Shown piece after piece: positions 1-64,000 of a stretch of 64,000 nucleotides of DNA (positions are counted from its first letter, which is position 1; the number at the start of each line of letters is the position of its first letter). The position numbers were made by a program, and so were the translations under genes. This DNA is from Acidimicrobiia bacterium (GTDB lineage Bacteria; Actinomycetota; Acidimicrobiia; Acidimicrobiales; Aldehydirespiratoraceae): assembly GCA_022820805.1 (NCBI GenBank), contig JAJEEV010000013.1, positions 144,967 to 208,966 on the forward strand. The letters are read 5' to 3'. Under the pieces are notes generated by a model that searched no databases, was not told the DNA's origin, and was given only the letters and a program-made list of their open reading frames with translations.

Positions 1-1757
1 ACGGCTGCGGCCGGGGGGACTCGTACAACCCGATCAGGGGCGACAGGGTCGTGAGCGCGGGGCGCGAGTTCCTCGACACCCATTTCGCCCTCGACTCGGC
101 CAGCCACACCTGGGCCACGGGCTACCGGGTGCAGGACGGGACGCTCAGGGTGCACAGCGGGGACGGCACGGTCAGCGCGCTGCTGCGTCCCGAACAGTTC
201 GTCGGCTACACCGGCGCCGCCGAGGAGCCCACCTCGATCCTGCTGCGCAAGAACGGCCTGCACTGCGAGCTGTGCGTCGACGGTGACCATCCCGTGGGGC
301 GTCGGGACCACGCCGGCATATTCGACATCCGCCTCGAGTCCGCCATCACCACCATCATGGACTTCGAGGACTCCGTGTCGGCGGTGGACGCCGACGACAA
401 GGTGGCGGTGTACCGGAACTGGCTCGGCCTCATGCGGGGCACGCTCGAGACCACGTTCGTGCGCGACGGCACCGCGGTGCACCGGTCGTTGAACGGCGAT
501 CGCAGCTTCACCGGCCCCGACGGCTCGCAGGTCACGCTGCCGGGGCGGGCGCTGATGCTGGTCCGCAACGTCGGGCCCCATCTCAGCACCGACATGGTCA
601 AGCTCGACGGCGAGCCCGTCTGCGAGACCATGGTCGACGCCATGGTCACGGCGCTGTGCGCGTTGCATGACCTGCGGGGGATGGGACGCCTGAACGGCGA
701 GCCCGTCCGGAACTCGGCAGCCGGCTCCGTCTACGTAGTCAAGCCCAAGATGCACGGCCCCTCCGAGGTTGCCCTGGCGTGCGAGCTGTTCAGCCGCGTC
801 GAGAGCGCGCTCGGGCTGGTGCAGCGCACTCTCAAGATGGGGATCATGGACGAGGAGCGCCGCACGTCGCTCGGGCTCAAGGAGTGCATCTGGCACGCCC
901 GCGACCGGGTGGTGTTCATCAACACCGGCTTCCTCGATCGCACCGGCGACGAGATCCACACCGACATGGAGGCCGGCCCGGTGATCCCGAAGGCCGAGAT
1001 GAGGGCAGCCACCTGGCTGGGCGCCTACGAGAACTCCAACGTGGACACCGGGCTGGCCTGCGGCCTGCGGGGCCGCGCCCAGATCGGCAAGGGCATGTGG
1101 ACGATGCCCACCGAGATGGCCGCCATGGCCAAGGCCAAGATCCAGCATCCGATCGCAGGGGCCAGCACCGCCTGGGTTCCGTCCCCGACCGCGGCGACGC
1201 TGCACGCCATGCACTACTTCCTGGTGGACGTGGCCGACAGGCAGCACGACCTTGCCGAGCGCACCCCGGCCCGCCTCGCCAGCCTCATCGATGTCCCGGT
1301 GCTGCCGGTCGGCCGGGAGCTTGGCCCGGGCGAGATCCAGCGCGAGCTGGACAACAACGTCCAGGGCATCCTCGGGTACACAGTCCGCTGGGTGGGCCAG
1401 GGCGTGGGGTGCTCCACCGTGCCCGACATAGACGACGTCGGACTCATGGAGGACCTGGCCACCCTTCGCATCTCCAGCCAGCACATCGCCAACTGGCTGC
1501 ACCACGGGCTCGTCTCGACCGACCAGGTCCGCGAGACGATGCGCCGCATGGCCAACCTCGTCGACCAGCAGAACGCGGGCGACCCCGACTATGAGCCCAT
1601 GGCCCCCGACTACGACTCCAGCATCCCGTTCCAGGCGGCCGTCGAGCTGGTGCTCTCCGGCCGGCAAGAGCCCAACGGCTACACCGAGAGGATTCTGCGC
1701 TCCCATCGCCGAGAGGTGAAGGCCCGCCACGCCGGACGGGCAACCTCCATCGGGTGA
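1..1757 (+). CDS. glcB: Malate synthase G, 5'-truncated by the window edge
   Basis: Malate synthase G condenses glyoxylate with acetyl-CoA to malate in the glyoxylate shunt, in the cytoplasm. The frame is open from base 3 and reads [11 protein letters not shown] before the GTG at 51. That block belongs to the middle of family members, so the true start lies left of the window and GTG 51 is internal. Recognisable family blocks are [59 protein letters not shown] and [10 protein letters not shown]. The C-terminal part is complete, ending at the TGA at 1755-1757. About 580 of roughly 720 expected residues are present. The isocitrate lyase partner is not in the window. Confidence 0.95.
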
Positions 1758-1783
1758 AGCTGATCTGAGGGGCTGGGCGCCTG

Positions 1784-1789
1784 TACCAT
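1784..1789 (+). promoter_or_regulatory. Candidate -10 box (TACCAT) of a leaderless gene
   Basis: TACCAT fits TANNNT and lies 9 nt before the ATG at 1799, with no Shine-Dalgarno sequence between. Transcription would begin at or next to the start codon. The role is inferred from the same arrangement at several other genes in the window. Confidence 0.4.
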
Positions 1790-1798
1790 CCGTCACCG

Positions 1799-3010
1799 AT
1801 GGGGTCGCTGCCCACCGAGGTGGATGTCGTCGTGATCGGCGCGGGCGTGTGCGGGGCCAGCATCGGCTACCAACTCGCCCGCAACTCCGAGCTACGGGTG
1901 GCCGTGGTGGACGCCCGGCCACCCGTCGGGGGCATCTCGGGCCGCACCTTCGGCCAGATCCGCCAGCACTACTCGAACGAGCTCCTGGTGCGCATGGCGT
2001 TGAGAGGCTTCCACTGCCTCCGCAACTGGACCGCCGAGGTGGGATACGGCGATCCCGGCTACGTCCGGTTCGGCTACATGCTGATCGTCACCGCCGACCA
2101 GATCGACGGCCTGCGGCGCAATGTCGAGCTGGGCCGAAGCCTGGGCGTGGACACCCGCGTCGTCGGCCCCGACGAGATCGCGGCCATCGAGCCGCTGGTG
2201 AACGCCGCCGGCCTCGCAGGGGGCGCCTACGAGCCCGACGGCGGCTACATCGACGTCACGAAGATGGTGCTGAGCTGGCTCGGCGCGGCCACCGCGCACG
2301 GAGCCCGGGTGCTGACCCCGCTCGGTGTGCAGGAGATCCTCACGGCCGGCGGCGCGGTCACCGGAGTGGCCACCGACGGTGGAGAGATCAGGGCGCCCAT
2401 CGTCGTTGTGGCCACCGGAGCGTGGGCGCCCGACCTGCTCGATCCCATCGGGGTGCACCTGCCCATCGAGCGCCGGCGCCTCGACATGGTCACACTCGAG
2501 CAGGAACCCGGGGCCCGCGCCCTGCACCTCTGCATCACCGACGGCAACTCCAACCTGGTGATCCGCCCCGACATGGGCCGCCGGATACTCGCAGTCGCCT
2601 ACCCTCGGGAGATGCCCGAGGTGGACGATCCCTTGGCCGACGCTCCGGCGCAGGCCCACCACGAGCACTCCGTGCGCCTCAACAAGGCGCTGGCGGAGCG
2701 GCTCCCAGCGCTGACCGTCGCCGGGACGGTCTCGACCACGAGCGGCGCCTACGACATCACGCCGGACTACCACCCGATCCTGGGATGGGCCGAGGAGGTC
2801 TCCGACGTGGCCGGCCTCTACCTGGCCGTGGGTCTGTCCGGACACGGGCTCAAGCTGTCCCCGTGCATCGGCGAGATCGCGGCCGCCCATGTGCTCGGCG
2901 TCGAACAGGTTGCCGGTGCGCCCCCGATCGACGCCGGGCCGCTCAGACCGAGTCGGTTCGCCGACGGCGACCTGATGCATCTAACCTACGGCCCGAGCGC
3001 CCGGGCCTGA
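1799..3010 (+). CDS. FAD-dependent oxidoreductase, DAO family
   Basis: A 403-residue flavoprotein of the D-amino-acid/sarcosine/glycine oxidase (DAO) superfamily. Such enzymes oxidise secondary or primary amines of small amino acids. The N-terminus carries the dinucleotide-binding motif VVIGAGVCGASIG (G14, G16, G19). The FAD/substrate segment GRTFGQIRQHYS follows, with a C-terminal FAD-contact segment GLYLAVGLSGHGLKLSP. There is no signal peptide or membrane helix. It starts 41 bp after malate synthase and may be a separate leaderless transcript. Substrate cannot be read from the sequence. It resembles the second DAO protein at 12347-13678 in fold only. Confidence 0.85.
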   Translation: MGSLPTEVDVVVIGAGVCGASIGYQLARNSELRVAVVDARPPVGGISGRTFGQIRQHYSNELLVRMALRGFHCLRNWTAEVGYGDPGYVRFGYMLIVTADQIDGLRRNVELGRSLGVDTRVVGPDEIAAIEPLVNAAGLAGGAYEPDGGYIDVTKMVLSWLGAATAHGARVLTPLGVQEILTAGGAVTGVATDGGEIRAPIVVVATGAWAPDLLDPIGVHLPIERRRLDMVTLEQEPGARALHLCITDGNSNLVIRPDMGRRILAVAYPREMPEVDDPLADAPAQAHHEHSVRLNKALAERLPALTVAGTVSTTSGAYDITPDYHPILGWAEEVSDVAGLYLAVGLSGHGLKLSPCIGEIAAAHVLGVEQVAGAPPIDAGPLRPSRFADGDLMHLTYGPSARA

Positions 3011-3081
3011 GGGGAGATACTGGGCGCCCGGTACAGTTACGTCGGCTACACAAGATTCTACACTCAGGGGAGAAACTCAGG

Positions 3082-3420
3082 ATGGCTATCAGCGCAGAGC
3101 GAGCCGACGGAACCGTAATCGCCAAGGCCGACGGCCGCATCGACAGTTCCAACTCCCGAGAGTTCCACTCTGAGTTGGAGGCCGTGGTTACGGACTCCGA
3201 TGCAGCCCTAGTTCTTGACTTTGAGGACCTCGCGTATATCAGCAGCGCCGGTATGCGAGTCATCCTCCTGACCGCCAAGAGTCTCCAGAAGTCCGGAATG
3301 AAGTTTGTGCTCTGCTCGATGAACGACTCGATACGCGAGGTCTTCAAGATCAGCGGATTCGACAAGATCATCGACATTCACAATTCACAAGTCGAGGCGC
3401 TGGCCGCAGTTGGTGCGTAA
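3082..3420 (+). CDS. STAS-domain anti-sigma factor antagonist (RsbV-like)
   Basis: A single-domain STAS protein of 112 residues, the usual size for RsbV/SpoIIAA antagonists. The phosphorylation-site loop reads LAYISSAGMRV, with Ser54/Ser55 as the candidate phospho-serine. In the known mechanism the unphosphorylated form binds and sequesters the anti-sigma kinase, which frees the target. Start ATG 3082 is preceded by AGGGGAGA at suitable spacing; the frame is open upstream, but this is the start with a ribosome site. It is the first gene of a co-directional group with a phosphatase (3453) and an ATPase (4634) that supply the opposing activities. Certain as a STAS protein; its partners are inferred from adjacency. 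Confidence 0.9.
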   Translation: MAISAERADGTVIAKADGRIDSSNSREFHSELEAVVTDSDAALVLDFEDLAYISSAGMRVILLTAKSLQKSGMKFVLCSMNDSIREVFKISGFDKIIDIHNSQVEALAAVGA

Positions 3421-3452
3421 GTGATCACCTCACTTCCTGAGAGAGGACTCCG

Positions 3453-4625
3453 ATGACAACGACCGAGTCTCAGCACAAGCACAAGATCCTCGTGGTCGAT
3501 GACGAGCCGGATCTCGAGCCTCTCATGCTGCAGAGGATGAGGCGCTACATACGGACCGGCGTCTACGAGTTCGTCTTCGCCCGGAACGGCATCGAAGCAC
3601 TCGAAGCTCTCGATATGGATGAGTCCATCGACATGGTGCTGTCAGACATCAACATGCCGAAGATGGACGGGTTGACGCTCCTCGAGAGAATTCCCGATGT
3701 CGCACCTGACATTCGCGCCGTGATCATCTCCGCCTACGGCGACATGAAGAACATCCGAATCGCCATGAATCGAGGAGCCTTCGATTTCGTCACCAAGCCG
3801 GTCGACTTCGACGATCTCAAGTTCACGATCGATCGGACACTGACGCACATACGTGAGTGGAAAGAAGCTCTGAGCGCTCGAGACAAACTGGTCGTGCTGC
3901 AGAATGAACTGAACGTTGCAAGCATGATGCAGCAGTCCATCCTGCCCAACAAGTTCGCTCGAAACGACAACTACAAACTGTTCGGAACCATGCAGCCCGC
4001 TCGCAATGTCGGCGGCGACTTCTTCGATGTGATCGGCCTGTCCGACGGCAGGGTGGGGCTGGCCATCGCCGACGTCTCCGGCAAGGGCGTACCGGCGGCG
4101 CTGTTCATGATGTCGAGCCGCACGCTGCTGAAGGGCGCGGCCATGCGGGCCAACGGCCCCGGCGAGGCGCTCTCGGAGGTGAACGACGTTCTCAACGAGG
4201 ACAACGACGCCTGCATGTTCGTCACCATGATCTACGCCGTGTACGACCCCGACACCGGGGAACTGACCTACGCGGACGGCGGGCATGATCCCCCGCTCGT
4301 CGTGCACGCCGACGGCAGCACCACCCAGCTCCCCGTCACCGAGGGGCTCGCCCTCGGCGTGCTGCCCGGATTCGACTACCTCCAGCACTCCCACAAGTTG
4401 GCGCCGGGCGACACCGTCGTGCTCTACACCGACGGTGTGACCGAGGCCATCAACACCGAGGAGGAGCAACTCGGGTTGGAGCGCCTGCGCGAGGCCTTCG
4501 AGCAGAACCCCCCGCAGGATGCCGAGGACGCCGGGCACCGCGTCATCGACCTTGTGAACGACTTCGCGGGAGACGTGCCCCAGTTCGATGACACGACCTG
4601 TCTGGTCCTGCGTCGAGAGCACTGA
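3453..4625 (+). CDS. Response regulator with PPM-type (RsbU-like) serine phosphatase output
   Basis: A 390-residue fusion of a receiver domain (about residues 10-125) to a PP2C-like phosphatase (about 175-388). The receiver shows the acidic pair in VVDDEPD, the phosphoacceptor D65 in LSDINMPKMDG and the conserved K in VTKPVD. A short coiled segment (KEALSARDKLVVLQNEL) joins the domains. Metal-binding aspartates of the phosphatase are visible as D189 (GGDFFD), D207 (IADVSGKG) and the late FDDTTCLV. The family dephosphorylates STAS antagonists. Here the activity should be gated by phosphorylation from the kinase at 6398-8737. SD GAGAGGA lies upstream of the ATG. Confidence 0.93.
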   Translation: MTTTESQHKHKILVVDDEPDLEPLMLQRMRRYIRTGVYEFVFARNGIEALEALDMDESIDMVLSDINMPKMDGLTLLERIPDVAPDIRAVIISAYGDMKNIRIAMNRGAFDFVTKPVDFDDLKFTIDRTLTHIREWKEALSARDKLVVLQNELNVASMMQQSILPNKFARNDNYKLFGTMQPARNVGGDFFDVIGLSDGRVGLAIADVSGKGVPAALFMMSSRTLLKGAAMRANGPGEALSEVNDVLNEDNDACMFVTMIYAVYDPDTGELTYADGGHDPPLVVHADGSTTQLPVTEGLALGVLPGFDYLQHSHKLAPGDTVVLYTDGVTEAINTEEEQLGLERLREAFEQNPPQDAEDAGHRVIDLVNDFAGDVPQFDDTTCLVLRREH

Positions 4626-4633
4626 GTGCCGCC

Positions 4634-5071
4634 ATGCTGTTACTGAGAGCTGACACCAACGGCGGGCAGCGCCGGACCGGCTACGAGGACCTTGCCGACC
4701 TCGTGGCCTCGGTCGAAGCACTGGGCGAGGAGGACGGCTGGTCGGGCGACTTGACGTTCCGGATCAGCCTGGTGATCGACGAACTGGTGCAGAACGTCGT
4801 CGACTACGCCTACAACGACACGCCCGGCGACGTGGAGGTGGCCGTCACGTCGCGGGAGGAGACCGTCGTCATCGAGATCGTCGACGACGGGATCCCGTTC
4901 GACCCCCTGACCGATGCCGCCCCGCCGGACCTGACGTCACCGATCGAGAGCCGGCCCATCGGCGGCCTGGGAGTGCACTTCACGAAGACCCTGATGGACG
5001 ACGTCGAGTACCGCAGGGAGTCGGACCAGAACCGTCTGAAGATCGTCACCCGCAAGAGGCCGAGCGAATAG
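4634..5071 (+). CDS. Anti-sigma-type serine kinase / HATPase (RsbW-like)
   Basis: A 145-residue GHKL ATPase of the RsbW/SpoIIAB type. The N-box is VIDELVQNVVDYAY, the G1 box EIVDDGIPFDP and the G2 box GGLGVHFTKTLMDD. Known family members phosphorylate a STAS antagonist and bind a sigma factor or another target. It starts 8 bp after the phosphatase, so it is surely co-transcribed. No sigma gene is next to it, so the final target is unknown. The last residues (KRPSE and the TAG stop) are encoded by an 18-bp piece of the interspersed repeat found elsewhere in the window, so the original C-terminus may have been replaced. Confidence 0.9.
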   Translation: MLLLRADTNGGQRRTGYEDLADLVASVEALGEEDGWSGDLTFRISLVIDELVQNVVDYAYNDTPGDVEVAVTSREETVVIEIVDDGIPFDPLTDAAPPDLTSPIESRPIGGLGVHFTKTLMDDVEYRRESDQNRLKIVTRKRPSE

Positions 5072-5072
5072 G
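5055..5072 (-). repeat. Solo terminal repeat of the 137-bp element, inside a gene end
   Basis: AGAGGCCGAGCGAATAGG differs at one base from the inverted right end (AGAGGCCGAGCGGATAGG) of the 137-bp element. It encodes the last codons and the TAG stop of the RsbW-like gene. No other part of the element is beside it. Confidence 0.6.
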
Positions 5073-5081
5073 AGCACCCCC

Positions 5082-6401
5082 TTGAGGATCTTCGCCGGGA
5101 CGCCGAGCGGGGCCGTACGGGCCGGATCCAAGTGCCTCCCCGCTCGACCTCTGGCGACCGCGGGCATCGGGCTGACACTGGCAGCCTCGCTGATACTGGC
5201 AGCATGCTCGTCCTCCGACGTCTCCGATGACGGACCGGTGGACTCGACCCCCACGGCCACCGCTCCGCCGACGGACTCCCCGGGCGAGATGGTCGGCCTG
5301 TCCGACGACCGCATCCTTTTCGGCCAGTCGGCTGCCTTCAGCGGGCCGGCCCAGGAGCTCGGCAAGAACATGCGGCTCGGAATCGTCGCGGCGTTCGACG
5401 AGGTGAACAGGCAGGGAGGCGTGCACGGGCGGGTTCTGGAGCTGCAGTCGCTGGACGACGCGTACGAGCCCGAGGACGCGATCGTGATGACGCGCCATCT
5501 CATCGAGCAGGAGCAGGTGTTCGCGTTGATCGGCGCGGTCGGCACACCGACGTCGCGCTCGGCCACGCCGATCGCCCGAGACTCCGGGGTTCCCTACATC
5601 GCGCCCTTCACCGGCGCCGCCTTCCTGCGCGACAACGAGTGGGACAACATCATCAACCTGAGGGCCTCCTACAACCAGGAGACCGAGGAGATGGTGGCCC
5701 GGCTCACGGATGATCTGGGCATCACCCGGGTGGGTGTGATGTACCAGAACGACTCGTTCGGCCGGGCCGGCTTCCGGGGCGCGGTCGCGGCGTTGGCACG
5801 GCGCGACATGGAGCCAGTGTCGATCGGGATCTACCCGCGCAACACCACCGCGGTGAAGACGGCCCTGCTGGACCTGCGCCTCGGCGAACCCGAGGCGGTG
5901 ATCATGATCGGCGCCTACGAGCCGGTCGCGAGGCTGATCTCCTGGGCCCGCCGCACCGACCTGGACCCGGTGTTCATGACGGTCTCCTTCGTCGGCAGCA
6001 ACGCCCTGGCCCAGGAGCTGGGACCGGACGGGGCGGGGGTTCTGGTCACCCAGGTCGTGCCGTTCCCCGAGGACGACTCGCTGCCTGTCGTGCACTCCTA
6101 TCTGGACGCGCTGGCCGCCCACGATCCCGGGGCCGAGCCCGGATTCGTGTCCCTCGAGGGCTACCTGGCCGGACGGCTGGTGATCAGCGCACTGCAGGAG
6201 TGCGGGACGGACGTGGACCGATCCTGCCTGCTGAGCCAGCTGATAGACCGCGGCGGCTTCGACATCGACGGATTCGCGCTGCAATACGGCGACGATGACA
6301 ACCAGGGCTCCGACGAGGTCTTCCTGACGGTGATCGGTTCCGATGGCGAGTACCACCCCGTCGAGACGCTGCACGACACCGCTCTCTGGGTGACCCGATG
6401 A
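5082..6401 (+). CDS. Periplasmic binding lipoprotein, Leu/Ile/Val-binding (type I) fold
   Basis: A 439-residue type I periplasmic binding protein of the LivJ/amide-binding class. It has a signal peptide with lipobox LILAAC (Cys42), then a Thr/Pro/Asp linker, then the two-lobe domain (GQSAAFSGPAQELGKNMRLG near the start, FVSLEGYLAGRLV near the end). The start is TTG 5082, preceded by a GGAG ribosome site. It lies 10 bp after the ATPase gene and overlaps the histidine kinase gene by 4 bp (ATGA), and no permease or ABC ATPase is present. It is therefore more likely a sensor subunit that presents a ligand to the kinase than a transporter component. That role is inferred from context. Confidence 0.85.
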   Translation: MRIFAGTPSGAVRAGSKCLPARPLATAGIGLTLAASLILAACSSSDVSDDGPVDSTPTATAPPTDSPGEMVGLSDDRILFGQSAAFSGPAQELGKNMRLGIVAAFDEVNRQGGVHGRVLELQSLDDAYEPEDAIVMTRHLIEQEQVFALIGAVGTPTSRSATPIARDSGVPYIAPFTGAAFLRDNEWDNIINLRASYNQETEEMVARLTDDLGITRVGVMYQNDSFGRAGFRGAVAALARRDMEPVSIGIYPRNTTAVKTALLDLRLGEPEAVIMIGAYEPVARLISWARRTDLDPVFMTVSFVGSNALAQELGPDGAGVLVTQVVPFPEDDSLPVVHSYLDALAAHDPGAEPGFVSLEGYLAGRLVISALQECGTDVDRSCLLSQLIDRGGFDIDGFALQYGDDDNQGSDEVFLTVIGSDGEYHPVETLHDTALWVTR

Positions 6402-8737
6402 CGGACCCGACCACCGACCGGCCCGCGGGCGACGAGCCGGCCGACACCACAACCGACGACGCGACCGTCGACGAGCCGGCCGACACCACAACCGACGACA
6501 GCCAGACCGCCGACGACACGACCGACGGCCCGGCCGAGACCACAACCGACGACGGCCAGACCGCCGACGACGCGATGGGGTCGGATCTGGGGATCTGGTC
6601 ACGCATCTCCACCAAGCTCTACATGGGCATCGGTGGAGCGGTCGCCATGACGCTGGCCGCCAGCCTCGTCGCCTGGTTCTCCTTCAACCGTGTCGACGAT
6701 GCCCAGCGGCGGGTCAACGAGGGCAGCGTGCCCGAGCTGGCCGCCGCCTTCGGCGTCGCGCAGTACGGGGGCATCCTGGCCAACGCGGCCCCGAGCCTGG
6801 CGGCGTCCTCGTCCTCTCTCGAGCTCTTCCAGGAAGGGCAGCGGGTCGATCAGACCGTGCTGACGTTCGAGGAGCAGATGGCCGTCCTGGAGCAGAGCGA
6901 CAGCGACGACGCCAGCGTGGCGCAGATCCGCCAGAGTGCCGACATGCTCATCGCCAACATCGAGGAGATCCGGGGCGAGGTATCGGCCAGGCTCCAGCTC
7001 ATCGACCAGAGGACCGCCCAGCAGGGCGAGCTGGTCGGCCTGCGCAACCAGGTGAGCGCCGTGCTCGTGCCCGCCATCGACAACCAGCTCTTCTACACCC
7101 TGACGGGCTACTCCGAGTTGGACGAGGCCCCGGTGCCCCGATCGGAGCACTTCTCGGAGGCGGAGGTCTTCCGGTACCGGCGCCTGGCCGAGCTGGAGGC
7201 CGATGCCAACATCGCCTCGGACCTGCTGGCCACTGCGTCCACGGTGTCTGACAAGAGCCTGCTGGAACCGCTCCGGGAGCGATTCGAGGTGGCGTCCAGC
7301 CGCATCCAGCGGAACCTGGCGACGCTGGCGGGAACCCGGTTCCACGCCGAGGCCGCGCCCATCTTCTCGCGGCTGGACGAGCTAGGGCTCGGCGCGAGCA
7401 ATTCCTTCGACCTGGCCGCCAGCGAGTTCGAGATCATCGAGCACCACGAGGAGCTGCTCGCCCAGAACAGCGCTCTCGCGGTGGCGCTGGTCCGAGAGGT
7501 CGACACCCTGGTGGGAGACTCCGAGGCCCGGGCCGCGGAGGCCACCGCGGCATCCGAGCAGGCCATAACCACAGCCCGGATCCTCCTGCTGGTACTGAGC
7601 GGCCTGAGCGTCGTCGGCGCTCTGCTGATCATCTGGCTGTTCGTCGGCAAGAACCTGGTCCGCCGCATAGCCCTGCTCTCGGACTGGATGCGCCGCATGG
7701 CCGGCGGCGATCTTGAAGTCATCGTCCCGATCAGCGGCCGTGACGAGGTCGCCGACATGGCTGCCACGCTGGAGGTATTCCGCCGCCACGCCCTCGAGGT
7801 TCAGCGCCTGAACCTGGTGGAGCAGCTCGCCGATGAGCTGCAGGGCAAGAACGAGGAGCTCGAAGGAGTCCTCAACGAGCTCCACAAGGCACAGGACCAG
7901 ATAGTGACCCGTGAGAAGCTGGCCGCTCTGGGCGAGCTGACCGCAGGCGTCGCTCACGAGATCAAGAACCCGTTGAACTTCGTCAAGAACTTCGCGGAGG
8001 CCTCCACGGAGCTGATCGACGAGCTCAAGGAACTGCTCGAAGACGTCGGCGATGAGCTCAGCGACGACAACAAGGACTACATCAACGAGATCGCGGGGGA
8101 CCTGACCGGCAACGTGGAACGCATCCGCTCCCACGGCGAGCGGGCCGACCGGATCGTGCGCGACATGCTGATGATGGGCCGCGACTCCGGGGAATGGCAG
8201 CTCACCGACATCAACGGTCTGCTGGAGCAGCACGCCCAGCTGTCGTTCCACAGCGCCCGGGCGCTGGACTCGGACTTCCAGCTGGACATCCAGGAGGACC
8301 TCGACCCCGACGTCGGTCAGCTGACTGTCATCGCACAGGATCTGGGACGGGTCTTCCTGAACATGGTGACCAACGCCGGTCACGCGACCAAGGAGCGCCA
8401 CCTCACCGAGATCGCCGCCGGCAACGAAGCGTTCCAGCCGACCATCTGGCTCAAGACACTGCGTTCCAACGACCACGTCGAGGTACGCATCCGCGACAAC
8501 GGCACCGGGATGCCACCCGACGTCATCGAGAAGATCTTCAATCCGTTCTTCACCACCAAGCCCACCGATCAGGGCACGGGCCTCGGTCTCTCCATCTCCA
8601 GTGACATCGTCCGCCGCCACGGCGGGTCCATCCAGGTGCAGTCCGAGCCGGGGGAGTTCACCGAGATGGTCATCACCCTGCCCGTGGAGGCACCCTCGGA
8701 GGCCAGCACGACCAGCGGCGGCGACTCCTGGGTCTGA
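6398..8737 (+). CDS. Membrane sensor histidine kinase with HAMP domain
   Basis: A 779-residue kinase. Residues 1-60 are an unusual Asp/Thr-rich cytoplasmic leader with imperfect repeats around EPADTTTDD. TM1 is about 75-96, followed by a roughly 290-residue helical extracytoplasmic domain, TM2 about 394-415, then HAMP (RRIALLSDWMRRMAGGDLEV). The HisKA motif GELTAGVAHEIKNPLNF carries the phosphoacceptor H520. ATPase boxes are NMVTNAGHA, VRIRDNGTGMPP, FNPFFTTKP and GTGLGLSIS. It overlaps the binding-lipoprotein gene by 4 bp. It is the likely phosphodonor for the receiver-phosphatase at 3453 and may sense ligand through the lipoprotein. Confidence 0.93.
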   Translation: MTDPTTDRPAGDEPADTTTDDATVDEPADTTTDDSQTADDTTDGPAETTTDDGQTADDAMGSDLGIWSRISTKLYMGIGGAVAMTLAASLVAWFSFNRVDDAQRRVNEGSVPELAAAFGVAQYGGILANAAPSLAASSSSLELFQEGQRVDQTVLTFEEQMAVLEQSDSDDASVAQIRQSADMLIANIEEIRGEVSARLQLIDQRTAQQGELVGLRNQVSAVLVPAIDNQLFYTLTGYSELDEAPVPRSEHFSEAEVFRYRRLAELEADANIASDLLATASTVSDKSLLEPLRERFEVASSRIQRNLATLAGTRFHAEAAPIFSRLDELGLGASNSFDLAASEFEIIEHHEELLAQNSALAVALVREVDTLVGDSEARAAEATAASEQAITTARILLLVLSGLSVVGALLIIWLFVGKNLVRRIALLSDWMRRMAGGDLEVIVPISGRDEVADMAATLEVFRRHALEVQRLNLVEQLADELQGKNEELEGVLNELHKAQDQIVTREKLAALGELTAGVAHEIKNPLNFVKNFAEASTELIDELKELLEDVGDELSDDNKDYINEIAGDLTGNVERIRSHGERADRIVRDMLMMGRDSGEWQLTDINGLLEQHAQLSFHSARALDSDFQLDIQEDLDPDVGQLTVIAQDLGRVFLNMVTNAGHATKERHLTEIAAGNEAFQPTIWLKTLRSNDHVEVRIRDNGTGMPPDVIEKIFNPFFTTKPTDQGTGLGLSISSDIVRRHGGSIQVQSEPGEFTEMVITLPVEAPSEASTTSGGDSWV

Positions 8738-8770
8738 GCCTCAGTTGGGTCTGAGCCTCAGTTGGGTCTG
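8730..8770. repeat. 17-bp tandem repeat (2.4 copies) between convergent genes
   Basis: GGGTCTGAGCCTCAGTT occurs twice in full, followed by GGGTCTG. The unit contains overlapping inverted repeats (CTCAG-TTGGGT-CTGAG and CTGAG-C-CTCAG). The stop codon of the histidine kinase lies in the first copy, and the MMPL gene ends 3 bp beyond on the other strand. It could act as a bidirectional terminator; there is no T-run. Confidence 0.6.
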
Positions 8771-8772
8771 GC

Positions 8773-11100
8773 TCAGTCCGCCCCGGCCCGTCCCGATACC
8801 TCGGAGCTGCCCTCGACGTTCAGGTTGGGCAGGATCCGGTCCAGCCAGCCCGGCAGCCACCAGTTCCGGGCCCCGAGCAGCTCCATGGTGGACGGGACGA
8901 TCAGCATCCGCACGAGGCTGGCGTCGACCGCCACCGCGGCCGCCAGGCCGAGCCCGAACATCTTGATGGCTCGCTGGTCCTCGAACACGAAGCTCCCGAA
9001 CACGAACACCATGATCAGCGCGGCAGCGGTGATGACCCTGGCCGTCAGGGCCAGGCCGTCGGCAACGGAGTTCACCGAGTCGCCGGTGCGCTCGTACTCT
9101 TCCTTCATCCTCGACAGCAGGAACACCTCGTAGTCCATGGACAGCCCGAACAGGACCGCGAACAGCATCATCGGCATGAACGGCTCGATCGGCCCCGGCT
9201 CCACGCCCACAAGGCCGCCGAGCCAACCCCACTGGAACACGGCGACCAGCACGCCGTAGGCCGCGCCGATGGACAGCATGTTCATGATGACGGCCTTGAG
9301 CGGCACGACCAGCGAGCGGAAGACAGCCATCAGCAGCAGGAACGAGGCGCCCAGCACCGCCACGAAGAACACCGCGGTGCGCGACTTCAAGAAGTTGCTG
9401 ACGTCCGCCTTGACCGCGACCAGTCCGGTGATGTCGGGATCGAGGTCCGTCCCCGCGGTCGCCGCGGGTATCACCGTGCTGCGGAGGTGCTCGACGAGAG
9501 CCTCTGTCTCGGCGGCCTGGGGCCCGGTGGTCGGCCGGACCTCGATCGCGGCCGCGGTCGGCGCCAGGGGGCTGTTGGGGATCGTCGGGCTGACGAACGC
9601 GACCCCGTCGGTGGCCCTGATGGCCTCGGCCAGGCCAGCCAGCTCTGCCATCTGAGAGCTTCCCGACACCTCGGCCACCACCAGCAGCGGGCCGTTGGCG
9701 CCCACCCCGAAGCCGTCGACGAGCAGGTCATAGGCCTTGCGGGTGGTGGTATCGGCGGAGTAGTTGCTCTCATCCGCGAAGCCGAACCGCAGCACCAGTA
9801 CCGGAGCGGCCAGCAGGAGCAGGAGCAGGGTGCCTCCGACCGCGAACATCCAGGGCCGGGCCTGCACGGTCCGGCTGAGCCGGTACCACCCCGTCTCCCG
9901 CAGCGGCCGGACCCGGCGCGGCTGCCGCTGCCTTCGCAGCGGGTTCCGGTCCCCCCCGAAGAGTCCGGCCAGCAGCACTATCACCGCGACCGGCACGGCG
10001 CCGAGCAGAGGCTCGATGCCGGCCCCGAATCCGAACAGGGCCACGCTGAACAGGACCGCCGCGACCATGCCCCGGACCCGGGTGACGGTCATCCGATCCC
10101 CCAGCAGGGTGATGAGCGAGGGCAGCAGCGTGATCGACCCGACCATCACCACCAGCACCGTCGACGCGGCGGCGACGCCGAATCCGGTCACGAACGGGAT
10201 TCCGATGAACAGCATCCCCAGCAGCGACACCACGACGGTCGCGCCCGCGAAGATGACGGACCGGCCGGCCGAGTCGAGCGCCAGCACCAGGGCCTGCTCC
10301 CGCCCATGGCCCTCGTTCAGGGCGTCCCGGTAGCGGGTGATGATGAACAGGGCGTAGTCGATGCCCACCCCCAGCCCGATCATCAAGCCGATAGCCGGCG
10401 CGAAGTCCGGCACGGTCATGAAGTTGCTGAAGGCGATGATGGCCGACGCCCCGATCCCGACGGTCACCAGGGCCGCAGCCACGGTGGCGCCCATGGCCAC
10501 CACCGATCCCAGCACCGCGATCAGCACGAAGATCGCGAAGGCCAGCCCGATGGCCTCCGACTCGGGCGGTCTCAGCTCGGCGAACCAGACCCCGCCCACC
10601 TCGACCTCGAGACCCGCGATGGATCGCAGTTCCAGCTCGTCGATCAGTCCTTCGATGGTCCGGCCCATGTCCTGGGCCTCTGTTCCGCTGGTGCCGACCG
10701 GGAGGCTCACGTCGGCGTAGGCGATCCGGCCCGCCTCCGGGCCGTCGGCCGCGATGCGCAACGGGCCGACCAGAGGGTCGTAGGGCGAGATCAGATCGGT
10801 CTCGGGGAGCGCCCTCACCCGATCGAACAGCTCGCTCATCGCGGCTCGCACAGCAGGATCGTCGACTCCCTGCTCGGCCCGGAACACGATGGTGCCGGCG
10901 GGTCCGGCGCCGGCGCCGGAGAAGTGTCGCTCGAGGATGGTGTTGCCGTTGTGGCTCTCGGTGCCGGCTATGGCCAGATCGCCGCTGTAGGCCTCCCCGA
11001 GGTTCCCGGAGACGCCCAGCACCGCGACCAGCACCAGCAGCCACGCGACGAGCCCGCGCCACGGATGCCGGAAGCACCACCTCGCCAGCGAGGTATACAT
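8773..11100 (-). CDS. MMPL/RND-superfamily membrane transporter
   Basis: A 775-residue MMPL-type protein with the expected duplicated plan. Each half has one helix, a large extracytoplasmic loop, then a bundle of helices. The first half begins CFRHPWRGLVAWLLVLVAVL and has the bundle motif GLGVGIDYALFIITRYRD; the matching motif in the second half is LSMDYEVFLLSRMKEEY. The paired D-Y residues in these helices are the proton-relay type of the family. Actinobacterial members export lipids or other hydrophobic compounds. It is the last gene of a group, 25 bp downstream of the split MpaB-like oxygenase, suggesting that the oxygenase acts on the exported compound. Substrate unknown. Confidence 0.9.
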   Translation of the reverse strand: MYTSLARWCFRHPWRGLVAWLLVLVAVLGVSGNLGEAYSGDLAIAGTESHNGNTILERHFSGAGAGPAGTIVFRAEQGVDDPAVRAAMSELFDRVRALPETDLISPYDPLVGPLRIAADGPEAGRIAYADVSLPVGTSGTEAQDMGRTIEGLIDELELRSIAGLEVEVGGVWFAELRPPESEAIGLAFAIFVLIAVLGSVVAMGATVAAALVTVGIGASAIIAFSNFMTVPDFAPAIGLMIGLGVGIDYALFIITRYRDALNEGHGREQALVLALDSAGRSVIFAGATVVVSLLGMLFIGIPFVTGFGVAAASTVLVVMVGSITLLPSLITLLGDRMTVTRVRGMVAAVLFSVALFGFGAGIEPLLGAVPVAVIVLLAGLFGGDRNPLRRQRQPRRVRPLRETGWYRLSRTVQARPWMFAVGGTLLLLLLAAPVLVLRFGFADESNYSADTTTRKAYDLLVDGFGVGANGPLLVVAEVSGSSQMAELAGLAEAIRATDGVAFVSPTIPNSPLAPTAAAIEVRPTTGPQAAETEALVEHLRSTVIPAATAGTDLDPDITGLVAVKADVSNFLKSRTAVFFVAVLGASFLLLMAVFRSLVVPLKAVIMNMLSIGAAYGVLVAVFQWGWLGGLVGVEPGPIEPFMPMMLFAVLFGLSMDYEVFLLSRMKEEYERTGDSVNSVADGLALTARVITAAALIMVFVFGSFVFEDQRAIKMFGLGLAAAVAVDASLVRMLIVPSTMELLGARNWWLPGWLDRILPNLNVEGSSEVSGRAGAD

Positions 11101-11125
11101 CAGTCGATGCCGCCGCCGTGCCGGC

Positions 11126-11551
11126 TCACCACTGCCGGGACTCCTCGGCGTAGATGTGGTCGGGCAGCCTGTACTCGATGCCCAGTTCCTGCAGGGCGGA
11201 CACGTCGAGCAGCGTGTTGAACGCGGTGAAGTTCGTCTGGCGGCTCAGTCTCGGGAGACGCTTCTTTATGAAATGGTGGTAGCGCCGCTGCATCCGGAAC
11301 CACGGCAGCACTCCGAAGGTGCGATTGGGCGGATACTGGAGCTGGTCGGCCATCGGGTTGCCGATCATGGCCCGCGACACCAGGAAGATGTACTTGGCGA
11401 GCTTGCGGCGAGCATGCGGATCGGTGATTCCCGCGACCACCGGAGCGGAGTTGACCAGCGAGTTGGCCAGGACGACCGACTCCATCCCCGGATCGGGCTC
11501 GCACAGCCCGCCGATCCTGAAGAGCTCCAGGGCGTCGTCGTAGTTGCGCAT
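11126..11551 (-). CDS. C-terminal part of an MpaB/DUF2236-type oxygenase, separate frame
   Basis: A 141-residue frame starting at ATG 11551, which overlaps the TGA of the upstream frame by one base (TGATG). Its content (MRNYDDALELFRIGG, later NRTFGVLPWFRMQRRYHHF) continues the upstream protein as expected for one MpaB/latex-clearing-like polypeptide of about 390 residues. Either a +1/-1 frameshift has split the gene, or two subunits are translated by coupling. The overlap leaves almost no linker between the two halves. It ends 25 bp before the MMPL gene. Confidence 0.65.
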   Translation of the reverse strand: MRNYDDALELFRIGGLCEPDPGMESVVLANSLVNSAPVVAGITDPHARRKLAKYIFLVSRAMIGNPMADQLQYPPNRTFGVLPWFRMQRRYHHFIKKRLPRLSRQTNFTAFNTLLDVSALQELGIEYRLPDHIYAEESRQW

Positions 11552-12315
11552 CAGATCGGCTCGGGGATCCCCATCAGGTGGCCCGAGTACCGCCAGACCG
11601 CCATGAAGCCGTCGCGCTCCGCTTCGTTGTAGGTGGCGCCGAGGCTCTTCATGTGCTGCAGCATCCTCGCCGAGAAGGCGGTCAGCGCATAGCCGACCTG
11701 AGCCGCGCTGAGGGGCACTCCCTGTGCGCCGCTGTCCCACTCACTGGAGTCATTGAACAGCTGCCTCACCTTGGCGTGCACCAGCCGGATCCGCACCGAC
11801 AGCCTCCAGCCGTCGCCGCGCATCTCCAAGCCACCCGGAAGCAGTATCTCGATCATGTGGCGGTTGTTCTGGCGCAGGCGCCTGACCCCCTGGTCGCGCA
11901 GCCTGCCGGTGATGAAGAAGGACTTGGCGATGGTGGTCGAGAACCCCTCGACGAGCACGCCTCCGAGCATCGCGGCCAGACACGTCGACGAGTCCCGGTG
12001 GAAGGCGCGGATCCCGCCGGCGAACTCCTTGTAGTCGACCCAGTCGGGCACCGTCTCCAGTTCCTCGACGAAGGCATGCACCGCGTCCGGGGCATCCGAC
12101 AGCGCCGGGTCCTCGGGATTCTCGATGGCTGCCGTTATGAACCGGTCCGCGTCCTTGGTCGGGACCGCGGCGAGCTGTGCCATCATCTCGTCGCACACCG
12201 GATCAGCGACCATCGTATGGACGATGTAGTTGCGAGCCCTCTCGGGATCGGCAGCCCGACCGCGCTCGTACGAGTCGACGTAGTCAGTGGGTACTACTAG
12301 GGGAGCAATACTCAA
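11551..12315 (-). CDS. N-terminal part of an MpaB/DUF2236-type oxygenase
   Basis: A 254-residue protein resembling the front two thirds of the oxygenase MpaB family (DUF2236), haem-type oxygenases related to the latex-clearing protein. Visible features are the DWVDYKEFAGG approach, the segment LAAMLGGVLVEGFSTTIAKSFF and the helix SVRIRLVHAKVRQLF, which carries a family histidine. It stops at TGA 11551-11553 after MGIPEPI, where family members continue; the rest is in the overlapping next frame. The start codon is TTG 12315. It is separated by 31 bp from the DAO gene end. Family assignment is from pattern memory and moderately certain. Confidence 0.65.
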   Translation of the reverse strand: MSIAPLVVPTDYVDSYERGRAADPERARNYIVHTMVADPVCDEMMAQLAAVPTKDADRFITAAIENPEDPALSDAPDAVHAFVEELETVPDWVDYKEFAGGIRAFHRDSSTCLAAMLGGVLVEGFSTTIAKSFFITGRLRDQGVRRLRQNNRHMIEILLPGGLEMRGDGWRLSVRIRLVHAKVRQLFNDSSEWDSGAQGVPLSAAQVGYALTAFSARMLQHMKSLGATYNEAERDGFMAVWRYSGHLMGIPEPI

Positions 12316-12346
12316 ATCGTACGGCCCCCCTCGCTCATCCGCGCTA

Positions 12347-13678
12347 TTAGCTCCAGGGGTAGGGCGAGTTGCTCACCGGGTGCAGCCGGCCCTCGGCGTA
12401 GCGCGACCAGCGGAACGGCTCGAGGAGGGCCTGGGGCTCGCCCAGCAGCTCCCTGGCCACCAGCGACCCGACACCGATCATCTTGTAGCCGTGGTTGGAG
12501 TCGGCGATGAAGTAGGCGTTGTCGCAGAACGTGTCGAACACCGGGAAGTTGTCGGGCGAGAAGCTGCCGATCCCGCCCGATGGCTCGGTGCTCATGAGGT
12601 GCGACTTGCCCTCGAAGCGCTTATGGCAGTGGGCCAGCGCCGCGGTCCACGTCCGGTAGAACTCGGCGCCCACGATGAAGTCCGGCGAGTCGGGCCCGTA
12701 GGGGTCGACGGCCACCTCGTCCGCCGGCTTGTCCACGACGTAGGGCACGTACCCCCCCTGCACGCCGCCGAAGCTGAAGTCCGGCTTGTAGTAGATGCCC
12801 CACGGGCCCTCGGTCACGAACCCCTGTTCGTCATAGAGGGGAGCGTCGGTGTCGACGTGGACCACGGGCGGCATGTTGCCGTCGTTGTCGGTCAGGAAGC
12901 CGGGATCGACGCCGAGCGTGCCCTCCTGGAGGCACATGTAGGTCCAGGTGGGCCGGCGGTGCAGGCGCCCGTCGCCGCCGAGGACGTCCACGTCGAACGG
13001 CAGGTCGAGCATGGCCCAGATCTGCTGGACCCACGGTCCCACCGCCACCACGACCTGCTCGCAGGCCACGGGGCCCTGATCGGTCAGCACCGCCGTGACG
13101 GCACCGGAAGCGTCCCGGTCGAACCCGGTCACGGTCACGCCACCGACCACGGCCACGCCCTGGGCCTCGGCCTTCTGAAGCAGCCCCTTGAGCGACGCCA
13201 TGTTGTTGGCGTAGCCGCCGCGGTGCTCGTGCAGCACGCTGGTGATGCCCTGGGCCTGCCAGTCGTCGAAGATGCCCCGCATGTAGGCCGCCGACGCCGC
13301 GGCGCCCTCGACGAATGTGGAGGAGTATCCGATGGCCTGCTGCTGCTCGTGGATCGAGGCCACGTCGGCCCGCATGGCCTCGTGGCTGATCTGCATGTAG
13401 CCGACCGGGTGATAGGAGAAGGCCTCCGGGTCGCTCTCCCAGACATCCACGCAATGGGACATCAGCTCGCGCATGGCCGGCTGGAAGTAGTTGTTGCGAA
13501 CGACGCCGCAAGCGATTCCCGAGGCGCCTGCGCCCACGCCGGTCTTGTCGATCACGACCACATCGCCGCCCGACCCCCGACCCGACGACCTCAGGTCGCG
13601 GGCCAGGTTCCAGGCAGTGGACAGGCCGTGGATGCCGGCGCCGATGATCACATAGCGCGCCGCGGTGGGAAGTCCCAT
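12347..13678 (-). CDS. FAD-dependent oxidoreductase, DAO family (sarcosine oxidase beta-like)
   Basis: A 443-residue flavoprotein with N-terminal VIIGAGIHGLSTAWNLA and the sarcosine-oxidase-like segment GIACGVVRNNYFQPAM. The C-terminal FAD-contact segment is YFIADSNHGYKMIGVG. Family members oxidatively demethylate or deaminate N-methyl or secondary amino acids. It is the last gene of the glnT-glx cluster, 40 bp after the unknown 151-residue protein, with SD AAGGAGGG. In the known N-methylglutamate pathway a sarcosine-oxidase-like dehydrogenase acts together with glxBCD-type genes; here a single-chain DAO could fill that role. That is an inference from gene order; alpha, gamma and delta subunits are absent. 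Confidence 0.85.
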   Translation of the reverse strand: MGLPTAARYVIIGAGIHGLSTAWNLARDLRSSGRGSGGDVVVIDKTGVGAGASGIACGVVRNNYFQPAMRELMSHCVDVWESDPEAFSYHPVGYMQISHEAMRADVASIHEQQQAIGYSSTFVEGAAASAAYMRGIFDDWQAQGITSVLHEHRGGYANNMASLKGLLQKAEAQGVAVVGGVTVTGFDRDASGAVTAVLTDQGPVACEQVVVAVGPWVQQIWAMLDLPFDVDVLGGDGRLHRRPTWTYMCLQEGTLGVDPGFLTDNDGNMPPVVHVDTDAPLYDEQGFVTEGPWGIYYKPDFSFGGVQGGYVPYVVDKPADEVAVDPYGPDSPDFIVGAEFYRTWTAALAHCHKRFEGKSHLMSTEPSGGIGSFSPDNFPVFDTFCDNAYFIADSNHGYKMIGVGSLVARELLGEPQALLEPFRWSRYAEGRLHPVSNSPYPWS

Positions 13679-13718
13679 GGTCCTTGCCCTCCTTGTCCGT
13701 TCGACCCCAGCCGGTGGC

Positions 13719-14174
13719 TCAGTGGCCGGCGGGGGCCGTCCATCCCTCGAGCACCGGCTGCTTCCAGTCGGTGCCCACGATCCTGGAGTCCTCCACCCAC
13801 GGGCCCAGCTCCACCTGGGGGAACTTGCAGTGGATGTCCTTGAGGGTGATCCCGTAGGAGTTGCCGTCGGTGAGGTGCCTGATCAGCACCTTGCGGGCGA
13901 TCTCGTCCTCGCGGCCCTCGGGTATCGGGAAGTAGATCTTCAGGAACGAGTTCGAGTAGCGATCGAACACCGCCGGCACGCCGTCCTCCTCCAGAAGGGT
14001 GATGTCCTCGAGCCAGTTGATGTCGGGCCCGGGGGTGGCCGCCAGCAGATCGATGTCCTCCACCAGCGACATGTCCTCCTGGTACGGGAAGCGCTTGCCG
14101 GCCAGCACCTCGGCATCGATGGCAACCGTGCGCGTCTCTTGGGGATTCTCGCCCCTGCTCGCCGATCCGGCCAT
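13719..14174 (-). CDS. Unrecognised 151-residue protein in the glnT-glx cluster
   Basis: I do not recognise this family. The protein is soluble, acidic in its first half (EDMSLVEDIDLLAATPG, then LEDITLLEEDG) and lacks Cys-rich or membrane segments; only one Cys is present (DIHCKFPQ). The two VEDIDLL/LEDITLL stretches form a short internal repeat. The C-terminus is Trp- and Pro-rich (GPWVEDSRIVG, later GWTAPAGH). The start ATG 14174 is 2 bp after the glxD-like stop, so translation is coupled to it, and the DAO flavoprotein follows. Position between an FMN and an FAD enzyme suggests an accessory subunit or a specific partner of one of them. Confidence 0.75.
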   Translation of the reverse strand: MAGSASRGENPQETRTVAIDAEVLAGKRFPYQEDMSLVEDIDLLAATPGPDINWLEDITLLEEDGVPAVFDRYSNSFLKIYFPIPEGREDEIARKVLIRHLTDGNSYGITLKDIHCKFPQVELGPWVEDSRIVGTDWKQPVLEGWTAPAGH

Positions 14175-14176
14175 GC

Positions 14177-15571
14177 TCACAGCCCTCCGTCGATCACGTG
14201 CTTGTCGAACAGGTCCCGGATCTCGGCGAGCGTGCGCTCCTCGGTGACGCCGGGAATGTAGTTGGTCCCCGCCAGAGGCACCTTGGCCATGGCGGCCGCC
14301 TCGTGGGTGAGAGCGGCCAGATCCTCGGGCTCCAGCGAGTGGATGTCGGTCTTGCCGCAGGCCCGGGCCAGCATCTGCACTTCCATGGTGAGGGTGATCA
14401 GGAAGTTGTAGACCCGCAGGGCGGCCTCGTCGACGTCGAGCCGCTTGCGCAGTTCCACGTCCTGGGTGGCCACGCCCACCGGGCAGCGGCCGGTGTGGCA
14501 GTGGTAGCACTCGCCCGCCGGCACCCCGATGGTGCCCTCGTAGTCGGTGACGCCGGGGATCTCCTTGTTGCAGTTGAGCGCCATCAGCGCGGCCGTGCCC
14601 AGCGCCACCGCGTTGGCCCCCAGGGCCAGGCACTTGGCCACGTCGCCGCCGTTGCGGATGCCGCCCGCCACCACGAGGTCGATGTCGTCGGCCAGGCCGA
14701 CGTCCTCGAGGGCCCGCCGGGCCTCGGGGATGGCCGCCATCAGCGGGATGCCGGTCTCCTCGGTGGCCAGGTGGGGGCCGGCGCCGGTGCCGCCCTCGGC
14801 CCCGTCGAGGTAGATCACGTCGGGGCCGCACTTGGCGGCCATGCGCACATCGTCATACACCCGGGCGGAGCCCAGCTTGAGTTGGATCGGGATCTGGTAG
14901 TCGGTGGCCTCCCGCACCTCCTGGATCTTCAGCGACAGGTCGTCGGGGCCGAGCCAGTCGGGGTGGCGGGCCGGTGAGCGCTGGTCGATGCCCGCCGGCA
15001 GCGAGCGCATCTCGGCCACCTGCTCGGTGACCTTCTGGCCCATGAGGTGTCCCCCGAGACCGACCTTGCAGCCCTGACCGATGAAGAATTCCACCGCGTC
15101 GGCCAGCATCAGGTGGTGGGGGTTGAAGCCGTAGCGGCTCTGGATTATCTGGTAGTACCACTTGGTGGACAGGTCCCGCTCCGGCGGGATCATCCCGCCC
15201 TCACCCGAGCAGGTGGCCGTCCCGGCCATTGAGGCGCCCTTGGCCAGGGCCATCTTGGCCTCCAGCGACAGCGCGCCGAAGCTCATGCCGGTGATGTAGA
15301 CCGGGATGTCCAGCTCCAGGGGCTTCTCCGCGAACCGCGAGCCGATCACCGTCTTGGTCTCGCACTTCTCTCGGTAGCCCTCGATCACGAACCGGGTGAG
15401 CGTTCCGGGAAGGAACACCAGCTCGTCCCAGTGGGGGATCTTCTTGAAGATCGAGAAGCCCCGCATCCGGTAGCGGCCCAGCTCGGACTTCACATGGATG
15501 TCGTTGATGACCTCAGGTGTGAAGATCCGGCTTTTGCCGAGAACATCGGTGCTCTTGTTGACTTCGGACAT
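14177..15571 (-). CDS. glxD: FMN-binding glutamate-synthase-like protein (GlxD/MgsC type)
   Basis: A 464-residue stand-alone version of the glutamate synthase FMN domain. The barrel segments include YITGMSFGALSLEAKMALAKG, the binding stretch QLKLGSARVYDDVRMAAKCG and the glycine-rich GGTGAGPHLATEETG. A Cys-rich block, CYHCHTGRCPVGV, corresponds to the 3Fe-4S-type cluster ligands of the family. In the glxBCD/mgsABC systems this subunit carries out the synthase half-reaction, adding an amine or ammonia to 2-oxoglutarate. It lies directly downstream of the GXGXG subunit (16 bp) and upstream of the unknown 151-residue gene. Confidence 0.88.
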   Translation of the reverse strand: MSEVNKSTDVLGKSRIFTPEVINDIHVKSELGRYRMRGFSIFKKIPHWDELVFLPGTLTRFVIEGYREKCETKTVIGSRFAEKPLELDIPVYITGMSFGALSLEAKMALAKGASMAGTATCSGEGGMIPPERDLSTKWYYQIIQSRYGFNPHHLMLADAVEFFIGQGCKVGLGGHLMGQKVTEQVAEMRSLPAGIDQRSPARHPDWLGPDDLSLKIQEVREATDYQIPIQLKLGSARVYDDVRMAAKCGPDVIYLDGAEGGTGAGPHLATEETGIPLMAAIPEARRALEDVGLADDIDLVVAGGIRNGGDVAKCLALGANAVALGTAALMALNCNKEIPGVTDYEGTIGVPAGECYHCHTGRCPVGVATQDVELRKRLDVDEAALRVYNFLITLTMEVQMLARACGKTDIHSLEPEDLAALTHEAAAMAKVPLAGTNYIPGVTEERTLAEIRDLFDKHVIDGGL

Positions 15572-15587
15572 AGCCGATCCCCCCTGG

Positions 15588-16382
15588 TTAGTGAATGACG
15601 AGCTTGCGCTCGGACGGCTCGAGAGCGTCGTAGTTGTGGAGCTGCTTGCCGCACACGAACTTCTGGAACTCGGGCGGGTCGCCGAGCCCGTGGATCCGGA
15701 ACTTGCGCTCGATCAACTCGGTGTCGGCCTCGGTCCAGTCGCCCGGCACGCAGTCGACGCCGAGGGAGCGGACCTTCCCGCCCACGTAGATGGCGCCGTC
15801 GTACATGGAGTCGCCGAGGTTCATGCCGGCGTTGACGCAGATGATCTGGCGTCCCCGCTGCATCATGAACCCGGTGTTGATCCCGACGTCGCCGGTGACG
15901 ATGATGGTGCCGCCCTTCTGGTCGATGCCGGTGCGAGCCCCGACGTCGCCCTTGATGATCAGGTCGCCGCCGCGGATGGCGGCCCCGGTGAGGGAGCCTG
16001 CGCTGCGCTCGATCATGACCACGCCCGACATCATGTTCTCGGCCACCGACCAGCCCACCCGGCCGTTGATGGTCACCTCGGGACCGTCGATGAGGCCGCA
16101 GGCGAACCAGCCGGGGCTGCCCTCGAAGTGGATGCGGCAGCGCTTGAGGATCCCTACCGCCAGCGAGTGCTTCGACGAGGGGTTCAGCACCGTCACATCG
16201 GTGATGCCGTCGTTGTAGATGAGTCGGCGCAGGGCCATGTTGATCTGGCGGATCGTCAGATCGGTGGCGTCGAACCGGGCCCTGCTCCCGTCGACCTCGA
16301 TGTTGTCGGGCATGTCGGCATGGGGCTCGACCAGCCCCCGGGCGTCATAGCTGACGCCGCTGCGCGACCCTGAACCTGGCAT
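15588..16382 (-). CDS. glxC: GXGXG-domain glutamate synthase subunit (GlxC/MgsB type)
   Basis: A 264-residue protein equivalent to the C-terminal GXGXG beta-helix domain of glutamate synthase, here as its own gene. Repeating turns such as IRGGDLIIKGDVGARTGI and KGGTIIVTGDVGINTG show the helical pattern. In the family this domain couples ammonia release in the amidotransferase subunit to the FMN subunit. Start ATG 16382 has an AAGGAGG ribosome site; the longer open frame upstream overlaps the amidotransferase gene and is not used. Located between glxB (34 bp) and glxD (16 bp). Confidence 0.9.
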   Translation of the reverse strand: MPGSGSRSGVSYDARGLVEPHADMPDNIEVDGSRARFDATDLTIRQINMALRRLIYNDGITDVTVLNPSSKHSLAVGILKRCRIHFEGSPGWFACGLIDGPEVTINGRVGWSVAENMMSGVVMIERSAGSLTGAAIRGGDLIIKGDVGARTGIDQKGGTIIVTGDVGINTGFMMQRGRQIICVNAGMNLGDSMYDGAIYVGGKVRSLGVDCVPGDWTEADTELIERKFRIHGLGDPPEFQKFVCGKQLHNYDALEPSERKLVIH

Positions 16383-16416
16383 TACTGCCTCCTTCTCCGG
16401 TTGCGGTCGGCGGGGC

Positions 16417-17346
16417 TCAGACCTGCCACACCAGCACCTCTCGCTCGTAGGGGTCGCGGGTCTCGACCTCGCGCTTGACCAGCGCCCGGATGGCGGCTTC
16501 CTCGGTGGCCACGGCCACGAGCGGATCGGACTCGAACAGCACCAGCGGCTTGGCCGCCATCTCGTCCTTGGCGATGCCGAGCTCGTTGCCGGTGACGCAC
16601 ACATAGGTGAAGACGCCGTCGAGATCGTCGAGGCTGTGCTTCATGGCCGTCTCCAGCGACAGGCCCCGCGACATGTACTCGGCCAGGTACACCGCGATGA
16701 TCTCTGAGTCGCACTCGCTCTGGAAGCGGTGTCCGTGCTGCTCCAGGCGCCGGCGCCACTGGTGGTAGTTGGTGAGCTGGCCGTTGTGGACCACGGCCAC
16801 GTCCGCGAACGGGTAGGCCCAGTAGGGGTGGGCGCTGGCCAGATCGACCTCGGACTCGGTGGCCATGCGCACATGGCCGATCCCGTGGGTGCCCCGGAAG
16901 GACCCCAGGTCGTACTGGCCGCTGACGGTCTCGGCGTCGCCGAGATCCTTGATGATCTCCAGCGAGCTGCCCAGCGACAGGACCTCGCAGCCGGGGACGT
17001 CCTCGAGATAGTCGGCCAGGGCCTTGAGGTCGCCGCCGTAGCGGATGGTCGCCCGGAAGGCGTAGCCGGTGTCGCTGGTGACGGTGGCCACCTCGGCGCC
17101 GATCTTGGCCAGGCGGCTCTCGACCTCGGCCCGGTTGCGCTCCAGGCGCTCCTCCATCCCGAAGCCGGTGCTCTTCAGCGGCTCAGCCAACACGAACCGG
17201 ATCACGACCAGGTCGTCGGCCGGTCCGTACACCGCGTAGCCGGTGGAGTCCGGCCCGCGGTGCTTCATCGACTGGAGCATGGCCGTGAGCTCGGCTCCGA
17301 CGTCGGCCGTGCCGTCCCGGTGGATCACGCCGGCTATGCCGCACAT
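16417..17346 (-). CDS. glxB: Class II glutamine amidotransferase (GlxB/MgsA type)
   Basis: A 309-residue N-terminal-nucleophile glutaminase. The mature N-terminus MCGIAGVIHRDG gives the catalytic Cys2. Further family residues are in HRGPDSTG, GHVRMATES and VVHNGQLTNYHQWR. It would release ammonia from glutamine for the GlxC/GlxD subunits. Its size matches stand-alone amidotransferase subunits, not the fused GltB of about 1500 residues. It is 55 bp downstream of the glutamine synthetase gene and co-directional. Confidence 0.92.
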   Translation of the reverse strand: MCGIAGVIHRDGTADVGAELTAMLQSMKHRGPDSTGYAVYGPADDLVVIRFVLAEPLKSTGFGMEERLERNRAEVESRLAKIGAEVATVTSDTGYAFRATIRYGGDLKALADYLEDVPGCEVLSLGSSLEIIKDLGDAETVSGQYDLGSFRGTHGIGHVRMATESEVDLASAHPYWAYPFADVAVVHNGQLTNYHQWRRRLEQHGHRFQSECDSEIIAVYLAEYMSRGLSLETAMKHSLDDLDGVFTYVCVTGNELGIAKDEMAAKPLVLFESDPLVAVATEEAAIRALVKREVETRDPYEREVLVWQV

Positions 17347-17401
17347 GTTGCTACCCCCTTGTTGAAGGTGTGTTGAGTTCCCTTTGCTGGTTCTTCGGCC
17401 G

Positions 17402-18802
17402 TCAGGGCAGGACGTCCAGGTACTCCTCCACGTCCCAATCCGACACGCTGGCCAGGAACCGCTCCCACTCGTCGTTCTTGTAGTGGAAGAACACGTTGCT
17501 CATCTCGCCCGGCAGGGCCCCCATGACGACCTCGTCGTTGCGCAGGGCCTCCAGGGCCTCACCGAGCGTGAGCGGGATCTTCTGGACGGGCTTGCCGGCC
17601 TCCATGGCCTCGTAGATGTTGCGCTCCTCGGGCTCGCCCGGGTCGAGGCCGCGGTCGAGGCCGTCGTCCATGGCCTGCAGCAGCCCCGCGAACGACAGGT
17701 GCGGGTTGACCGCGCTGTCCACCGAGCGGTACTCGAACCGGCCCGGGGCGCTGACCCGCAGGGCGGTGGTGCGGTTCTGGAAGCCCCAGTCCGCGAAGAC
17801 CGGCGCCCAGAAGCCGGTGTCCCACAGACGCCGGTAGGAGTTGACCGTCGGCGAGGTGAGGCACGTCAGGGCCCGCACGTGCTCGAGGATCCCGCCGATG
17901 GCCTTCATGCCGATGGGGCCGGGCAGCTGCGGGTTGTCGCCCTCGGGCATGAACTTGTTGTTGCCGTCGGAGTCCCACAGCGAGATGTTGTGGTGGCAGC
18001 CGTTGGCGGAGACGCCCATGAACGGCTTGGGCATGAAGCAGGGGAAGGCCCCCAGCTCGCGGCCCACCTGCTTGCAGACCTGGCGGTAGGTGGTGAGCCG
18101 GTCGGCCGTGAGCTCGGCCCGGTCGAAGTTGAAGTTCAGCTCCAGCTGGCCGGGGGCGTCCTCGTGGTCGCCCTGGATCATGTCCAGGCCCATGGCCTCG
18201 CAGTACTCGATCACCCTGTGGATCAGCGGCTGGAGCTCGGCGAACTGGTCGATGTGGTAGCAGTTGGGCTTGGTCATGCCCTCGACGGTGGGCTTGCCGT
18301 CGGCGTCGGCCTTGAGCCACATCATCTCGGGCTCGCAGCCGGCCCGCAGGTGCAGCCCGTGCTTGGCCTCGAAGGCGGCGTGGAGCCGCCGGAGGTTGCC
18401 GCGGCAGTCCGAGGTGAGGTACGCGCCCCCGTCGACCTCCTCCTCACGGCCCCGGAAGAGCGTGCACCACACCCGGGCCGTCCTGGAGTCCCAGGGGAGG
18501 GGCATGAACGTCTCGGGTTCGCCGATGCCGACGAGCTCGCGGGCCTCGGGGCCGTAGCCGATGTAGTTGCCGTGGCGGTCTATGAAGAGGTTGGCGGTGG
18601 AGCCGTACACAAGCTGGAAGCCCTTGCGGGCGATCATGCCGAAGTGCTTGGCCGGGATGCCCTTGCCCATGATCCGCCCCGTCACCGAGACGAACTGGCA
18701 GTACAGGTACCGGATGTCGTCGGCCTCGATACGGGCCTCCACCTCTCGGATCTGCTCCTCGCGTCCGTCTGCCTCGACGAATCTCTCAAGATCAGTGGCC
18801 AT
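17402..18802 (-). CDS. glnT: Glutamine synthetase-like ligase (GlnT / gamma-glutamylmethylamide synthetase type)
   Basis: A 466-residue member of the glutamine synthetase superfamily. Active-site blocks include AGCEPEMMW, QGDHEDAPGQLELNF, KPFMGVSANGCHHNISLW and NSYRRL, plus the late metal-binding RFEYRSVDSAVNPHL. The GlnT/GmaS branch is a subgroup often next to glxBCD; members join glutamate to ammonia or to methylamine. It opens the six-gene cluster that ends with the DAO flavoprotein. SD AGGGGG precedes ATG 18802. A palindrome-rich 216-bp region separates it from the divergent MFS gene. Whether the substrate is ammonia or an alkylamine cannot be decided by eye. Confidence 0.9.
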   Translation of the reverse strand: MATDLERFVEADGREEQIREVEARIEADDIRYLYCQFVSVTGRIMGKGIPAKHFGMIARKGFQLVYGSTANLFIDRHGNYIGYGPEARELVGIGEPETFMPLPWDSRTARVWCTLFRGREEEVDGGAYLTSDCRGNLRRLHAAFEAKHGLHLRAGCEPEMMWLKADADGKPTVEGMTKPNCYHIDQFAELQPLIHRVIEYCEAMGLDMIQGDHEDAPGQLELNFNFDRAELTADRLTTYRQVCKQVGRELGAFPCFMPKPFMGVSANGCHHNISLWDSDGNNKFMPEGDNPQLPGPIGMKAIGGILEHVRALTCLTSPTVNSYRRLWDTGFWAPVFADWGFQNRTTALRVSAPGRFEYRSVDSAVNPHLSFAGLLQAMDDGLDRGLDPGEPEERNIYEAMEAGKPVQKIPLTLGEALEALRNDEVVMGALPGEMSNVFFHYKNDEWERFLASVSDWDVEEYLDVLP

Positions 18803-18839
18803 TTTTCCCCCTATCGGGCTGGTTGTGCGTGCGGCGAAA

Positions 18840-18853
18840 CCGTAGCGCTACGG
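18840..18853. promoter_or_regulatory. Perfect 14-bp palindrome upstream of glnT
   Basis: CCGTAGCGCTACGG is a perfect palindrome 37 bp upstream of the glnT start, in the divergent glnT/MFS intergenic region. It is a candidate operator for a dimeric regulator; no regulator gene is adjacent. Confidence 0.45.
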
Positions 18854-18876
18854 GTACAAGCCTCGCCACTATGCCC

Positions 18877-18889
18877 TGAATCGGATTCA
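18877..18889. promoter_or_regulatory. Second inverted repeat (TGAATC-G-GATTCA) upstream of glnT
   Basis: TGAATCGGATTCA is a perfect inverted repeat with one central base. A further pair, TCTAATC at 18915 and GATTAGA at 18943, follows. Three symmetric sites in one divergent region suggest regulated transcription of glnT, the MFS gene or both. Confidence 0.45.
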
Positions 18890-18987
18890 ACCATAGCGCG
18901 GCGACAGCGACATGTCTAATCACAGTAGAGGTTCTTTCCTAAGATTAGAGTATTCCCCGGATCGGCTCCGGGAGCCGCCTTGTCCTG

Positions 18988-19005
18988 CCTATCCGCTCGG
19001 CCTCT
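18988..19005 (+). repeat. Solo right end of the 137-bp element before the MFS gene
   Basis: CCTATCCGCTCGGCCTCT is identical to the right terminal repeat of the 137-bp family. The remaining element is absent. It directly abuts the candidate -10 hexamer of the MFS gene. Confidence 0.6.
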
Positions 19006-19011
19006 TAGAGT
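19006..19011 (+). promoter_or_regulatory. Candidate -10 box (TAGAGT) of the leaderless MFS gene
   Basis: TAGAGT lies 7 nt before ATG 19019. No ribosome-binding sequence is present. This favours ATG 19019 over the in-frame TTG 18980, which would lie upstream of the promoter. Confidence 0.45.
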
Positions 19012-19018
19012 GGCTGCG

Positions 19019-20446
19019 ATGGAACGCGTGCCGCGGTCGGCCTGGCTGACGCTCGCCGCGGTGGCGGCCGCGGTGTTCATGGTGGCCATGGAGCTCACGA
19101 TCATCGCGCTGGCACTGCCTGAGATCCGCTCGTCTCTGGGCGCGGCACCGGCAGCGCTGTCATGGGTGGTGAACACTTATTCCATCGTCGTGGCGGCGCT
19201 GCTGCTGCTGTCGGGCTGGCTGGCCGACCGGTACGGCCGCAAGCGCGTCTTCCTGCTCGGTCTGCTGCTCTTCGCGCTGGGCTCGGTGGCTGCCGGCGCG
19301 TCGACCAGCATCGGGATGCTGATCGCGGCGCGGGTCCTGCAGGCCGTGGGCGGCTCCATGCAGTACCCGGCCGGCCTGGCCCTGCTGCTCGATGCCTTTC
19401 CCCGGAGCCGTCACCAGACCGCCATCGGCACATGGGGCGCCACCGGTGGCCTGGCCGCGGCCGTGGGGCCGGCACTCGGCGCGGTGCTCATCGCGGCCTT
19501 CGGCTGGCGAGCGGTGTTCTATGTCAACGTGCCGGTGGCCCTGACCGCGCTGGTGGTGGGCGCCCGGGTACTGTCCGAGAGCACCCTGTCTCCTGCTCGC
19601 TCCGCTCGCGGGCCGCTCGGGTCCGGCGACGTGCCCGAGGCCCGGGTGGACGTGATCGGTGTGCCGCTGGCGTCGGTGGGTGTGGGTGCGGTCATCCTCG
19701 GCATCGTCCAGGGCGAGTCCTGGGGCTGGGGAACCGTGCCCACCATCGGCTCCTTCGCGGTCGGCGCCCTGCTGGTGGCGGTGTTCGCATGGCGGAGCAA
19801 GCGGCATCCCGCGCCGCTGTTCGACCTCGAACTGCTCCGTATTCGCTCCTTCGTGCTCGGCAACGTCGGCTCGCTGTTCTTCGCGCTCGGATTCTTCGCC
19901 CTATTGATACCGCTGCCGTCGTTCATCCAGGAGGTCTGGGGGTGGTCGGCGCTCGAGACCGGCCTCGCGTATTCGGTGGGCCCGCTGGTGTCGTTCCTGG
20001 TTGCGCCGCAAGCCGGGCGCATCGCCGACCGGGTAGGCAACGCCCCCCTGCTCACGGTGGGATCGATCTGCGGGGTCGCCGGACTGCTATGGCTCGTGTT
20101 CACCATCTCGACCGAGCCCTCGCTGGGCCGGCTGCTCATAGCCACGGTGCTGGTAGGAGTATCGGCCGGGACCGGATTCTCGCAGCTGGTGGGGGCCGCG
20201 CTAAGCGACATTCCGCCGGAGCGCTACGCGATGGCCACCGCTGGTCGCACCACCTTCTTCCAGCTCTCGGTCGCGTTCTCCATCGCGGTCGCGTTCGCCC
20301 TCATCGGTCAGCCGGCCGGCCCCGCCGCTGAGCTGGCTGCCTTCCAGACGGTGTGGATACTGTGCGCGTGCAGCTACTTCTGCAACCTCGCGCTGTTCAG
20401 CATCGTCTACCCCCGACGCCGTGTAGGGGGCCACGCGGATGGGTGA
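19019..20446 (+). CDS. MFS drug/compound exporter, DHA2 (14-helix) type
   Basis: A 475-residue major facilitator of the EmrB/QacA group. Motif A is GWLADRYGRKRVFLLG between helices 2 and 3. A motif-C-like glycine-rich stretch, GATGGLAAAVGPALGAVL, is in helix 5. About 14 hydrophobic segments fit the DHA2 plan. The substrate is unknown, probably a toxic or signalling compound exported by proton antiport. The loop after helix 6 (SPARSARGPLGSG) is encoded by a fragment of the interspersed repeat, and the last residues (GGHADG and stop) lie in the left end of a full repeat copy. Two separate repeat remnants thus shape this coding sequence. Confidence 0.88.
   Translation: MERVPRSAWLTLAAVAAAVFMVAMELTIIALALPEIRSSLGAAPAALSWVVNTYSIVVAALLLLSGWLADRYGRKRVFLLGLLLFALGSVAAGASTSIGMLIAARVLQAVGGSMQYPAGLALLLDAFPRSRHQTAIGTWGATGGLAAAVGPALGAVLIAAFGWRAVFYVNVPVALTALVVGARVLSESTLSPARSARGPLGSGDVPEARVDVIGVPLASVGVGAVILGIVQGESWGWGTVPTIGSFAVGALLVAVFAWRSKRHPAPLFDLELLRIRSFVLGNVGSLFFALGFFALLIPLPSFIQEVWGWSALETGLAYSVGPLVSFLVAPQAGRIADRVGNAPLLTVGSICGVAGLLWLVFTISTEPSLGRLLIATVLVGVSAGTGFSQLVGAALSDIPPERYAMATAGRTTFFQLSVAFSIAVAFALIGQPAGPAAELAAFQTVWILCACSYFCNLALFSIVYPRRRVGGHADG
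19588..19628 (+). repeat. Fragment of the 137-bp element inside the MFS coding sequence
   Basis: The stretch matches the internal CGCTCGCGGGCCGCTCGG segment of the copy at 40004-40096, with a short deletion (TTGTT missing). It encodes the loop SPARSARGPLGSG in frame. Similarity is visible by eye; exact limits are uncertain. Confidence 0.5.
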
Positions 20447-20563
20447 GAACCGGTCGTGGGCGTGGCGGTGTCATTCCCGCTCTTGTTCGCTGCGCTCACG
20501 GGCCGCTCGGGCCACGGCCTCGCCCGTACGGGCAAGATTCGCGTGCCTGTCCGCTCGGCCTCT
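20427..20563 (+). repeat. 137-bp interspersed element, copy A (full length)
   Basis: The left end GGGGCCACGCGGATGGG and right end TCCGCTCGGCCTCT form imperfect terminal inverted repeats. The core starts GTCATTCCCGCTCTTGTTCG and continues with the GGGCCGCTCGGGCC block. The left end overlaps the last codons and stop of the MFS gene. The right end abuts the -10 box of the next gene. No reading frame for a transposase is present. Confidence 0.75.
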
Positions 20564-20568
20564 AGGGT
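20563..20568 (+). promoter_or_regulatory. Candidate -10 box (TAGGGT) of the leaderless flavin oxidoreductase gene
   Basis: TAGGGT begins at the last base of repeat copy A and lies 7 nt before GTG 20576. It supports GTG 20576 as the start, since the longer open frame would translate the repeat. Confidence 0.45.
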
Positions 20569-20575
20569 CACGGCC

Positions 20576-21871
20576 GTGAAGTTCGGAATCTTCTACGAGC
20601 ACCAGCTCCCCCGGCCCTGGCACGACGGCGACGAGCAGCAACTGTTCAACGAGGCGCTCGAGCAGGTGGAGCTGGCCGACAGGCTCGGCTTCGACTACGC
20701 CTGGGAGGTGGAGCACCATTTCCTCGAGGAGTACTCGCACTCGTCCGCGCCCGAGGTGTTCCTGGCCGCGTGCAGCCAGCGCACCACCAGGATCCGGCTC
20801 GGTCACGGCATCGTGCTGATGCCCCCCGGCTACAACCATCCGGCCCGCGTCGCCGAGCGGATCGCCACCCTCGACCTGGTGTCGGGCGGCCGGGTCGACT
20901 TCGGCACCGGCGAGTCGTCGTCCATCCTGGAACTCGGCGGGTTCGGAGTCCCCGTCGACGACAAGCGCCCGGCCTGGCAGGAGTCCGTCGAGCAGTGCTG
21001 CAACATGATGGCCATGGACCCCTACCCGGGCTTCGACGGCGAGTACTTCTCGATGCCGTGCCGCAACGTGGTCCCGAAACCGGTGCAGAAGCCGCACCCC
21101 CCGCTGTGGGTGGCCTGCTCGAACCGGGAGACCATCAAGCTGGCAGCCAGGCTGGGAATGGGCGCTCTCACCTTCTCGTTCGTCGACCCGCAGGACGCGG
21201 CCACCTGGGTGCAGGACTACTACCGGATCCTGGAGACCGAGTGCGTGCCCATCGGCCACGCGGTCAACCCCAACATCGCCATGGTCACCGGACTGTCAGT
21301 GCATCCCGACGCCACCGAGGCCAGACGCCGGGGCCTCGACGGGTTCCAGTTCTTCGGCTACGGACTCGGACACCACTACATCTTCGGCCGGCACAAGCCG
21401 GGCCGCACCGACATCTGGGCCGACTACCTCAAGGCCAGGCCCACGATCGAGGACCGGGGCGAGCAGAGCGGCATCGGCACCCCCGAGCAGGTCCGCACCC
21501 ACCTTCGAGGATTCGCCGAGGCCGGCGTCGACCAGGTCATCTTCATCCAGCAGGGGGGCAACAACCGCCACGACCACATCTGCGAGACTCTGGAGCTGTT
21601 CGCGGCCGACGTGATGGGCGAGTTCGCCGACGGCGAGTCCGAGCGGGACCGGGCCAAGCTGGAGCGTCTGGCCCCGGCCCTCGACGCGGCCATGGCCCGC
21701 AAGGTGCCGATGCGAGCCCTCGACGACGACGAGATCCCGGTGTTCGAGGCGCTGGGCCGCTCCATAGTGGCCACCCTGCCGCCGGCGGAGGCCTCCCAGG
21801 TGGCCGACACCGTCAAGCAATGGGCCAAGACCGACATGCCCATCCACGTCCCCGACGACTTCGGCACCTAG
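20576..21871 (+). CDS. Luciferase-like (LLM class) flavin-dependent oxidoreductase
   Basis: A 431-residue protein of the bacterial luciferase-like TIM-barrel family, which uses FMN or F420. The N-terminus VKFGIFYEHQLPRPW is the family start. Other blocks are AWEVEHHFLEEYSHSS, RIRLGHGIVLMPPGYNHPARVAE and DLVSGGRVDFGTGES. The C-terminal segment GTPEQVRTHLRGFAEAGVDQVIF is also typical. The last roughly 80 residues are a helical extension. Actinobacterial members include F420-dependent dehydrogenases and monooxygenases; cofactor and substrate cannot be assigned here. Its GTG start is set by the -10 box and by homology. Confidence 0.88.
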   Translation: MKFGIFYEHQLPRPWHDGDEQQLFNEALEQVELADRLGFDYAWEVEHHFLEEYSHSSAPEVFLAACSQRTTRIRLGHGIVLMPPGYNHPARVAERIATLDLVSGGRVDFGTGESSSILELGGFGVPVDDKRPAWQESVEQCCNMMAMDPYPGFDGEYFSMPCRNVVPKPVQKPHPPLWVACSNRETIKLAARLGMGALTFSFVDPQDAATWVQDYYRILETECVPIGHAVNPNIAMVTGLSVHPDATEARRRGLDGFQFFGYGLGHHYIFGRHKPGRTDIWADYLKARPTIEDRGEQSGIGTPEQVRTHLRGFAEAGVDQVIFIQQGGNNRHDHICETLELFAADVMGEFADGESERDRAKLERLAPALDAAMARKVPMRALDDDEIPVFEALGRSIVATLPPAEASQVADTVKQWAKTDMPIHVPDDFGT

Positions 21872-21889
21872 CCGGCGGGCAGCCCCTCA

Positions 21890-22027
21890 GCGGGCGCGCA
21901 GATCGGTGAGAGCCTGTCGCGTTCCCACGCGGTCATTCCCGCTCTTGTTCGCTGCGCTCACGGGCCGCTCGGGCCACGGCCTCGCGCCGTATGGACCGGA
22001 ATCGCTCACCCATTTCGCTCGGCCTCT
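21890..22027 (+). repeat. Interspersed element, copy B (full length, diverged left end)
   Basis: The copy has the same core and right end as copies A and E, with more mismatches at the left end (CGGGCGCGCAGATCGG) and one extra base. It fills the space between two convergent genes. Its last base is the first base of the neighbouring minus-strand stop codon. Confidence 0.7.
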
Positions 22028-23217
22028 CAGCGGGCCAGCAGGTCGGGGGTGGGGTTGTCGATGCCGAGCAGGGCGGCCAGCGCGACGGTCACCTGGTTGC
22101 CCACCGCGGGGTTCCGCTCGGGGGGCACGAATCCGGCCGCAGTGAGGCGATCACCGAGACGGATGAAGATCGTGCAGAAGCGCATGGCCCCGAACACCTC
22201 CCAGTAGTGCGGGTTCCGGACGGCGCGTCCTGAGACCTGCTCGTAGTGGGCGGTCATCTCGTCCCGCGTCGGGTAGCCCTCGAGCCGGTCGATGCCCATG
22301 TCGTCGAACGACATCCGATCGAACATCAGCCACCAGCCCATGTCGGCCTCGGTGGGGCTGAGCGCGCACACCTCCCAGTCGAGCACCGCCGCGGTGCGGT
22401 AGTCCTGCAGGATCATGTTGCCGAGCCGGGCGTCGCCCCATGTCAGCCCGACCCGCTCGTCGCCGGGGTCGTTGGCACCCAGCCAGTCGAGCGCGGCGTA
22501 CAGGATCGGGTGCTCCCGGCCCGCGAGCTCGGACCGCACGTGGTTGCGGTAAAGCTCGATCTGCAGCGCGGTCGTCGGCTCGCCGGTCCCGCTCGGGTCC
22601 AGCCACTCCAAGCCCGCGCCGCGCCAGTCCAGGCGGTGGATCCCGGCGATGACCTCGATGGCCGACAGCACCATCCGGCGCCGCTGCGCCGGCGTCGCCT
22701 CATCCACCACGAAGCCCGCCTCGGTGTAGCGGGGCACATCGGCGGGGATGCGTCCAGCCACGAAGCCCATCACGAAGAAGGGCGCTCCCAGCACCGCCGG
22801 ATCCGCTTCGTAGCCGAGCAGCGGCGGAACCGGCGCCACCCCTGCATCCGCCACCGCCTTCATGGCCCGGTACTGGAGCTCCACCGACACCGTGCACTGG
22901 GGCGTCTGGGGCGGGAACATCCCGCCGTCGGCGGGCTCGATGCGCACCGCGTAGCGCTCCCCGCGTTCAGCGCCGCCCTCGGTCCAGGCGGTCTCGAGGA
23001 TCACCGTCTCGTTCGAGAAGCCGGTGCTGACCGGGATCTCGATGTCGGTCACGGTGAGGTCGTGCCTGGCGGGAAGCGCCTGCCGCATCCACTGCTCGAG
23101 CGCAGCCCGGTAATGGCTCCGATCGGTGCGGAACTTCGGGGCGTTGGGCAGCTTGCTCCCGGCCGCGTCAGCGCGCCGCTCTCCAGCCGACTGCGAAGGA
23201 CTGCCCGTACTCGACAC
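22027..23217 (-). CDS. Phosphotransferase family protein (APH / choline-kinase fold)
   Basis: A 396-residue kinase-fold protein of the aminoglycoside phosphotransferase superfamily, in the branch common near acyl-CoA dehydrogenase genes of actinobacteria. The nucleotide-binding region includes STGFSNETVILETAW. The catalytic loop is LTWGDARLGNMI, with Trp replacing the usual His of the HGD motif, followed by the metal-binding AAVLDWEVC. The actual phosphoryl acceptor in this branch is not established, and resistance should not be assumed. The start is GTG 23217. It is 92 bp downstream of the TRAP binding protein and co-directional, so it may be a distal operon member. Confidence 0.85.
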   Translation of the reverse strand: MSSTGSPSQSAGERRADAAGSKLPNAPKFRTDRSHYRAALEQWMRQALPARHDLTVTDIEIPVSTGFSNETVILETAWTEGGAERGERYAVRIEPADGGMFPPQTPQCTVSVELQYRAMKAVADAGVAPVPPLLGYEADPAVLGAPFFVMGFVAGRIPADVPRYTEAGFVVDEATPAQRRRMVLSAIEVIAGIHRLDWRGAGLEWLDPSGTGEPTTALQIELYRNHVRSELAGREHPILYAALDWLGANDPGDERVGLTWGDARLGNMILQDYRTAAVLDWEVCALSPTEADMGWWLMFDRMSFDDMGIDRLEGYPTRDEMTAHYEQVSGRAVRNPHYWEVFGAMRFCTIFIRLGDRLTAAGFVPPERNPAVGNQVTVALAALLGIDNPTPDLLAR

Positions 23218-23309
23218 GCCGCGTAGTGTGCCGCGGATTGTTGGGCAGCGGTCGGCTCAGGCTCCGGGGCGGACCCGGAGGTCCGGGCCCCGGAGCTGCA
23301 AGCCGGGTG

Positions 23310-24578
23310 TCAGACCTGTGTCTGCTGGTCGAGGAACGACCGCTCGGCCAGACCGTGCCACTCCGAGATGCCGGCGCGGAACTCGCGCCACGGCCCGAGG
23401 ATCCTTGCGAAGTTCTCGTCGTCGGCCGCCACGCTGTCGAGCACGTTCTCGGTCTCGGCCTTGAACGCGGCCATCAACTCGGCCGGGAACTCGCGGATCT
23501 GGGCGAACCCCTTGATGGTCTGCAGATCCCTCTGGTTGAGCACGTCGTAGGTCGCCATGGTGTTCATGTTGGCGTACGCCGCGGCGGCCTGGATGGCGGC
23601 CTGGTACTCCGGGGGCAGATCGTTCCACAGGTCGAGGCTGAACTGGACCTCGACCGCGGTGCCGGGCTCCCACCACCCGGGGTGGTAGTAGTACAGGTCG
23701 CCCTGGAACTGGTCGAGGCCCAGGATCAGGTCGTCGGTCGGGCCCACGAACTCGGCACCGTCGATGGCGCCGGTCTGGATCGCCTGGAGGATCTCACCGC
23801 CGGCCAGCGTGACCTGCTCGCCGCCGAGATTCTCGAGGACCCGGCCCGCGAGGCCGGGGATGCGCATCTTGAGGCCGTTGAGGTCGTCGACCGAGTTGAG
23901 CTCCTTGGTGAACCAGCCGCCCATCTGGCAGCCGGTCGCGCCCGCGGGGAACGAGATGGTCCCGTGCTCCTCCGCGTAGAACTCGTTGAGTGTCTCGATG
24001 CCGCCGCCCTGGTACAGCCAGGCGTTCTGCTGGCGCTGGGTGAGGCCGAAGGGCACCGCAGTGCCGAACTGCTGCACGGGACTGAGGCCCACGTAGTAGT
24101 AGGACGCAGTGTGGCCGGCCTGAGCGCCGCCGTCGCGCACCGCGGGGAGCACCTCGAGGCCGCCGACGATCTCGCCCGCGGGGCGGGCGTTGATCCTGAA
24201 GCGACCGCCGGTCAGCTCGCTCACCTTCTCGGCGAAGAACTGGGCCGAGCCGAACAGCGTCACCAGCGCGGTGGGCCAACTGGTGGCCATCTCCCACTCG
24301 ATCTCGGGCCCCTGGGCGGTCACGGCCACCGTGTCGCTGGCCGTTGTGGTCGGCGCGGCGGTGGTGGTCGGGGCGTCGTCGCCGTCCGGAGCCGCCGCCG
24401 GCGCGGGAGCCTCGTCATCGCCGCACGCGGCGAGGATCGCCGAGGCGGCCGCGAATCCGGCTACACCGAGGCCTCCCTTGATGAACCCCCGTCTGGCCAG
24501 GCTCGAAGTGTCCGCCTCGTCGAGGATCAGGTCGACAGCCGAACCCTCGGTCTGGGACGAGGTTGCTTCCTGAGTCAC
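23310..24578 (-). CDS. dctP: TRAP transporter substrate-binding protein, Tat-exported lipoprotein
   Basis: A 422-residue DctP-family binding protein. It has a twin-arginine signal (R29-R30 in LARRGFIKGG) that ends in a lipobox, AILAAC, so it is predicted to be exported folded by Tat and then lipidated. A Thr/Ala/Pro linker follows. The mature domain shows family segments such as GGRFRINARPAGEIVGG and LKMRIPGLAGRVLENLG. Substrate-contact residues sit in the region around GAIDGAEFVGP; typical ligands are organic acids (2-oxo, aromatic or sugar acids). The SD GGGAGGG precedes GTG 24578. The membrane subunit genes lie upstream in the same direction. Confidence 0.92.
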   Translation of the reverse strand: MTQEATSSQTEGSAVDLILDEADTSSLARRGFIKGGLGVAGFAAASAILAACGDDEAPAPAAAPDGDDAPTTTAAPTTTASDTVAVTAQGPEIEWEMATSWPTALVTLFGSAQFFAEKVSELTGGRFRINARPAGEIVGGLEVLPAVRDGGAQAGHTASYYYVGLSPVQQFGTAVPFGLTQRQQNAWLYQGGGIETLNEFYAEEHGTISFPAGATGCQMGGWFTKELNSVDDLNGLKMRIPGLAGRVLENLGGEQVTLAGGEILQAIQTGAIDGAEFVGPTDDLILGLDQFQGDLYYYHPGWWEPGTAVEVQFSLDLWNDLPPEYQAAIQAAAAYANMNTMATYDVLNQRDLQTIKGFAQIREFPAELMAAFKAETENVLDSVAADDENFARILGPWREFRAGISEWHGLAERSFLDQQTQV

Positions 24579-24772
24579 GTGAATCCCTCCCTAGTTGACT
24601 ATTGCGCCGCCGATGGCCGGCTGTTCGGGAACGGAATCCCGGCCGGCGTCACCGGCGAGGCCGTGACAATACACCAGCGTCTGGCGGCCTGTCGAGAGGA
24701 ACCCGGCAGCCGGCGGCCGGCGCGCGCCGTCCCTTTCGAGGCGCGGCGCGGCCACCGGTACCGGGCCCGGCG

Positions 24773-26359
24773 TCAACCGAACCGGAACGTCTCGATGGAG
24801 GTGTAGGTGATGGCGGGGAAGACGGCCAGGATGACCAGGGCCACCGCCTGCAGGCCCATGAACGGGAAGGCGCCCTTGTGGATGTCGGCCGTCTTGACCT
24901 CCGGCGGCGCCACGCTCTGCAGGTAGAACAGCGAGAACCCGACCGGCGGCGAGATGAACGCCATGTTGAGGTTCACGGCCATCAGCACCGCGAACCAGAT
25001 CTTCTCATCGGGGGTGAACCCCAGGAAGTCCATGGCGGGCACGAATATGGGCACCACGATGAAGGTGATCTCGATGAACTCCAGGTTGATGCCCAGCAGG
25101 AACACGGCGATCATGGCGATGATCACGAAGCCCCACTTGCCGCCCCCGATCGAGGTCAGCCACTCCGAGGTCTGGTCGGCGCCGCCGAGTCGCTGGAACA
25201 CCAGGCTGAAGAAGGTCGAGCAGAACAGCAGTGTCATCACCAGCACGACCACGTTCGCAGTGGAATGGGCCGCGTCCTTCACCGCCTGCCAGTCGAGCCG
25301 CCATCCGGACCGGGTGATGTGGGTGGCGCCCTCCCGGACCAGCAGGCGGTCGAACAACCAGTTCAACGCAGTCAGCAGCAGCGCCCCGAACACCCCCACC
25401 GCGCCCGACTCCGACGGGGTGGCTATCCCCTGGAAGATGGAGACCAGCACCCCGAGGATCAGAACCAGCATGGGCACGATGGCGATCAGCAGCTCCGCGG
25501 CCAGCATCCGGGTCCGCCACAGGACGGCCATCGTCACCACGAAGGTGACCACCCCGGCGTACATCGACACTTCCAGACTGGCCAGCAGCATCACCCCTGC
25601 GACCATCGCGCCCAGGATCAACGCGATGATGACCTTGGTGCGCATGGACGGGTTGCCGGCAAGGGTGCGCTGCTCCTCGGGCATTGCCGGCCCGACCGAC
25701 GGCTTGAGCCACGACAGGATCACGACGTACGCGACGTAGAGCCCGCTCAGCAGCAGGCCGGGCAGCAGCGCCCCCGCGAACAGCCCCAGGATGCCGACAC
25801 CGAGCTGCTGGGCCAGCAGGATCAGCACGATGCTGGGCGGCAGCAGCTGAGCCAGCGTGCCCGAGGCGATGATGGCACCGGTGGACAGCTTGTTGTCGTA
25901 GCCGAGGCGCACCATCGCCGGCAGCGAGAGCAGGCCCATCACGATCACGGTGGCCGCCACCACGCCCGTGGCCGCAGCCAGAAGGGTGCCCACCACCACC
26001 ACCGCGGCAGCCACGCCGCCCCGCAGGCGGCCCATGAGCATCCCGAAGGCGTTCAGGAGCCGCTCGGCCATCCCGGAGCGCTCGAGGATGGCTCCCATCA
26101 GGACGAACAGCGGCACCGCCAGCAGCGTCGGGTCGCTGATCGCGACGAACCAGCGGCTCGGCAACGCGCTGAGCGCGTTCGAGTCGAACGCCCCGATCAG
26201 ATCGCCCAGGAACGCGAAGGCGATGGCGGTGCACGCGAACGAGAAGGCCACGTTGTATCCCGACAGGATCACGAGCATGAAGACGCCGAACATGGTGAGG
26301 GCCAGGAACACGCCCGCGTCCACGCCGAGGATGGTCTCCAACGCCAGCACGCCAACCAC
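24773..26359 (-). CDS. dctM: TRAP transporter large permease subunit
   Basis: A 528-residue DctM-type membrane protein with about 12-14 hydrophobic helices. Family blocks are [38 protein letters not shown] and the late [18 protein letters not shown]. It carries out sodium- or proton-driven uptake across the cytoplasmic membrane together with DctQ and DctP. It starts 3 bp after the DctQ stop. It is longer than the usual 425 residues, because of extra helices in the middle, as in the larger members of the family. A 194-bp gap to dctP holds no gene. Confidence 0.92.
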
Positions 26360-26362
26360 CGG

Positions 26363-27175
26363 CTACTCGATCCGCTGGGGGGTGTCGCGTTCCACGATGG
26401 CGCCGTAGTCGTCCCGGCCTATCAGGACGAACCCGGTCTTGATGACCTCGGCCAGCAGCTGCAGGCCGAACAGCGCGAACCCGATCAGCAGGAACGCCTT
26501 GATCGGCCCCACCGGCAGGCCCCCGGCGTCGACGGCCTGCTCCCAGCTCTGCCAGACCCGCCAGCCCTCGGGCCACTCGCCGCTGCCGGCCTTGCGGCCC
26601 AGCGACGAGGCCACATAGCTCTGCAGGATGCGGATGCTCATGAACACGAACGGCAGCAACAGCACGGTGTGCATGGCGAAGTCGAGGGCCGCCTTGGTCT
26701 TGTTGGAGAAGTTGATCCACCAGAAGTCGATGCGCGGGTTCACCCCGTCGCGGATCCCGACGTTCATGGCCACCAGGAACATGAGCCCGAAACACTGCCA
26801 GGCCAGGCTCACAACCTCGCCGATGAGGATGTCCTGCTCGACGTACTCGTTGCTGTAACGCGTGATCACGTTGAAGAACTGCAGCACGAACACGGCCCAG
26901 GCCAGGACCATGGTGACCCGCAGGGTGTAGCTCGGGATGGCCTCGATCCACACCCGCACACGGTTGAGGCCGGCGTGCCACGCCGACATCGCGATCGAGC
27001 CCACCAGCAGCGGCCACCACCACCACTCGAAGTGGGCGATCAGGTACTGCGTGTCTATGAAGAGGTGCGCGACGAGGGCCGCCAGCAGCGTCGCCACCGC
27101 CACCCAGCCCGTCGGGTGCAGGGTCCTCCAGCCCGCTGCGCTCGGCCCAGTCTCCGACGCAGCCCCCACCGACAT
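26363..27175 (-). CDS. dctQ: TRAP transporter small permease subunit
   Basis: A 270-residue DctQ-type membrane protein with four or five helices and the family segment RYSNEYVEQDILIGEVVSLAWQ, followed by DFWWINFSNKTKAALDF. ATG 27175 is chosen because a TAGTGT -10 hexamer lies 8 nt upstream; the longer open frame upstream would overlap the divergent paaD gene. The protein is larger than typical (160-200 residues) because of an additional loop around residues 200-240 (SGEWPEGWRVWQSWEQ). It heads the TRAP operon dctQ-dctM-dctP. Confidence 0.88.
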   Translation of the reverse strand: MSVGAASETGPSAAGWRTLHPTGWVAVATLLAALVAHLFIDTQYLIAHFEWWWWPLLVGSIAMSAWHAGLNRVRVWIEAIPSYTLRVTMVLAWAVFVLQFFNVITRYSNEYVEQDILIGEVVSLAWQCFGLMFLVAMNVGIRDGVNPRIDFWWINFSNKTKAALDFAMHTVLLLPFVFMSIRILQSYVASSLGRKAGSGEWPEGWRVWQSWEQAVDAGGLPVGPIKAFLLIGFALFGLQLLAEVIKTGFVLIGRDDYGAIVERDTPQRIE

Positions 27176-27183
27176 GCCTCGCG

Positions 27184-27189
27184 ACACTA
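27184..27189 (-). promoter_or_regulatory. Candidate -10 box (TAGTGT) of the leaderless dctQ gene
   Basis: On the minus strand TAGTGT lies 8 nt before ATG 27175. It fixes the start of the TRAP operon and lies back to back with the paaD promoter. Confidence 0.4.
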
Positions 27190-27254
27190 GTGGTTGGATT
27201 CTGCGGGTCGCTAGCGCAGACCGGTGGGGGCCGGCGCCTGCACTCCCACGCCCG

Positions 27255-27260
27255 TAGGGT
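27255..27260 (+). promoter_or_regulatory. Candidate -10 box (TAGGGT) of the leaderless paaD gene
   Basis: TAGGGT lies 7 nt before GTG 27268 and supports that start over the longer open frame beginning at 27190. Confidence 0.45.
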
Positions 27261-27267
27261 TGGGAAT

Positions 27268-27738
27268 GTGACCGGCGACGCTCGAACAACCGGCGCGACC
27301 GACATCATCGAGGCTCTGCGAGGGGTGGACGATCCCGAGTATCCCGGCGTCAGCGTGATCGACATGGGCATGATCGCCGATGTCGCCGTCAGCTGCGGCC
27401 GAGCCACCGTGGAGTTGATCACCACCTTCAGCGGCTGTCCGGCCCACGACGTCATCTCGGCCGAGATCACCGGAGCTGTGGGGGCGCTGGACGGCATCAC
27501 CGATGTGGAGGTGAGGCGCAGTTCCGAGCCCTGGGACACCTCGAGGCTCAGCCCGCACGCCCGGGCCGTGATGGCTCGCGACTTCACGGTGGCGGTCGCT
27601 CTGCCCGGCAGGCCGAGCGAGTGCCCCCGGTGCGGTGCAGCGGCTCTGGTGGAGCAGTCGCCGTTCGGGCCGGCTCGGTGCCGGGCCGTGCACCGCTGCG
27701 GCGCCTGCAACGAGGTGGTCGAAGTCCTACGCGCCTAA
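27268..27738 (+). CDS. paaD: PaaD-like iron-sulfur assembly protein (MIP18/DUF59 family), solitary
   Basis: A 156-residue protein. The MIP18/DUF59 domain covers about residues 8-100 (LRGVDDPEYPGVSVIDMGMI, then FSGCPAHDVI with the conserved Cys). It is followed by the PaaD-specific C-terminal zinc ribbon (CPRCG, then CGAC). In phenylacetate degradation PaaD matures the PaaABCE epoxidase. Here none of paaA, B, C or E is within 27 kb on the left or 36 kb on the right. It may serve a distant paa locus or a different metalloenzyme. The stop TAA is immediately followed by repeat copy C. Confidence 0.82.
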   Translation: MTGDARTTGATDIIEALRGVDDPEYPGVSVIDMGMIADVAVSCGRATVELITTFSGCPAHDVISAEITGAVGALDGITDVEVRRSSEPWDTSRLSPHARAVMARDFTVAVALPGRPSECPRCGAAALVEQSPFGPARCRAVHRCGACNEVVEVLRA

Positions 27739-27875
27739 AGAGGCCGAGCGAATAGGCGGGACAACGCGGCCCATACGGAGCGAGGCCGTGGCCCGGGCGG
27801 CCCGTGAGCGAAGCGAACAAGAGCGGGAATGACACCGCTGCGACGCGACAGGCCCTCGCCTATCCGCGTGGCCCC
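27739..27875 (-). repeat. 137-bp interspersed element, copy C (full length)
   Basis: Read on the minus strand, it starts GGGGCCACGCGGATAGG and ends CCTATTCGCTCGGCCTCT, which makes this the copy with the clearest terminal inverted repeats. It fills the whole space between the convergent stops of paaD (27738) and bsaP (27880). Confidence 0.78.
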
Positions 27876-27879
27876 TACC

Positions 27880-28047
27880 TCAGTCGGGGCCGCAGTTGCG
27901 GCAGCGGGCCGTCCATCTCGCGGGGGTGACCGACGTGGCCAGCCAGGCCCCGCAGCGGTCGCAGTACCGGGGCGGATCCAACTCGGGCAGGCAGCCCGCA
28001 CATTCGCGGCGGCCGCAGCCGCAGCAGTAGCTGCCGGTCCTGCTCAA
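27880..28047 (-). CDS. bsaP: Biotin synthase auxiliary protein (small Cys-rich)
   Basis: A 55-residue Cys-rich protein directly downstream of bioB. The TTG start at 28047 overlaps the bioB TGA (TTGA), so translation is coupled. Nine cysteines occur as CCGCG, CAGC, CDRCG and CRNCG motifs, with PPRYCDRCG in the middle. In actinobacteria a small Cys-rich protein encoded next to bioB (BsaP, formerly a hypothetical) carries an iron-sulfur cluster and is required for biotin synthase turnover. Size, position and Cys pattern fit that family. The exact cluster ligands cannot be assigned by eye. It ends 4 bp from repeat copy C. Confidence 0.75.
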   Translation of the reverse strand: MSRTGSYCCGCGRRECAGCLPELDPPRYCDRCGAWLATSVTPARWTARCRNCGPD

Positions 28048-29042
28048 ACCGCGGCCGAGAGGCTGCCGATGGGCATGCGCAAGTCTGCGAGCATGTCGAG
28101 GTCCTGCTGGGGCGACCGCCCCAGAGTGGTCAGGTAGTTGCCCACGATCAGCGCGTTGATGCCCGATGTCATGCCCATGGCCTGCAGGTCCCTGAGGGTG
28201 ATCTCCCGGCCGCCGGCGTAGCGCAGGATCACCGACGGCAAGGCCAGCCGGAACAGCGCGATCCACCGGATGGCCTCCAGCGCGCCGACGGGCTTGCGAA
28301 TCTGCAGCGGCGTTCCGGGGCGGGGGTTCAGGAAGTTGATGGGCACCTCGCAGGGCTCCACCGCCCGTACCTGCTCGATCAGCTCCAGGCGCTGCTCGAC
28401 GGTCTCCCCCATGCCCAGCAGCACGCCGCAGCAAAGCTCCATGCCGGCCTCCTGCACGTAGGCGCAGGTGTCGACCCGCTCGTCGAAGCTGTGGGTGGTG
28501 ACGACCTCGCCGAAGAACGAGCGGCTGGTCTCCAGGTTGTGGTTGTAGCGGTGCACCCCGGCCTCGGCGAGCTCGAAGGCCTGGTCCCGGGTGAGGATCC
28601 CGGCGCTCACCGCCACGTTCAGGCCGGTGGAGGCCGATACCAGCGCCGTCAGCTCGATGAGCCGGTCCATGGTGCGGCGGTCCGGGCCCCGCACGGCCAG
28701 CACCATGCAGAACTCGCTGGCCCCCATGGCCGCGGTCTCGCGGGCCGCGGCCAGGACCTCGGCGGTGTCGAGGAACGGGGTGGCCTTGACCTGGGTGTCG
28801 AACGCAGCCGACTGGCTGCAGAAGTGGCAGTCCTCGGGGCATCCGCCGGTCTTGGCCGACAGGATGCCCTCCACCTCCACCACCGGTCCGGCCCAGGCCA
28901 GGCGTACCTCATGGGCCAGCGCGGCCAGCGACGGCACGGACCCGTCCTGGACCGCAGCCAGCGCGGCGACCTCAGCGGCGGTTAGCTGGCGGCGCTCGTC
29001 GAGCAGAGCGCGGGACGCACTGCCGATCACGGACTCGACCAT
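28044..29042 (-). CDS. bioB: Biotin synthase
   Basis: A 332-residue radical SAM enzyme that inserts sulfur into dethiobiotin. The SAM-cluster motif is GGCPEDCHFCSQSA (CxxxCxxC). Other family segments are GVHRYNHNLETS, GLLMGMGET-like GVLLGMGETVEQ, and NFLNPRPGTPL. ATG 29042 is the start, with TAGGAT 7 nt upstream and no ribosome site. The auxiliary gene bsaP is coupled downstream. bioA, bioD and bioF are not in the window, so biotin precursors must come from elsewhere in the genome or from outside. Confidence 0.96.
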   Translation of the reverse strand: MVESVIGSASRALLDERRQLTAAEVAALAAVQDGSVPSLAALAHEVRLAWAGPVVEVEGILSAKTGGCPEDCHFCSQSAAFDTQVKATPFLDTAEVLAAARETAAMGASEFCMVLAVRGPDRRTMDRLIELTALVSASTGLNVAVSAGILTRDQAFELAEAGVHRYNHNLETSRSFFGEVVTTHSFDERVDTCAYVQEAGMELCCGVLLGMGETVEQRLELIEQVRAVEPCEVPINFLNPRPGTPLQIRKPVGALEAIRWIALFRLALPSVILRYAGGREITLRDLQAMGMTSGINALIVGNYLTTLGRSPQQDLDMLADLRMPIGSLSAAV

Positions 29043-29049
29043 GCTCGGA

Positions 29050-29055
29050 ATCCTA
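29050..29055 (-). promoter_or_regulatory. Candidate -10 box (TAGGAT) of the leaderless bioB gene
   Basis: On the minus strand TAGGAT lies 7 nt before ATG 29042. It gives bioB-bsaP its own promoter separate from the upstream liv operon. Confidence 0.45.
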
Positions 29056-29074
29056 CGGCTATCGAGGTGTTTGT

Positions 29075-29892
29075 TCAGCCGGTCGCCGGAGCGTCCAGGT
29101 CGGTGCTGCCCAGGTAGGCCGCGATCACCCGCGGGTCTCGCTGGACCTCGGCCGGTGGACCCTCGGAGATCCTCTGACCGAAGTCGAGGACCATCACCCG
29201 GTCCGCGATGTCCATGACCAGCCCCATGTCGTGCTCCACCATCAGCAGGCTGATGCCGAGCTCGCGGCGGATGTCGAGGATGAACCGGGCCATGTCCTCG
29301 GTCTCCTCGAGGTTCATGCCGGCCACCGGCTCGTCCAGCATGAGCAGCTCGGGGTCCATGGCCAGCGCCCGTCCCAGCTCGACCCGCTTCTGGACGCCGT
29401 AGGGCAGCAGGGCCACCGGGTGCTTGCGCCAGCCCTCGATCTCCAGGAAGTCGATGATGTCCTCCACCCTGCGGCGATGCTCGATCTCCTCGCGCTTGGC
29501 CTTGCCCACCCACACCGCGCCGGCGAGGAACGATCCGGTCATGCGGATGTGGCGGCCGGTCAGCAGGTTGTCGAGCACGGTCATGTGGGAGAACAACTCG
29601 ATGTTCTGGAACGTGCGGGCCACCCCGAGCTGGGCCACCCGGTCGGGACGGGTCCCCATGATGGAGACCCCCTTCCACCGGATGTCGCCCGACTGGGGCC
29701 GGTACACCTGCGAGATCGAGTTGAAGATCGACGTCTTGCCTGCGCCGTTGGGCCCGATGATGGCGAACAGCTCGCCCTCGCGGACCTCGAACGACACCGA
29801 GTCGATTGCGGTCACCCCGCCGAAGCGCAGCGATATGTCGTCCACCCGCAGCAGGGGAACGGTGCCGGTCTCCCGATCGGCGGCCGTGTCGC

Positions 29893-29896
<4 letters not shown>
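29075..29896 (-). CDS. livG: Liv-type ABC transporter ATPase
   Basis: A 273-residue ABC ATPase of the LivG class. Walker A is GPNGAGKTSIFN, the signature region LPYGVQKRVELGRALAMDPELLMLDEP covers motif C and Walker B, and the LivG-typical C-terminal helices end near residue 255. The signature is YGVQKR in place of LSGGQ, a variant seen in LivG proteins next to AMP-ligases. It overlaps livF by 4 bp and is the last gene of the transporter operon. The name reflects family, not a proven branched-chain amino acid substrate. Confidence 0.92.
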
Positions 29897-30684
<788 letters not shown>

Positions 30685-30761
30685 TGTCAGCAGCCTGGTA
30701 TGGGCAGCCCGGACGGGGCGGCCTGCGATGCAGAGCCGCCCCGCCAGCAAGGCTTAGTGGA

Positions 30762-32423
30762 TCAGGAAGCCACGAAGCAGGGCTCGTACTCCCAGTTCAT
30801 GGCTGTCTCGGAGGCGTAAGGCCCCTTGATCAGCCGGTAGCCGCTGTTGCCGTCCTCGTCCAGGACGGTGGCGCCCGGCGTGTACAGCGACGCGTCGACA
30901 TCGTAGAGATAGGTCTCACGTACGACGTTGTCGTTGGGGTTGCCACGCCAGCTCTGGTCCGGGGCGAGTCCCTTGAGGTCGGCTGTGATCTGGTTGGCAG
31001 CGGCCAGGACGCCGGCCCGGGTGATGTTGCCGTTGCTGATGGCCTGATCGAGGATCTGGTGAACGACATAGCCCTGGATCCAGCTGATGATGTAGAAGTC
31101 GTCGAACGGAGCCTCCGGGCGATACTCGCGCATCACGTCGATCATCTCCTGCATGCCCTCGGCCTCACCGACGCCCCACAGCACCGTGTAGGTGGAGTGG
31201 GTGTAGAAGGCGTCGGCTACGGGAGCGACCGCGGTGTTGAGCAGGGCCGGGTTCCAGCTCGGCGCGCTGCCGATCCACTGACCGGCGAAGCCGGCCTGGG
31301 CCGCCCCACCCATGATCTGCGCAGTGTGACCGGGGTTAAGCGTGACCCACACCCAGTCGGCACCGGAGTTGACGATCTCGGTGATGACCGGAGTCTGGTC
31401 TGCGCCGGGTATGACGGCACCCTGGCCGTCATAGACGATGTCCAGGCCCAGAGCCTCGGCCGCGACCTTCACGCCTTCGGCCGCATCCTCGCCGTAGTCG
31501 CCCGGGAAGGTGGCGATGGCCACCTTGTCGCCGTAGGTCTCAGCCATGTAGGTGGTGCCGTTCATGGCCTCGATGCAGTAGTTGGTCTGAACCTCGAACA
31601 GGTTCCTGCCGATCGACGGATCGGCCCAGCCCGAGTACCACGACAGCGGTATGGCTGCCATGTTGTCCTCGATCAGCAACTGGGCCGTAGCCGCCGAGTG
31701 GGGCGAGCCGGTCGAGGTGCTGAACATCACCACGCTCTCAGGACCGTCACCCGACATGACCTCGTAGTTCTCGAGGTGGGTGGGCACGTCGTAGGCGTTG
31801 TCGAGCACGACCGGCTCGATCGTCCAGCCCTGGATCCCGCCGTTGTCGTTGACCCACTCCCAGTAGGCCTCGTGGCCGTCGGTGATCTTGGTGGTCAACG
31901 GGGCGAAGATGCCGGTCAGGTCGGTGTTCAGGCCGACCCGGATGACCTTGTTCTCAACATCGACGCCTATGTCGTGGGCTATCGCGCCTGCAGCCTCGGC
32001 GAGGGCCTCCTGGGCCGCGGCAGCCTCACTCGCAGCCGCCTCCGCCTCAGCCTCAGCCTCTGCGGCAGCCGCGGCCGCCGCCTCCGCCTCAGCCTGGGCT
32101 GCTTCCAGCGCAGCCTGCGCCTCGGCCTGCTGTTCGGCGCTTGCCTCCGCCGCCGCGGCCTCCGCTTCGGCCAACCGCGCGGCAGCCTCATCAGCGGCCG
32201 CCTGGGCCTCATCGGCGGCAGCTTGGGCCGCGTCGGCATCCGCCTGGGCCGCGGCCCTCTCCGCTTCAGCCGCCGCGGCATCCGCTTCGGCTGCCGCGGC
32301 CCTCTCCGCTTCAGCCGCCGCGGCTGCGTCGGCTGCGGTCGTGTCCGGCTCGTCGTCGCCGCATGCCGAGGCCACCAGGGCCAGGGCACAGAACACTGCG
32401 AGCATCCATCTCATTGGTTTCAC
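30762..32423 (-). CDS. Liv-type substrate-binding lipoprotein with a long Ala/Glu helical stalk
   Basis: A 553-residue type I periplasmic binding protein. The signal peptide ends at a lipobox-like ASAC (Cys21). Residues about 30-147 consist almost only of Ala, Glu, Asp, Gln and a few Arg in a helical or coiled-coil pattern. The ligand-binding domain follows (VIRVGLNTDLTGIFAPLT to the end). Typical LivJ-like proteins are about 400 residues, so the stalk is extra. GTG 32423 is chosen because GGAGGAG lies 4 nt upstream; ATG 32414 is a close alternative. It is encoded between livM and livF. The ligand is unknown, but the neighbouring acyl-CoA synthetase suggests an organic acid. Confidence 0.88.
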   Translation of the reverse strand: MKPMRWMLAVFCALALVASACGDDEPDTTAADAAAAAEAERAAAAEADAAAAEAERAAAQADADAAQAAADEAQAAADEAAARLAEAEAAAAEASAEQQAEAQAALEAAQAEAEAAAAAAAEAEAEAEAAASEAAAAQEALAEAAGAIAHDIGVDVENKVIRVGLNTDLTGIFAPLTTKITDGHEAYWEWVNDNGGIQGWTIEPVVLDNAYDVPTHLENYEVMSGDGPESVVMFSTSTGSPHSAATAQLLIEDNMAAIPLSWYSGWADPSIGRNLFEVQTNYCIEAMNGTTYMAETYGDKVAIATFPGDYGEDAAEGVKVAAEALGLDIVYDGQGAVIPGADQTPVITEIVNSGADWVWVTLNPGHTAQIMGGAAQAGFAGQWIGSAPSWNPALLNTAVAPVADAFYTHSTYTVLWGVGEAEGMQEMIDVMREYRPEAPFDDFYIISWIQGYVVHQILDQAISNGNITRAGVLAAANQITADLKGLAPDQSWRGNPNDNVVRETYLYDVDASLYTPGATVLDEDGNSGYRLIKGPYASETAMNWEYEPCFVAS

Positions 32424-32502
32424 GGTCTCCTCCAAGGTTTGTCTTCTGTGGGTTAGGAGCACCCGGATGGCGCTCACATCTTGACCTCAAGGAGGTGGCA
32501 TT

Positions 32503-33753
32503 TCAATAGCTGAAGGGCCACCTCTTCCAGTAGTTGCGGATCCGTACCCAGATGCCGAAGATCCCGAGGGGCTCGGCAATGAGGAACACGACGATGAGCG
32601 CGCCGAACAGCACGATGTTCCAGGCGTCCACACTCAGCGTCCAGCCAGGCGTCTGGATGGCAGTGTTTATAAGGCCGAAGTCCCCACCCTCAGTCAGCAC
32701 GATCCGGGAGACAAGGCCGGCAACGCCGCCATCGGCGTCTTCGAGCCAGGAAGTGAACGCCTTCACGAACTCGGGCACCATCACCACGAAGAAGCTGCCG
32801 ATCAAGGGGCCGGCGGTCGTGCCGGCACCGCCTATCAGCAGGATGGCAATGAACTCCACCGACAGGAACAGGTTGAACTCGTTGGCCAGCAGCCTCTGAA
32901 GCAGTGCCGCGAACAGCGCGCCGGACACGCCCGCGAAGAACGACGAGACCGCGAAGGCGATGAGCTTGTAGCGGAACTCCGCCACCCCCATGACCTCGGC
33001 CGCTATGTCGCGGTCGCGGATGGCCTGCAGGGCACGACCGGTTCGGGTGCGGGTCAGGTTCTTGGCCACTACGGCGAAGACAATCGTGAGCACCAGCAGG
33101 AAGAGGTACCGCTTCTGGAGGTCGGTCACGTCGAACCAGAGCCAGTGCCCGTCATCGCTCACGTTGAGCAGTGGCTTCTCCTCCTTCCACAGCCTCACAT
33201 CGAGTTCGGGGAACTCCCGGCCCAACCCCGGCGCACCCGCGATCTTGCGACCCCAACTCGTGTTGCCGAAGTGGATCCCGAGAAAGACCAGCCCCAGTGT
33301 GACGATGGCCAAGTAAAGGCCTCGGAGCCTCACCGCCACCGGCGAGACAGCCACCCCGACCAGGGCTGCGGCGATTCCCGCCCCCGGAAGCCAGATCCAG
33401 ATCGGCAGTGCGTGGCCCCAGGTCGTCTCCCCGCTCGTCCCGCCGAGGTAGACCCCGGCACAAGCCCCGACGCCCATGAAGAAGGCATGGCCCAGAGACA
33501 CTTGCCCGCCCACCCCGCTGAGCAGGTTCAGGCCGAGGGCCGCGATGGCGAACACCAGCATCCTGGCCATGATGAGCAGCCAGTCGCTGTCGCCCAGGAA
33601 GCGCACGACCGGAATGTGGCTGATAACCGGCAGATCGAACGGCAGCAGGAACAGCATCACCACGAAGAGCGCGAACACCACCTTCTGGGTCCACGTCGGC
33701 AGTATCTGCGCTTCCTGCCGGTAGGCGGTGTACAGCCGCGGACGACCGAGCAC
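32503..33753 (-). CDS. livM: Liv-type ABC transporter permease
   Basis: A 416-residue inner-membrane permease of the LivM class with about 10 helices. The family block LGLNLLSGVGGQVSLGHAFFMGVGAC is near residue 75, and ATAGPLIGSFFVV-like GTTAGPLIGSFFVVMVPEF comes later. The EAA-like loop RTRTGRALQAIRDRDIAAEVMG contacts the ATPase. A large loop around residues 170-205 (WGRKIAGAPGLGREFPELD) is longer than in the standard LivM. It follows livH by 38 bp. Confidence 0.92.
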   Translation of the reverse strand: MLGRPRLYTAYRQEAQILPTWTQKVVFALFVVMLFLLPFDLPVISHIPVVRFLGDSDWLLIMARMLVFAIAALGLNLLSGVGGQVSLGHAFFMGVGACAGVYLGGTSGETTWGHALPIWIWLPGAGIAAALVGVAVSPVAVRLRGLYLAIVTLGLVFLGIHFGNTSWGRKIAGAPGLGREFPELDVRLWKEEKPLLNVSDDGHWLWFDVTDLQKRYLFLLVLTIVFAVVAKNLTRTRTGRALQAIRDRDIAAEVMGVAEFRYKLIAFAVSSFFAGVSGALFAALLQRLLANEFNLFLSVEFIAILLIGGAGTTAGPLIGSFFVVMVPEFVKAFTSWLEDADGGVAGLVSRIVLTEGGDFGLINTAIQTPGWTLSVDAWNIVLFGALIVVFLIAEPLGIFGIWVRIRNYWKRWPFSY

Positions 33754-33791
33754 CGGTCAGGATCCTCTCAGGAGCTGGTCGGGCAGCATCC

Positions 33792-34913
33792 TCACACCCT
33801 CTGGATCTCGGGTGTGCCGAACAGCCCGTAGGGCCGCACCAGCAGACCGATCATCATCACGATGTACGGCACGATCAGGGGATACCCGGCTCCCAGCCAG
33901 GACGTGTTGGCCGCGGCGTACTGGCCGGCGTAGATCTCAGCCACCCCGACGATCAGCCCGCCCAGCAGCGCACCGGTCACCGAGTCGAGCCCGCCGAGGA
34001 TCACCGCGGGAAGGGCGCGGAACGCAATGTTGGCCGTCTCCTGATCAACCGAGATCGTCTGCGCAACCGGGGGCTGGGTGGCGAAGATCCCGCCGATCGC
34101 GGCGAGGATCGCTCCCGCGGCCCACGCGATCGCGAAGACCCGGCCCACGCTGATGCCCTGAGCCATCGCCGCCTCCTGGTCGAAGGCGACGGCCCGCATG
34201 GCTATCCCGAGGCGGGACCGGTAGAAGAAGTACACGGCCACGAACGCGAGCGTGGCTGCCACGATGGCAGCCACGAAGCTCCAGTTGATGAACGCGCCGC
34301 CCACCGTGAATCCGTCCAGTCCCCAGGGAACGCCCAGCGGGCGGAGCTCGATCACGACTGCGTCGTTGTTGAACACCCGGAACACGATCTCGAGGCCGAG
34401 AGTGATCACCGCGACCGAGAACAGCGGCTCGCCGATCATCGGCCGTATCGCCAGCCGCTCAACGATCAGACCCACTACAGCCGCGAAGGCCATCGCCACG
34501 ATGAGGCTGACGAACCAGTACAGCCAGTCCGGCCCACCGAGACCGTTCAGCGGATTGCTGAAGCTGGTGAACGGAATGTGACCGTCTCGCTCCACGAAGC
34601 TCTGGCCCTCCGAGAAGACACTGCGCTCCTGCACCAGGAACGCCACGAACAGCGCTCCGGTGGCTGCGAGGGCGCCCTGAGCGAAGTTGACGGTCTGGGT
34701 GGCCTTGAAGATGAGCACGAATCCGAGGGCGATCAACGCGTATACCGAGCCCAGCCCCAGAGACTTCATGAGGGTCTGGAAGAACAGCGCGGGATCGTTG
34801 GCCAGTTGCACCATCCCGAAGATCAGTGACGCCGCCAGCGCGCCGACCAGGAATCCCAGGGGCGCGCCCTTGCGGACGTCGACCGTCTGGAGCCGCGCGC
34901 TGAGAGCGACCAT
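33792..34913 (-). CDS. livH: Liv-type ABC transporter permease
   Basis: A 373-residue permease of the LivH class. Family blocks are GSVYALIALGFVLIFKATQTVNFAQGAL near the N-terminus, RSRLGIAMRAVAFDQEAAMAQGI as the ATPase-contact loop, and LGGLDSVTGALLGGLIVGVAE. The start ATG overlaps the TGA of the acyl-CoA synthetase gene by one base (TGATG), so translation is coupled. About 80 additional residues relative to E. coli LivH lie in the N-terminal third (SFVERDGHIPFTSFSNPLNG). Confidence 0.92.
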   Translation of the reverse strand: MVALSARLQTVDVRKGAPLGFLVGALAASLIFGMVQLANDPALFFQTLMKSLGLGSVYALIALGFVLIFKATQTVNFAQGALAATGALFVAFLVQERSVFSEGQSFVERDGHIPFTSFSNPLNGLGGPDWLYWFVSLIVAMAFAAVVGLIVERLAIRPMIGEPLFSVAVITLGLEIVFRVFNNDAVVIELRPLGVPWGLDGFTVGGAFINWSFVAAIVAATLAFVAVYFFYRSRLGIAMRAVAFDQEAAMAQGISVGRVFAIAWAAGAILAAIGGIFATQPPVAQTISVDQETANIAFRALPAVILGGLDSVTGALLGGLIVGVAEIYAGQYAAANTSWLGAGYPLIVPYIVMMIGLLVRPYGLFGTPEIQRV

Positions 34914-36799
34914 CAGTACATCGACTCCACCAGGTCGCCGAACATGTCCTCCATGGCGTTCCGCTTCAACTTCTGGGTGGCGGTCAGCTCACCGTCCTCG
35001 TGGTCGAGCTCCTTGGGCAGCATCTTGAACTTCTTGATCTGCTCGACCCGGGCGAACTTGGCGTTGGTCTCGTCGACTACCTTCGACACCAGCGCCACGA
35101 CCTCGTCCTTCTCCGACAGGTCCCGGTAGGTGGTGTACGGGATGTTGTTGCGCTGGGCCCAGTCGCCCACCGTCTCGAGCTCGATGCCGATCAGGGCGGT
35201 CACGTACCTGCGGCCGTCGCCGATGACCATGGCCTCCTTGACGTAGGGCGACGTCTTGAGGCTGTTCTCGATCTCCGACGGGGAGATGTTCTTGCCCCCG
35301 GAGGTGATGATGATGTGCTTGATGCGGTCCACGATCTTCACGTGGGTGCCGTCCACCCACACCCCGACGTCGCCGGTCATGAGCCAGCCGTCGGAGGTGA
35401 AGGTCTCCGCGGTCTTGGTGGGCTTGTTCCAGTAGCCCTTGAACACGCCGGGATGCTTGGTCTGGATCTCGCCGGTCGTCTCGTCGATACGCAGCCCGAT
35501 GTCGGAGTAGGGCTCCCCCACCGTGCCCAGCTTCATCCGGCCCGCGAAGTTGCATGTGGCCACCGCGGAGTTCTCGGTCATCCCGTACAGCTCGAACACC
35601 GGCACGCCGATGCCGATGAAGAACTCGAGCACCTCGGGCGCGATCGCGGCCGCGCCCGACCCCGCGTGGCGGCAGCGCCGCAGGCCGATGCGCTCCTTCA
35701 TGGCCCGGAACACCAGCGGCTGGCCCACCGCGTACAGCAGGCGGGTCAACAGTGTGTGGCTCCCGCCGTTGGCCACCTTCCTGCGGCCGATGACCCCCGC
35801 GAGCGCCATCGTGACGCGCAGGAAGAGCTTCTTGAAGGGCGTCGCATCGTTGCCCTTGATGGTTACCAGGGCGTGCAGGCGCTCCCAGATCCTCGGCACG
35901 GCGAAGAACAGCGTCGGCTGCACCTCCCGGAGGTTCTCGGTGACCGTCTCGATCGACTCGGCGAAGTTGAGGGACGGCCCGGCGCCGACCAGCGTCCAGG
36001 TGGAGAAGATGCGCTCGGCCACATGGCACAGGGGCAGGTAGGTGACGATCAGATCCTTGGGACTGGGGCCGACCCGGTCGGGGAACCGATCGACCTCGTT
36101 GACGATCTTGTCGATGCAGTACGCCGCGTTGGCGTTGGTCAGCATGGCGCCCTTGGGCGGCCCCGTCGTGCCCGACGTGTAGACGAGGGTCATCACGTCG
36201 GTCTCGGCGGCTTCGGCCATCCGCCGGGCCACCGCGTCGGGATGGGCCTCGCGATGGCGCCGTCCCATCTCCAGGAACGTGTCCCAGAACAGCAGGCGGG
36301 AGTCGTCGTAGTCGCCGAAGCCGCGCGGCTCGGTGTAGATGATCCGGCGGACCGATGCAGCCGTCTCGGCGGGTACCTCCAGCACCTTGTCGGCCTGCTC
36401 CTGGTCCTCGGCGAAGAAGACGGCCGGTGTGCAGTCACTGATCAGGTACTCGACCTCCGCGGTCGGGTTGGTCGGGTAGAGACCGACCGTGATGCCCCTC
36501 ACGGCCACGGTGGCCAGGTCGAGGATCACCCACTCGGGCCTGTCCTCGGAGTGGATCGCCACCCGGTCGCCGACATCGAGGCCCAGCTCCAGCAGGCCGT
36601 GGGCTGCGGTCTCGATCAGATCCCAGGTCTCGGCCCAGGTGAACTCCTGCCAGATGCCGAAGTCCTTCTCGCGCAGGGCGACCTGGCTGGGGTTGCGCCG
36701 GGCCCAGTCCCGGGCCAGCGACGCCACGGTGGTCGCGCCGGCGGTCGCATCCGCCGGCGGCGGAACCTCAGGGGTGGGACGTTCCGAAGTGATGGTCAC
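34913..36799 (-). CDS. Long-chain-type acyl-CoA synthetase (AMP-forming)
   Basis: A 628-residue adenylate-forming enzyme. The P-loop motif is TLVYTSGTTGPPKGAML, followed by the A5-type ELYGMTENSA and the late SDGWLMTGDVGVWVDG and KNISPSEIEN segments. It activates a carboxylic acid to its CoA ester. Overlap with livH and co-direction with the whole transporter suggest that it traps the imported acid as a CoA thioester. It starts 56 bp after the acyl-CoA dehydrogenase. SD GGGAGG precedes GTG 36799. The acid, whether fatty or aromatic, is not determined. Confidence 0.92.
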   Translation of the reverse strand: MTITSERPTPEVPPPADATAGATTVASLARDWARRNPSQVALREKDFGIWQEFTWAETWDLIETAAHGLLELGLDVGDRVAIHSEDRPEWVILDLATVAVRGITVGLYPTNPTAEVEYLISDCTPAVFFAEDQEQADKVLEVPAETAASVRRIIYTEPRGFGDYDDSRLLFWDTFLEMGRRHREAHPDAVARRMAEAAETDVMTLVYTSGTTGPPKGAMLTNANAAYCIDKIVNEVDRFPDRVGPSPKDLIVTYLPLCHVAERIFSTWTLVGAGPSLNFAESIETVTENLREVQPTLFFAVPRIWERLHALVTIKGNDATPFKKLFLRVTMALAGVIGRRKVANGGSHTLLTRLLYAVGQPLVFRAMKERIGLRRCRHAGSGAAAIAPEVLEFFIGIGVPVFELYGMTENSAVATCNFAGRMKLGTVGEPYSDIGLRIDETTGEIQTKHPGVFKGYWNKPTKTAETFTSDGWLMTGDVGVWVDGTHVKIVDRIKHIIITSGGKNISPSEIENSLKTSPYVKEAMVIGDGRRYVTALIGIELETVGDWAQRNNIPYTTYRDLSEKDEVVALVSKVVDETNAKFARVEQIKKFKMLPKELDHEDGELTATQKLKRNAMEDMFGDLVESMY

Positions 36800-36855
36800 G
36801 CGTCGACCTCCCTTGTGCCTGCACTCGTGAGTCGGCTGGACGGGCGAACGCTACT

Positions 36856-38166
<1,311 letters not shown>

Positions 38167-38185
38167 GGAACAGACTCTGCGGTGG

Positions 38186-38395
38186 TCACGACGACAGCAG
38201 TGATGCTAGGGCCCAGATCGCAGCCACCGAGCCGACGATGATGTACAGCACGCAACGGCCCACCGGAGCCCGCTCCAGGTCAGCGGGGTCGCGCTTGTGC
38301 GTCCGGGGCCGCAGCAAGGCCGCGACATTGCCGGCCGCCATGGCGCCGCCCAGGGCCAGCATCAGCCAGGCCAGGATGTTCTGCCCGAAGAGCAC
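38186..38395 (-). CDS. Small two-helix membrane protein
   Basis: A 69-residue protein with two predicted membrane helices (LAWLMLALGGAMAAGNVAALL and CVLYIIVGSVAAIWALASLL) joined by a charged loop RPRTHKRDPADLE. Family unknown. It lies 14 bp after dnaB and 19 bp before the acyl-CoA dehydrogenase, all co-directional, which supports it being real. No function can be assigned. Confidence 0.6.
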   Translation of the reverse strand: MLFGQNILAWLMLALGGAMAAGNVAALLRPRTHKRDPADLERAPVGRCVLYIIVGSVAAIWALASLLSS

Positions 38396-38409
38396 TCAGA
38401 GGCCTCCAG

Positions 38410-39804
38410 CTAGATGGACGACCGGGCCGCGAAGTTGGCGAAGGTCGTGAACCGCGACAGGAAGGCGAGGGTGGTGGTGGCGGTCGGCCCGTTGCGGTTC
38501 TTGGCCACGATGATCTCGGCCGTGCCCGCGGTGTCGGCGTTGTCGGGGTTGTACACCTCGTCACGATAGATGAACATCACCACGTCGGCGTCCTGCTCGA
38601 TGGCTCCGGACTCGCGCAGGTCCGCCAGCATCGGGCGCTTCTGCTGGCGCATCTCGAGGTTCCGGGAGAGCTGCGACAGCGCGACCACCGGGCACTGCAG
38701 CTCGCGAGCCAGGATCTTCAGGCCCCGCGAGATCTCGGCCACCTCGACCTGACGGTTGTCCGCGCTCTGCCGGCCGGTCATCAACTGGAGATAGTCGACA
38801 ACGACCATGGCCAGATCGCCGACCTGGCTCTTGAGCCGTCGTGCTCGGGCCCTGATCTCCATGACCGTCACGTTGGGGTTGTCGTCGATCCACATCGGCG
38901 CGGTCGAGAACCGGCTGATGGCGTTGGTGATCGCGTCCCAGTCGTCGTCGCCCAGCCGGCCGTCGCGCATCTTGGTGGAGTCCACCCGGGCCTCGGCACA
39001 CAGCAGCCGCTGGGTCAGCTCCATGTGACCCATCTCCAGCGAGAACACCAGCACCGGCCGCCGCGTCTTTATCGCCGCGTGGGCGGCCATGCCCAGCGCG
39101 AACGAGGTCTTGCCCATCGATGGTCGGCCGCCCACCACATACAGGGAGCTGGGCTGCAGGCCTGAGAGAAGCTTGTCGAGGTCCTTGTAGCCGGTCTCGG
39201 TTCCGGTGATCGACCCGCCGTGCTCGTACAGCTCCTCGAGGCGATCCAGGGTCCCGTCCAGCAGGTCCGACAGCTGGACGGTGTTATCGCCCACCTGGCC
39301 CTGGGCCACCTGGTACATCAGGTTCTCGGCCCAGTCCACTGCCTTGGTCACATCGTCGGGACGGCCGTACCCCAGCTCCGCGATCTCCCCGGCAACCTCG
39401 ATGAGCCGGCGCAGGGTGTGGTTCTCATGGACGATGCGGGCGTATGAGGCCGCGTTCGACGTCGCCGGCGTGTTCATCTGCAGCGACAGGAGGCCGTCCA
39501 GGCCGCCGATGGTCTCCAGCGATCCGTTCCGCTCGAGGACCTCGGCCACCGTCACCGCGTCGGCCGGGTCCCCCGCTCCGTAGAGATCCCGCACAGCATC
39601 GAAGACACGGGCATGCGCCGGACGGTAGAAGTGCTCCGCCGACACCGTCTCGAGCGCGTCGGCGATGGCATCACGGGACAGCAGCATCGCGCCCAGCAGG
39701 GACTCCTCGGCCACCAGGTTGTGGGGCGGAACCCGCACGTCGCGCCCCCCACCGTCGGTGGGGGCGGCCGTGCTCTGCCACTGCGCGCTGTCGGTGACAC
39801 TCAT
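38410..39804 (-). CDS. dnaB: Replicative DNA helicase
   Basis: A 464-residue DnaB-family hexameric helicase. The N-terminal domain begins at PPHNLVAEESLLGAML. The RecA-like ATPase has Walker A GGRPSMGKT (225-233), Walker B-like MVVVDYLQLM and the conserved SQLSR and DLRESGAIEQDAD segments. No intein is present, although dnaB often carries one in actinobacteria. ATG 39804 is the first start next to the family N-terminus; the upstream open frame is non-homologous. The gene follows rplI, as in many actinobacteria. The likely loader, dciA, is at the right edge of the window. Confidence 0.96.
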   Translation of the reverse strand: MSVTDSAQWQSTAAPTDGGGRDVRVPPHNLVAEESLLGAMLLSRDAIADALETVSAEHFYRPAHARVFDAVRDLYGAGDPADAVTVAEVLERNGSLETIGGLDGLLSLQMNTPATSNAASYARIVHENHTLRRLIEVAGEIAELGYGRPDDVTKAVDWAENLMYQVAQGQVGDNTVQLSDLLDGTLDRLEELYEHGGSITGTETGYKDLDKLLSGLQPSSLYVVGGRPSMGKTSFALGMAAHAAIKTRRPVLVFSLEMGHMELTQRLLCAEARVDSTKMRDGRLGDDDWDAITNAISRFSTAPMWIDDNPNVTVMEIRARARRLKSQVGDLAMVVVDYLQLMTGRQSADNRQVEVAEISRGLKILARELQCPVVALSQLSRNLEMRQQKRPMLADLRESGAIEQDADVVMFIYRDEVYNPDNADTAGTAEIIVAKNRNGPTATTTLAFLSRFTTFANFAARSSI

Positions 39805-39860
39805 GTGTGGACGCCCACTAGTGACTCTCCCCCGCGGCCGTGCCCGCTCTGTCTCACGAC

Positions 39861-39877
39861 CGTACCGAGGGGGTACG
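39861..39877. promoter_or_regulatory. Short inverted repeat between rplI and dnaB
   Basis: CGTACC-GAGGG-GGTACG forms a 6-bp stem with a 5-nt loop, 57 bp upstream of the dnaB start in the 289-bp rplI-dnaB gap. It could be an operator or a weak terminator. The rest of the gap holds repeat copy D and no gene. Confidence 0.3.
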
Positions 39878-40003
39878 ACACGCGATCGGGCAGCCGGTTG
39901 ATAGCGCTGGGGATTTCGCGAGCCGCGCCGGGGAAGTTGGGGGATGGTGCGCTTGCGATGTGGAAGGGCTGTGGGCGGCCCGTTCAATCCGTCAGTCGGA
40001 CTG

Positions 40004-40096
40004 TGTCTCCCGCTCTTGTTCGCTGCGCTCGCGGGCCGCTCGGGCCCCGGCCTCGCCCGTATGAGCCGGCCTCGCCCGCCTATCCGCTCGGCCTCA
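40004..40096 (+). repeat. Interspersed element, copy D (left end missing)
   Basis: The core (CCCGCTCTTGTTCGCTGCGC, then GGGCCGCTCGGGCC) and right end CCTATCCGCTCGGCCTC are present. The left third found in copies A, C and E is not recognisable. The right end contains the stop codon of the minus-strand rplI gene (40094-40096). Confidence 0.7.
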
Positions 40097-40543
40097 GTTC
40101 TCGGCGGTCACCTCCACGGTGACCGGCACGGCAACGTCGGCGTGCAGCTGGAACAGCACCGTGTGCGAGCCCACCTCCCGGATCGGGGCATCGAGCACCA
40201 CCGTCTTGATGTCGACCACCGCTCCGACCTGGGACTCGACCGCAGCCACAAGGTCGGCCGGCCCGACCGATCCGTAGAGATGGCCCGTCTCCGCGGCCCG
40301 CGCCCCGATGGCCAGGACCGCCGGTGCCAGGCGGACCGCGATCTCCTCCGCGTCGGCCCGGTCGGCGGCCCTGCGCAGGGCTGCGCTGCGCCGCATGGCC
40401 TCGGCCTGCCGCTCCGCGCCCGGAGACGACTTCAGGGCCAGACCCTTGGGAACGAGATAGTTCCGCGCGAAGCCCGCGGCCACGTCGCAGACATCGCCCT
40501 TGCGGCCGAGCCCCTCGACATCTGCTCGCAGGACGACCTTCAC
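40094..40543 (-). CDS. rplI: Ribosomal protein bL9
   Basis: A 149-residue L9 with the N-terminal signature [34 protein letters not shown] and a C-terminal domain ending in [12 protein letters not shown] 40543 overlaps the rpsR stop by 4 bp (GTGA). The stop codon lies in the right end of repeat copy D. The order rpsF-ssb-rpsR-rplI-dnaB is the standard bacterial S6 operon plus helicase. Confidence 0.95.
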
Positions 40544-40968
40544 GCCCGCTCCTCCTCGCTGACGACCAGCTCACCGTCCTCAGCGGCCTCGCCGGCCGCG
40601 CCCGCGTCGGCCTCCTCATCATGGGCCGCGCCGGGAGGGGGACCGGAGGGACGCGGCACCGGACCGGCGGCGCGGCTCCGGCCGTCACGGTCCTTGTTCT
40701 GGCGCTGGGTGGTCACCCGGTTCGCATAGGGCACGAGAGCCATCTCCCGGGCCAGCTTGATGGCATCGGCAACCAGCTTCTGCTGCTGGGCGCTGTTGCC
40801 CGTGACGCGCCGAGCCCTGATCTTGGCCCGCTCGGACATGAACTTCCGCAACAGCTTCTCGTTCTTCCAGTCGACGTAAGTGATCCCCTCTGTGGTGAGG
40901 AAGCTCACCTTCTTCTTCGCTCGCCGGCTGTTGTCGCGGTTCTTGCCCCGCACCTTGGTCTTGGGCAC
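40540..40968 (-). CDS. rpsR: Ribosomal protein bS18, Cys-less, with a long acidic C-terminal tail
   Basis: A 142-residue protein. Residues about 20-85 are S18 ([22 protein letters not shown], then [32 protein letters not shown]). The N-terminal region has VSFLTTEG in place of the CPFC-type zinc motif, so it is a zinc-free form. Residues from about 90 on are a Pro/Gly/Ala/Glu-rich tail that is absent in ordinary S18 (75-85 residues) and ends [13 protein letters not shown]. The tail is in frame with no sign of frameshift and is translated up to the rplI overlap. Function of the tail is unknown. Confidence 0.92.
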
Positions 40969-40978
40969 TGCTGCCTCC

Positions 40979-40997
40979 CCTGTCCGCTCGGCCGCCT
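40979..40997 (+). repeat. Degenerate solo element end at the ssb stop
   Basis: CCTGTCCGCTCGGCCGCCT resembles the right end CCTATCCGCTCGGCCTCT with one substitution and one short insertion. It covers part of the ssb stop codon at 40996-40998. Confidence 0.35.
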
Positions 40998-41478
40998 AGA
41001 ACGGCTCGTCGTCGGTGCCGGACGAACCCTGCGCGTGGCTGTCGCCGCGGCTGGGAGCCTGTCTCGGGCCACTGTCGCCGCGGTACGAACGGCCGCGTCC
41101 GCCGTCACCGCGATAGTCGCCGCCACCGGAACGCTCGTTCTTGGTCACGGCGGCCGTGGCCCACTTCAGGCTGGGGGCCACGTCGTCGGCGAGGATCTCC
41201 ACCTTCGAGCGGCGGTCGCCCTGGTCGTTCTCCCAGCTCCGCTGCTGGAGGGTGCCGTACACGACGACGCGGGCACCCTTCTTCAACGACTCGGCCACGT
41301 TCTCAGCGAGCTGGCGGAAGCAGGTCACATCGAAGAACGAAACCTCGTCCTCCTGGTCCTGGCGCCTGCGATTCCATGCCACGCCGAACTGGGCGATGGC
41401 CATTCCAGACTGCGCGAAGCGCAGTTCGGGGTCGCGGGTCACATTGCCCACGACGGTCACGGTGTTGTCGAATCCCAT
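40996..41478 (-). CDS. ssb: Single-stranded DNA-binding protein
   Basis: A 160-residue SSB. The OB-fold runs from about residue 1 to 108 (TVTVVGNVTRDPELRFAQSG, then FDVTCFRQLAENVAESLKKG and VVVYGTLQQRSWE). A Gly/Arg/Ser-rich linker follows, with the acidic partner-binding tip DDEPF at the C-terminus. It is located between rpsF and rpsR, in the normal order. Confidence 0.96.
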   Translation of the reverse strand: MGFDNTVTVVGNVTRDPELRFAQSGMAIAQFGVAWNRRRQDQEDEVSFFDVTCFRQLAENVAESLKKGARVVVYGTLQQRSWENDQGDRRSKVEILADDVAPSLKWATAAVTKNERSGGGDYRGDGGRGRSYRGDSGPRQAPSRGDSHAQGSSGTDDEPF

Positions 41479-41494
41479 GGGGAACCTCCGGATC

Positions 41495-41839
41495 TCAGCC
41501 GGCTACAGCCGGCTTGGCCTCCTCGAGCAGACCGCGGCGCTCGGCCTCGGCGTCGGGAAGACGGAACAGTTTGTGGCGGACTATGTCGTCCGCGAGCCGC
41601 AGCCGCCGTTCGGTGTCGGGAAGACCGGCCGTCGAGGTCACGATCTCCCACACCACATAGGTGCCTTCGGTCTTGTGATTGATCTTGTAGGCGAGCTTGC
41701 GCCGGCCCCAGTTGTCGATGGACGCAACCGTCCCCCCCTCGCCGGCGACCAGGCCGGCAACGTTGGAGATCACCGCGTCCACGTCATCGGGCGCCACATC
41801 GGAATCGATGATGATCATCAGTTCGTAGGCCCGCAGCAC
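41495..41839 (-). CDS. rpsF: Ribosomal protein bS6
   Basis: A 114-residue S6 that begins VLRAYELMIIIDSD, matching the family N-terminus, and contains WGRRKLAYKINHKTEGTYVVWEI. GTG 41839 is chosen because GGGAGGTGA lies 6 nt upstream; an in-frame TTG at 41845 would lie directly against that ribosome site. It is the first gene of the S6 operon. The C-terminal tail EAERRGLLEEAKPAVAG is short. Confidence 0.94.
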   Translation of the reverse strand: MLRAYELMIIIDSDVAPDDVDAVISNVAGLVAGEGGTVASIDNWGRRKLAYKINHKTEGTYVVWEIVTSTAGLPDTERRLRLADDIVRHKLFRLPDAEAERRGLLEEAKPAVAG

Positions 41840-42198
41840 GGGCAATCACCTCCCTACGGATCCGGCGCTGCCGGAGCCCCTCGACGGGGCAGGGTTCGTT
41901 CTCCGGCCGAACCGGCGCGGAATCCGACAAGAGAGCCCGAACTGGATCAGCTACCGATCGGCAGGGTATCGGCGGTGCCGTTCATACCAACCGCCCGACT
42001 TCGGGGCCACGCGGACAGGTGCGAGCCGGTCGCGGTGCATCGGTGTCATTCCCGCTCTTGTTCGCTGCGCTCACGGGCCGCTCGGGCCACGGCCTCGCGC
42101 CGTACGGACCGAGTGGTCCCGCCTATCCGCTCGGCCTCTCAGCATCCCCAGGATTCCACAAGACCGTCCCCAGGCGGGATCCAGCGAACCGCTCGGCC
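41840..42198. other. Intergenic region between rpsF and panB
   Basis: This 359-bp gap has no convincing coding frame. It contains repeat copy E (42003-42139) and a further degenerate element end, AACCGCTCGGCCTC at 42187-42200, at the panB stop. A stem CGGCGCTGCCG near 41863 could be part of the rpsF leader. No promoter was assigned. Confidence 0.6.
42003..42139 (+). repeat. 137-bp interspersed element, copy E (full length)
   Basis: The copy runs from GGGGCCACGCGGACAGG to CCTATCCGCTCGGCCTCT, with the full conserved core between. It contains an additional hairpin GGACC-GAGT-GGTCC near the right end. It lies between rpsF and panB. No target duplication is obvious. Confidence 0.78.
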
Positions 42199-43044
42199 TC
42201 AGAACTCAGGAATCCCCAGGGCCGCGAGTTCGGTCTCTGACAGGTGATACGACTCCTGCGGGGACGGGAATGCTCCGGACCGCACGTCCTCCGCGAAGCG
42301 CCGGAGAGCATCGGTCGCCAGGGCGTCGAGCTCGGCGTAGCGGCGCACGAACTTCGGCGCGAGCCGGGTCTCCAGCCCCAGCAGGTCGTGGAAGACGAGA
42401 ACCTGGCCGTCGCAATGGGGCCCCGCGCCGATGCCGATCGTCGGTATGTCGACCGCGTCGGTGACCATCTCGGCCACCTGGACCGGCACACCCTCCAGCA
42501 CGATCGAATAGCAGCCGGCGTGGGCGAGGGACTTGGCCGCCTGGACCAGTCGGCGAGCCGCCTCGGCCTGCCTTCCCTGGACCTTGAAGCCGCCCATGGC
42601 GTGCACCGACTGGGGGGTCAGACCGATGTGGCCCATCACCGGTATCTCGGCGTCGCAGATGCGCTCGATCATCGGCAGGCGCTTCCGGCCGCCCTCCAGC
42701 TTCACGGACTGGGCACCGGCCCTGACGAGCACGGCCGCGTTCCGCACCGTCTCCTCGGCCGAGACGTGGTAGCTCATCCACGGCAGGTCGGCCACGATGT
42801 GGGCCGCGGGCCGGGCTCGCGCCACCGCCGCGGTGTGGTGGGCCATGTCGTCGACGGTCACCTGCAGTGTGTCGTCGTAGCCCAGCACGACCATGGCGAG
42901 CGAATCGCCAACCAGGATGAGATCGGCCCCCGCCTGGCTCGCCACCCGGGCGCCGGGGGCGTCGTAGGCGGTCACCATGACCAGGGGCTCGGCGCCGTCA
43001 CTTACCTTGCGAGCCCGTATGGCGGGCGCGGTGAGCTTTCCCAT
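42199..43044 (-). CDS. panB: 3-methyl-2-oxobutanoate (ketopantoate) hydroxymethyltransferase
   Basis: A 281-residue PanB that makes ketopantoate in pantothenate and CoA synthesis. Family segments are MVTAYDAPGARVASQAGADLILVGDSLAMV (metal-binding Asp), VKLEGGRK, VMGHIGLTPQSVHAMGGFKVQG and IGIGAGPHCDGQVLVFHDLLG. SD GGAAGGAG precedes ATG 43044. It is co-directional with the upstream DUF5318 gene but separated by 130 bp. Confidence 0.96.
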   Translation of the reverse strand: MGKLTAPAIRARKVSDGAEPLVMVTAYDAPGARVASQAGADLILVGDSLAMVVLGYDDTLQVTVDDMAHHTAAVARARPAAHIVADLPWMSYHVSAEETVRNAAVLVRAGAQSVKLEGGRKRLPMIERICDAEIPVMGHIGLTPQSVHAMGGFKVQGRQAEAARRLVQAAKSLAHAGCYSIVLEGVPVQVAEMVTDAVDIPTIGIGAGPHCDGQVLVFHDLLGLETRLAPKFVRRYAELDALATDALRRFAEDVRSGAFPSPQESYHLSETELAALGIPEF

Positions 43045-43158
43045 GAGATGCTCCTTCCCGTCCAGCGCACGGCGGCTGCCAGCGGATGCGGTGAACGATA
43101 ACCGGCCCCAGGTTCATCGTCAATCGGCGCGTGGTGCCGATTGGGCCGCCGTGTCCCG

Positions 43159-43176
43159 CCGATTCGGTCGGCCTCT
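43159..43176 (+). repeat. Degenerate solo element end at the DUF5318 stop
   Basis: CCGATTCGGTCGGCCTCT matches the right end of the 137-bp element at 15 of 18 positions. It overlaps the TAG stop of the DUF5318 gene (43175-43177). Confidence 0.4.
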
Positions 43177-43597
43177 AGGCCGAGCGCCGGCCCCCGAGGG
43201 TGAGGCGCCGCACGAGGTGGTTCCACCCGCAGCCGGTGCAGACCTCGACCACATACCCGGTCGAGACGCTGATCCGATGCTGGAGCCTCTGCATCTCCGC
43301 CCGGGTCGTCACGCAGCGGCCGTGCTTGGGCAGACGCGATCCGAACACGTAGGTCACTTCAACCACATCTGTCGACTCGCAGATCGGGCATGGACGACCG
43401 GTCGGCTGCCCGCAGAACTCGGCGTTGCGCTGGAGCTCGCGCTGGGCGTCACAGACCTCATGGCGACCGAGTTGGCCGGAGCGCCAAGCCCTCAGCGTGG
43501 CCGCCTTGGCGAGCCGGTAGTCCACGGCCGCAGCCGCGGGTGTGCCCGGCGCGGCGACATCGCCGACGGCGGCCACGCTCGTGGGACTCGGCTTCAC
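43175..43597 (-). CDS. DUF5318-family protein with zinc-binding Cys pairs
   Basis: A 140-residue actinobacteria-specific protein. The conserved part begins VDYRLAKAATLRAWRSGQLG, followed by two Cys pairs (CPIC near the middle, CTGC near the end) likely to bind zinc, and the terminal signature WNHLVRRLTLGG. In mycobacteria a homologue lies in the same part of the chromosome. Function is unknown. GTG 43597 overlaps the stop of the CCA-adding enzyme by 4 bp (GTGA). Confidence 0.8.
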   Translation of the reverse strand: MKPSPTSVAAVGDVAAPGTPAAAAVDYRLAKAATLRAWRSGQLGRHEVCDAQRELQRNAEFCGQPTGRPCPICESTDVVEVTYVFGSRLPKHGRCVTTRAEMQRLQHRISVSTGYVVEVCTGCGWNHLVRRLTLGGRRSA

Positions 43598-44868
43598 GCC
43601 TCGAAACAGTAGTCCGACGCCTGCCAGCGTTGCAGGGCTTTGGTCGCCTCGGCCTTGCTGATCGGGCCGCTCTCGAAAGTCATCTCCCGTAGGAGCGCGA
43701 GCGCGCGACCGACCGTGGGACCGGGCTCGAGGTTCAGCGCCGCCATCACCTCGTCACCGTTGAGGGGGAGTTCAGGACGGTCCACATCCTCGGTGCGCCG
43801 CAGTTCGGCCAGCATCGCCTCAAGGCTGTCCAGGCCGGCTCGCGGCTCGCCCAGGGCGGCCGCCACCGCCCGGCTGAATGCGAGGGCCCGATCCACCGGC
43901 ACCGGGCACTGGTACACGAGTCGTCGCACCTCTTGCGGGCTGCTGCGGGCCCCCGCCATCTGGACGCGGGCGGAGACCAGACCGGCCGCCTCCGAGACCA
44001 GCGCCGACGAGCAGCGCATCCCGCGAAGGGACTCGGCGGCGGTGTCGGCCGGGTGACGAACGAACAGCGAGGCCCAGCGAGGAGCGGGATCAGCGGCAAC
44101 CGCGGCTGCGACCCGCCCGACCTCTGCGAGATCGGGGCGGGCAACACCGGCGAAGACCTGCTCGATGAGCCCGGTGCGGGTCAGGAAGTCGAAGCCCTCC
44201 GCCGGGTCATCGACCAGCAGCAGCTTCTCGAACTCGTCGCGCGTCCTCTCCACGGCGACGATCTGCAGTCGCTCCCCCATGGTCCTGACCGCCCCCACGA
44301 GGGCGCCCTCGGGAGCCAGCCCGTGACTGGCGATGAACCGCGCCGCCCGCAGCATGCGCAGCGGATCGTCGCCGAAGGAGACTGCCGGGTCCAGCGGTGT
44401 GCGCAGGATGCCGCTCGCCAGGTCCCGACGGCCGCCATGGGGATCGATCAGTGTCCCGTCGGCAGTGTCGACAGCCATCGCGTTCACCGTGAAGTCGCGG
44501 CGGGCGAGATCCTGCTCCACATCGTCGCCGAACGCCACCACCGGCTTGCGCGAGTGCGGCTCGTAGCGCTCGCCGCGGTGGGTGGTGATCTCGAAGGCCT
44601 GCCCGTCCACGACACAGCCGATCGTGCCGAAGCGCTCCCCCTGGGTCCAGAGCGATGTCGCCAGGCCGCCGACGATTCGCCGGACGGCCGGAGGGCGGGC
44701 ATCGGTGGTGCAGTCAAGGTCGGCACCGGCGAGGAACCGCCCGGCGACGGCTTCACGCACCACTCCGCCCACCAGGTAGAGCCGGTAGCCGGCCGCGGTG
44801 AAGAGCCTCGCCAGGCTCGAGGCGGCCGCCAGAGCCGGTGACAGCGCGTCGGAGGCCTCTGCCGCCAT
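43594..44868 (-). CDS. CCA tRNA nucleotidyltransferase
   Basis: A 424-residue class II nucleotidyltransferase of the CCA-adding/poly(A) polymerase family. The N-terminal catalytic domain has LYLVGGVVREAV and GADLDCTTDA (metal-binding D-x-D), then RRDFTVNAMAVD, DPHGGRRDLASGILRTPLDP and the ATP/CTP-selecting DPLRMLRAARFIASHG. The C-terminal half is helical. In actinobacteria this gene (called pcnA or cca) adds CCA to tRNA 3' ends. It starts 5 bp after the deacetylase-like gene and overlaps the DUF5318 gene. Confidence 0.94.
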   Translation of the reverse strand: MAAEASDALSPALAAASSLARLFTAAGYRLYLVGGVVREAVAGRFLAGADLDCTTDARPPAVRRIVGGLATSLWTQGERFGTIGCVVDGQAFEITTHRGERYEPHSRKPVVAFGDDVEQDLARRDFTVNAMAVDTADGTLIDPHGGRRDLASGILRTPLDPAVSFGDDPLRMLRAARFIASHGLAPEGALVGAVRTMGERLQIVAVERTRDEFEKLLLVDDPAEGFDFLTRTGLIEQVFAGVARPDLAEVGRVAAAVAADPAPRWASLFVRHPADTAAESLRGMRCSSALVSEAAGLVSARVQMAGARSSPQEVRRLVYQCPVPVDRALAFSRAVAAALGEPRAGLDSLEAMLAELRRTEDVDRPELPLNGDEVMAALNLEPGPTVGRALALLREMTFESGPISKAEATKALQRWQASDYCFEA

Positions 44869-44873
44869 CGAAC

Positions 44874-45890
44874 TCAGTCGAGAGCCGCCAGGCGGGCCGC
44901 GGCCTCGACGACCTCCATGCCGGGGCCGGCGGAGCTGGCCGGCTCGGGATGCAAGTCGAGCCCGAGCAGCGCGCCGGTCACCGCATACGACGAGGCGCTG
45001 GTCGCATCGAGGTCGTAGCCGCCCTCGAGCACGGCCACCGTCCGGGGGGCGAGAGGCATGAGCCGGCGAACGAAGTCGCCGTAGTCGGACGCCGAGTAGC
45101 AGAGCCCGGTGAGCGGGTCGGCGCGATGTCCGTCGTAGCCGGCCGAGACCAGCATCCAATCGGGTCCGAACCGCTCGACCGCGGGCACGATCACCTCGTC
45201 GAGAGCGGCCCGGGCGGTGTCGCCGGTGGCTCCCGGCGGCAACGGCACGTTGATCGTGAAGCCCTCGCCTGCCCCAATACCCCGCTCGCGGAGCGCGCCG
45301 GTGCCCGGATACAGCGGGAACTGGTGAATGGACGCGTACAGCACATCGTCGCGGTCCAGGAAGACGTCCTGGGTTCCATTCCCGTGATGGGCGTCGACAT
45401 CCACGATGGCGACCCGCTGGCCGGCGGCCGCGAGAGAGGCGGCCGCCACCGCCACCGAATTGAACAGGCAGAAGCCCATCGACGTCTCGGGAGTGGCGTG
45501 ATGCCCGGGCGGCCGGACGATGCAGTAGGCCTCGGAGCTCCCGCCGGCGGGATCACTCGACGCGTCGCCGGCCGACAGCTGCTCCACAGCAGTGAGCACC
45601 GCTCCCGCCGCGAGCCGGGCCGCGTCGAAGCTGGCCGGTCCCAGGGTGGTGTCGGCGTCCAGGTGACCCCCGCCACGCTCGGCGATGTCGGCGACCCGGT
45701 CGATCATGGCCGCAGAGTGCACCAGCGCAAGCTCATCGCGACCGGCCGGCCGGGGTGAGCAGCCTCCGGCGAGCAGCTCCCCGTCGACGGCAGCCACCCC
45801 GGCCAGTGCGGCCCGCAGGCGGTCGGGCCGCTCGGGATGCCGGTGTCCGGTGTCGTGGTCGAGGAACCGTTCGTCGGTGATTACCAGCAT
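44874..45890 (-). CDS. Histone-deacetylase-family amidohydrolase
   Basis: A 338-residue member of the arginase/deacetylase superfamily. It has HPERPDRLRAAL near the N-terminus and the active-site pair PGHHAT. Zinc ligands are in VDVDAHHGNGTQDVF and GYDGHRADPL, and EGGYDLDA comes near the end. Bacterial relatives remove acetyl groups from polyamines, acetoin-like compounds or protein lysines. ATG 45890 has TACGAT 6 nt upstream. It is divergent from an acetyltransferase gene 67 bp away. Confidence 0.9.
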   Translation of the reverse strand: MLVITDERFLDHDTGHRHPERPDRLRAALAGVAAVDGELLAGGCSPRPAGRDELALVHSAAMIDRVADIAERGGGHLDADTTLGPASFDAARLAAGAVLTAVEQLSAGDASSDPAGGSSEAYCIVRPPGHHATPETSMGFCLFNSVAVAAASLAAAGQRVAIVDVDAHHGNGTQDVFLDRDDVLYASIHQFPLYPGTGALRERGIGAGEGFTINVPLPPGATGDTARAALDEVIVPAVERFGPDWMLVSAGYDGHRADPLTGLCYSASDYGDFVRRLMPLAPRTVAVLEGGYDLDATSASSYAVTGALLGLDLHPEPASSAGPGMEVVEAAARLAALD

Positions 45891-45896
45891 GGGCGG

Positions 45897-45902
45897 ATCG
45901 TA
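45897..45902 (-). promoter_or_regulatory. Candidate -10 box (TACGAT) of the leaderless deacetylase gene
   Basis: On the minus strand TACGAT lies 6 nt before ATG 45890. It is 41 bp from the opposing -10 box of the acetyltransferase gene, so the two promoters must share their upstream DNA. Confidence 0.4.
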
Positions 45903-45943
45903 ACCGCCGTCTCGGGACCCATTCGGCGCCAGCCCGACCGACG

Positions 45944-45949
45944 TATTCT
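45944..45949 (+). promoter_or_regulatory. Candidate -10 box (TATTCT) of the leaderless acetyltransferase gene
   Basis: TATTCT lies 8 nt before GTG 45958. No ribosome site is present. It favours GTG 45958 over the TTG at 45949. Confidence 0.4.
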
Positions 45950-45957
45950 TGTCCCCT

Positions 45958-46665
45958 GTGGCCCTGACCCCACTGAGCATCGGCTCGGCCCGATTTCGTG
46001 TCGGGGCCTGGCAGGGCGCGGCCGACGTGGCCTACCTCGCACCAGCATCGGCAGCCGCCTCGCTGGCGCCCTGGGTGCTGACCGCGCTGCGGGAGCGGCT
46101 GAGCGATCAGGGATACCGCGCCGTCGTCACCGCGGCAGTGGCCCCGCGCGAGCGCGACATCCTCGTCGGCGACGGGTTCCGCATCCGCTCCGAACTGGCA
46201 ACCCTTAGCCGCGACCTCGACACTGCGATGCCCGGGCCCGTGAAGCCGCACGGCCGCGCCAGGCGCGGCCGGTGGCGCGACCTGGAAGTCGTGCTGCGGG
46301 TCGACGCCGAGGCCTTTGCCCCGTTCTGGCGTCTCGACTCCGACGGCATCCATGAGGCGCTCATCGCGACGCCGGCCAGCCGCTGGCGTCTCAACCGCGG
46401 AGCCGACGTCGAGGCCTACAGCATCACGGGCCGGGCCAGGTCTCAGGGCTACCTGCAGCGCCTGGCAGTGGCGGTCCGGAGCCAGGGGCGGGGTCTGGGC
46501 ACCATGCTCGTGCTGGACGCGCTGCTGTGGCTGAGGCGGGGAGGGGCCCGTACCGCTCTGGTGAACACCCAGCCCGACAACGAGCGAGCGCTCGGCCTCT
46601 ACGAGCGCTGCGGGTTCCGCATGGAGGCGGACCGGCTCGCAGTCCTGTACCGCGACCTCCGATGA
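45958..46665 (+). CDS. GNAT-family N-acetyltransferase
   Basis: A 235-residue protein with a C-terminal GNAT domain. The acetyl-CoA loop is LQRLAVAVRSQGRGLGTMLVLDAL (Q/R-x-x-G-x-G/A type). The usual late motif is VNTQPDNERALGLYERCGF. The N-terminal half (about residues 1-110) looks like a degenerate second GNAT-like domain. The substrate is unknown; RimI-like protein acetylation is possible. It overlaps the DUF6049 gene by 4 bp (ATGA) and is divergent from the deacetylase gene. Confidence 0.88.
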   Translation: MALTPLSIGSARFRVGAWQGAADVAYLAPASAAASLAPWVLTALRERLSDQGYRAVVTAAVAPRERDILVGDGFRIRSELATLSRDLDTAMPGPVKPHGRARRGRWRDLEVVLRVDAEAFAPFWRLDSDGIHEALIATPASRWRLNRGADVEAYSITGRARSQGYLQRLAVAVRSQGRGLGTMLVLDALLWLRRGGARTALVNTQPDNERALGLYERCGFRMEADRLAVLYRDLR

Positions 46666-48770
46666 GACGAGCCTCCCGCCGGCGGTTCGCTCTCGCGGTC
46701 GTCGCCGCGTTCCTCGCCGCATCGTCGTGGACTGCCGGCACGACGCGTGCCCAGACCATCGACGACGACATGTCCCCCCAGGACTTCGTGGACTTCCTCG
46801 GTGTGGATCTCATCGGCCAGACGCCGGCAACGAGTTCATCGCCTGCTGTCATCCACCTTCACGTCGCCGACGAGTTACGGACCGCGGATCTACGAGTCCG
46901 CCTCTATGCACCGGTGACGACCAGACTCGAGATGCTGGCCATGTCCTCGACATCGCTGATCGCTGAGTGGACCGTCGAGGATGCCCGCACCGTCTCCGCC
47001 GACGATCGAGGCATCGTCGTGTCGGTCCCCGTCCAGCCGCCCGGCGAGGACCTGGCAAGCCTGCTCGACGAGGCACGGCCGCTCCCGCTGCGCATCGAGA
47101 TGATCGACGCCACCGGTTCCGTCGTGGGAGGGCTGACCACATTCCTGGCCCGGAGCGCGGATACCGCGGTCAACGAGCCCGCGAGTGCGTTGACGGTCGC
47201 GGTGGTTCTCGATCTGCGCTTGCCACCGTCCCATCTCGCCGATGGTGGCGCGGCGGTGGACCAAGCCCTGCTCGACCGGGTGCTCCGTATCGCTGAAGTC
47301 CTCATCGAACGGCGAGACGTGCCCCTCACCGTCGTGATCAGCCCCGAGACCCTCGATGCCCTCGCGCTCATCGGGGACGACGACAGCGTGGAGATGCTGC
47401 GCACCGCGCTGTGGGGCAGGCAGCTGCTGGCCACCACGTGGACGAGCCTCGACATCGCCGACTGGTCGTTGGCGGTACGGCTCGACGTGGTGCTCGACGG
47501 GCTGCGACGAGGCACCGAAGCACTGCGGTGGGCCGGTCTGGAAGCCAGCCCCGTGATGCACGTGAAATACCCGCTGACGGCACGTGGGGTCAGGGCCCTG
47601 ACCGAGCCGGCGACCGGAGTGAGCGCGTTCTTGGCCGACCCCGTCCCCAACGACAGCGACTCCCTCCCGCCAGTGGTATCGATGACCGACTCCGACGGCG
47701 GTAGCCACCCGCTGGTCCGATCGGACTCACTGTTGTCCGCGATTCTGCAGTTTCCCGATTCGGAGCTGGGATTCCAGGCGGCACGCGCCGAACTGCTTCG
47801 GATGGCAGCCGCCGGCAGTCCCTCCTCGGTCGTGGTGTCGGTGTCTGCCTATACGGAGCCGTCACTCGACTGGCGGGACTTCCCCACCAGCCGCATGGCG
47901 ATGACTCTCCCGGTCACGGGCATCGAACCAGCGACGCTGGCCCTGTTGCTCGATCTGGTCGCCCGCGACCCTGCCCTGCGGCCGGCCACAGTGAACGATG
48001 TGCTGGCACAGGAGGCGCCGGAGGGCGCGGTCACCTTCGAGCCCGGCGATCGACTGTCCGACCCGCGGGACTTCGGTCTGTATCTCGCCCGCCGCATCCA
48101 GGTGGAGCAGCGACTGGAGGCCTACGAGGCCTTCGTCGGAGACGACCCCTTCCTAGTCGCCCCCCTGCGAACCCTTCTCGCCGTCAGCGCCGGCGACCAG
48201 CTGACGACCGGCGAGCGAGGCGGGTTCCTCGACGCCGTCGACCAGCAGGTGGACCGGGGAACGACCGGGGTGGAGTTCCTGGGACGCGGACCGATCACCC
48301 TTACCGAGCGCCGCTCCGAACTGCCGGTAACGGTGCTGAACAACCGTTCCGAGCCGGTGACCGTCGCCGTGGAGCTGGACTCCGACACGATCGGCTTGCG
48401 ACACGAGGAGCGCCCCGTCTTCGTCCTCGAACCGGGTCGGAACGACCTGTCGGTGCCCGTCGTGGCGGCCGGGTCCGGCCGCACCTCGGTGCGGGTGACG
48501 GTCACGACCCCCGATGAGGCCGGCACCATCACCCTCGCTACCGGTGCCTTCAGCGCACGGTTCACCGACGCGGAGGGCCTCGGCTTCCTGATCCTCGTGT
48601 GGGCCGCGGCCGCACTGGCAGTGTGGTGGCTCAAAGCCCTGTACAAGCGTGCTCGCGATGGGGACAGCGGCGGTGGTACGGTCGCAGCGCCCGGCTCCGT
48701 CAGCGGCGACGCCGAGACCACGAGCGAGACGGGCACCACCCCTGCAACCGGCGACCACACGAGGACATGA
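46662..48770 (+). CDS. DUF6049-type secreted/membrane-anchored protein
   Basis: A 702-residue protein with an N-terminal signal peptide (RRRFALAVVAAFLAASSWTAG), a large extracytoplasmic region and one C-terminal helix (GLGFLILVWAAAALAVWWL), then a short Ser/Thr/Gly-rich cytoplasmic tail. Its position, after an acetyltransferase and before the sigma factor and thioredoxin genes, matches the mycobacterial Rv3909-like proteins of this locus. It is thought to belong to cell envelope biology; no catalytic motif is visible. In mycobacteria the next gene is murJ (mviN); here it is a DegV gene. Confidence 0.75.
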   Translation: MRRASRRRFALAVVAAFLAASSWTAGTTRAQTIDDDMSPQDFVDFLGVDLIGQTPATSSSPAVIHLHVADELRTADLRVRLYAPVTTRLEMLAMSSTSLIAEWTVEDARTVSADDRGIVVSVPVQPPGEDLASLLDEARPLPLRIEMIDATGSVVGGLTTFLARSADTAVNEPASALTVAVVLDLRLPPSHLADGGAAVDQALLDRVLRIAEVLIERRDVPLTVVISPETLDALALIGDDDSVEMLRTALWGRQLLATTWTSLDIADWSLAVRLDVVLDGLRRGTEALRWAGLEASPVMHVKYPLTARGVRALTEPATGVSAFLADPVPNDSDSLPPVVSMTDSDGGSHPLVRSDSLLSAILQFPDSELGFQAARAELLRMAAAGSPSSVVVSVSAYTEPSLDWRDFPTSRMAMTLPVTGIEPATLALLLDLVARDPALRPATVNDVLAQEAPEGAVTFEPGDRLSDPRDFGLYLARRIQVEQRLEAYEAFVGDDPFLVAPLRTLLAVSAGDQLTTGERGGFLDAVDQQVDRGTTGVEFLGRGPITLTERRSELPVTVLNNRSEPVTVAVELDSDTIGLRHEERPVFVLEPGRNDLSVPVVAAGSGRTSVRVTVTTPDEAGTITLATGAFSARFTDAEGLGFLILVWAAAALAVWWLKALYKRARDGDSGGGTVAAPGSVSGDAETTSETGTTPATGDHTRT

Positions 48771-48771
48771 C

Positions 48772-49620
48772 ATGACCGTTGGCATCGTCACCGACAGCTC
48801 CTGCGATCTGGGCAACGAGGAACTCGACGGGCTCGACGTGGAGATCGTCCCCCTGTTCATCCGTTTCGGGACCGACGACCTCGTCGACCGGGAACAGATC
48901 AGCGTCGAGGACTTCTACCGGCGGATGGCGACCGTCGACGAGCTGCCGCAGACCGCGGCACCGCCGCCCGGGCGCTTCGAGCAGGCCTTCAGCCGCTTCC
49001 TGGACGCCGGCTGCGAGGCGGTGGTCTGCATCAACCTGTCTTCGGCCATCTCGGCGACGATGCAATCGGCGGTGCAGGCCGCCGACGCGATCCGGGCCGA
49101 GCGCGGCGATGCCGACGTCAGGGTTCTCGACAGCAGGTCGGTGACCGCCGGCCTGGGCACGATCGTGTTGCAGGCCGCTCGCATGGCATCGGACGGCGCG
49201 GACGCCGACGCCATCGAGGCGTTCGTGGCCGACGCCTCGGAGCGCACCCACGTGTTCGGCACCCTCGACACGCTCGAGAACCTCCGCAAGGGCGGGCGCA
49301 TCGGCGGCGCGCAGGCCATGCTCGGCTCGATGCTGTCGATCAAGCCCATAGTCGACATATCGAGCGGGCAGGTCGAGGAGGCCGCCAAGCAGCGCACGCG
49401 CCGCAAGGCACTGGCCTGGCTGCGCGACACCGTGCAAGCGGCCGGGCCGGTGGAGCACCTGGCGGTCATGCACGGGGAGGCCGCCGACGCCGACGACTTC
49501 TGCGACATGCTGGCCGAGGTCCACAGCGGTCCCATCCGGGTGTCCCAGGTCGGCCCGGTGGTGGGCACCCACGCCGGCCAGGGGGTGCTGGGCATCGCCT
49601 ACCAGGTCCCGGCCTCCTGA
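48772..49620 (+). CDS. DegV-family fatty-acid-binding protein
   Basis: A 282-residue DegV (FakB-type) protein. Typical blocks are VGIVTDSSCDLG, PPPGRFEQAFSRFL in place of the common PTPG, and the ligand loop CINLSSAISATMQSAV. FGTLDTLENLRKGGRIGGAQAMLGSMLSIKPI follows. Family members hold a fatty acid that is phosphorylated by FakA; fakA is not in the window. Start ATG 48772 is 1 bp after the DUF6049 stop. It occupies the place where murJ sits in related actinobacteria. Confidence 0.92.
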   Translation: MTVGIVTDSSCDLGNEELDGLDVEIVPLFIRFGTDDLVDREQISVEDFYRRMATVDELPQTAAPPPGRFEQAFSRFLDAGCEAVVCINLSSAISATMQSAVQAADAIRAERGDADVRVLDSRSVTAGLGTIVLQAARMASDGADADAIEAFVADASERTHVFGTLDTLENLRKGGRIGGAQAMLGSMLSIKPIVDISSGQVEEAAKQRTRRKALAWLRDTVQAAGPVEHLAVMHGEAADADDFCDMLAEVHSGPIRVSQVGPVVGTHAGQGVLGIAYQVPAS

Positions 49621-49674
49621 ACGCCGCGGGGCCGGCCGCGGTCCGATCACACGGCAGAGCACGGGGATTAAAAG

Positions 49675-50271
49675 ATTCGCAACGATCTCGACGACGCCAG
49701 GCTCACAAAGGCTGCCCAGGCCGGCGACCGGCGTGCGCTCGAGCAGTTGCTGCGGCGGCACCACGACCGGATCCACGCCATCTGCCGCCGACTCGCCGGC
49801 AATGACGCCGACGGCCAGGACGCCACCCAGGAAGCCCTCATCGCCATCGTCAGGGGGCTCCCCCGCTTCGGTGGCAAGGCCAAGTTCTCGACCTGGGCCT
49901 ACCGGGTAGCCACCAACGCGGCCCTCGACGAACTGCGTCGGCGGGGTCGCCGCCCGGTGCCGTCGGCAGCAGGCGCGGACGACCGCCTGGCGGCAACCTC
50001 CAGCGCCGACGATCCGGCCTCGGTAGCCGTGCGCCTCGATCTCGACGCGGCCCTGGCCCGGCTGCCCGAAGAGTTCCGCGCGCCGGTCGTGCTGCGAGAC
50101 ATGGCCGGCTGCGACTACGCCGAGATCGGGCAGATCCTGCAGATCCCGCCGGGAACGGTGAGATCCCGGATCGCTCGGGGTCGGGGCCGCCTGGCCGAAC
50201 TGATGAGCGCCAATGGCGGGAACCACCACGACACCGCCCAACGTCGTAACGACGGGGCAAGCGAACCATGA
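49675..50271 (+). CDS. ECF-type RNA polymerase sigma factor (SigM-like position), atypical start
   Basis: A 198-residue ECF sigma factor. Region 2 starts with DDARLTKAAQAGDRRALEQLL and includes DATQEALIAIVRGLPRF and FSTWAYRVATNAALDELRRR. Region 4 is LPEEFRAPVVLRDMAGCDYAEIGQIL, then GTVRSRIARGRGRL. The first ATG/GTG/TTG in frame (TTG 49747) would cut off the conserved start of region 2. The frame is closed by TAA at 49669-49671. The only near-cognate start between is ATT 49675, 8 nt after GGGG. An ATT start is proposed. It is followed by its anti-sigma partner with a 4-bp overlap; the trxB-trxA neighbours match the mycobacterial sigM locus. Confidence 0.85.
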   Translation: MRNDLDDARLTKAAQAGDRRALEQLLRRHHDRIHAICRRLAGNDADGQDATQEALIAIVRGLPRFGGKAKFSTWAYRVATNAALDELRRRGRRPVPSAAGADDRLAATSSADDPASVAVRLDLDAALARLPEEFRAPVVLRDMAGCDYAEIGQILQIPPGTVRSRIARGRGRLAELMSANGGNHHDTAQRRNDGASEP

Positions 50272-51284
50272 GTGACGAACAACACCGCCAGGACGAGCTC
50301 GTCTCGGCCTACCTCGACGGCGAGGCGACTCCCGCCGAGATCGCCGAAGTTGAGGCGAGCGGCGTCCTGCTGGCCCGGGTGGAGCAGTTCCGGGCCATGC
50401 GCGACGCCGTAGCCGAGCCGGTGGTGCCGCTCTCCGCGGAACAGCGCGACGGTCTGATCGGCGCGGCGCTCCGGGTGGCCGACGCCGAGGCCGCCGACCG
50501 CGTCGAGGCGCCGGCCGTGCCCCTGCACCGGCCCCAGCGCCTGCTGCTCGCCATGGCGGCGGCCATGATCGTGCTCGCAGCCGTCGTCGGGACCGGCCTG
50601 CTCGCCATCGGGGGCGACGACGACTCCGCGGAGACGGCCGCAGACGCGCCCGCGATGGAGTCCGCCGCCGCACCGGCCGCTGACGAGGCGGTCGAGGAAG
50701 CACCCATGGCCGACATGGAGATGGCCTCCGACGAGGCGATGGCCGAGTTAGAGCCCATGGCCGGAGAGGCACGCCTTGCTGAGGAGCCCATGGCCGAGGA
50801 GGCCGACGCGCTGGCAGCACCAGCGCCGAGCTCACCTGAGTTCGAGGCCGCGGAAGAAGCGGCAGAGGAAGCCGAAGCGGCGATGGCGATGGCGGCAGAG
50901 GAAGCGGCGGCAGAAGAGCTTCCTGCGCCGACGACTGCCCCCGTCGAGCCCGCGGATGACGTCGATGATGCCGCGCCTGAACAGGTCGTGGAGCTAGGCC
51001 CGCTGGAGAGCCTCGAATCGCTCTTCGAGAGCTTCGCGGAGAGCTGGTCCGCCGCTCTGGAGGCGGGAGCGACGGCCGAGAGCGGAGTGTGCTCGGTTGC
51101 AGTGCAGGAGCACGCCCCCGTCTTGGGGGCTTCGGCACTCCGAGCCTTCGTCGCCACGGTGGGGACCGAGGATCCCGCCACCTTCGATGCCCTGTTCGCC
51201 CGCCAGCAGGACGGCACTGCGGTCATCATCTACGCGTCCCCGCCCGGCTGTGAGATCAGCACCCACGAGCTGGCCGATTCCTGA
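50268..51284 (+). CDS. Membrane anti-sigma factor, Cys-less, with a Met/Ala/Glu-rich extracytoplasmic region
   Basis: A 338-residue single-pass protein. The cytoplasmic N-terminal helix region (LVSAYLDGEATPAEIAEVEA) resembles zinc-type anti-sigma domains but lacks the His/Cys ligands. The membrane helix is about residues 91-114 (LLLAMAAAMIVLAAVVGTGLLAI). Residues about 118-245 are strongly acidic and rich in Ala, Glu and Met (APMADMEMASDEAMAELEPM). The end has a compact domain with two Cys (SGVCSVAV, PPGCEIS). It starts inside the sigma gene (ATGA overlap) and should hold that sigma factor at the membrane. Confidence 0.8.
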   Translation: MSDEQHRQDELVSAYLDGEATPAEIAEVEASGVLLARVEQFRAMRDAVAEPVVPLSAEQRDGLIGAALRVADAEAADRVEAPAVPLHRPQRLLLAMAAAMIVLAAVVGTGLLAIGGDDDSAETAADAPAMESAAAPAADEAVEEAPMADMEMASDEAMAELEPMAGEARLAEEPMAEEADALAAPAPSSPEFEAAEEAAEEAEAAMAMAAEEAAAEELPAPTTAPVEPADDVDDAAPEQVVELGPLESLESLFESFAESWSAALEAGATAESGVCSVAVQEHAPVLGASALRAFVATVGTEDPATFDALFARQQDGTAVIIYASPPGCEISTHELADS

Positions 51285-51342
51285 CAGGCCGCGACCTTCC
51301 CATCCCGTAAGAGCCTCGACAAGGCCCGGAACGGGCCGCCGG

Positions 51343-51348
51343 TAGGCT
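51343..51348 (+). promoter_or_regulatory. Candidate -10 box (TAGGCT) of a leaderless gene
   Basis: TAGGCT lies 8 nt before ATG 51357. A CACCTCC stretch between them is the complement of, not a match to, a ribosome site. Confidence 0.35.
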
Positions 51349-51356
51349 TCACCTCC

Positions 51357-51788
51357 ATGGCCGATCCCGAGCCCAATCGCCGTGACCGGCCACCGCTGAG
51401 CCTGGGTTCCGACGACTGGCCGGCCACCCTGGCCGACAAGATCGTCGAGGTCGTGGACGCGGTCCGGGTCCAGACCACCGACCGGGTCGTGTTCCTGCTG
51501 CGGGCCGTGGTCTATTGCCTGGTCGCGGCGGTCGCGGCGATCGCCATCGTCGTCCTGGTCACGATCGCGGCCATACGGGTCGCCGATGCGTACCTGCCCA
51601 TCGGCGACGGCGTCGGCTCGGCCACATGGGCGGCCCACGGCTTCACCGGACTGCTGGTCTCGATCATCGGGCTGGGCGCCTGGAGAGCCCGGACAGGATC
51701 GGCCAAGCCTCTCTACGCGGCGTTGATCCTGGACGCGGTCATCGTGGTGGGGGTCGTCTTCTACGGTGTGATCATCGCGGTCGTCTGA
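51357..51788 (+). CDS. Small membrane protein, three helices
   Basis: A 143-residue protein with three predicted helices (about residues 48-72, 93-110 and 119-142) after a charged N-terminal region (RRDRPPLSLGSDDWPATLADK). It resembles holin-superfamily or phage-shock-like small membrane proteins in layout, but no family is recognised with confidence. It lies between the anti-sigma gene (72 bp) and trxB (34 bp), co-directional. Confidence 0.65.
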   Translation: MADPEPNRRDRPPLSLGSDDWPATLADKIVEVVDAVRVQTTDRVVFLLRAVVYCLVAAVAAIAIVVLVTIAAIRVADAYLPIGDGVGSATWAAHGFTGLLVSIIGLGAWRARTGSAKPLYAALILDAVIVVGVVFYGVIIAVV

Positions 51789-51822
51789 GACCGGTACGAG
51801 CAAGGGAAGGACGCTGATTGAG

Positions 51823-52803
51823 ATGAGCCTCGACGGCCGCGCCGGCCAGCCGGTGGAAGTAGCCATAGTCGGTTCCGGACCGGCCGGGCTCACCGCGGCG
51901 ATCTACACCGCCCGGGCCAACCTGTCGCCCGTGGTGCTGGAGGGCGAGCCGAGCTCGACCAGCGACCAGCCGGGCGGTCAGCTCATGCTCACCACCGACG
52001 TGGAGAACTATCCCGGCTTCCCCGAGGGTGTCATGGGTCCGGAGCTGATGCAGCGGTTCCGGGAGCAGGCGGTCCGCTTCGGGGCCGAGATCCACACCGT
52101 CAAGGCCTCCCGGGTGGACCTGTCAGCCCAGCCCTACGGCATCTGGACGGGCGATCCCGACGCGCCGGAGCCGACGCTCCGGGCCTGGACGGTGATCGTG
52201 TCCACCGGCGCCCAGTCGCTCATGCTGGGGCTTGATCGAGAACTCGAGATGGTGGGCCACGGCCTCTCCACCTGCGCGACCTGTGACGGATTCTTCTTCC
52301 GGGATCAGCCCATTGCCGTGGTCGGGGGAGGCGACTCCGCAATGGAGGAGTCGATCTTCCTGACCCGCTTCGCCTCGAAGGTCACCGTCATCCACCGCCG
52401 TGACGCCCTGAGAGCCTCGAAGATCATGCAGCAGCGGGCCTTCGACAACGAGCGGATCGAGTTCATGTGGAACACGGTCGTCGAGGAGTATCTGGGCGAG
52501 CAGGCGCTGAACGGCCTGCGCGTCCGCAACACCGTCAGCGGCGACGCATCGGTCCTGGATGTGACCGGCTGCTTCATCGCCATCGGTCACTCCCCCAACA
52601 CCGAGCTCTTCGCCGGCCAGTTGGAGATGAAGGAGAACGGCTATCTCGTCACCGCGCCGGACTCCACCAGGACCGCCGTCGAGGGCGTATTCGCCTGCGG
52701 GGACGTGCAGGACGACTACTACCGCCAGGCCGTGACTGCCGCCGGCTCGGGCTGCATGGCCGCCATCGAGGCCGAGCGCTATCTCGAGAACCGCCCCGGA
52801 TAG
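51823..52803 (+). CDS. trxB: Thioredoxin reductase
   Basis: A 326-residue NADPH-dependent flavoprotein that reduces thioredoxin. It has the FAD motif IVGSGPAGLTAAIYTARANL, the redox pair STCATCDGFF (Cys-Ala-Thr-Cys), the NADPH motif VVGGGDSAMEESIFL and the closing FACGDVQDDYYRQAVTAAGSGC. It lies upstream of trxA, 65 bp apart. The chromosomal neighbourhood is conserved in actinobacteria. Confidence 0.97.
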   Translation: MSLDGRAGQPVEVAIVGSGPAGLTAAIYTARANLSPVVLEGEPSSTSDQPGGQLMLTTDVENYPGFPEGVMGPELMQRFREQAVRFGAEIHTVKASRVDLSAQPYGIWTGDPDAPEPTLRAWTVIVSTGAQSLMLGLDRELEMVGHGLSTCATCDGFFFRDQPIAVVGGGDSAMEESIFLTRFASKVTVIHRRDALRASKIMQQRAFDNERIEFMWNTVVEEYLGEQALNGLRVRNTVSGDASVLDVTGCFIAIGHSPNTELFAGQLEMKENGYLVTAPDSTRTAVEGVFACGDVQDDYYRQAVTAAGSGCMAAIEAERYLENRPG

Positions 52804-52868
52804 GGTGACCGCGCGAGGACCGCATCAAGGCGCCGGCTCCGGCACAGAACAACACAAAGGACATCAGC

Positions 52869-53195
52869 ATGGCCGAGTCACCCATCACTCTCAGCGACAA
52901 GTCATTCGACGAGGAGATCCAGGGCGCGACCACGCCGGTTCTCGTGGACTTCTGGGCCGAATGGTGTGGGCCCTGCAAGATGATCGCTCCGATCCTGGAC
53001 GAGATCGCTTCTGAGTCGGACGGGAAGCTGAAGGTGGCCAAGCTCAACGTGGACGAGGCGCCGGACATCGCCCGGCGGTTCGGTGTCATGAGCATTCCCA
53101 CTCTGATCCTCTTCAACGACGGTGAGCCGGCCAAGCGAGTCGTGGGAGCCAAGCCGAAGGCGGCTCTGCTGAGCGAGCTTGCTGAGTACCTCTGA
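52869..53195 (+). CDS. trxA: Thioredoxin
   Basis: A 108-residue classical thioredoxin with the active site WAEWCGPCKMIAP and the cis-proline segment MSIPTLILF. It is reduced by TrxB from the adjacent gene. Its last bases overlap or adjoin the cwlM-like gene. Confidence 0.97.
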   Translation: MAESPITLSDKSFDEEIQGATTPVLVDFWAEWCGPCKMIAPILDEIASESDGKLKVAKLNVDEAPDIARRFGVMSIPTLILFNDGEPAKRVVGAKPKAALLSELAEYL

Positions 53196-53202
53196 TCACG
53201 GC

Positions 53203-54192
53203 GTGCCCTCCTCCCCCGGAGCCGGGGTACTGCCGCTGCGGCGCGGCGACACGGGTGAGGCTGTCCGCGATCTCCAGGAGAGGCTGACGCTGATCGGCTA
53301 CGGGACCGGCGGCGACCATCACGAGTTCGGCGCGGCCACCGAGGCGTCCCTCCGCCAGTTCCAGAGCGACCGCGGCCTGGTGGTCGACGGCGTCTGCGGA
53401 CCGCAGTCCTGGAACGCTCTGGTGGAGGCCGACCACCGGCTTGGAGACCGGCTTCTCTACTACCGGGCCCCGATGATGCGCGGCGACGACGTGGCGGATC
53501 TGCAGCGGCGCCTCGGGCAACTGGGCTTCGACGCGCACTGGGTCGACGGGATCCTGGGGCCGAGGACTCAGGCCGCGATCAGGCAGTTCCAACAGAACGC
53601 CGGTCTTCCCGACGACGGCGTGGTGGGCCGGTCGACCGTCGAAGCCCTCGAACGGCTCACCCGACCGGCCGCCGCGGAGGTGACCATCACCGAGGTGCGC
53701 GAGCACGAGCGGCTGCGCCATCAGCCCAGCAGCGTGGAAGGCCGGCGCATAGTGATCGGCGACACCGGCGAACTGCCCGTGATCGCGCAGGCCGTGGCTC
53801 GCCGCCTGCGCCAGGCCGGAGCCGAGGTGCTCTCGTTCAGCACTCCGGACCTGAGCCACCAGGCGCGAACCTCCAACCAGTGGAACGGCGACATCTACCT
53901 GGGGGTGACACTGGCCGTCGACAACTTCGGCTTCTCGTACTTCGCCACCCGTGGATTCGAGTCCGTCGGCGGCCGTGCGCTGGCACAGCGATGCTGCGCG
54001 GCGCTCGCTCCCGTGCTCGCAGAACCGACCCCGGCCACCGCGATGCGGCTGCCCATCCTCCGCGAGACTCGGATGCCGGCCGTCTGGTGTCGCCTCGGAC
54101 CGGGCTCGACTGTGGTACCCCAGACTCCGCGCATCGCGCTGGGACTTGCTCACGCCGTGATCGACTGGTGCCACGACCCCGGGCTACACTGA
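53203..54192 (+). CDS. cwlM: CwlM-like protein: two peptidoglycan-binding domains and an inactive amidase domain
   Basis: A 329-residue protein with two tandem PG_binding_1 repeats (LRRGDTGEAVRDLQERLTLIG and MRGDDVADLQRRLGQLGFDA) and a C-terminal amidase_3-like domain from about residue 175. The zinc ligands of active amidases (His in DPGHGG, His in the S-x-HxN strand) are missing: the equivalents read IVIGDTGELP and YLGVTLAV. In mycobacteria CwlM sits at the same locus, is cytoplasmic, also lacks these ligands and activates MurA. No signal peptide is visible here. GTG 53203 is used; TTG 53179 inside trxA is an alternative. Confidence 0.85.
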   Translation: MPSSPGAGVLPLRRGDTGEAVRDLQERLTLIGYGTGGDHHEFGAATEASLRQFQSDRGLVVDGVCGPQSWNALVEADHRLGDRLLYYRAPMMRGDDVADLQRRLGQLGFDAHWVDGILGPRTQAAIRQFQQNAGLPDDGVVGRSTVEALERLTRPAAAEVTITEVREHERLRHQPSSVEGRRIVIGDTGELPVIAQAVARRLRQAGAEVLSFSTPDLSHQARTSNQWNGDIYLGVTLAVDNFGFSYFATRGFESVGGRALAQRCCAALAPVLAEPTPATAMRLPILRETRMPAVWCRLGPGSTVVPQTPRIALGLAHAVIDWCHDPGLH

Positions 54193-54235
54193 ATCAGACT
54201 CCAGTAGGTTCATTTCAATATGGTCCTGTGCTTAT

Positions 54236-55102
54236 TCACATGATCAGGTGATAGATGCGCTCCAGGTCGGACAGGCCGCTGAATTGGATCGTGATCCTGC
54301 CTCTGCTCTTGTTCAACTTGACCGACACCCGGGTCTCGAGCCTTGTCGAGAGGAGCTCCTCCAACTCGAGAATCCCAGCCTGAACCTCCTCTGAGCCTGC
54401 TCCGTTGTCGCCGGTCGGTTCGGCAGCCGCCTTCGCTCCGACCGGCCGGCCCTCCGCCGCTCTCCGCTCGGTCTCCCGAACGGTCAGGTTGTCGCGCACG
54501 ATCTGCTCGGCCAGGGCTTGACGGGCCTCGTCCTCCTCGAGGGCGAGCAGTGCCCGGCCGTGGCCGGCTGAGAGTTGACCCTCCACGACGAGCCGCTGTA
54601 CCGAGGGAGCCAGGTTCAGCAGGCGAACCGTGTTCGCGATCGCGGACCGGGAACGGCCCACCCGGGAAGCGACCTCATCCTGGGTCAAGCCGAAATCGTC
54701 CATCAGCTGCCGGTAGGCCGCAGCCTCCTCGAGGGCATTGAGATCCTGACGGTGTACGTTCTCCACGACCGCGGCCTCAAGCGATCCCTTGTCGTCCGCG
54801 GACCGCACGAGGGTGGGGATGCTCCGGAGGCCGGCTCGCTGGGCGGCGCGCCAGCGGCGCTCGCCGGCGATAATCTCGTATCCTTCAGATGCTTCTCGGA
54901 CAATGATCGGCTGAATCACTCCGACTTCGGAGATGGACTCGGCCAGGGCCGTGAGAGCTTCCTCGTCGAATCGGTCCCTCGGCTGATAGGGATTCGGCAC
55001 GATGTGGACTATGTCGACGTCCTGGAATGCCGAATCGGTGGTGTCGGACTCGGTCGGGATCAGGGCTCCGAGACCCTTCCCGAGCCCACTACGGCGTGCC
55101 AC
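54236..55102 (-). CDS. parB: Chromosome partitioning protein ParB
   Basis: A 288-residue ParB. The N-terminal CTPase/nuclease-like domain has QPRDRFDEEALTALAESI and IAGERRWRAAQRAGL. The helix-turn-helix region DEVASRVGRSRSAIANTVRLL recognises parS. The C-terminal dimerisation part ends GLSDLERIYHLIM. It overlaps the parA gene by 14 bp and converges on the cwlM-like gene. A parS-like site lies upstream of parA. Confidence 0.96.
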   Translation of the reverse strand: MARRSGLGKGLGALIPTESDTTDSAFQDVDIVHIVPNPYQPRDRFDEEALTALAESISEVGVIQPIIVREASEGYEIIAGERRWRAAQRAGLRSIPTLVRSADDKGSLEAAVVENVHRQDLNALEEAAAYRQLMDDFGLTQDEVASRVGRSRSAIANTVRLLNLAPSVQRLVVEGQLSAGHGRALLALEEDEARQALAEQIVRDNLTVRETERRAAEGRPVGAKAAAEPTGDNGAGSEEVQAGILELEELLSTRLETRVSVKLNKSRGRITIQFSGLSDLERIYHLIM

Positions 55103-55883
55103 GGAGTATCTCCTTTGCCAGGGCGCGATATGCCGTCGCGCCCTTGGATAGAGAATCGTAGAGAGTGATCGGTTGGCCGAACGACGGTGCTTCGCTCAGG
55201 CGCACCGTGCGAGGCACCACCTGCCAGCACACCTTGTCGCCGTAGTGGGCCCGTACTTCCCGGGCGACGTCTCGCGACAGGTTGGTCCGCGCGTCGTACA
55301 TGGTGAGCACTACCTTCGTCAGCTCCAGGCCCGGATTGAGGCTGCGCTGGACCATCCCGATGTTCTGGACGAGCTGGGTCAGCCCTTCAAGTGCGAAGTA
55401 CTCCGTCTGGATGGGGACCATCACCTCATCGGCCGCGGTCAGCCCATTTACCGTGAGCAGGCCAAGCGACGGCGGGCAGTCGATCATGATGATGTCGTAC
55501 TCCCCCACGATTCCGGAAATCGCCTCTCTGAGCTTGCATTCCCTGCTCATCGCGGCCACCAGCTCAATCTCGGCGCCAGCGAGATCGAGGCTCGATGGCA
55601 CGATGTGCAGGCCCTTGATCGCGGTCGGCTCGACGATCTCGTCGAGGTCGACGTCCCCGAGGAGCACCTCGTAGATTGAGGCCTCCAGACCTCGGGTGTC
55701 CAATCCGACACTGGTCGTGGCGTTCGCCTGAGGGTCCAGATCGACTACCAGTGTCTTGAGTCCACGCTCAGCAAAACAGGCCGAGAGATTCACCGTCGTG
55801 GTTGTCTTGCCCACCCCACCCTTCTGGTTGGCCACGGCGAAGATCCGGGCGCGGGCGTCAGACCGCTGCTGTGCGATACCCAC
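55089..55883 (-). CDS. parA: Chromosome partitioning ATPase ParA (Soj)
   Basis: A 264-residue deviant Walker A ATPase with VANQKGGVGKTTTTVNLSA (P-loop at about 20-28), DLDPQANATTSVG and IIMIDCPPSLGLLTVN. It drives origin segregation with ParB. GTG 55883 is the start. The upstream region has a parS-like palindrome, and a solo end of the interspersed repeat lies between parS and the start. Confidence 0.96.
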   Translation of the reverse strand: MGIAQQRSDARARIFAVANQKGGVGKTTTTVNLSACFAERGLKTLVVDLDPQANATTSVGLDTRGLEASIYEVLLGDVDLDEIVEPTAIKGLHIVPSSLDLAGAEIELVAAMSRECKLREAISGIVGEYDIIMIDCPPSLGLLTVNGLTAADEVMVPIQTEYFALEGLTQLVQNIGMVQRSLNPGLELTKVVLTMYDARTNLSRDVAREVRAHYGDKVCWQVVPRTVRLSEAPSFGQPITLYDSLSKGATAYRALAKEILRGTP

Positions 55884-55928
55884 GACGAGGGCTCCCTTCG
55901 CTGGCCGGCGATCAACGGTGCCATACTA

Positions 55929-55946
55929 AGAGGCCGAGCCGATAGG
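55929..55946 (-). repeat. Solo element end between parA and parS
   Basis: AGAGGCCGAGCCGATAGG matches the inverted right end of the 137-bp element at 17 of 18 positions. It lies 20 bp from the parS-like site in the parA leader region. Confidence 0.5.
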
Positions 55947-55966
55947 GGCGCGAATCCGGCCTGTAC

Positions 55967-55980
55967 GTTTCACGTGAAAC
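55967..55980. promoter_or_regulatory. parS centromere-like site
   Basis: GTTTCACGTGAAAC is a perfect 14-bp palindrome equal to the core of the bacterial parS consensus (TGTTTCACGTGAAACA). It lies between parA and rsmG, near parB and the origin, as expected for ParB loading. No second copy was seen in the window. Confidence 0.9.
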
Positions 55981-55992
55981 TTCAGAGTTTGA

Positions 55993-56658
55993 TCACTTCT
56001 CCCGGATGAGGGGAGCCCGGCGGCGGGCGGCGCGGCGGCGGGGGAGACCCGCCCGCGCCGGTTCGACCCTGGTGACCGAGACGAAGTTGCCGTGCTGCGT
56101 CGACCACTGCCGGGACAGCTCACAACCAGTCAACGCCCGCAGTGGTGCTCGTTCCCACTGGGCTCGTGTTGCCGCCGATACCGACACAACCATCGAGCCA
56201 CCGGTTCGCAACAGTGGCAAACCGCACTCCGCCACCTCGGACACAGACCCGAACAGGCGAGCCACCGCTCCATGGAAGGACTCCCGGGTATCGGGGTCGT
56301 TGGCCACATCCTCCACAAGAGCGTGCTTGACCACGACGCGTGTCCTCAGGCCCGCGGCCGCTACGGCTCGCTCCGCCATGTCACATCGCCGTTCACTGGA
56401 ATCCACTAGAATCCAGCGAGATGTCGGGAGCTCCAGGGCCAGGAGCACTCCCACCACGCCGGCGCCGGCCCCGCAGTCGATGAACTCGCCGGCTGGAAGA
56501 TCCTGCCAATCGTCCAGGATGAACCCGGCCGAATGGTGGCGCAGCGCATCGAGGGACGCGCGTCCGATCGCACCAGCGGCGCGCGCCGGCCTCCACGCCT
56601 CGTCCAAGTGTCTCAGTAGTTCCGGTTCAACCTGGGCGAGCGGGCGCGGAAGGGGCAA
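55993..56658 (-). CDS. rsmG: 16S rRNA (guanine-527-N7)-methyltransferase
   Basis: A 221-residue RsmG with the SAM-binding motif FIDCGAGAGVVGVLLALELP, followed by the acidic VDSSERRCDMAERAV. VARLFGSVSEVAECGLPLL is the central family block. The C-terminus is a basic tail (RRRAARRRAPLIREK). Located between parA and jag, the usual order near the origin. Confidence 0.93.
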   Translation of the reverse strand: MPLPRPLAQVEPELLRHLDEAWRPARAAGAIGRASLDALRHHSAGFILDDWQDLPAGEFIDCGAGAGVVGVLLALELPTSRWILVDSSERRCDMAERAVAAAGLRTRVVVKHALVEDVANDPDTRESFHGAVARLFGSVSEVAECGLPLLRTGGSMVVSVSAATRAQWERAPLRALTGCELSRQWSTQHGNFVSVTRVEPARAGLPRRRAARRRAPLIREK

Positions 56659-56666
56659 CGGGTGGT

Positions 56667-57584
56667 CTAGTCGGGCAGTGTCGCGATGATCACGCGCCGG
56701 TGGGGATCCTCGCCCTCGCTACGGCTGTCTACGCGATCGATGCCGGTCACCACGTCGTGGATGATCTTCCGATCAACTCGATTCATGGGTTCGAGAGCGA
56801 TCTCCTCGCCCGACTCCAAGGCCTCTTGGGCGACTCTTCGTGTGAACTCAGCCAGAGCGGCAGCCCGACGGGCCCGAATGCCGCCCACATCCAAGCGGAT
56901 CTTGCCTTCTCGTGTGCTGCCACCAGACCGCTGCAGCACGGTCCGGACCAGTTCGTCGACGGCCTGTGCAGTCGCACCTCGACGGCCAACGAGGAGTCCA
57001 ATGTCCTCGCCATCAGCCTCGATGCGCAGGATCCCGTCCTCCACGTCGTGTCTCTTGAAGGTGAGGGGAACGCCGAGCGTGTCCCCAACCCCTTTGACGA
57101 AGGACTCGGCTAGGTCGGCCTGCTCCATGAGCGAAGGCCCGGTGTCATGATCCATCTTCGGTTCCTCAGTCTTCCTCTTGTTTCCGCCGCGTTGGTTCTG
57201 TGCGGCTCTGGCCTCGCGCGGTCTGTCGTGCGTGTTCGGCTGCGAGTGACGCCCCGGGGTCGCCGGCGACCCTCGATTCTCGCCGGCACTCGACCGTGAC
57301 GCCTCGGGCGCGCCTCCCGAGGCTCGTCCGGGGTCGGATCGCCTCGATGAGCCTGCGCCGGCCTTGCGGCTGTTCTGGCTGCGCCCTCTTCCCTCCTTGG
57401 GTCGCACCGGCGCAGGTATCACGCGGGCTCTGACTCGAGCTTCCTGCCTGACGCGACCGAACATGCCGACCCGCTCCTCGGCCAGCACCTCGAATTCAGC
57501 ATCCGATTCGTGCACTCCAAGATGGATCAGTGCCTTCTCCTTGGCGCTTGCCACTGAGTCTGACGTTATTTCCAGCCATTCCAT
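56667..57584 (-). CDS. jag: Jag/KhpB RNA-binding protein
   Basis: A 305-residue protein with three parts. The N-terminal Jag_N domain (MEWLEITSDSVASAKEKALIHLG, then FGRVRQEARVRAR) comes first. A low-complexity Arg/Ser/Gly/Pro-rich linker covers about residues 60-145. The KH (LVGRRGATAQAVDELVRTVL) and R3H (MNRVDRKIIHDVVTGID) domains complete the protein. It is an RNA-binding partner in the KhpA/KhpB pair and adjoins yidC as usual. The linker is longer than in most homologues. Confidence 0.94.
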   Translation of the reverse strand: MEWLEITSDSVASAKEKALIHLGVHESDAEFEVLAEERVGMFGRVRQEARVRARVIPAPVRPKEGRGRSQNSRKAGAGSSRRSDPGRASGGAPEASRSSAGENRGSPATPGRHSQPNTHDRPREARAAQNQRGGNKRKTEEPKMDHDTGPSLMEQADLAESFVKGVGDTLGVPLTFKRHDVEDGILRIEADGEDIGLLVGRRGATAQAVDELVRTVLQRSGGSTREGKIRLDVGGIRARRAAALAEFTRRVAQEALESGEEIALEPMNRVDRKIIHDVVTGIDRVDSRSEGEDPHRRVIIATLPD

Positions 57585-57618
57585 AATTCATCAACACCCT
57601 TCGTTGTCGAGACGAGCG

Positions 57619-58875
57619 TCAGCGTCTCTTCTTCTTGCTTCGGCTGCGGTTCGTGCCGCTCCGCTTCGGAGCCGACCCGGGGGGAGTGGTTCGTCCGCTG
57701 GCGCTCCTGCCGGAGGAGCGGCCCCGCACAGGGGCCTTGCCGGTCCGGCCGCCAGCAGTCCGGCCGGCGGCGGAGCGGCCGGCAGACGACGGTCGCTCCC
57801 GGGCCCGACCGCCGGTGTCGCTCCCGTCCCGCTTGCGCGCCGGCGCACGCTGGTCCGATCTGGCCGCCTGACGCTTACGGGCCGGAGCCTTGCCCCTCGT
57901 CGTGCTCCCGTCCCGCTTGGGGGTGGGAGCGCCCTTCTTCTCGGTGATCGACTTGGCTGAACGCTGCTTGGCCTCGGGCTCGGTCGAGTCCTCGTCCGCG
58001 GCAACCGCTCGCTGCTTGGCCACCCGTGCGCCCAGCGAGTCCTCGCCCCGGTAGAAGGACCGGGTGATGTAGGCCTGCTGGGCGATGCGGACCATGTTCG
58101 AGATGATGAAGTACACCACGACCGCGCCTGGCATGACGTACGAGAAGACCGGCAGCATGTAGGGGATCAGCTTCATCATCATCTGCTGCTGCGGGGGCAT
58201 GGCCGCCTGGCTCTGCCTGCCCTGGATCTGCCGCTGCTGGAGAAGGCTCGTGGCCAGCACGATGAGGATCATCAGGAAGTAGGGGAGCGCCCCGACGATG
58301 CCGTCGGAGAGGGCATCGCTTGCGCTGCGTGACAGGTCGACGCCCCAGGAGACCATCTCGAGGTTGCCGCTGAGGTCGCCGTACAGATCTGTGTCCCGGG
58401 AGAGGAAATCAGGATCGAACGCCAGGTCGCCCCGAGGAATGGGGGTCTGGGCGTATTCGGGTATCTCACCGAACGCGGTGTCGGAGTAGCGGCGGGAGGT
58501 GAATCCGATCTGGGTTCCGATCTCGGTCGTGCGCCTTGTCAACCCATCAACGACGCGGTACATGACAAGGAAGATCGGAGCCTGCACCAGCATCGGCAGC
58601 AAGCAGCCGACCGGGTTCAGGCCCTTCTCCTTGTAGAAGGCGGCCGTGGCCTCGTTCATGGCCTGGCGGTCGCCCCTGTGCTGGCTCTGCAACTTCTTGA
58701 GTTCCGGCATGTGCTGCTGCATCTGCAACGTCGAACGCGTGAACTTCAGGGTGAGCGGGGTCACCGCGATCGTGGTGGTCAGGGTCAGGAAGGCGATCGC
58801 CATGCCGTAGGAGGGCCAGAGCGAGTAGAACCACGCGAGTACCGCAGTGATCACGTCGAACAGCGGATCAAGCAT
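57619..58875 (-). CDS. yidC: Membrane protein insertase YidC with a long basic C-terminal tail
   Basis: A 418-residue YidC/Oxa1 insertase. The conserved core includes [44 protein letters not shown] and [18 protein letters not shown], with five helices of the actinobacterial type and no large N-terminal periplasmic domain. The last about 140 residues are a disordered Lys/Arg/Ser/Gly tail ([20 protein letters not shown] and similar, ending KKKRR), likely ribosome-binding. Start ATG 58875 overlaps yidD. Confidence 0.94.
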
Positions 58876-59116
58876 CGATCATTCTCGCGTCCGGGGTCAC
58901 CGGCGGCACCGGATCCAAACCCTTCGATCCCCACGGGTGGCACCTGCCCAGGCGGCGAGCCGACAACCACACCCCGCGCCAGGTCCCGTGGGTCTGCAGC
59001 GCTTCCAGCGCGTAGGCCGAGCACGATGGAACGTACCGGCACACCGGCGCACGGCCGGTGCGAGCCACCCGGACGGCTCGCACTGCCAGACAGGCCAGTC
59101 GCGTCGAGAGCCTCAT
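58868..59116 (-). CDS. yidD: Membrane protein insertion efficiency factor YidD
   Basis: An 82-residue YidD with the family signature [15 protein letters not shown] and [16 protein letters not shown]-like [14 protein letters not shown]. The three-Cys pattern is intact. It overlaps rnpA by 4 bp (ATGA) and yidC by 8 bp. Its first codon abuts the 39-bp repeat shared with dnaN. Confidence 0.92.
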
Positions 59117-59481
59117 CCCGAACTACCACGGGCTGATCCCCACGGATCATCCCATCGGCGCCGGAGATCCGTCAGCAGCTCGCTCATCATCGCTCGCAGC
59201 TCGTCCGCGGAGAAGCGCTCCAGGGACGCCGATACTCCCAGGCGGTATTCCCCGCCCGCCAGCACCACCGATCCCTCGCCGGCAAGCTCACGTAGCGCCT
59301 CCCGCACACGACGACGGACCCGATTTCGCACGACGGCTGTCCCCACGGACCTGGGAACAGCCAGGTGGACGCGGGTCGCTCCGGGCGCGGCACGAAATGA
59401 CACCCTCAGCGGGCCTCGGCGGACGCTTATTGCAGTAGGAGCCTGGTTGCTGGTTCTCCGGCCCCGTGACAAGCCAGTCAC
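59113..59481 (-). CDS. rnpA: Ribonuclease P protein component
   Basis: A 122-residue RnpA. The core reads [28 protein letters not shown], the RNR motif of the family. The start GTG 59481 overlaps the rpmH stop by 4 bp (GTGA). The last 13 residues ([13 protein letters not shown]) are encoded by the reverse strand of a 39-bp stretch identical to part of dnaN, so the C-terminus may be a recent replacement. Confidence 0.92.
59116..59154. repeat. 39-bp exact duplicate of a dnaN segment
   Basis: The stretch starts TCCCGAACTACCACGGGCTG, ends CGGATCATCCCA and is identical, in direct orientation, to 62410-62448 in dnaN. Here it is the 3' end of rnpA, adjoining the yidD start. The dnaN copy encodes a conserved clamp motif, so that is the likely source. 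Confidence 0.85.
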
Positions 59482-59612
59482 GCTGCCAGTCGGCTCCGTC
59501 CCTTACGGCGTCGGGCTTGCAGGACGGCGCGCCCACCGCGCGTCCTCATTCGGGCCCGGAAGCCGTGTTTCTTGTGTCTCTTCCTGATGTTTGGCTGGAA
59601 TGGGCGTTTCAT
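59478..59612 (-). CDS. rpmH: Ribosomal protein bL34
   Basis: A 44-residue L34 starting [20 protein letters not shown] and ending RKGRSRLAA. It carries the typical [11 protein letters not shown] block. Variation from the consensus (KRTFQPNNRRRKRVHGFRAR) is small: P for T at position 4 and IRKRHK in the middle. ATG 59612 has no strong ribosome site. It overlaps rnpA by 4 bp. Essential ribosomal component that is short enough to escape simple length cutoffs. Confidence 0.95.
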
Positions 59613-60031
59613 GAGAGATCCTCCCCCGGTGTGTCCCTAGTTCGGACAGACCAGAAAAAGCCGCCGATGTGGCTGATGCTTGTGGATGAACGGCGGGATG
59701 AAAGTCCACCGTAGGGCTGCCCCCGCGTCGCGACAACCATGTGTGCTGGACGGCGGGCGGCGCTCCGATAGGCACCGCCATTTTCACAGGAACAAAGAAC
59801 AACTAGGTACCATATCTTACAAAGTTGTCATTCACTTTCTCTTCGTCTGGCCTGAACTTGCGGTTTACCTGCTTTGGGTTCTCTGACTTGCAGCCAATCG
59901 CGATGCTGCTACGTTCCGCAGGCCGTTATATATCCGAGTCGATCTGGGGTCCGGTCCTCCTCCCAACTACGGACCATGCAACTGTCTTGTCCACATCTGT
60001 GGATGACTCTGTGGAGAAAGGAGATCGATAG
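59613..60031. promoter_or_regulatory. rpmH-dnaA intergenic region with DnaA-box-like sites
   Basis: This 419-bp region holds no gene. DnaA-box-like 9-mers are TGTGGATGA at 59681, TTGTCCACA at 59987, TGTGGATGA at 59998 and TGTGGAGAA at 60010; the last three are clustered just before dnaA. The stretch 59780-59940 is clearly richer in A+T than its surroundings. It likely carries the divergent rpmH and dnaA promoters and DnaA autoregulation sites, and could be part of the origin. Confidence 0.6.
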
Positions 60032-61402
60032 GTGAGCAGCGATCCCGAGGCGGAACGGATATGGACCAGTTGCGCACAGAGCATCCGCAGTCAGGTGAGT
60101 GACGCCGTCTGGAGGACCACCTTCAGCGGAGCCCGGGCCACGGCCTTCGAGCAGCGAGCACTGACCCTGGTCGTGCCAACGAGCCTGCAGAAGGCTCGGA
60201 TCGAGCGCCGGTACTTCAACCTGCTGACCGACGCCATCGATGAGACCGAGCCGGACGTCACCGTCCGCATCGAGATCGATCCCGATTGGAACGAGCGCGG
60301 TGAGCGTCTGCATCCCGTCGAGGACGCGGCGCCCGAGACAGGATCCGACTCCGAGGCGACCACCACGAACGAGGAGTCGGGGCCGGACACCCGGCTGACC
60401 TTCGAGCAGTTCGTTACCGGAACCTCCAACCGGTTCTCCCAAGCCGCCGCCCTCGCCGTCGCCGAGACCCCCGCCGGGGCCTACAACCCGCTGTTCATCC
60501 ATGGCGCGTCGGGACTCGGAAAGACCCACCTGCTGCGGGCGATCGCCCACTACGTCAACAACCACTACCCGTCCTACAAGGTCCGCTACGTCACCAGCGA
60601 GACCTTCCTCAACGAGTTCGTCCAGGCGATCCGCAACAGCACCCAGCCCGAGTTCAAGCAGGTCTACCGGAGCAACGACGTCCTACTGGTGGATGACATC
60701 CAGTTCATGGAGGGCAAGGACGGTCTCCAGGAGGAGTTCTTCCACACCTTCAACGACCTGCTGCAGAACGGCGCCCAGATCGTCCTCTCGTCGGATCGGG
60801 CGCCCGATGCCATGCCCACCCTTGAGGACCGGCTGAGAAGCCGGTTCAAGTCCGGCCTCATCACCGACATCCAACCGCCCGACCTCGTCACCCGGCTCGC
60901 CATCCTTGAGAAGAAGGCCGAGTTCTCGGCCATCGAGATCCCCGGCGACGTGCTGTCGTTCATCGCCGAGAACATCACCGACTCCATCCGGGAGCTCGAG
61001 GGTGCCCTGATCAAGGTCACCGCGTACGCCAGCATCACGGGCCAGCGCTGCTCCTACGACCTGGCCAACCGTGTGCTGGCCGACCTGATCGACAAGACGA
61101 TCAAGGCGCCCGTGACCGCAAGGACGATCCTCGAAGCCACCTCCGAAGTGTTCAGCTTCACGCTGGAGCAGATCAGCGGCGGCAGCCGGCGCCGGCCGCT
61201 GGTCGACGCTCGCCAGATCGCCATGTACGTGACCCGCAACATGACCGATCTCTCCTACCCCGAGATCGGCCGGGCCTTCGGCAACCGCGACCACACCACC
61301 GTCATCCATGCCGTGCGCAAGATCGAGCACCACATGACCGAACGCAAGGAGATCTTCGACAAAGTCCAGGAACTCCAGAAGCGCGTCACCGAGATCTCGT
61401 GA
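60032..61402 (+). CDS. dnaA: Chromosomal replication initiator protein DnaA
   Basis: A 456-residue DnaA. Domain I is about residues 1-80, followed by an acidic linker (GSDSEATTTNEESG). The AAA+ domain has Walker A GASGLGKT (158-165) and Walker B VLLVDDIQF. Domain IV contains DARQIAMYVTRNMTDLSYPEIGRAFGNRDHTTVIHA, which binds DnaA boxes. Start GTG 60032 follows an AAAGGAG ribosome site. The linker is short compared with many actinobacterial DnaA proteins. Confidence 0.98.
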   Translation: MSSDPEAERIWTSCAQSIRSQVSDAVWRTTFSGARATAFEQRALTLVVPTSLQKARIERRYFNLLTDAIDETEPDVTVRIEIDPDWNERGERLHPVEDAAPETGSDSEATTTNEESGPDTRLTFEQFVTGTSNRFSQAAALAVAETPAGAYNPLFIHGASGLGKTHLLRAIAHYVNNHYPSYKVRYVTSETFLNEFVQAIRNSTQPEFKQVYRSNDVLLVDDIQFMEGKDGLQEEFFHTFNDLLQNGAQIVLSSDRAPDAMPTLEDRLRSRFKSGLITDIQPPDLVTRLAILEKKAEFSAIEIPGDVLSFIAENITDSIRELEGALIKVTAYASITGQRCSYDLANRVLADLIDKTIKAPVTARTILEATSEVFSFTLEQISGGSRRRPLVDARQIAMYVTRNMTDLSYPEIGRAFGNRDHTTVIHAVRKIEHHMTERKEIFDKVQELQKRVTEIS

Positions 61403-61646
61403 GAGCGCTCCAGCCAGAACCCGGGGACCGTCCTGGGGACTCTGCGGAGGGCAACACTGCAAGGCTGTGGCCACAACAGCATTGATCCACAACCCAAGAC
61501 CGGCGCCGAGTGGTCGCACTGGGCACCAGGGCAAGGCTGGGGATGCTGGATCACCCGCAATTCCAGCGCGAATGACCGATAATCCCCAATCCACAGCACC
61601 TAACGTCCTCTACAACATTCAAAGAAAGAGCCACAGGGGTTAAACC
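61403..61646. promoter_or_regulatory. dnaA-dnaN intergenic region, candidate oriC
   Basis: In several actinobacteria oriC lies between dnaA and dnaN. This 244-bp gap has degenerate DnaA-box-like sites: TGTGGCCAC near 61466, TGATCCACA at 61483 and CAATCCACA at 61587, and no gene. It is short and has fewer good boxes than the dnaA upstream region, so the position of the origin is open between the two. Confidence 0.45.
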
Positions 61647-62789
61647 ATGGGCATGAAGTTCCGTTGCGAGCGAGACGCTCTGTTGGATGCGCTCAACGTA
61701 GCCGTGCGGGCTGCGGCCGGTGCCAGCTCGAGTCGGGCCGCGTTGACCGGAGCCCATCTCGACCTGGCCGGGAGCACCCTGGTGGTGACCGGCAGCGACC
61801 TGGACCTGACTCTGTCGGTCACCACGGAGGTCGCCGGCGAGACCGACGGCGCCGCAGTCACACCGGCCAGGCTCCTCACCGACGTCGTCCGGGCGGTGCC
61901 GGCGGGCTCGGTGGAGTTCTCCGTCACCGATGAGGGGGAGGCCTCGATCGTCGCGGGCTCGTCGGAGTTCTCGATCCGGCTCATTCCCGAGGAGGACTAC
62001 CCCCAGCTGGCCTTCAAGGACGAGAGCGCTGACGAGGGCGCGGCCTCGGTCGCGTTCAGCCCGGCCGTCACCTTCGATGGACCCGAAGTCCGGGAGGCCC
62101 TCAGCCAGGTGGTCAGGTCGGCGTCCTCGGACGACTCCCGGCCGATCCTCACCGGGGTGCTGATGACCGCGGAGGAGGAGGGCCATCTGCGGCTCGTCTC
62201 GACGGACTCGTACCGTCTGTCGGTCAGGGACCTCGGAGGTTCGTCGATTCTCGGCGAGCATCAGAGGGTCCTGGTTCCGAGCCGGGCTCTGGGCGAGCTG
62301 CAGCGCCTGATCGCTGACTCCGGTGATGTCACCCTGAAGCTGGCCGAGCACTATGCCCAGTTCGTCGTGGAGTCCGTCCAGCTGACCACGCGTCTGATCC
62401 CGGGCGACTTCCCGAACTACCACGGGCTGATCCCCACGGATCATCCCAACTGCCTGACGGCGAACCGGGAGCAGCTGCTGGAGGTCGTGCGCCGGGTCCG
62501 GCTGCTGGCCCAGGACTCGACCCCGGTCCGGCTGGTGATGTCCGCCGGCAACCTGGAGGTCATCGCCATAACCCACGATGTCGGCAAGGCGAACGAGTCG
62601 ATGAGCGCCCAGTACGACGGCGAGGACCTGACCGTCGCGTTCAACCCGGGCTATCTCATCGACGGGATCGAGGCTGCCACCGGTGACGAGGTCACGCTGC
62701 ACACCGCCGACGCGGTGAAGCCCGCGCTGCTTCGCTCGGTCGGCGACGAGGGTTTCCTCTACCTGCTGATGCCCGTGCGGGTGAGCTGA
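61647..62789 (+). CDS. dnaN: DNA polymerase III beta subunit (sliding clamp)
   Basis: A 380-residue clamp with the expected three repeated domains. Recognisable segments are FRCERDALLDALNVA at the N-terminus, RPILTGVLMTAEEEGHLRLVSTDSYRLSV in domain two, and the family end [23 protein letters not shown] near residue 257 is the conserved loop and is the source or target of the 39-bp duplicate. ATG 61647 and ATG 61653 are both possible starts. Confidence 0.97.
   Translation: MGMKFRCERDALLDALNVAVRAAAGASSSRAALTGAHLDLAGSTLVVTGSDLDLTLSVTTEVAGETDGAAVTPARLLTDVVRAVPAGSVEFSVTDEGEASIVAGSSEFSIRLIPEEDYPQLAFKDESADEGAASVAFSPAVTFDGPEVREALSQVVRSASSDDSRPILTGVLMTAEEEGHLRLVSTDSYRLSVRDLGGSSILGEHQRVLVPSRALGELQRLIADSGDVTLKLAEHYAQFVVESVQLTTRLIPGDFPNYHGLIPTDHPNCLTANREQLLEVVRRVRLLAQDSTPVRLVMSAGNLEVIAITHDVGKANESMSAQYDGEDLTVAFNPGYLIDGIEAATGDEVTLHTADAVKPALLRSVGDEGFLYLLMPVRVS
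62410..62448. repeat. dnaN copy of the 39-bp duplicated segment
   Basis: It is identical to 59116-59154 and encodes the conserved clamp loop [13 protein letters not shown]. This placement is functional and ancestral, so the other copy is likely derived. Confidence 0.85.
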
Positions 62790-62829
62790 GCCGGAGCCTG
62801 TCCGTCACGCGGCGGTGGGTGGGGCGGCC

Positions 62830-63933
62830 GTGCAAGTCTGCTCGCTGTCACTGACGGACTTCCGGTCGTATGCCCGGGTCGAGCTGGAGTTCTCGGCGGG
62901 CCTGACCGTCATCGTCGGTCCCAACGGCCACGGCAAGACCAACCTGCTCGAGGCGGTCGGCTTCGCGGCCGGCATGGGGTCGCTGCGGGGCGCCCCGGAC
63001 GGCGCCCTGATCCGAGACGGGGCCGACGCCGCGGTGGTGCGGTGCCTGGCACGGGCTGCCGATGCCCGGGAGGTCCTCATCGAAGGGGAGCTGGCTCGGT
63101 CGAGGCCCAACCGGGTGCGGGTGAACCATCAACCGGTGGCCCGTCGCCGGGACCTGGTCGGGGTGCTCACCGTCACCGTCTTCTCGCCGGAGGATCTCGA
63201 CCTGGTGAAGGGCGAACCCGCCCGCCGACGCCGCTGGATCGACGACGCGTTGACCGCGGTGCGTCCCTCGCTCGGAGCGCTGCGCAGCGAGGTGGACCGC
63301 ATCCTCCGCCAGCGCAACACTCTTCTGCGTCAGGCCGGTGGGCGAGCCACCGATGACGTAGTCATCACGCTCGACGTATGGGACTCCAAGCTGGCCGCGG
63401 CCGGCGACGAGCTCCGGACCCGCCGCCAGGAGTTGCTGGGGGCGCTGAGTCCGCGGATCAAGTCGTACTACGCGCAGATCGCCAAGGGTCGCGACGAGGC
63501 GGGCGGGGCCTACATGTCCAGCTGGGGGGAGGAATCCCTGGCAGAGGCGCTCGCAGCGGCGCGACGCGACGACCTGAGGCGGGCGACGAGCACGGTGGGG
63601 CCCCATCGTGACGATGTCCAGTTGCGCATCGGGGGCCTGCCCTCGCGTACCCATGCCTCCCAGGGCGAGCAGCGGTCCCTGGCTCTGGCGCTGCGGCTGG
63701 CGGTTGACGCCGAGGTCCGCGAGCGCCGTGATGTGCAGCCGGTCCTGCTTCTCGATGATGTCTTCTCGGAGCTGGACAGCGTCCGGGCGGCCGCGCTGCT
63801 GGATGCGCTTCCGCTCAGCCAGCGCATACTCACCACCGCCGCGGGCTTGCCCGCCGGCGTCCGCTCCGATCAACTGATCCGGCTCACCGGCGAATCACCA
63901 CCCCCTGTCCTGGTGGGGGAGGGGTCCTCGTGA
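62830..63933 (+). CDS. recF: DNA replication/repair protein RecF
   Basis: A 367-residue SMC-like ATPase for gap repair. The N-terminus VQVCSLSLTDFRSYARVELEF aligns with the family start. Walker A is VGPNGHGKTNLLEA (30-37 for GPNGHGKT). The signature region SQGEQRSLALALRLA and Walker B PVLLLDDVFSELD follow. GTG 62830 is preferred because it gives the family N-terminus and GGGTGGGG lies upstream; GTG 62815 is an alternative. It follows dnaN in the normal order. Confidence 0.95.
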   Translation: MQVCSLSLTDFRSYARVELEFSAGLTVIVGPNGHGKTNLLEAVGFAAGMGSLRGAPDGALIRDGADAAVVRCLARAADAREVLIEGELARSRPNRVRVNHQPVARRRDLVGVLTVTVFSPEDLDLVKGEPARRRRWIDDALTAVRPSLGALRSEVDRILRQRNTLLRQAGGRATDDVVITLDVWDSKLAAAGDELRTRRQELLGALSPRIKSYYAQIAKGRDEAGGAYMSSWGEESLAEALAAARRDDLRRATSTVGPHRDDVQLRIGGLPSRTHASQGEQRSLALALRLAVDAEVRERRDVQPVLLLDDVFSELDSVRAAALLDALPLSQRILTTAAGLPAGVRSDQLIRLTGESPPPVLVGEGSS

Positions 63934-64000
63934 CCGGGTTCGAGGCTGATGGGCCGGTCCCGCTCGCCGATGCGTTGGGCCGGCTTCTCGGTTCGCTCGA
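63930..64000 (+). CDS. DciA/DUF721-family protein, 3'-truncated by the window edge
   Basis: The frame starts at GTG 63930, overlapping the recF TGA (GTGA), and reads VTGFEADGPVPLADALGRLL to the window end. In actinobacteria the gene after recF encodes a DUF721 protein (DciA, helicase loader). The segment PLADALGRLLGSL fits the N-terminal helix of that family. Only 23 codons are visible, so the call rests mainly on position. Confidence 0.6.
   Translation, partial: MTGFEADGPVPLADALGRLLGSL

Follow-up and report, generated by a model that had tools for sequence, protein, structure and literature searches.

A short repeat in an actinobacterial genome is very probably a MITE with IS5-family ends, a TNA target and a constant core

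A repeat of about 136 nt, found in many copies in the genome of an Acidimicrobiia bacterium, is with high probability a MITE of an IS5-family (IS1031-type) insertion sequence (IS), most probably moved in trans. We followed it in a 64,000-nt stretch of this genome (the window), genome-wide and in relatives. A sequence-only reading of the window had already proposed a MITE, and this proposal is now supported by extra copies, target duplication, empty sites and a transposase with matching ends. Absent from that reading were the TNA target with its link to stop codons, the much stronger conservation of the core compared with the left inverted repeat, and the existence of several left-end types.

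The five copies reported in the window, A, B, C, E and the left-less D, proved real and at their expected positions when checked by coordinates and with a 27-nt core pattern, which had five exact matches in the window and none in 100 shuffles. Copy A (20427–20562, plus strand) is flanked by TAG on both sides (20424–20426 and 20563–20565), and copy B (21890–22026, plus) by TCA (21887–21889 and 22027–22029), the right-hand TCA being the TGA stop of a minus-strand APH-family gene. Copy C (27740–27875, minus) has unequal flanking 3-mers, GTA and TTT, and lies immediately 3′ of the stop of a PaaD-like gene (27268–27738), ahead of a gene previously labelled bsaP. Copy D (40006–40095, plus), at the 3′ end of rplI, is a left-less unit of core plus right end. 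Copy E (42003–42138, plus) also has unequal flanks, TTC (42000–42002) and TCA (42139–42141). Lone right ends without a core occur at 18975–19005 (plus), 43146–43176 (plus, decayed) and 55929–55946 (minus).

The exact size of 137 bp first given needs a small correction, as the 137th base reads as the first base of the flanking TNA or TAG; 47 of 48 two-ended copies measure 133–137 nt and the remaining one 150 nt. The 15-nt ends, described as inverted at 13 of 15 positions, are so in the consensus, and individual copies vary. They belong to 17-nt terminal inverted repeats that both contain GCGGATAGG, the left end differing by type; in copy A the left repeat (20427–20443, plus) is of the main type GGGGCCACGCGGATAGG and the right repeat (20546–20562, plus) has the minus-strand consensus GAGGCCGAGCGGATAGG. 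The core is near-invariant, as had been noticed, but the constant stretch is longer than stated: 48 nt (CCCGCTC...CGGCCTCGC) plus the terminal GCTCGGCCTC. It occupies 20476–20523 (plus) in copy A, 21938–21985 in B, 27780–27827 (minus strand) in C, 40009–40056 in D and 42051–42098 in E; the GTCATT included in the core as first drawn is absent from copy D. No transposase is encoded inside, the element being too short for one.

The core is widespread. At up to three mismatches, 154 core sites were found in the 3.40-Mb genome against none for a reversed control, not all of them in full-length elements, and two further genomes, G008 and G041, have 76 and 49 core sites. Surveys of flanks, gene context, stops, conservation, right-end motif and orientation covered 1.60 of the 3.40 Mb, with genes taken from our home-made, uncurated gene caller. 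Within this portion the right-end motif GCTCGGCCTC occurs at 158 sites, of which 67 are in copies; the 91 outside copies compare with 38 for the reversed control. Because called genes contain 61 of these outside sites and called stops coincide with 12, only a part of them can be remnants. Several contigs of this genome terminate in or near a copy, and the repeat breaks these draft assemblies. Searches with copy E gave no match in collections of phage or plasmid records, and viral contigs held no exact match to a 30-nt core pattern. No paper on the repeat was found among publications judged by titles and the starts of abstracts, which is not proof of absence.

IS5-family transposons with closely similar 17-nt ends are present in genomes of the same genus, family and order, so that a transposase gene with matching ends does exist in relatives. 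The transposase of the G056 member scores 156 bits against NF033580 (cut-off 110) and matches PF13340 and PF01609 above cut-off; this profile assignment was run on the G056 member, and the other loci were found by similarity to it. Three elements with both ends give a length of ~954–968 bp by subtraction. All 12 loci scanned, from 20 found (L339 and L348 overlap), have at least one matching end. The right-end consensus of the repeat is identical at 16 of 17 positions to each of the IS ends of L340, L345 and L438, the main left end at 16 of 17 to that of L439 (G205), and other left-end types differ by 2 of 17 from L335, L337, L339 and L344, comparisons whose independence is limited to the outer 8 nt and the flank because IS ends were located via the inner GCGGATAGG with at most two mismatches. 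TNA adjoins 12 of 16 IS ends from the main scan; four further ends had been chosen by a T-N-A/G filter. Paired flanks read TAA/TAA at L336, TTA/TTA at L286 and L359, TTG/TTG (3 nt, not TNA) at L347 and TAA versus TAT at L335, and at the remaining loci a flank was seen at one end only. Related IS in G052 (L289, L360–L362) are flanked by CCAGG/CCTGG, not TNA. An initial scan of ten PF01609 loci gave matching inverted ends at L286 and a related end at L289, and no matching end at the other eight.

The termini are the only sequence common to the repeat and the three IS compared. The transposase is found in 7 of the 22 family genomes that bear the element versus 1 of the 29 that do not (Fisher p 0.015), or in 6 of 22 without a weak G004 hit (p 0.034). 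The window’s own assembly has no such transposase and no PF01609 match, and 15 of the 22 element-bearing family genomes are without the cognate transposase. Its source may lie elsewhere in the clade, or may be a copy that this genome has lost or that its draft is missing. Excerpts of PMC12016507 describe ISLrh, an 857-bp member of the IS1031 group of the IS5 family, with 17-nt terminal repeats and 3-nt TNA duplications, inserted at TGA in pGK12. As far as these excerpts go, the cognate IS resembles this group in its 17-nt ends, mostly beside TNA, and in its length; the repeat differs in having no transposase gene and in matching the IS at the ends only.

A 3-nt target-site duplication, mostly of TNA, was detected statistically. 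The 3-mers on the two sides agree in 12 of 48 two-ended copies, where permutation gives a mean of 3.3 (0 of 10,000 shuffles as high), and differ in the other 36; where TNA stands on both sides (12 copies), 10 pairs are equal against a mean of 2.9. TNA stands beside 25 of the 48 left ends and 21 of the 48 right ends, compared with a TNA frequency of 2.1% in the DNA surveyed. The core is also missing from most equivalent sites of sister species: in 9 of 11 fully readable genus relatives at site A (one more is N-masked), 4 of 5 readable relatives at site B (14 loci tried), 13 of 13 at site C, 14 of 14 relatives at site D and 11 of 13 readable relatives at site E, the other two having short units in opposite orientation. 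The site-C junction in relatives reads CTGA in 11 of 13 and CTGAG in 4 of 13. The element inserts at C-TNA-G-like sites and duplicates TNA, as shown by these statistics and consistent with the unfilled sites. Lacking a transposase gene, it would be recognized in trans at its 17-nt ends by an IS5-family transposase, as the matching ends suggest.

Several points count against a plain MITE reading, among them the lack of the transposase in the window’s own assembly, the 36 unequal flank pairs and the restriction of the likeness to the IS to the termini. In addition, conservation runs opposite to the usual MITE pattern. Over 49 full copies in the 1.60 Mb, the 48-nt core has a mean pairwise identity of 97.4%, and identity among copies is 99% in the last 10 nt and 68% in the left arm. 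Core and right end may be near-constant because they are needed for spread or are useful to the cell. A host-useful core, either a protein-binding dyad or a single-strand hairpin that selection has maintained since insertion, is possible, and we entertain it tentatively. Analogous proposals exist for the IHF or GANTC sites of other repeats in bacteria. The core is constant across 176 distinct 48-nt variants (344 occurrences, with overlapping loci counted more than once), and within the 30-mer variation is greatest at the central base of a possible GNA triloop, GTGAGC-GNA-GCGAAC. Over the six stem pairs, 7 of 8 two-sided changes among 99 distinct locus variants are complementary, versus 17 of 47 when the partner is shifted by 1–3; G057 and G077 variants, included in the 8, are perfect dyads at the stem, and adding 31 variants hand-picked from listings gives 15 of 16. 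However, stem pairs show little excess co-change, less than their unpaired neighbours. Standard folding gave no hairpin on either strand, 195 of 200 shuffles of the 30-mer folding at least as well, so that a hairpin is unsupported by the standard energy model; DNA folds of the whole element gave z-scores of −1.1 to −1.7, which are not significant. Sites that vary among sister species are unlike a fixed host function, and Rfam at gathering scores had no match in 20300–42300 of the window.

The core and right end might instead constitute a mobile or spreading unit of their own, the 136-nt form being this unit joined to various IS5 left ends, with two overlapping routes of mobility; we regard this as rather unlikely. 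It would fit the left-less copies, which share one start point: 14 of 69 right-intact copies, copy D among them, begin at the core, none starts inside it and one starts beyond it. Several of these also adjoin TNA or TAG, and left-less copies at such sites are not explained by two-ended IS5 transposition. Core-bearing units also form tandem arrays. The same core recurs in a second, distant family (f59, genus g68), 18–53 times in each of four genomes, and is followed by a GGCTCRGCCTC right end in 9 of 12 g68 loci read. Left ends fall into about three types, with 25, 13 and 12 of 50 copies when picked by eye with up to 8 of 17 mismatches allowed, and core and right end are alike throughout. Nevertheless, the right end is itself an IS5 end, and left-armed forms, judged by eye, also occur in g2 and g68, so left-less units may be deletion products. 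Nor was a candidate second transposase found; Y1, the one type tested, is excluded.

The sequence-only reading had allowed for a terminator, as copies sit at gene ends, and 24 of 69 copies do touch the stop codon of a called gene. Counted by end, called stops coincide with 19 of 69 right ends and with 6 of 50 left ends, ~0.3 being expected in each case. A role as transcription terminator or mRNA 3′-end element is nonetheless very unlikely. Among 66 of 73 copies placed in a gene context (the others lack a right end or a neighbour gene), 12 lie between divergent and 10 between convergent genes, and a scan of 20300–28000 found no terminator-like site, a stem-loop followed by a T run, in copies A–C. 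By the same gene calls, 24 of 67 non-genic copies stand at stops (~36%; the 69 copies of the stop survey minus two genic ones from the context survey), a share that matches the 197 of 545 for non-genic CTNAG sites, a count that includes sites created by the elements themselves. Since TNA includes TAA and TGA and CTNAG sites lie at stops equally often, target choice alone suffices and gene-end placement needs no terminator role. On the MITE reading, copies would gather at gene ends because selection removes insertions inside genes, and duplication at a gene end would preserve a stop codon, with which the counts agree.

The other role once suggested, a REP-like repeat moved by a Y1/RAYT transposase, is extremely improbable. 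REP/BIME sequences with RAYT are short, abundant and extragenic, form tandem arrays and possible hairpins, and the element is like them in all these respects and is strand-asymmetric. In the window’s genome its orientation follows GC skew, with 50 of 73 copies on the G-rich strand and 43 of 60 neighbours alike (1.60 Mb). However, this pattern is missing in contig 1 of G041 (12 and 12) and in G008, where 26 of 57 neighbours agree once tandem repeats and single-site contigs are removed, and we do not claim orientation by replication. The Y1 profile PF01797 occurs in none of the 22 element-bearing g1 and g2 genomes and in 8 of 29 other family genomes, which rejects a Y1/RAYT transposase as the mover. 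The element differs further in its 3-nt duplication, which is not known as a Y1 feature.

Among known MITEs, elements of the RUP, ERIC and Correia type use a TA target, from which the TNA target of the present element differs. Excerpts of PMC2229807 describe RUP, ERIC/RU-1 and Correia elements as ~105–155 nt long with terminal inverted repeats and many intergenic copies, and one Correia form as having an internal IHF site. On that description the element is like them in size, terminal inverted repeats and many intergenic copies, and is set apart by a 48-nt core more constant than the left end, by several left-end types and by the numbers of core sites (154 here, 76 in G008, 49 in G041).

A short target such as CTNAG can thus put a transposon at stop codons without recognition of gene ends, and, on this example, location at gene ends alone is no proof of a terminator or regulatory role. 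Somewhat doubtfully, we suggest that the 48-nt module may be transposition-competent or host-maintained alone, perhaps via a minus-strand dyad or GNA-loop hairpin. It may have been repeatedly fitted with different IS5-type ends and have spread within a single actinobacterial order to two or more distant families; the conserved interior of the MITE, and not its ends, would then be what is selfish or useful. Should the core be functional, tens to ~150 natural copies per genome, at sites that are filled in some sister species and unfilled in others, would be available for finding its partner.

The five copies claimed by a sequence-only reading were all recovered: A (20427-20562, plus strand), B (21890-22026, plus), C (27740-27875, minus), D (40006-40095, plus, lacking the left end) and E (42003-42138, plus). 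A 27-nt pattern from the element's core matched the window five times with no mismatches, and gave no matches in 100 shufflings. Allowing up to three mismatches, a 30-nt core pattern occurs at 154 sites in the window's own genome (G000; 3.40 Mb, 53 contigs) and at none in the reversed control, so the further copies anticipated by that reading exist. A profile search of the 1.60 Mb of G000 fully read gave 75 matches, 73 of them kept at E <= 1e-3. Both ends were present in 48 of these 73 copies, with lengths of 136 nt (n=22), 135 (13), 137 (7), 134 (4), 133 (1) and 150 (1). The near-constant size thus stands, but the commonest length is 136 nt rather than 137, the 137th base reading as the first base of the flank. 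Copies mostly share one orientation per contig, tracking GC skew in 50 of the 73, a pattern not found in genomes G008 and G041. Contigs C1, C3, C8, C12, C13, C14, C15 and C28 of G000 each have an end lying no more than about 130 nt from a copy, indicating that the repeat breaks the assembly. Separately, an ARAGORN tRNA-Gln call (6445-6540, minus strand) lies within a 32-nt repeat array (6430-6554) and is probably spurious.

Each end of the element is 17 nt long and holds GCGGATAGG; the right end is GAGGCCGAGCGGATAGG and the main left end GGGGCCACGCGGATAGG. There are two more left-end types, picked by eye; 50 copies divide 25, 13 and 12 by nearest type, some lying up to 8/17 from it. Outward of either end TNA is preferred, inside a favoured CTNAG, with TNA at 25 left and 21 right flanks of the 48 two-ended copies (background 2.1% over the sequence read). 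Twelve of the 48 carry an identical 3-mer on the left and on the right (shuffle mean 3.3; 12 reached in 0 of 10,000 trials), providing the target-site duplication looked for. TNA stands on both sides of 12 copies, 10 of which have equal 3-mers (mean 2.9 by shuffling). The unequal flanks of the remaining 36 could reflect ageing, or else duplication of just 2 nt at a CTAG target.

For each window site, the orthologous gap was examined in 14 loci fetched from genus relatives. The core was absent from 9 of 11 readable gaps at site A, 4 of 5 at B (5 of 14 being readable), 13 of 13 at C, 14 of 14 at D and 11 of 13 at E, consistent with the empty sites predicted for a mobile element. At site A, where N masks one further gap, a separate copy stands in G006 at a different point and in opposite orientation, and G012 has one at the same junction as copy A; one gap at B holds a copy elsewhere, and two at E hold short units in opposite orientation. 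The site C junction in relatives reads CTGA in 11 of 13 and CTGAG in 4 of 13, TGA being the stop of the PaaD-like gene (27268-27738). Copies thus appear to turn over fast, with some gaps hit repeatedly. By eye, copy D (40006-40100) seems to replace the final rplI codons, the stop now spanning the junction, and the flank beyond resembles the 3' end of relatives' rplI. A TAGRGT motif adjoins both copy A (20563-20580) and the G012 copy, just before the start of the luciferase-like gene; it is perhaps the -10 box of a leaderless message.

A candidate mover came from loci found with PF01609: an IS in G056 has TTA on each side and ends containing GCGGATAGG. Its 276-aa transposase scores above the cut-offs of NF033580 (IS5 family), PF13340 and PF01609, and served as the query for related transposases in other genomes. 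Of 51 genomes from the window's family, 8 had such a transposase: 7 of 22 element-bearing genomes of genera g1 and g2 (G004 weak) versus 1 of 29 others (Fisher p 0.015; p 0.034 leaving out G004). Eighteen more genomes from the order include eight that carry the core or a variant of it; four of these eight (G057 weakly) had one, and none of the other ten did. The transposase with matching ends envisaged earlier is therefore present in relatives as an IS5-family IS, but the G056 protein search of the 51 family genomes found none in G000 itself. IS ends were sought via GCGGATAGG with up to 2 mismatches in 12 of 20 family loci, each yielding at least one end, and a second set added a T-N-A/G flank filter; independent evidence lies in the outer 8 nt only, plus the flank in the unfiltered set. 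Among 20 IS ends compared with those of the element, 16 of them unfiltered, three (L340, L345, L438) are 1/17 off its right end, one (L439) is 1/17 off its main left end, and four (L335, L337, L339, L344) are 2/17 off the other left types. TNA adjoins 12 of the 16 unfiltered ends. The same TNA borders both ends of three IS, L336, L286 and L359; L347 is bordered by TTG at either end, and the two flanks of L335 are TAA and TAT. Likeness of the element consensus to three IS is confined to the termini. A related multi-copy IS in G052 (L289, L360-L362), with GAGGCCGCGCGGATTGG ends, adjoins CCAGG/CCTGG rather than TNA, possibly a changed target. ISLrh, of the IS1031 group, likewise has 17-nt ends and reportedly inserts at TNA, TGA in the case described (PMC12016507). 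Further copies, the 3-nt duplication, core-free sites and an IS with matching ends bear out the MITE (miniature inverted-repeat transposable element) first proposed, and its assignment to an IS1031-type IS5 element is well supported; as far as our searches go, it is a new family.

The sequence-only reading had also offered a terminator role, citing copies at gene ends and in convergent gaps. With genes called by our own caller, 24 of 69 copies do touch a stop codon (right ends 19/69, left ends 6/50; displaced controls about 0.3 each), but only 10 of 66 contexts are convergent, against 42 co-directional and 12 divergent, and copies A-C hold no terminator-like site. CTNAG sites in the same DNA fall in 197 stop codons, 348 intergenic positions and 1899 positions in genes; just 2 of 66 copies are genic. 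Should insertions into genes be lost, 36% of surviving copies are expected at stops; the non-genic share is 24/67, or 36% (the 69 less 2 genic copies from the separate context count). Target choice with selection is thus enough for this placement, and a terminator role is unneeded.

A core-pattern scan of named genomes gave at least 111 loci. The 80 matches listed comprise metagenome assemblies of Acidimicrobiia and Acidimicrobiaceae, a single Microthrixaceae and a single unclassified bacterium; several of these bins come from sponges. Across the order, 11 of 198 sampled genomes carry the pattern: G000, three of g2, G055 (4 sites), G074 and G217 (single sites), and four of genus g68 (family f59), each with 18-53 sites. 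In g68 the right end GGCTCRGCCTC follows the core in 9 of 12 loci read, and left-arm forms are present too, by eye.

On the minus strand the core is GCGGCCCGTGAGCGNAGCGAACAAGAGCGG, whose variable N could occupy the central position of a GNA loop within GTGAGC-GNA-GCGAAC; DNA GNA loops have high stability. Among 99 distinct locus variants, two-sided changes at the six stem pairs are complementary in 7 of 8 cases versus 17 of 47 when the partner positions are shifted by 1-3. Including 31 hand-picked variants brings the count to 15 of 16, and leaving these out makes the evidence weaker. Perfect dyads occur at the stem position in G057 and G077. An energy model of the core found no GTGAGC/GCGAAC stem, and the excess of paired change at the stem is slight, with a larger one at unpaired neighbours, leaving the putative hairpin a lead and not a result.

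In an ordinary MITE we would expect the ends, not the interior, to be constant. In contrast, among 49 full copies the 48-nt core averages 97.4% pairwise identity and the final 10 nt 99.2%, compared with 67.5% for the left arm and 69.7% for the segment that follows the core. Of 69 right-intact copies, 54 have a left arm, 14 start at the core, none starts within it and one starts beyond it; core units also form tandem arrays in G000 and relatives. This constant core sets the element apart from a routine MITE.
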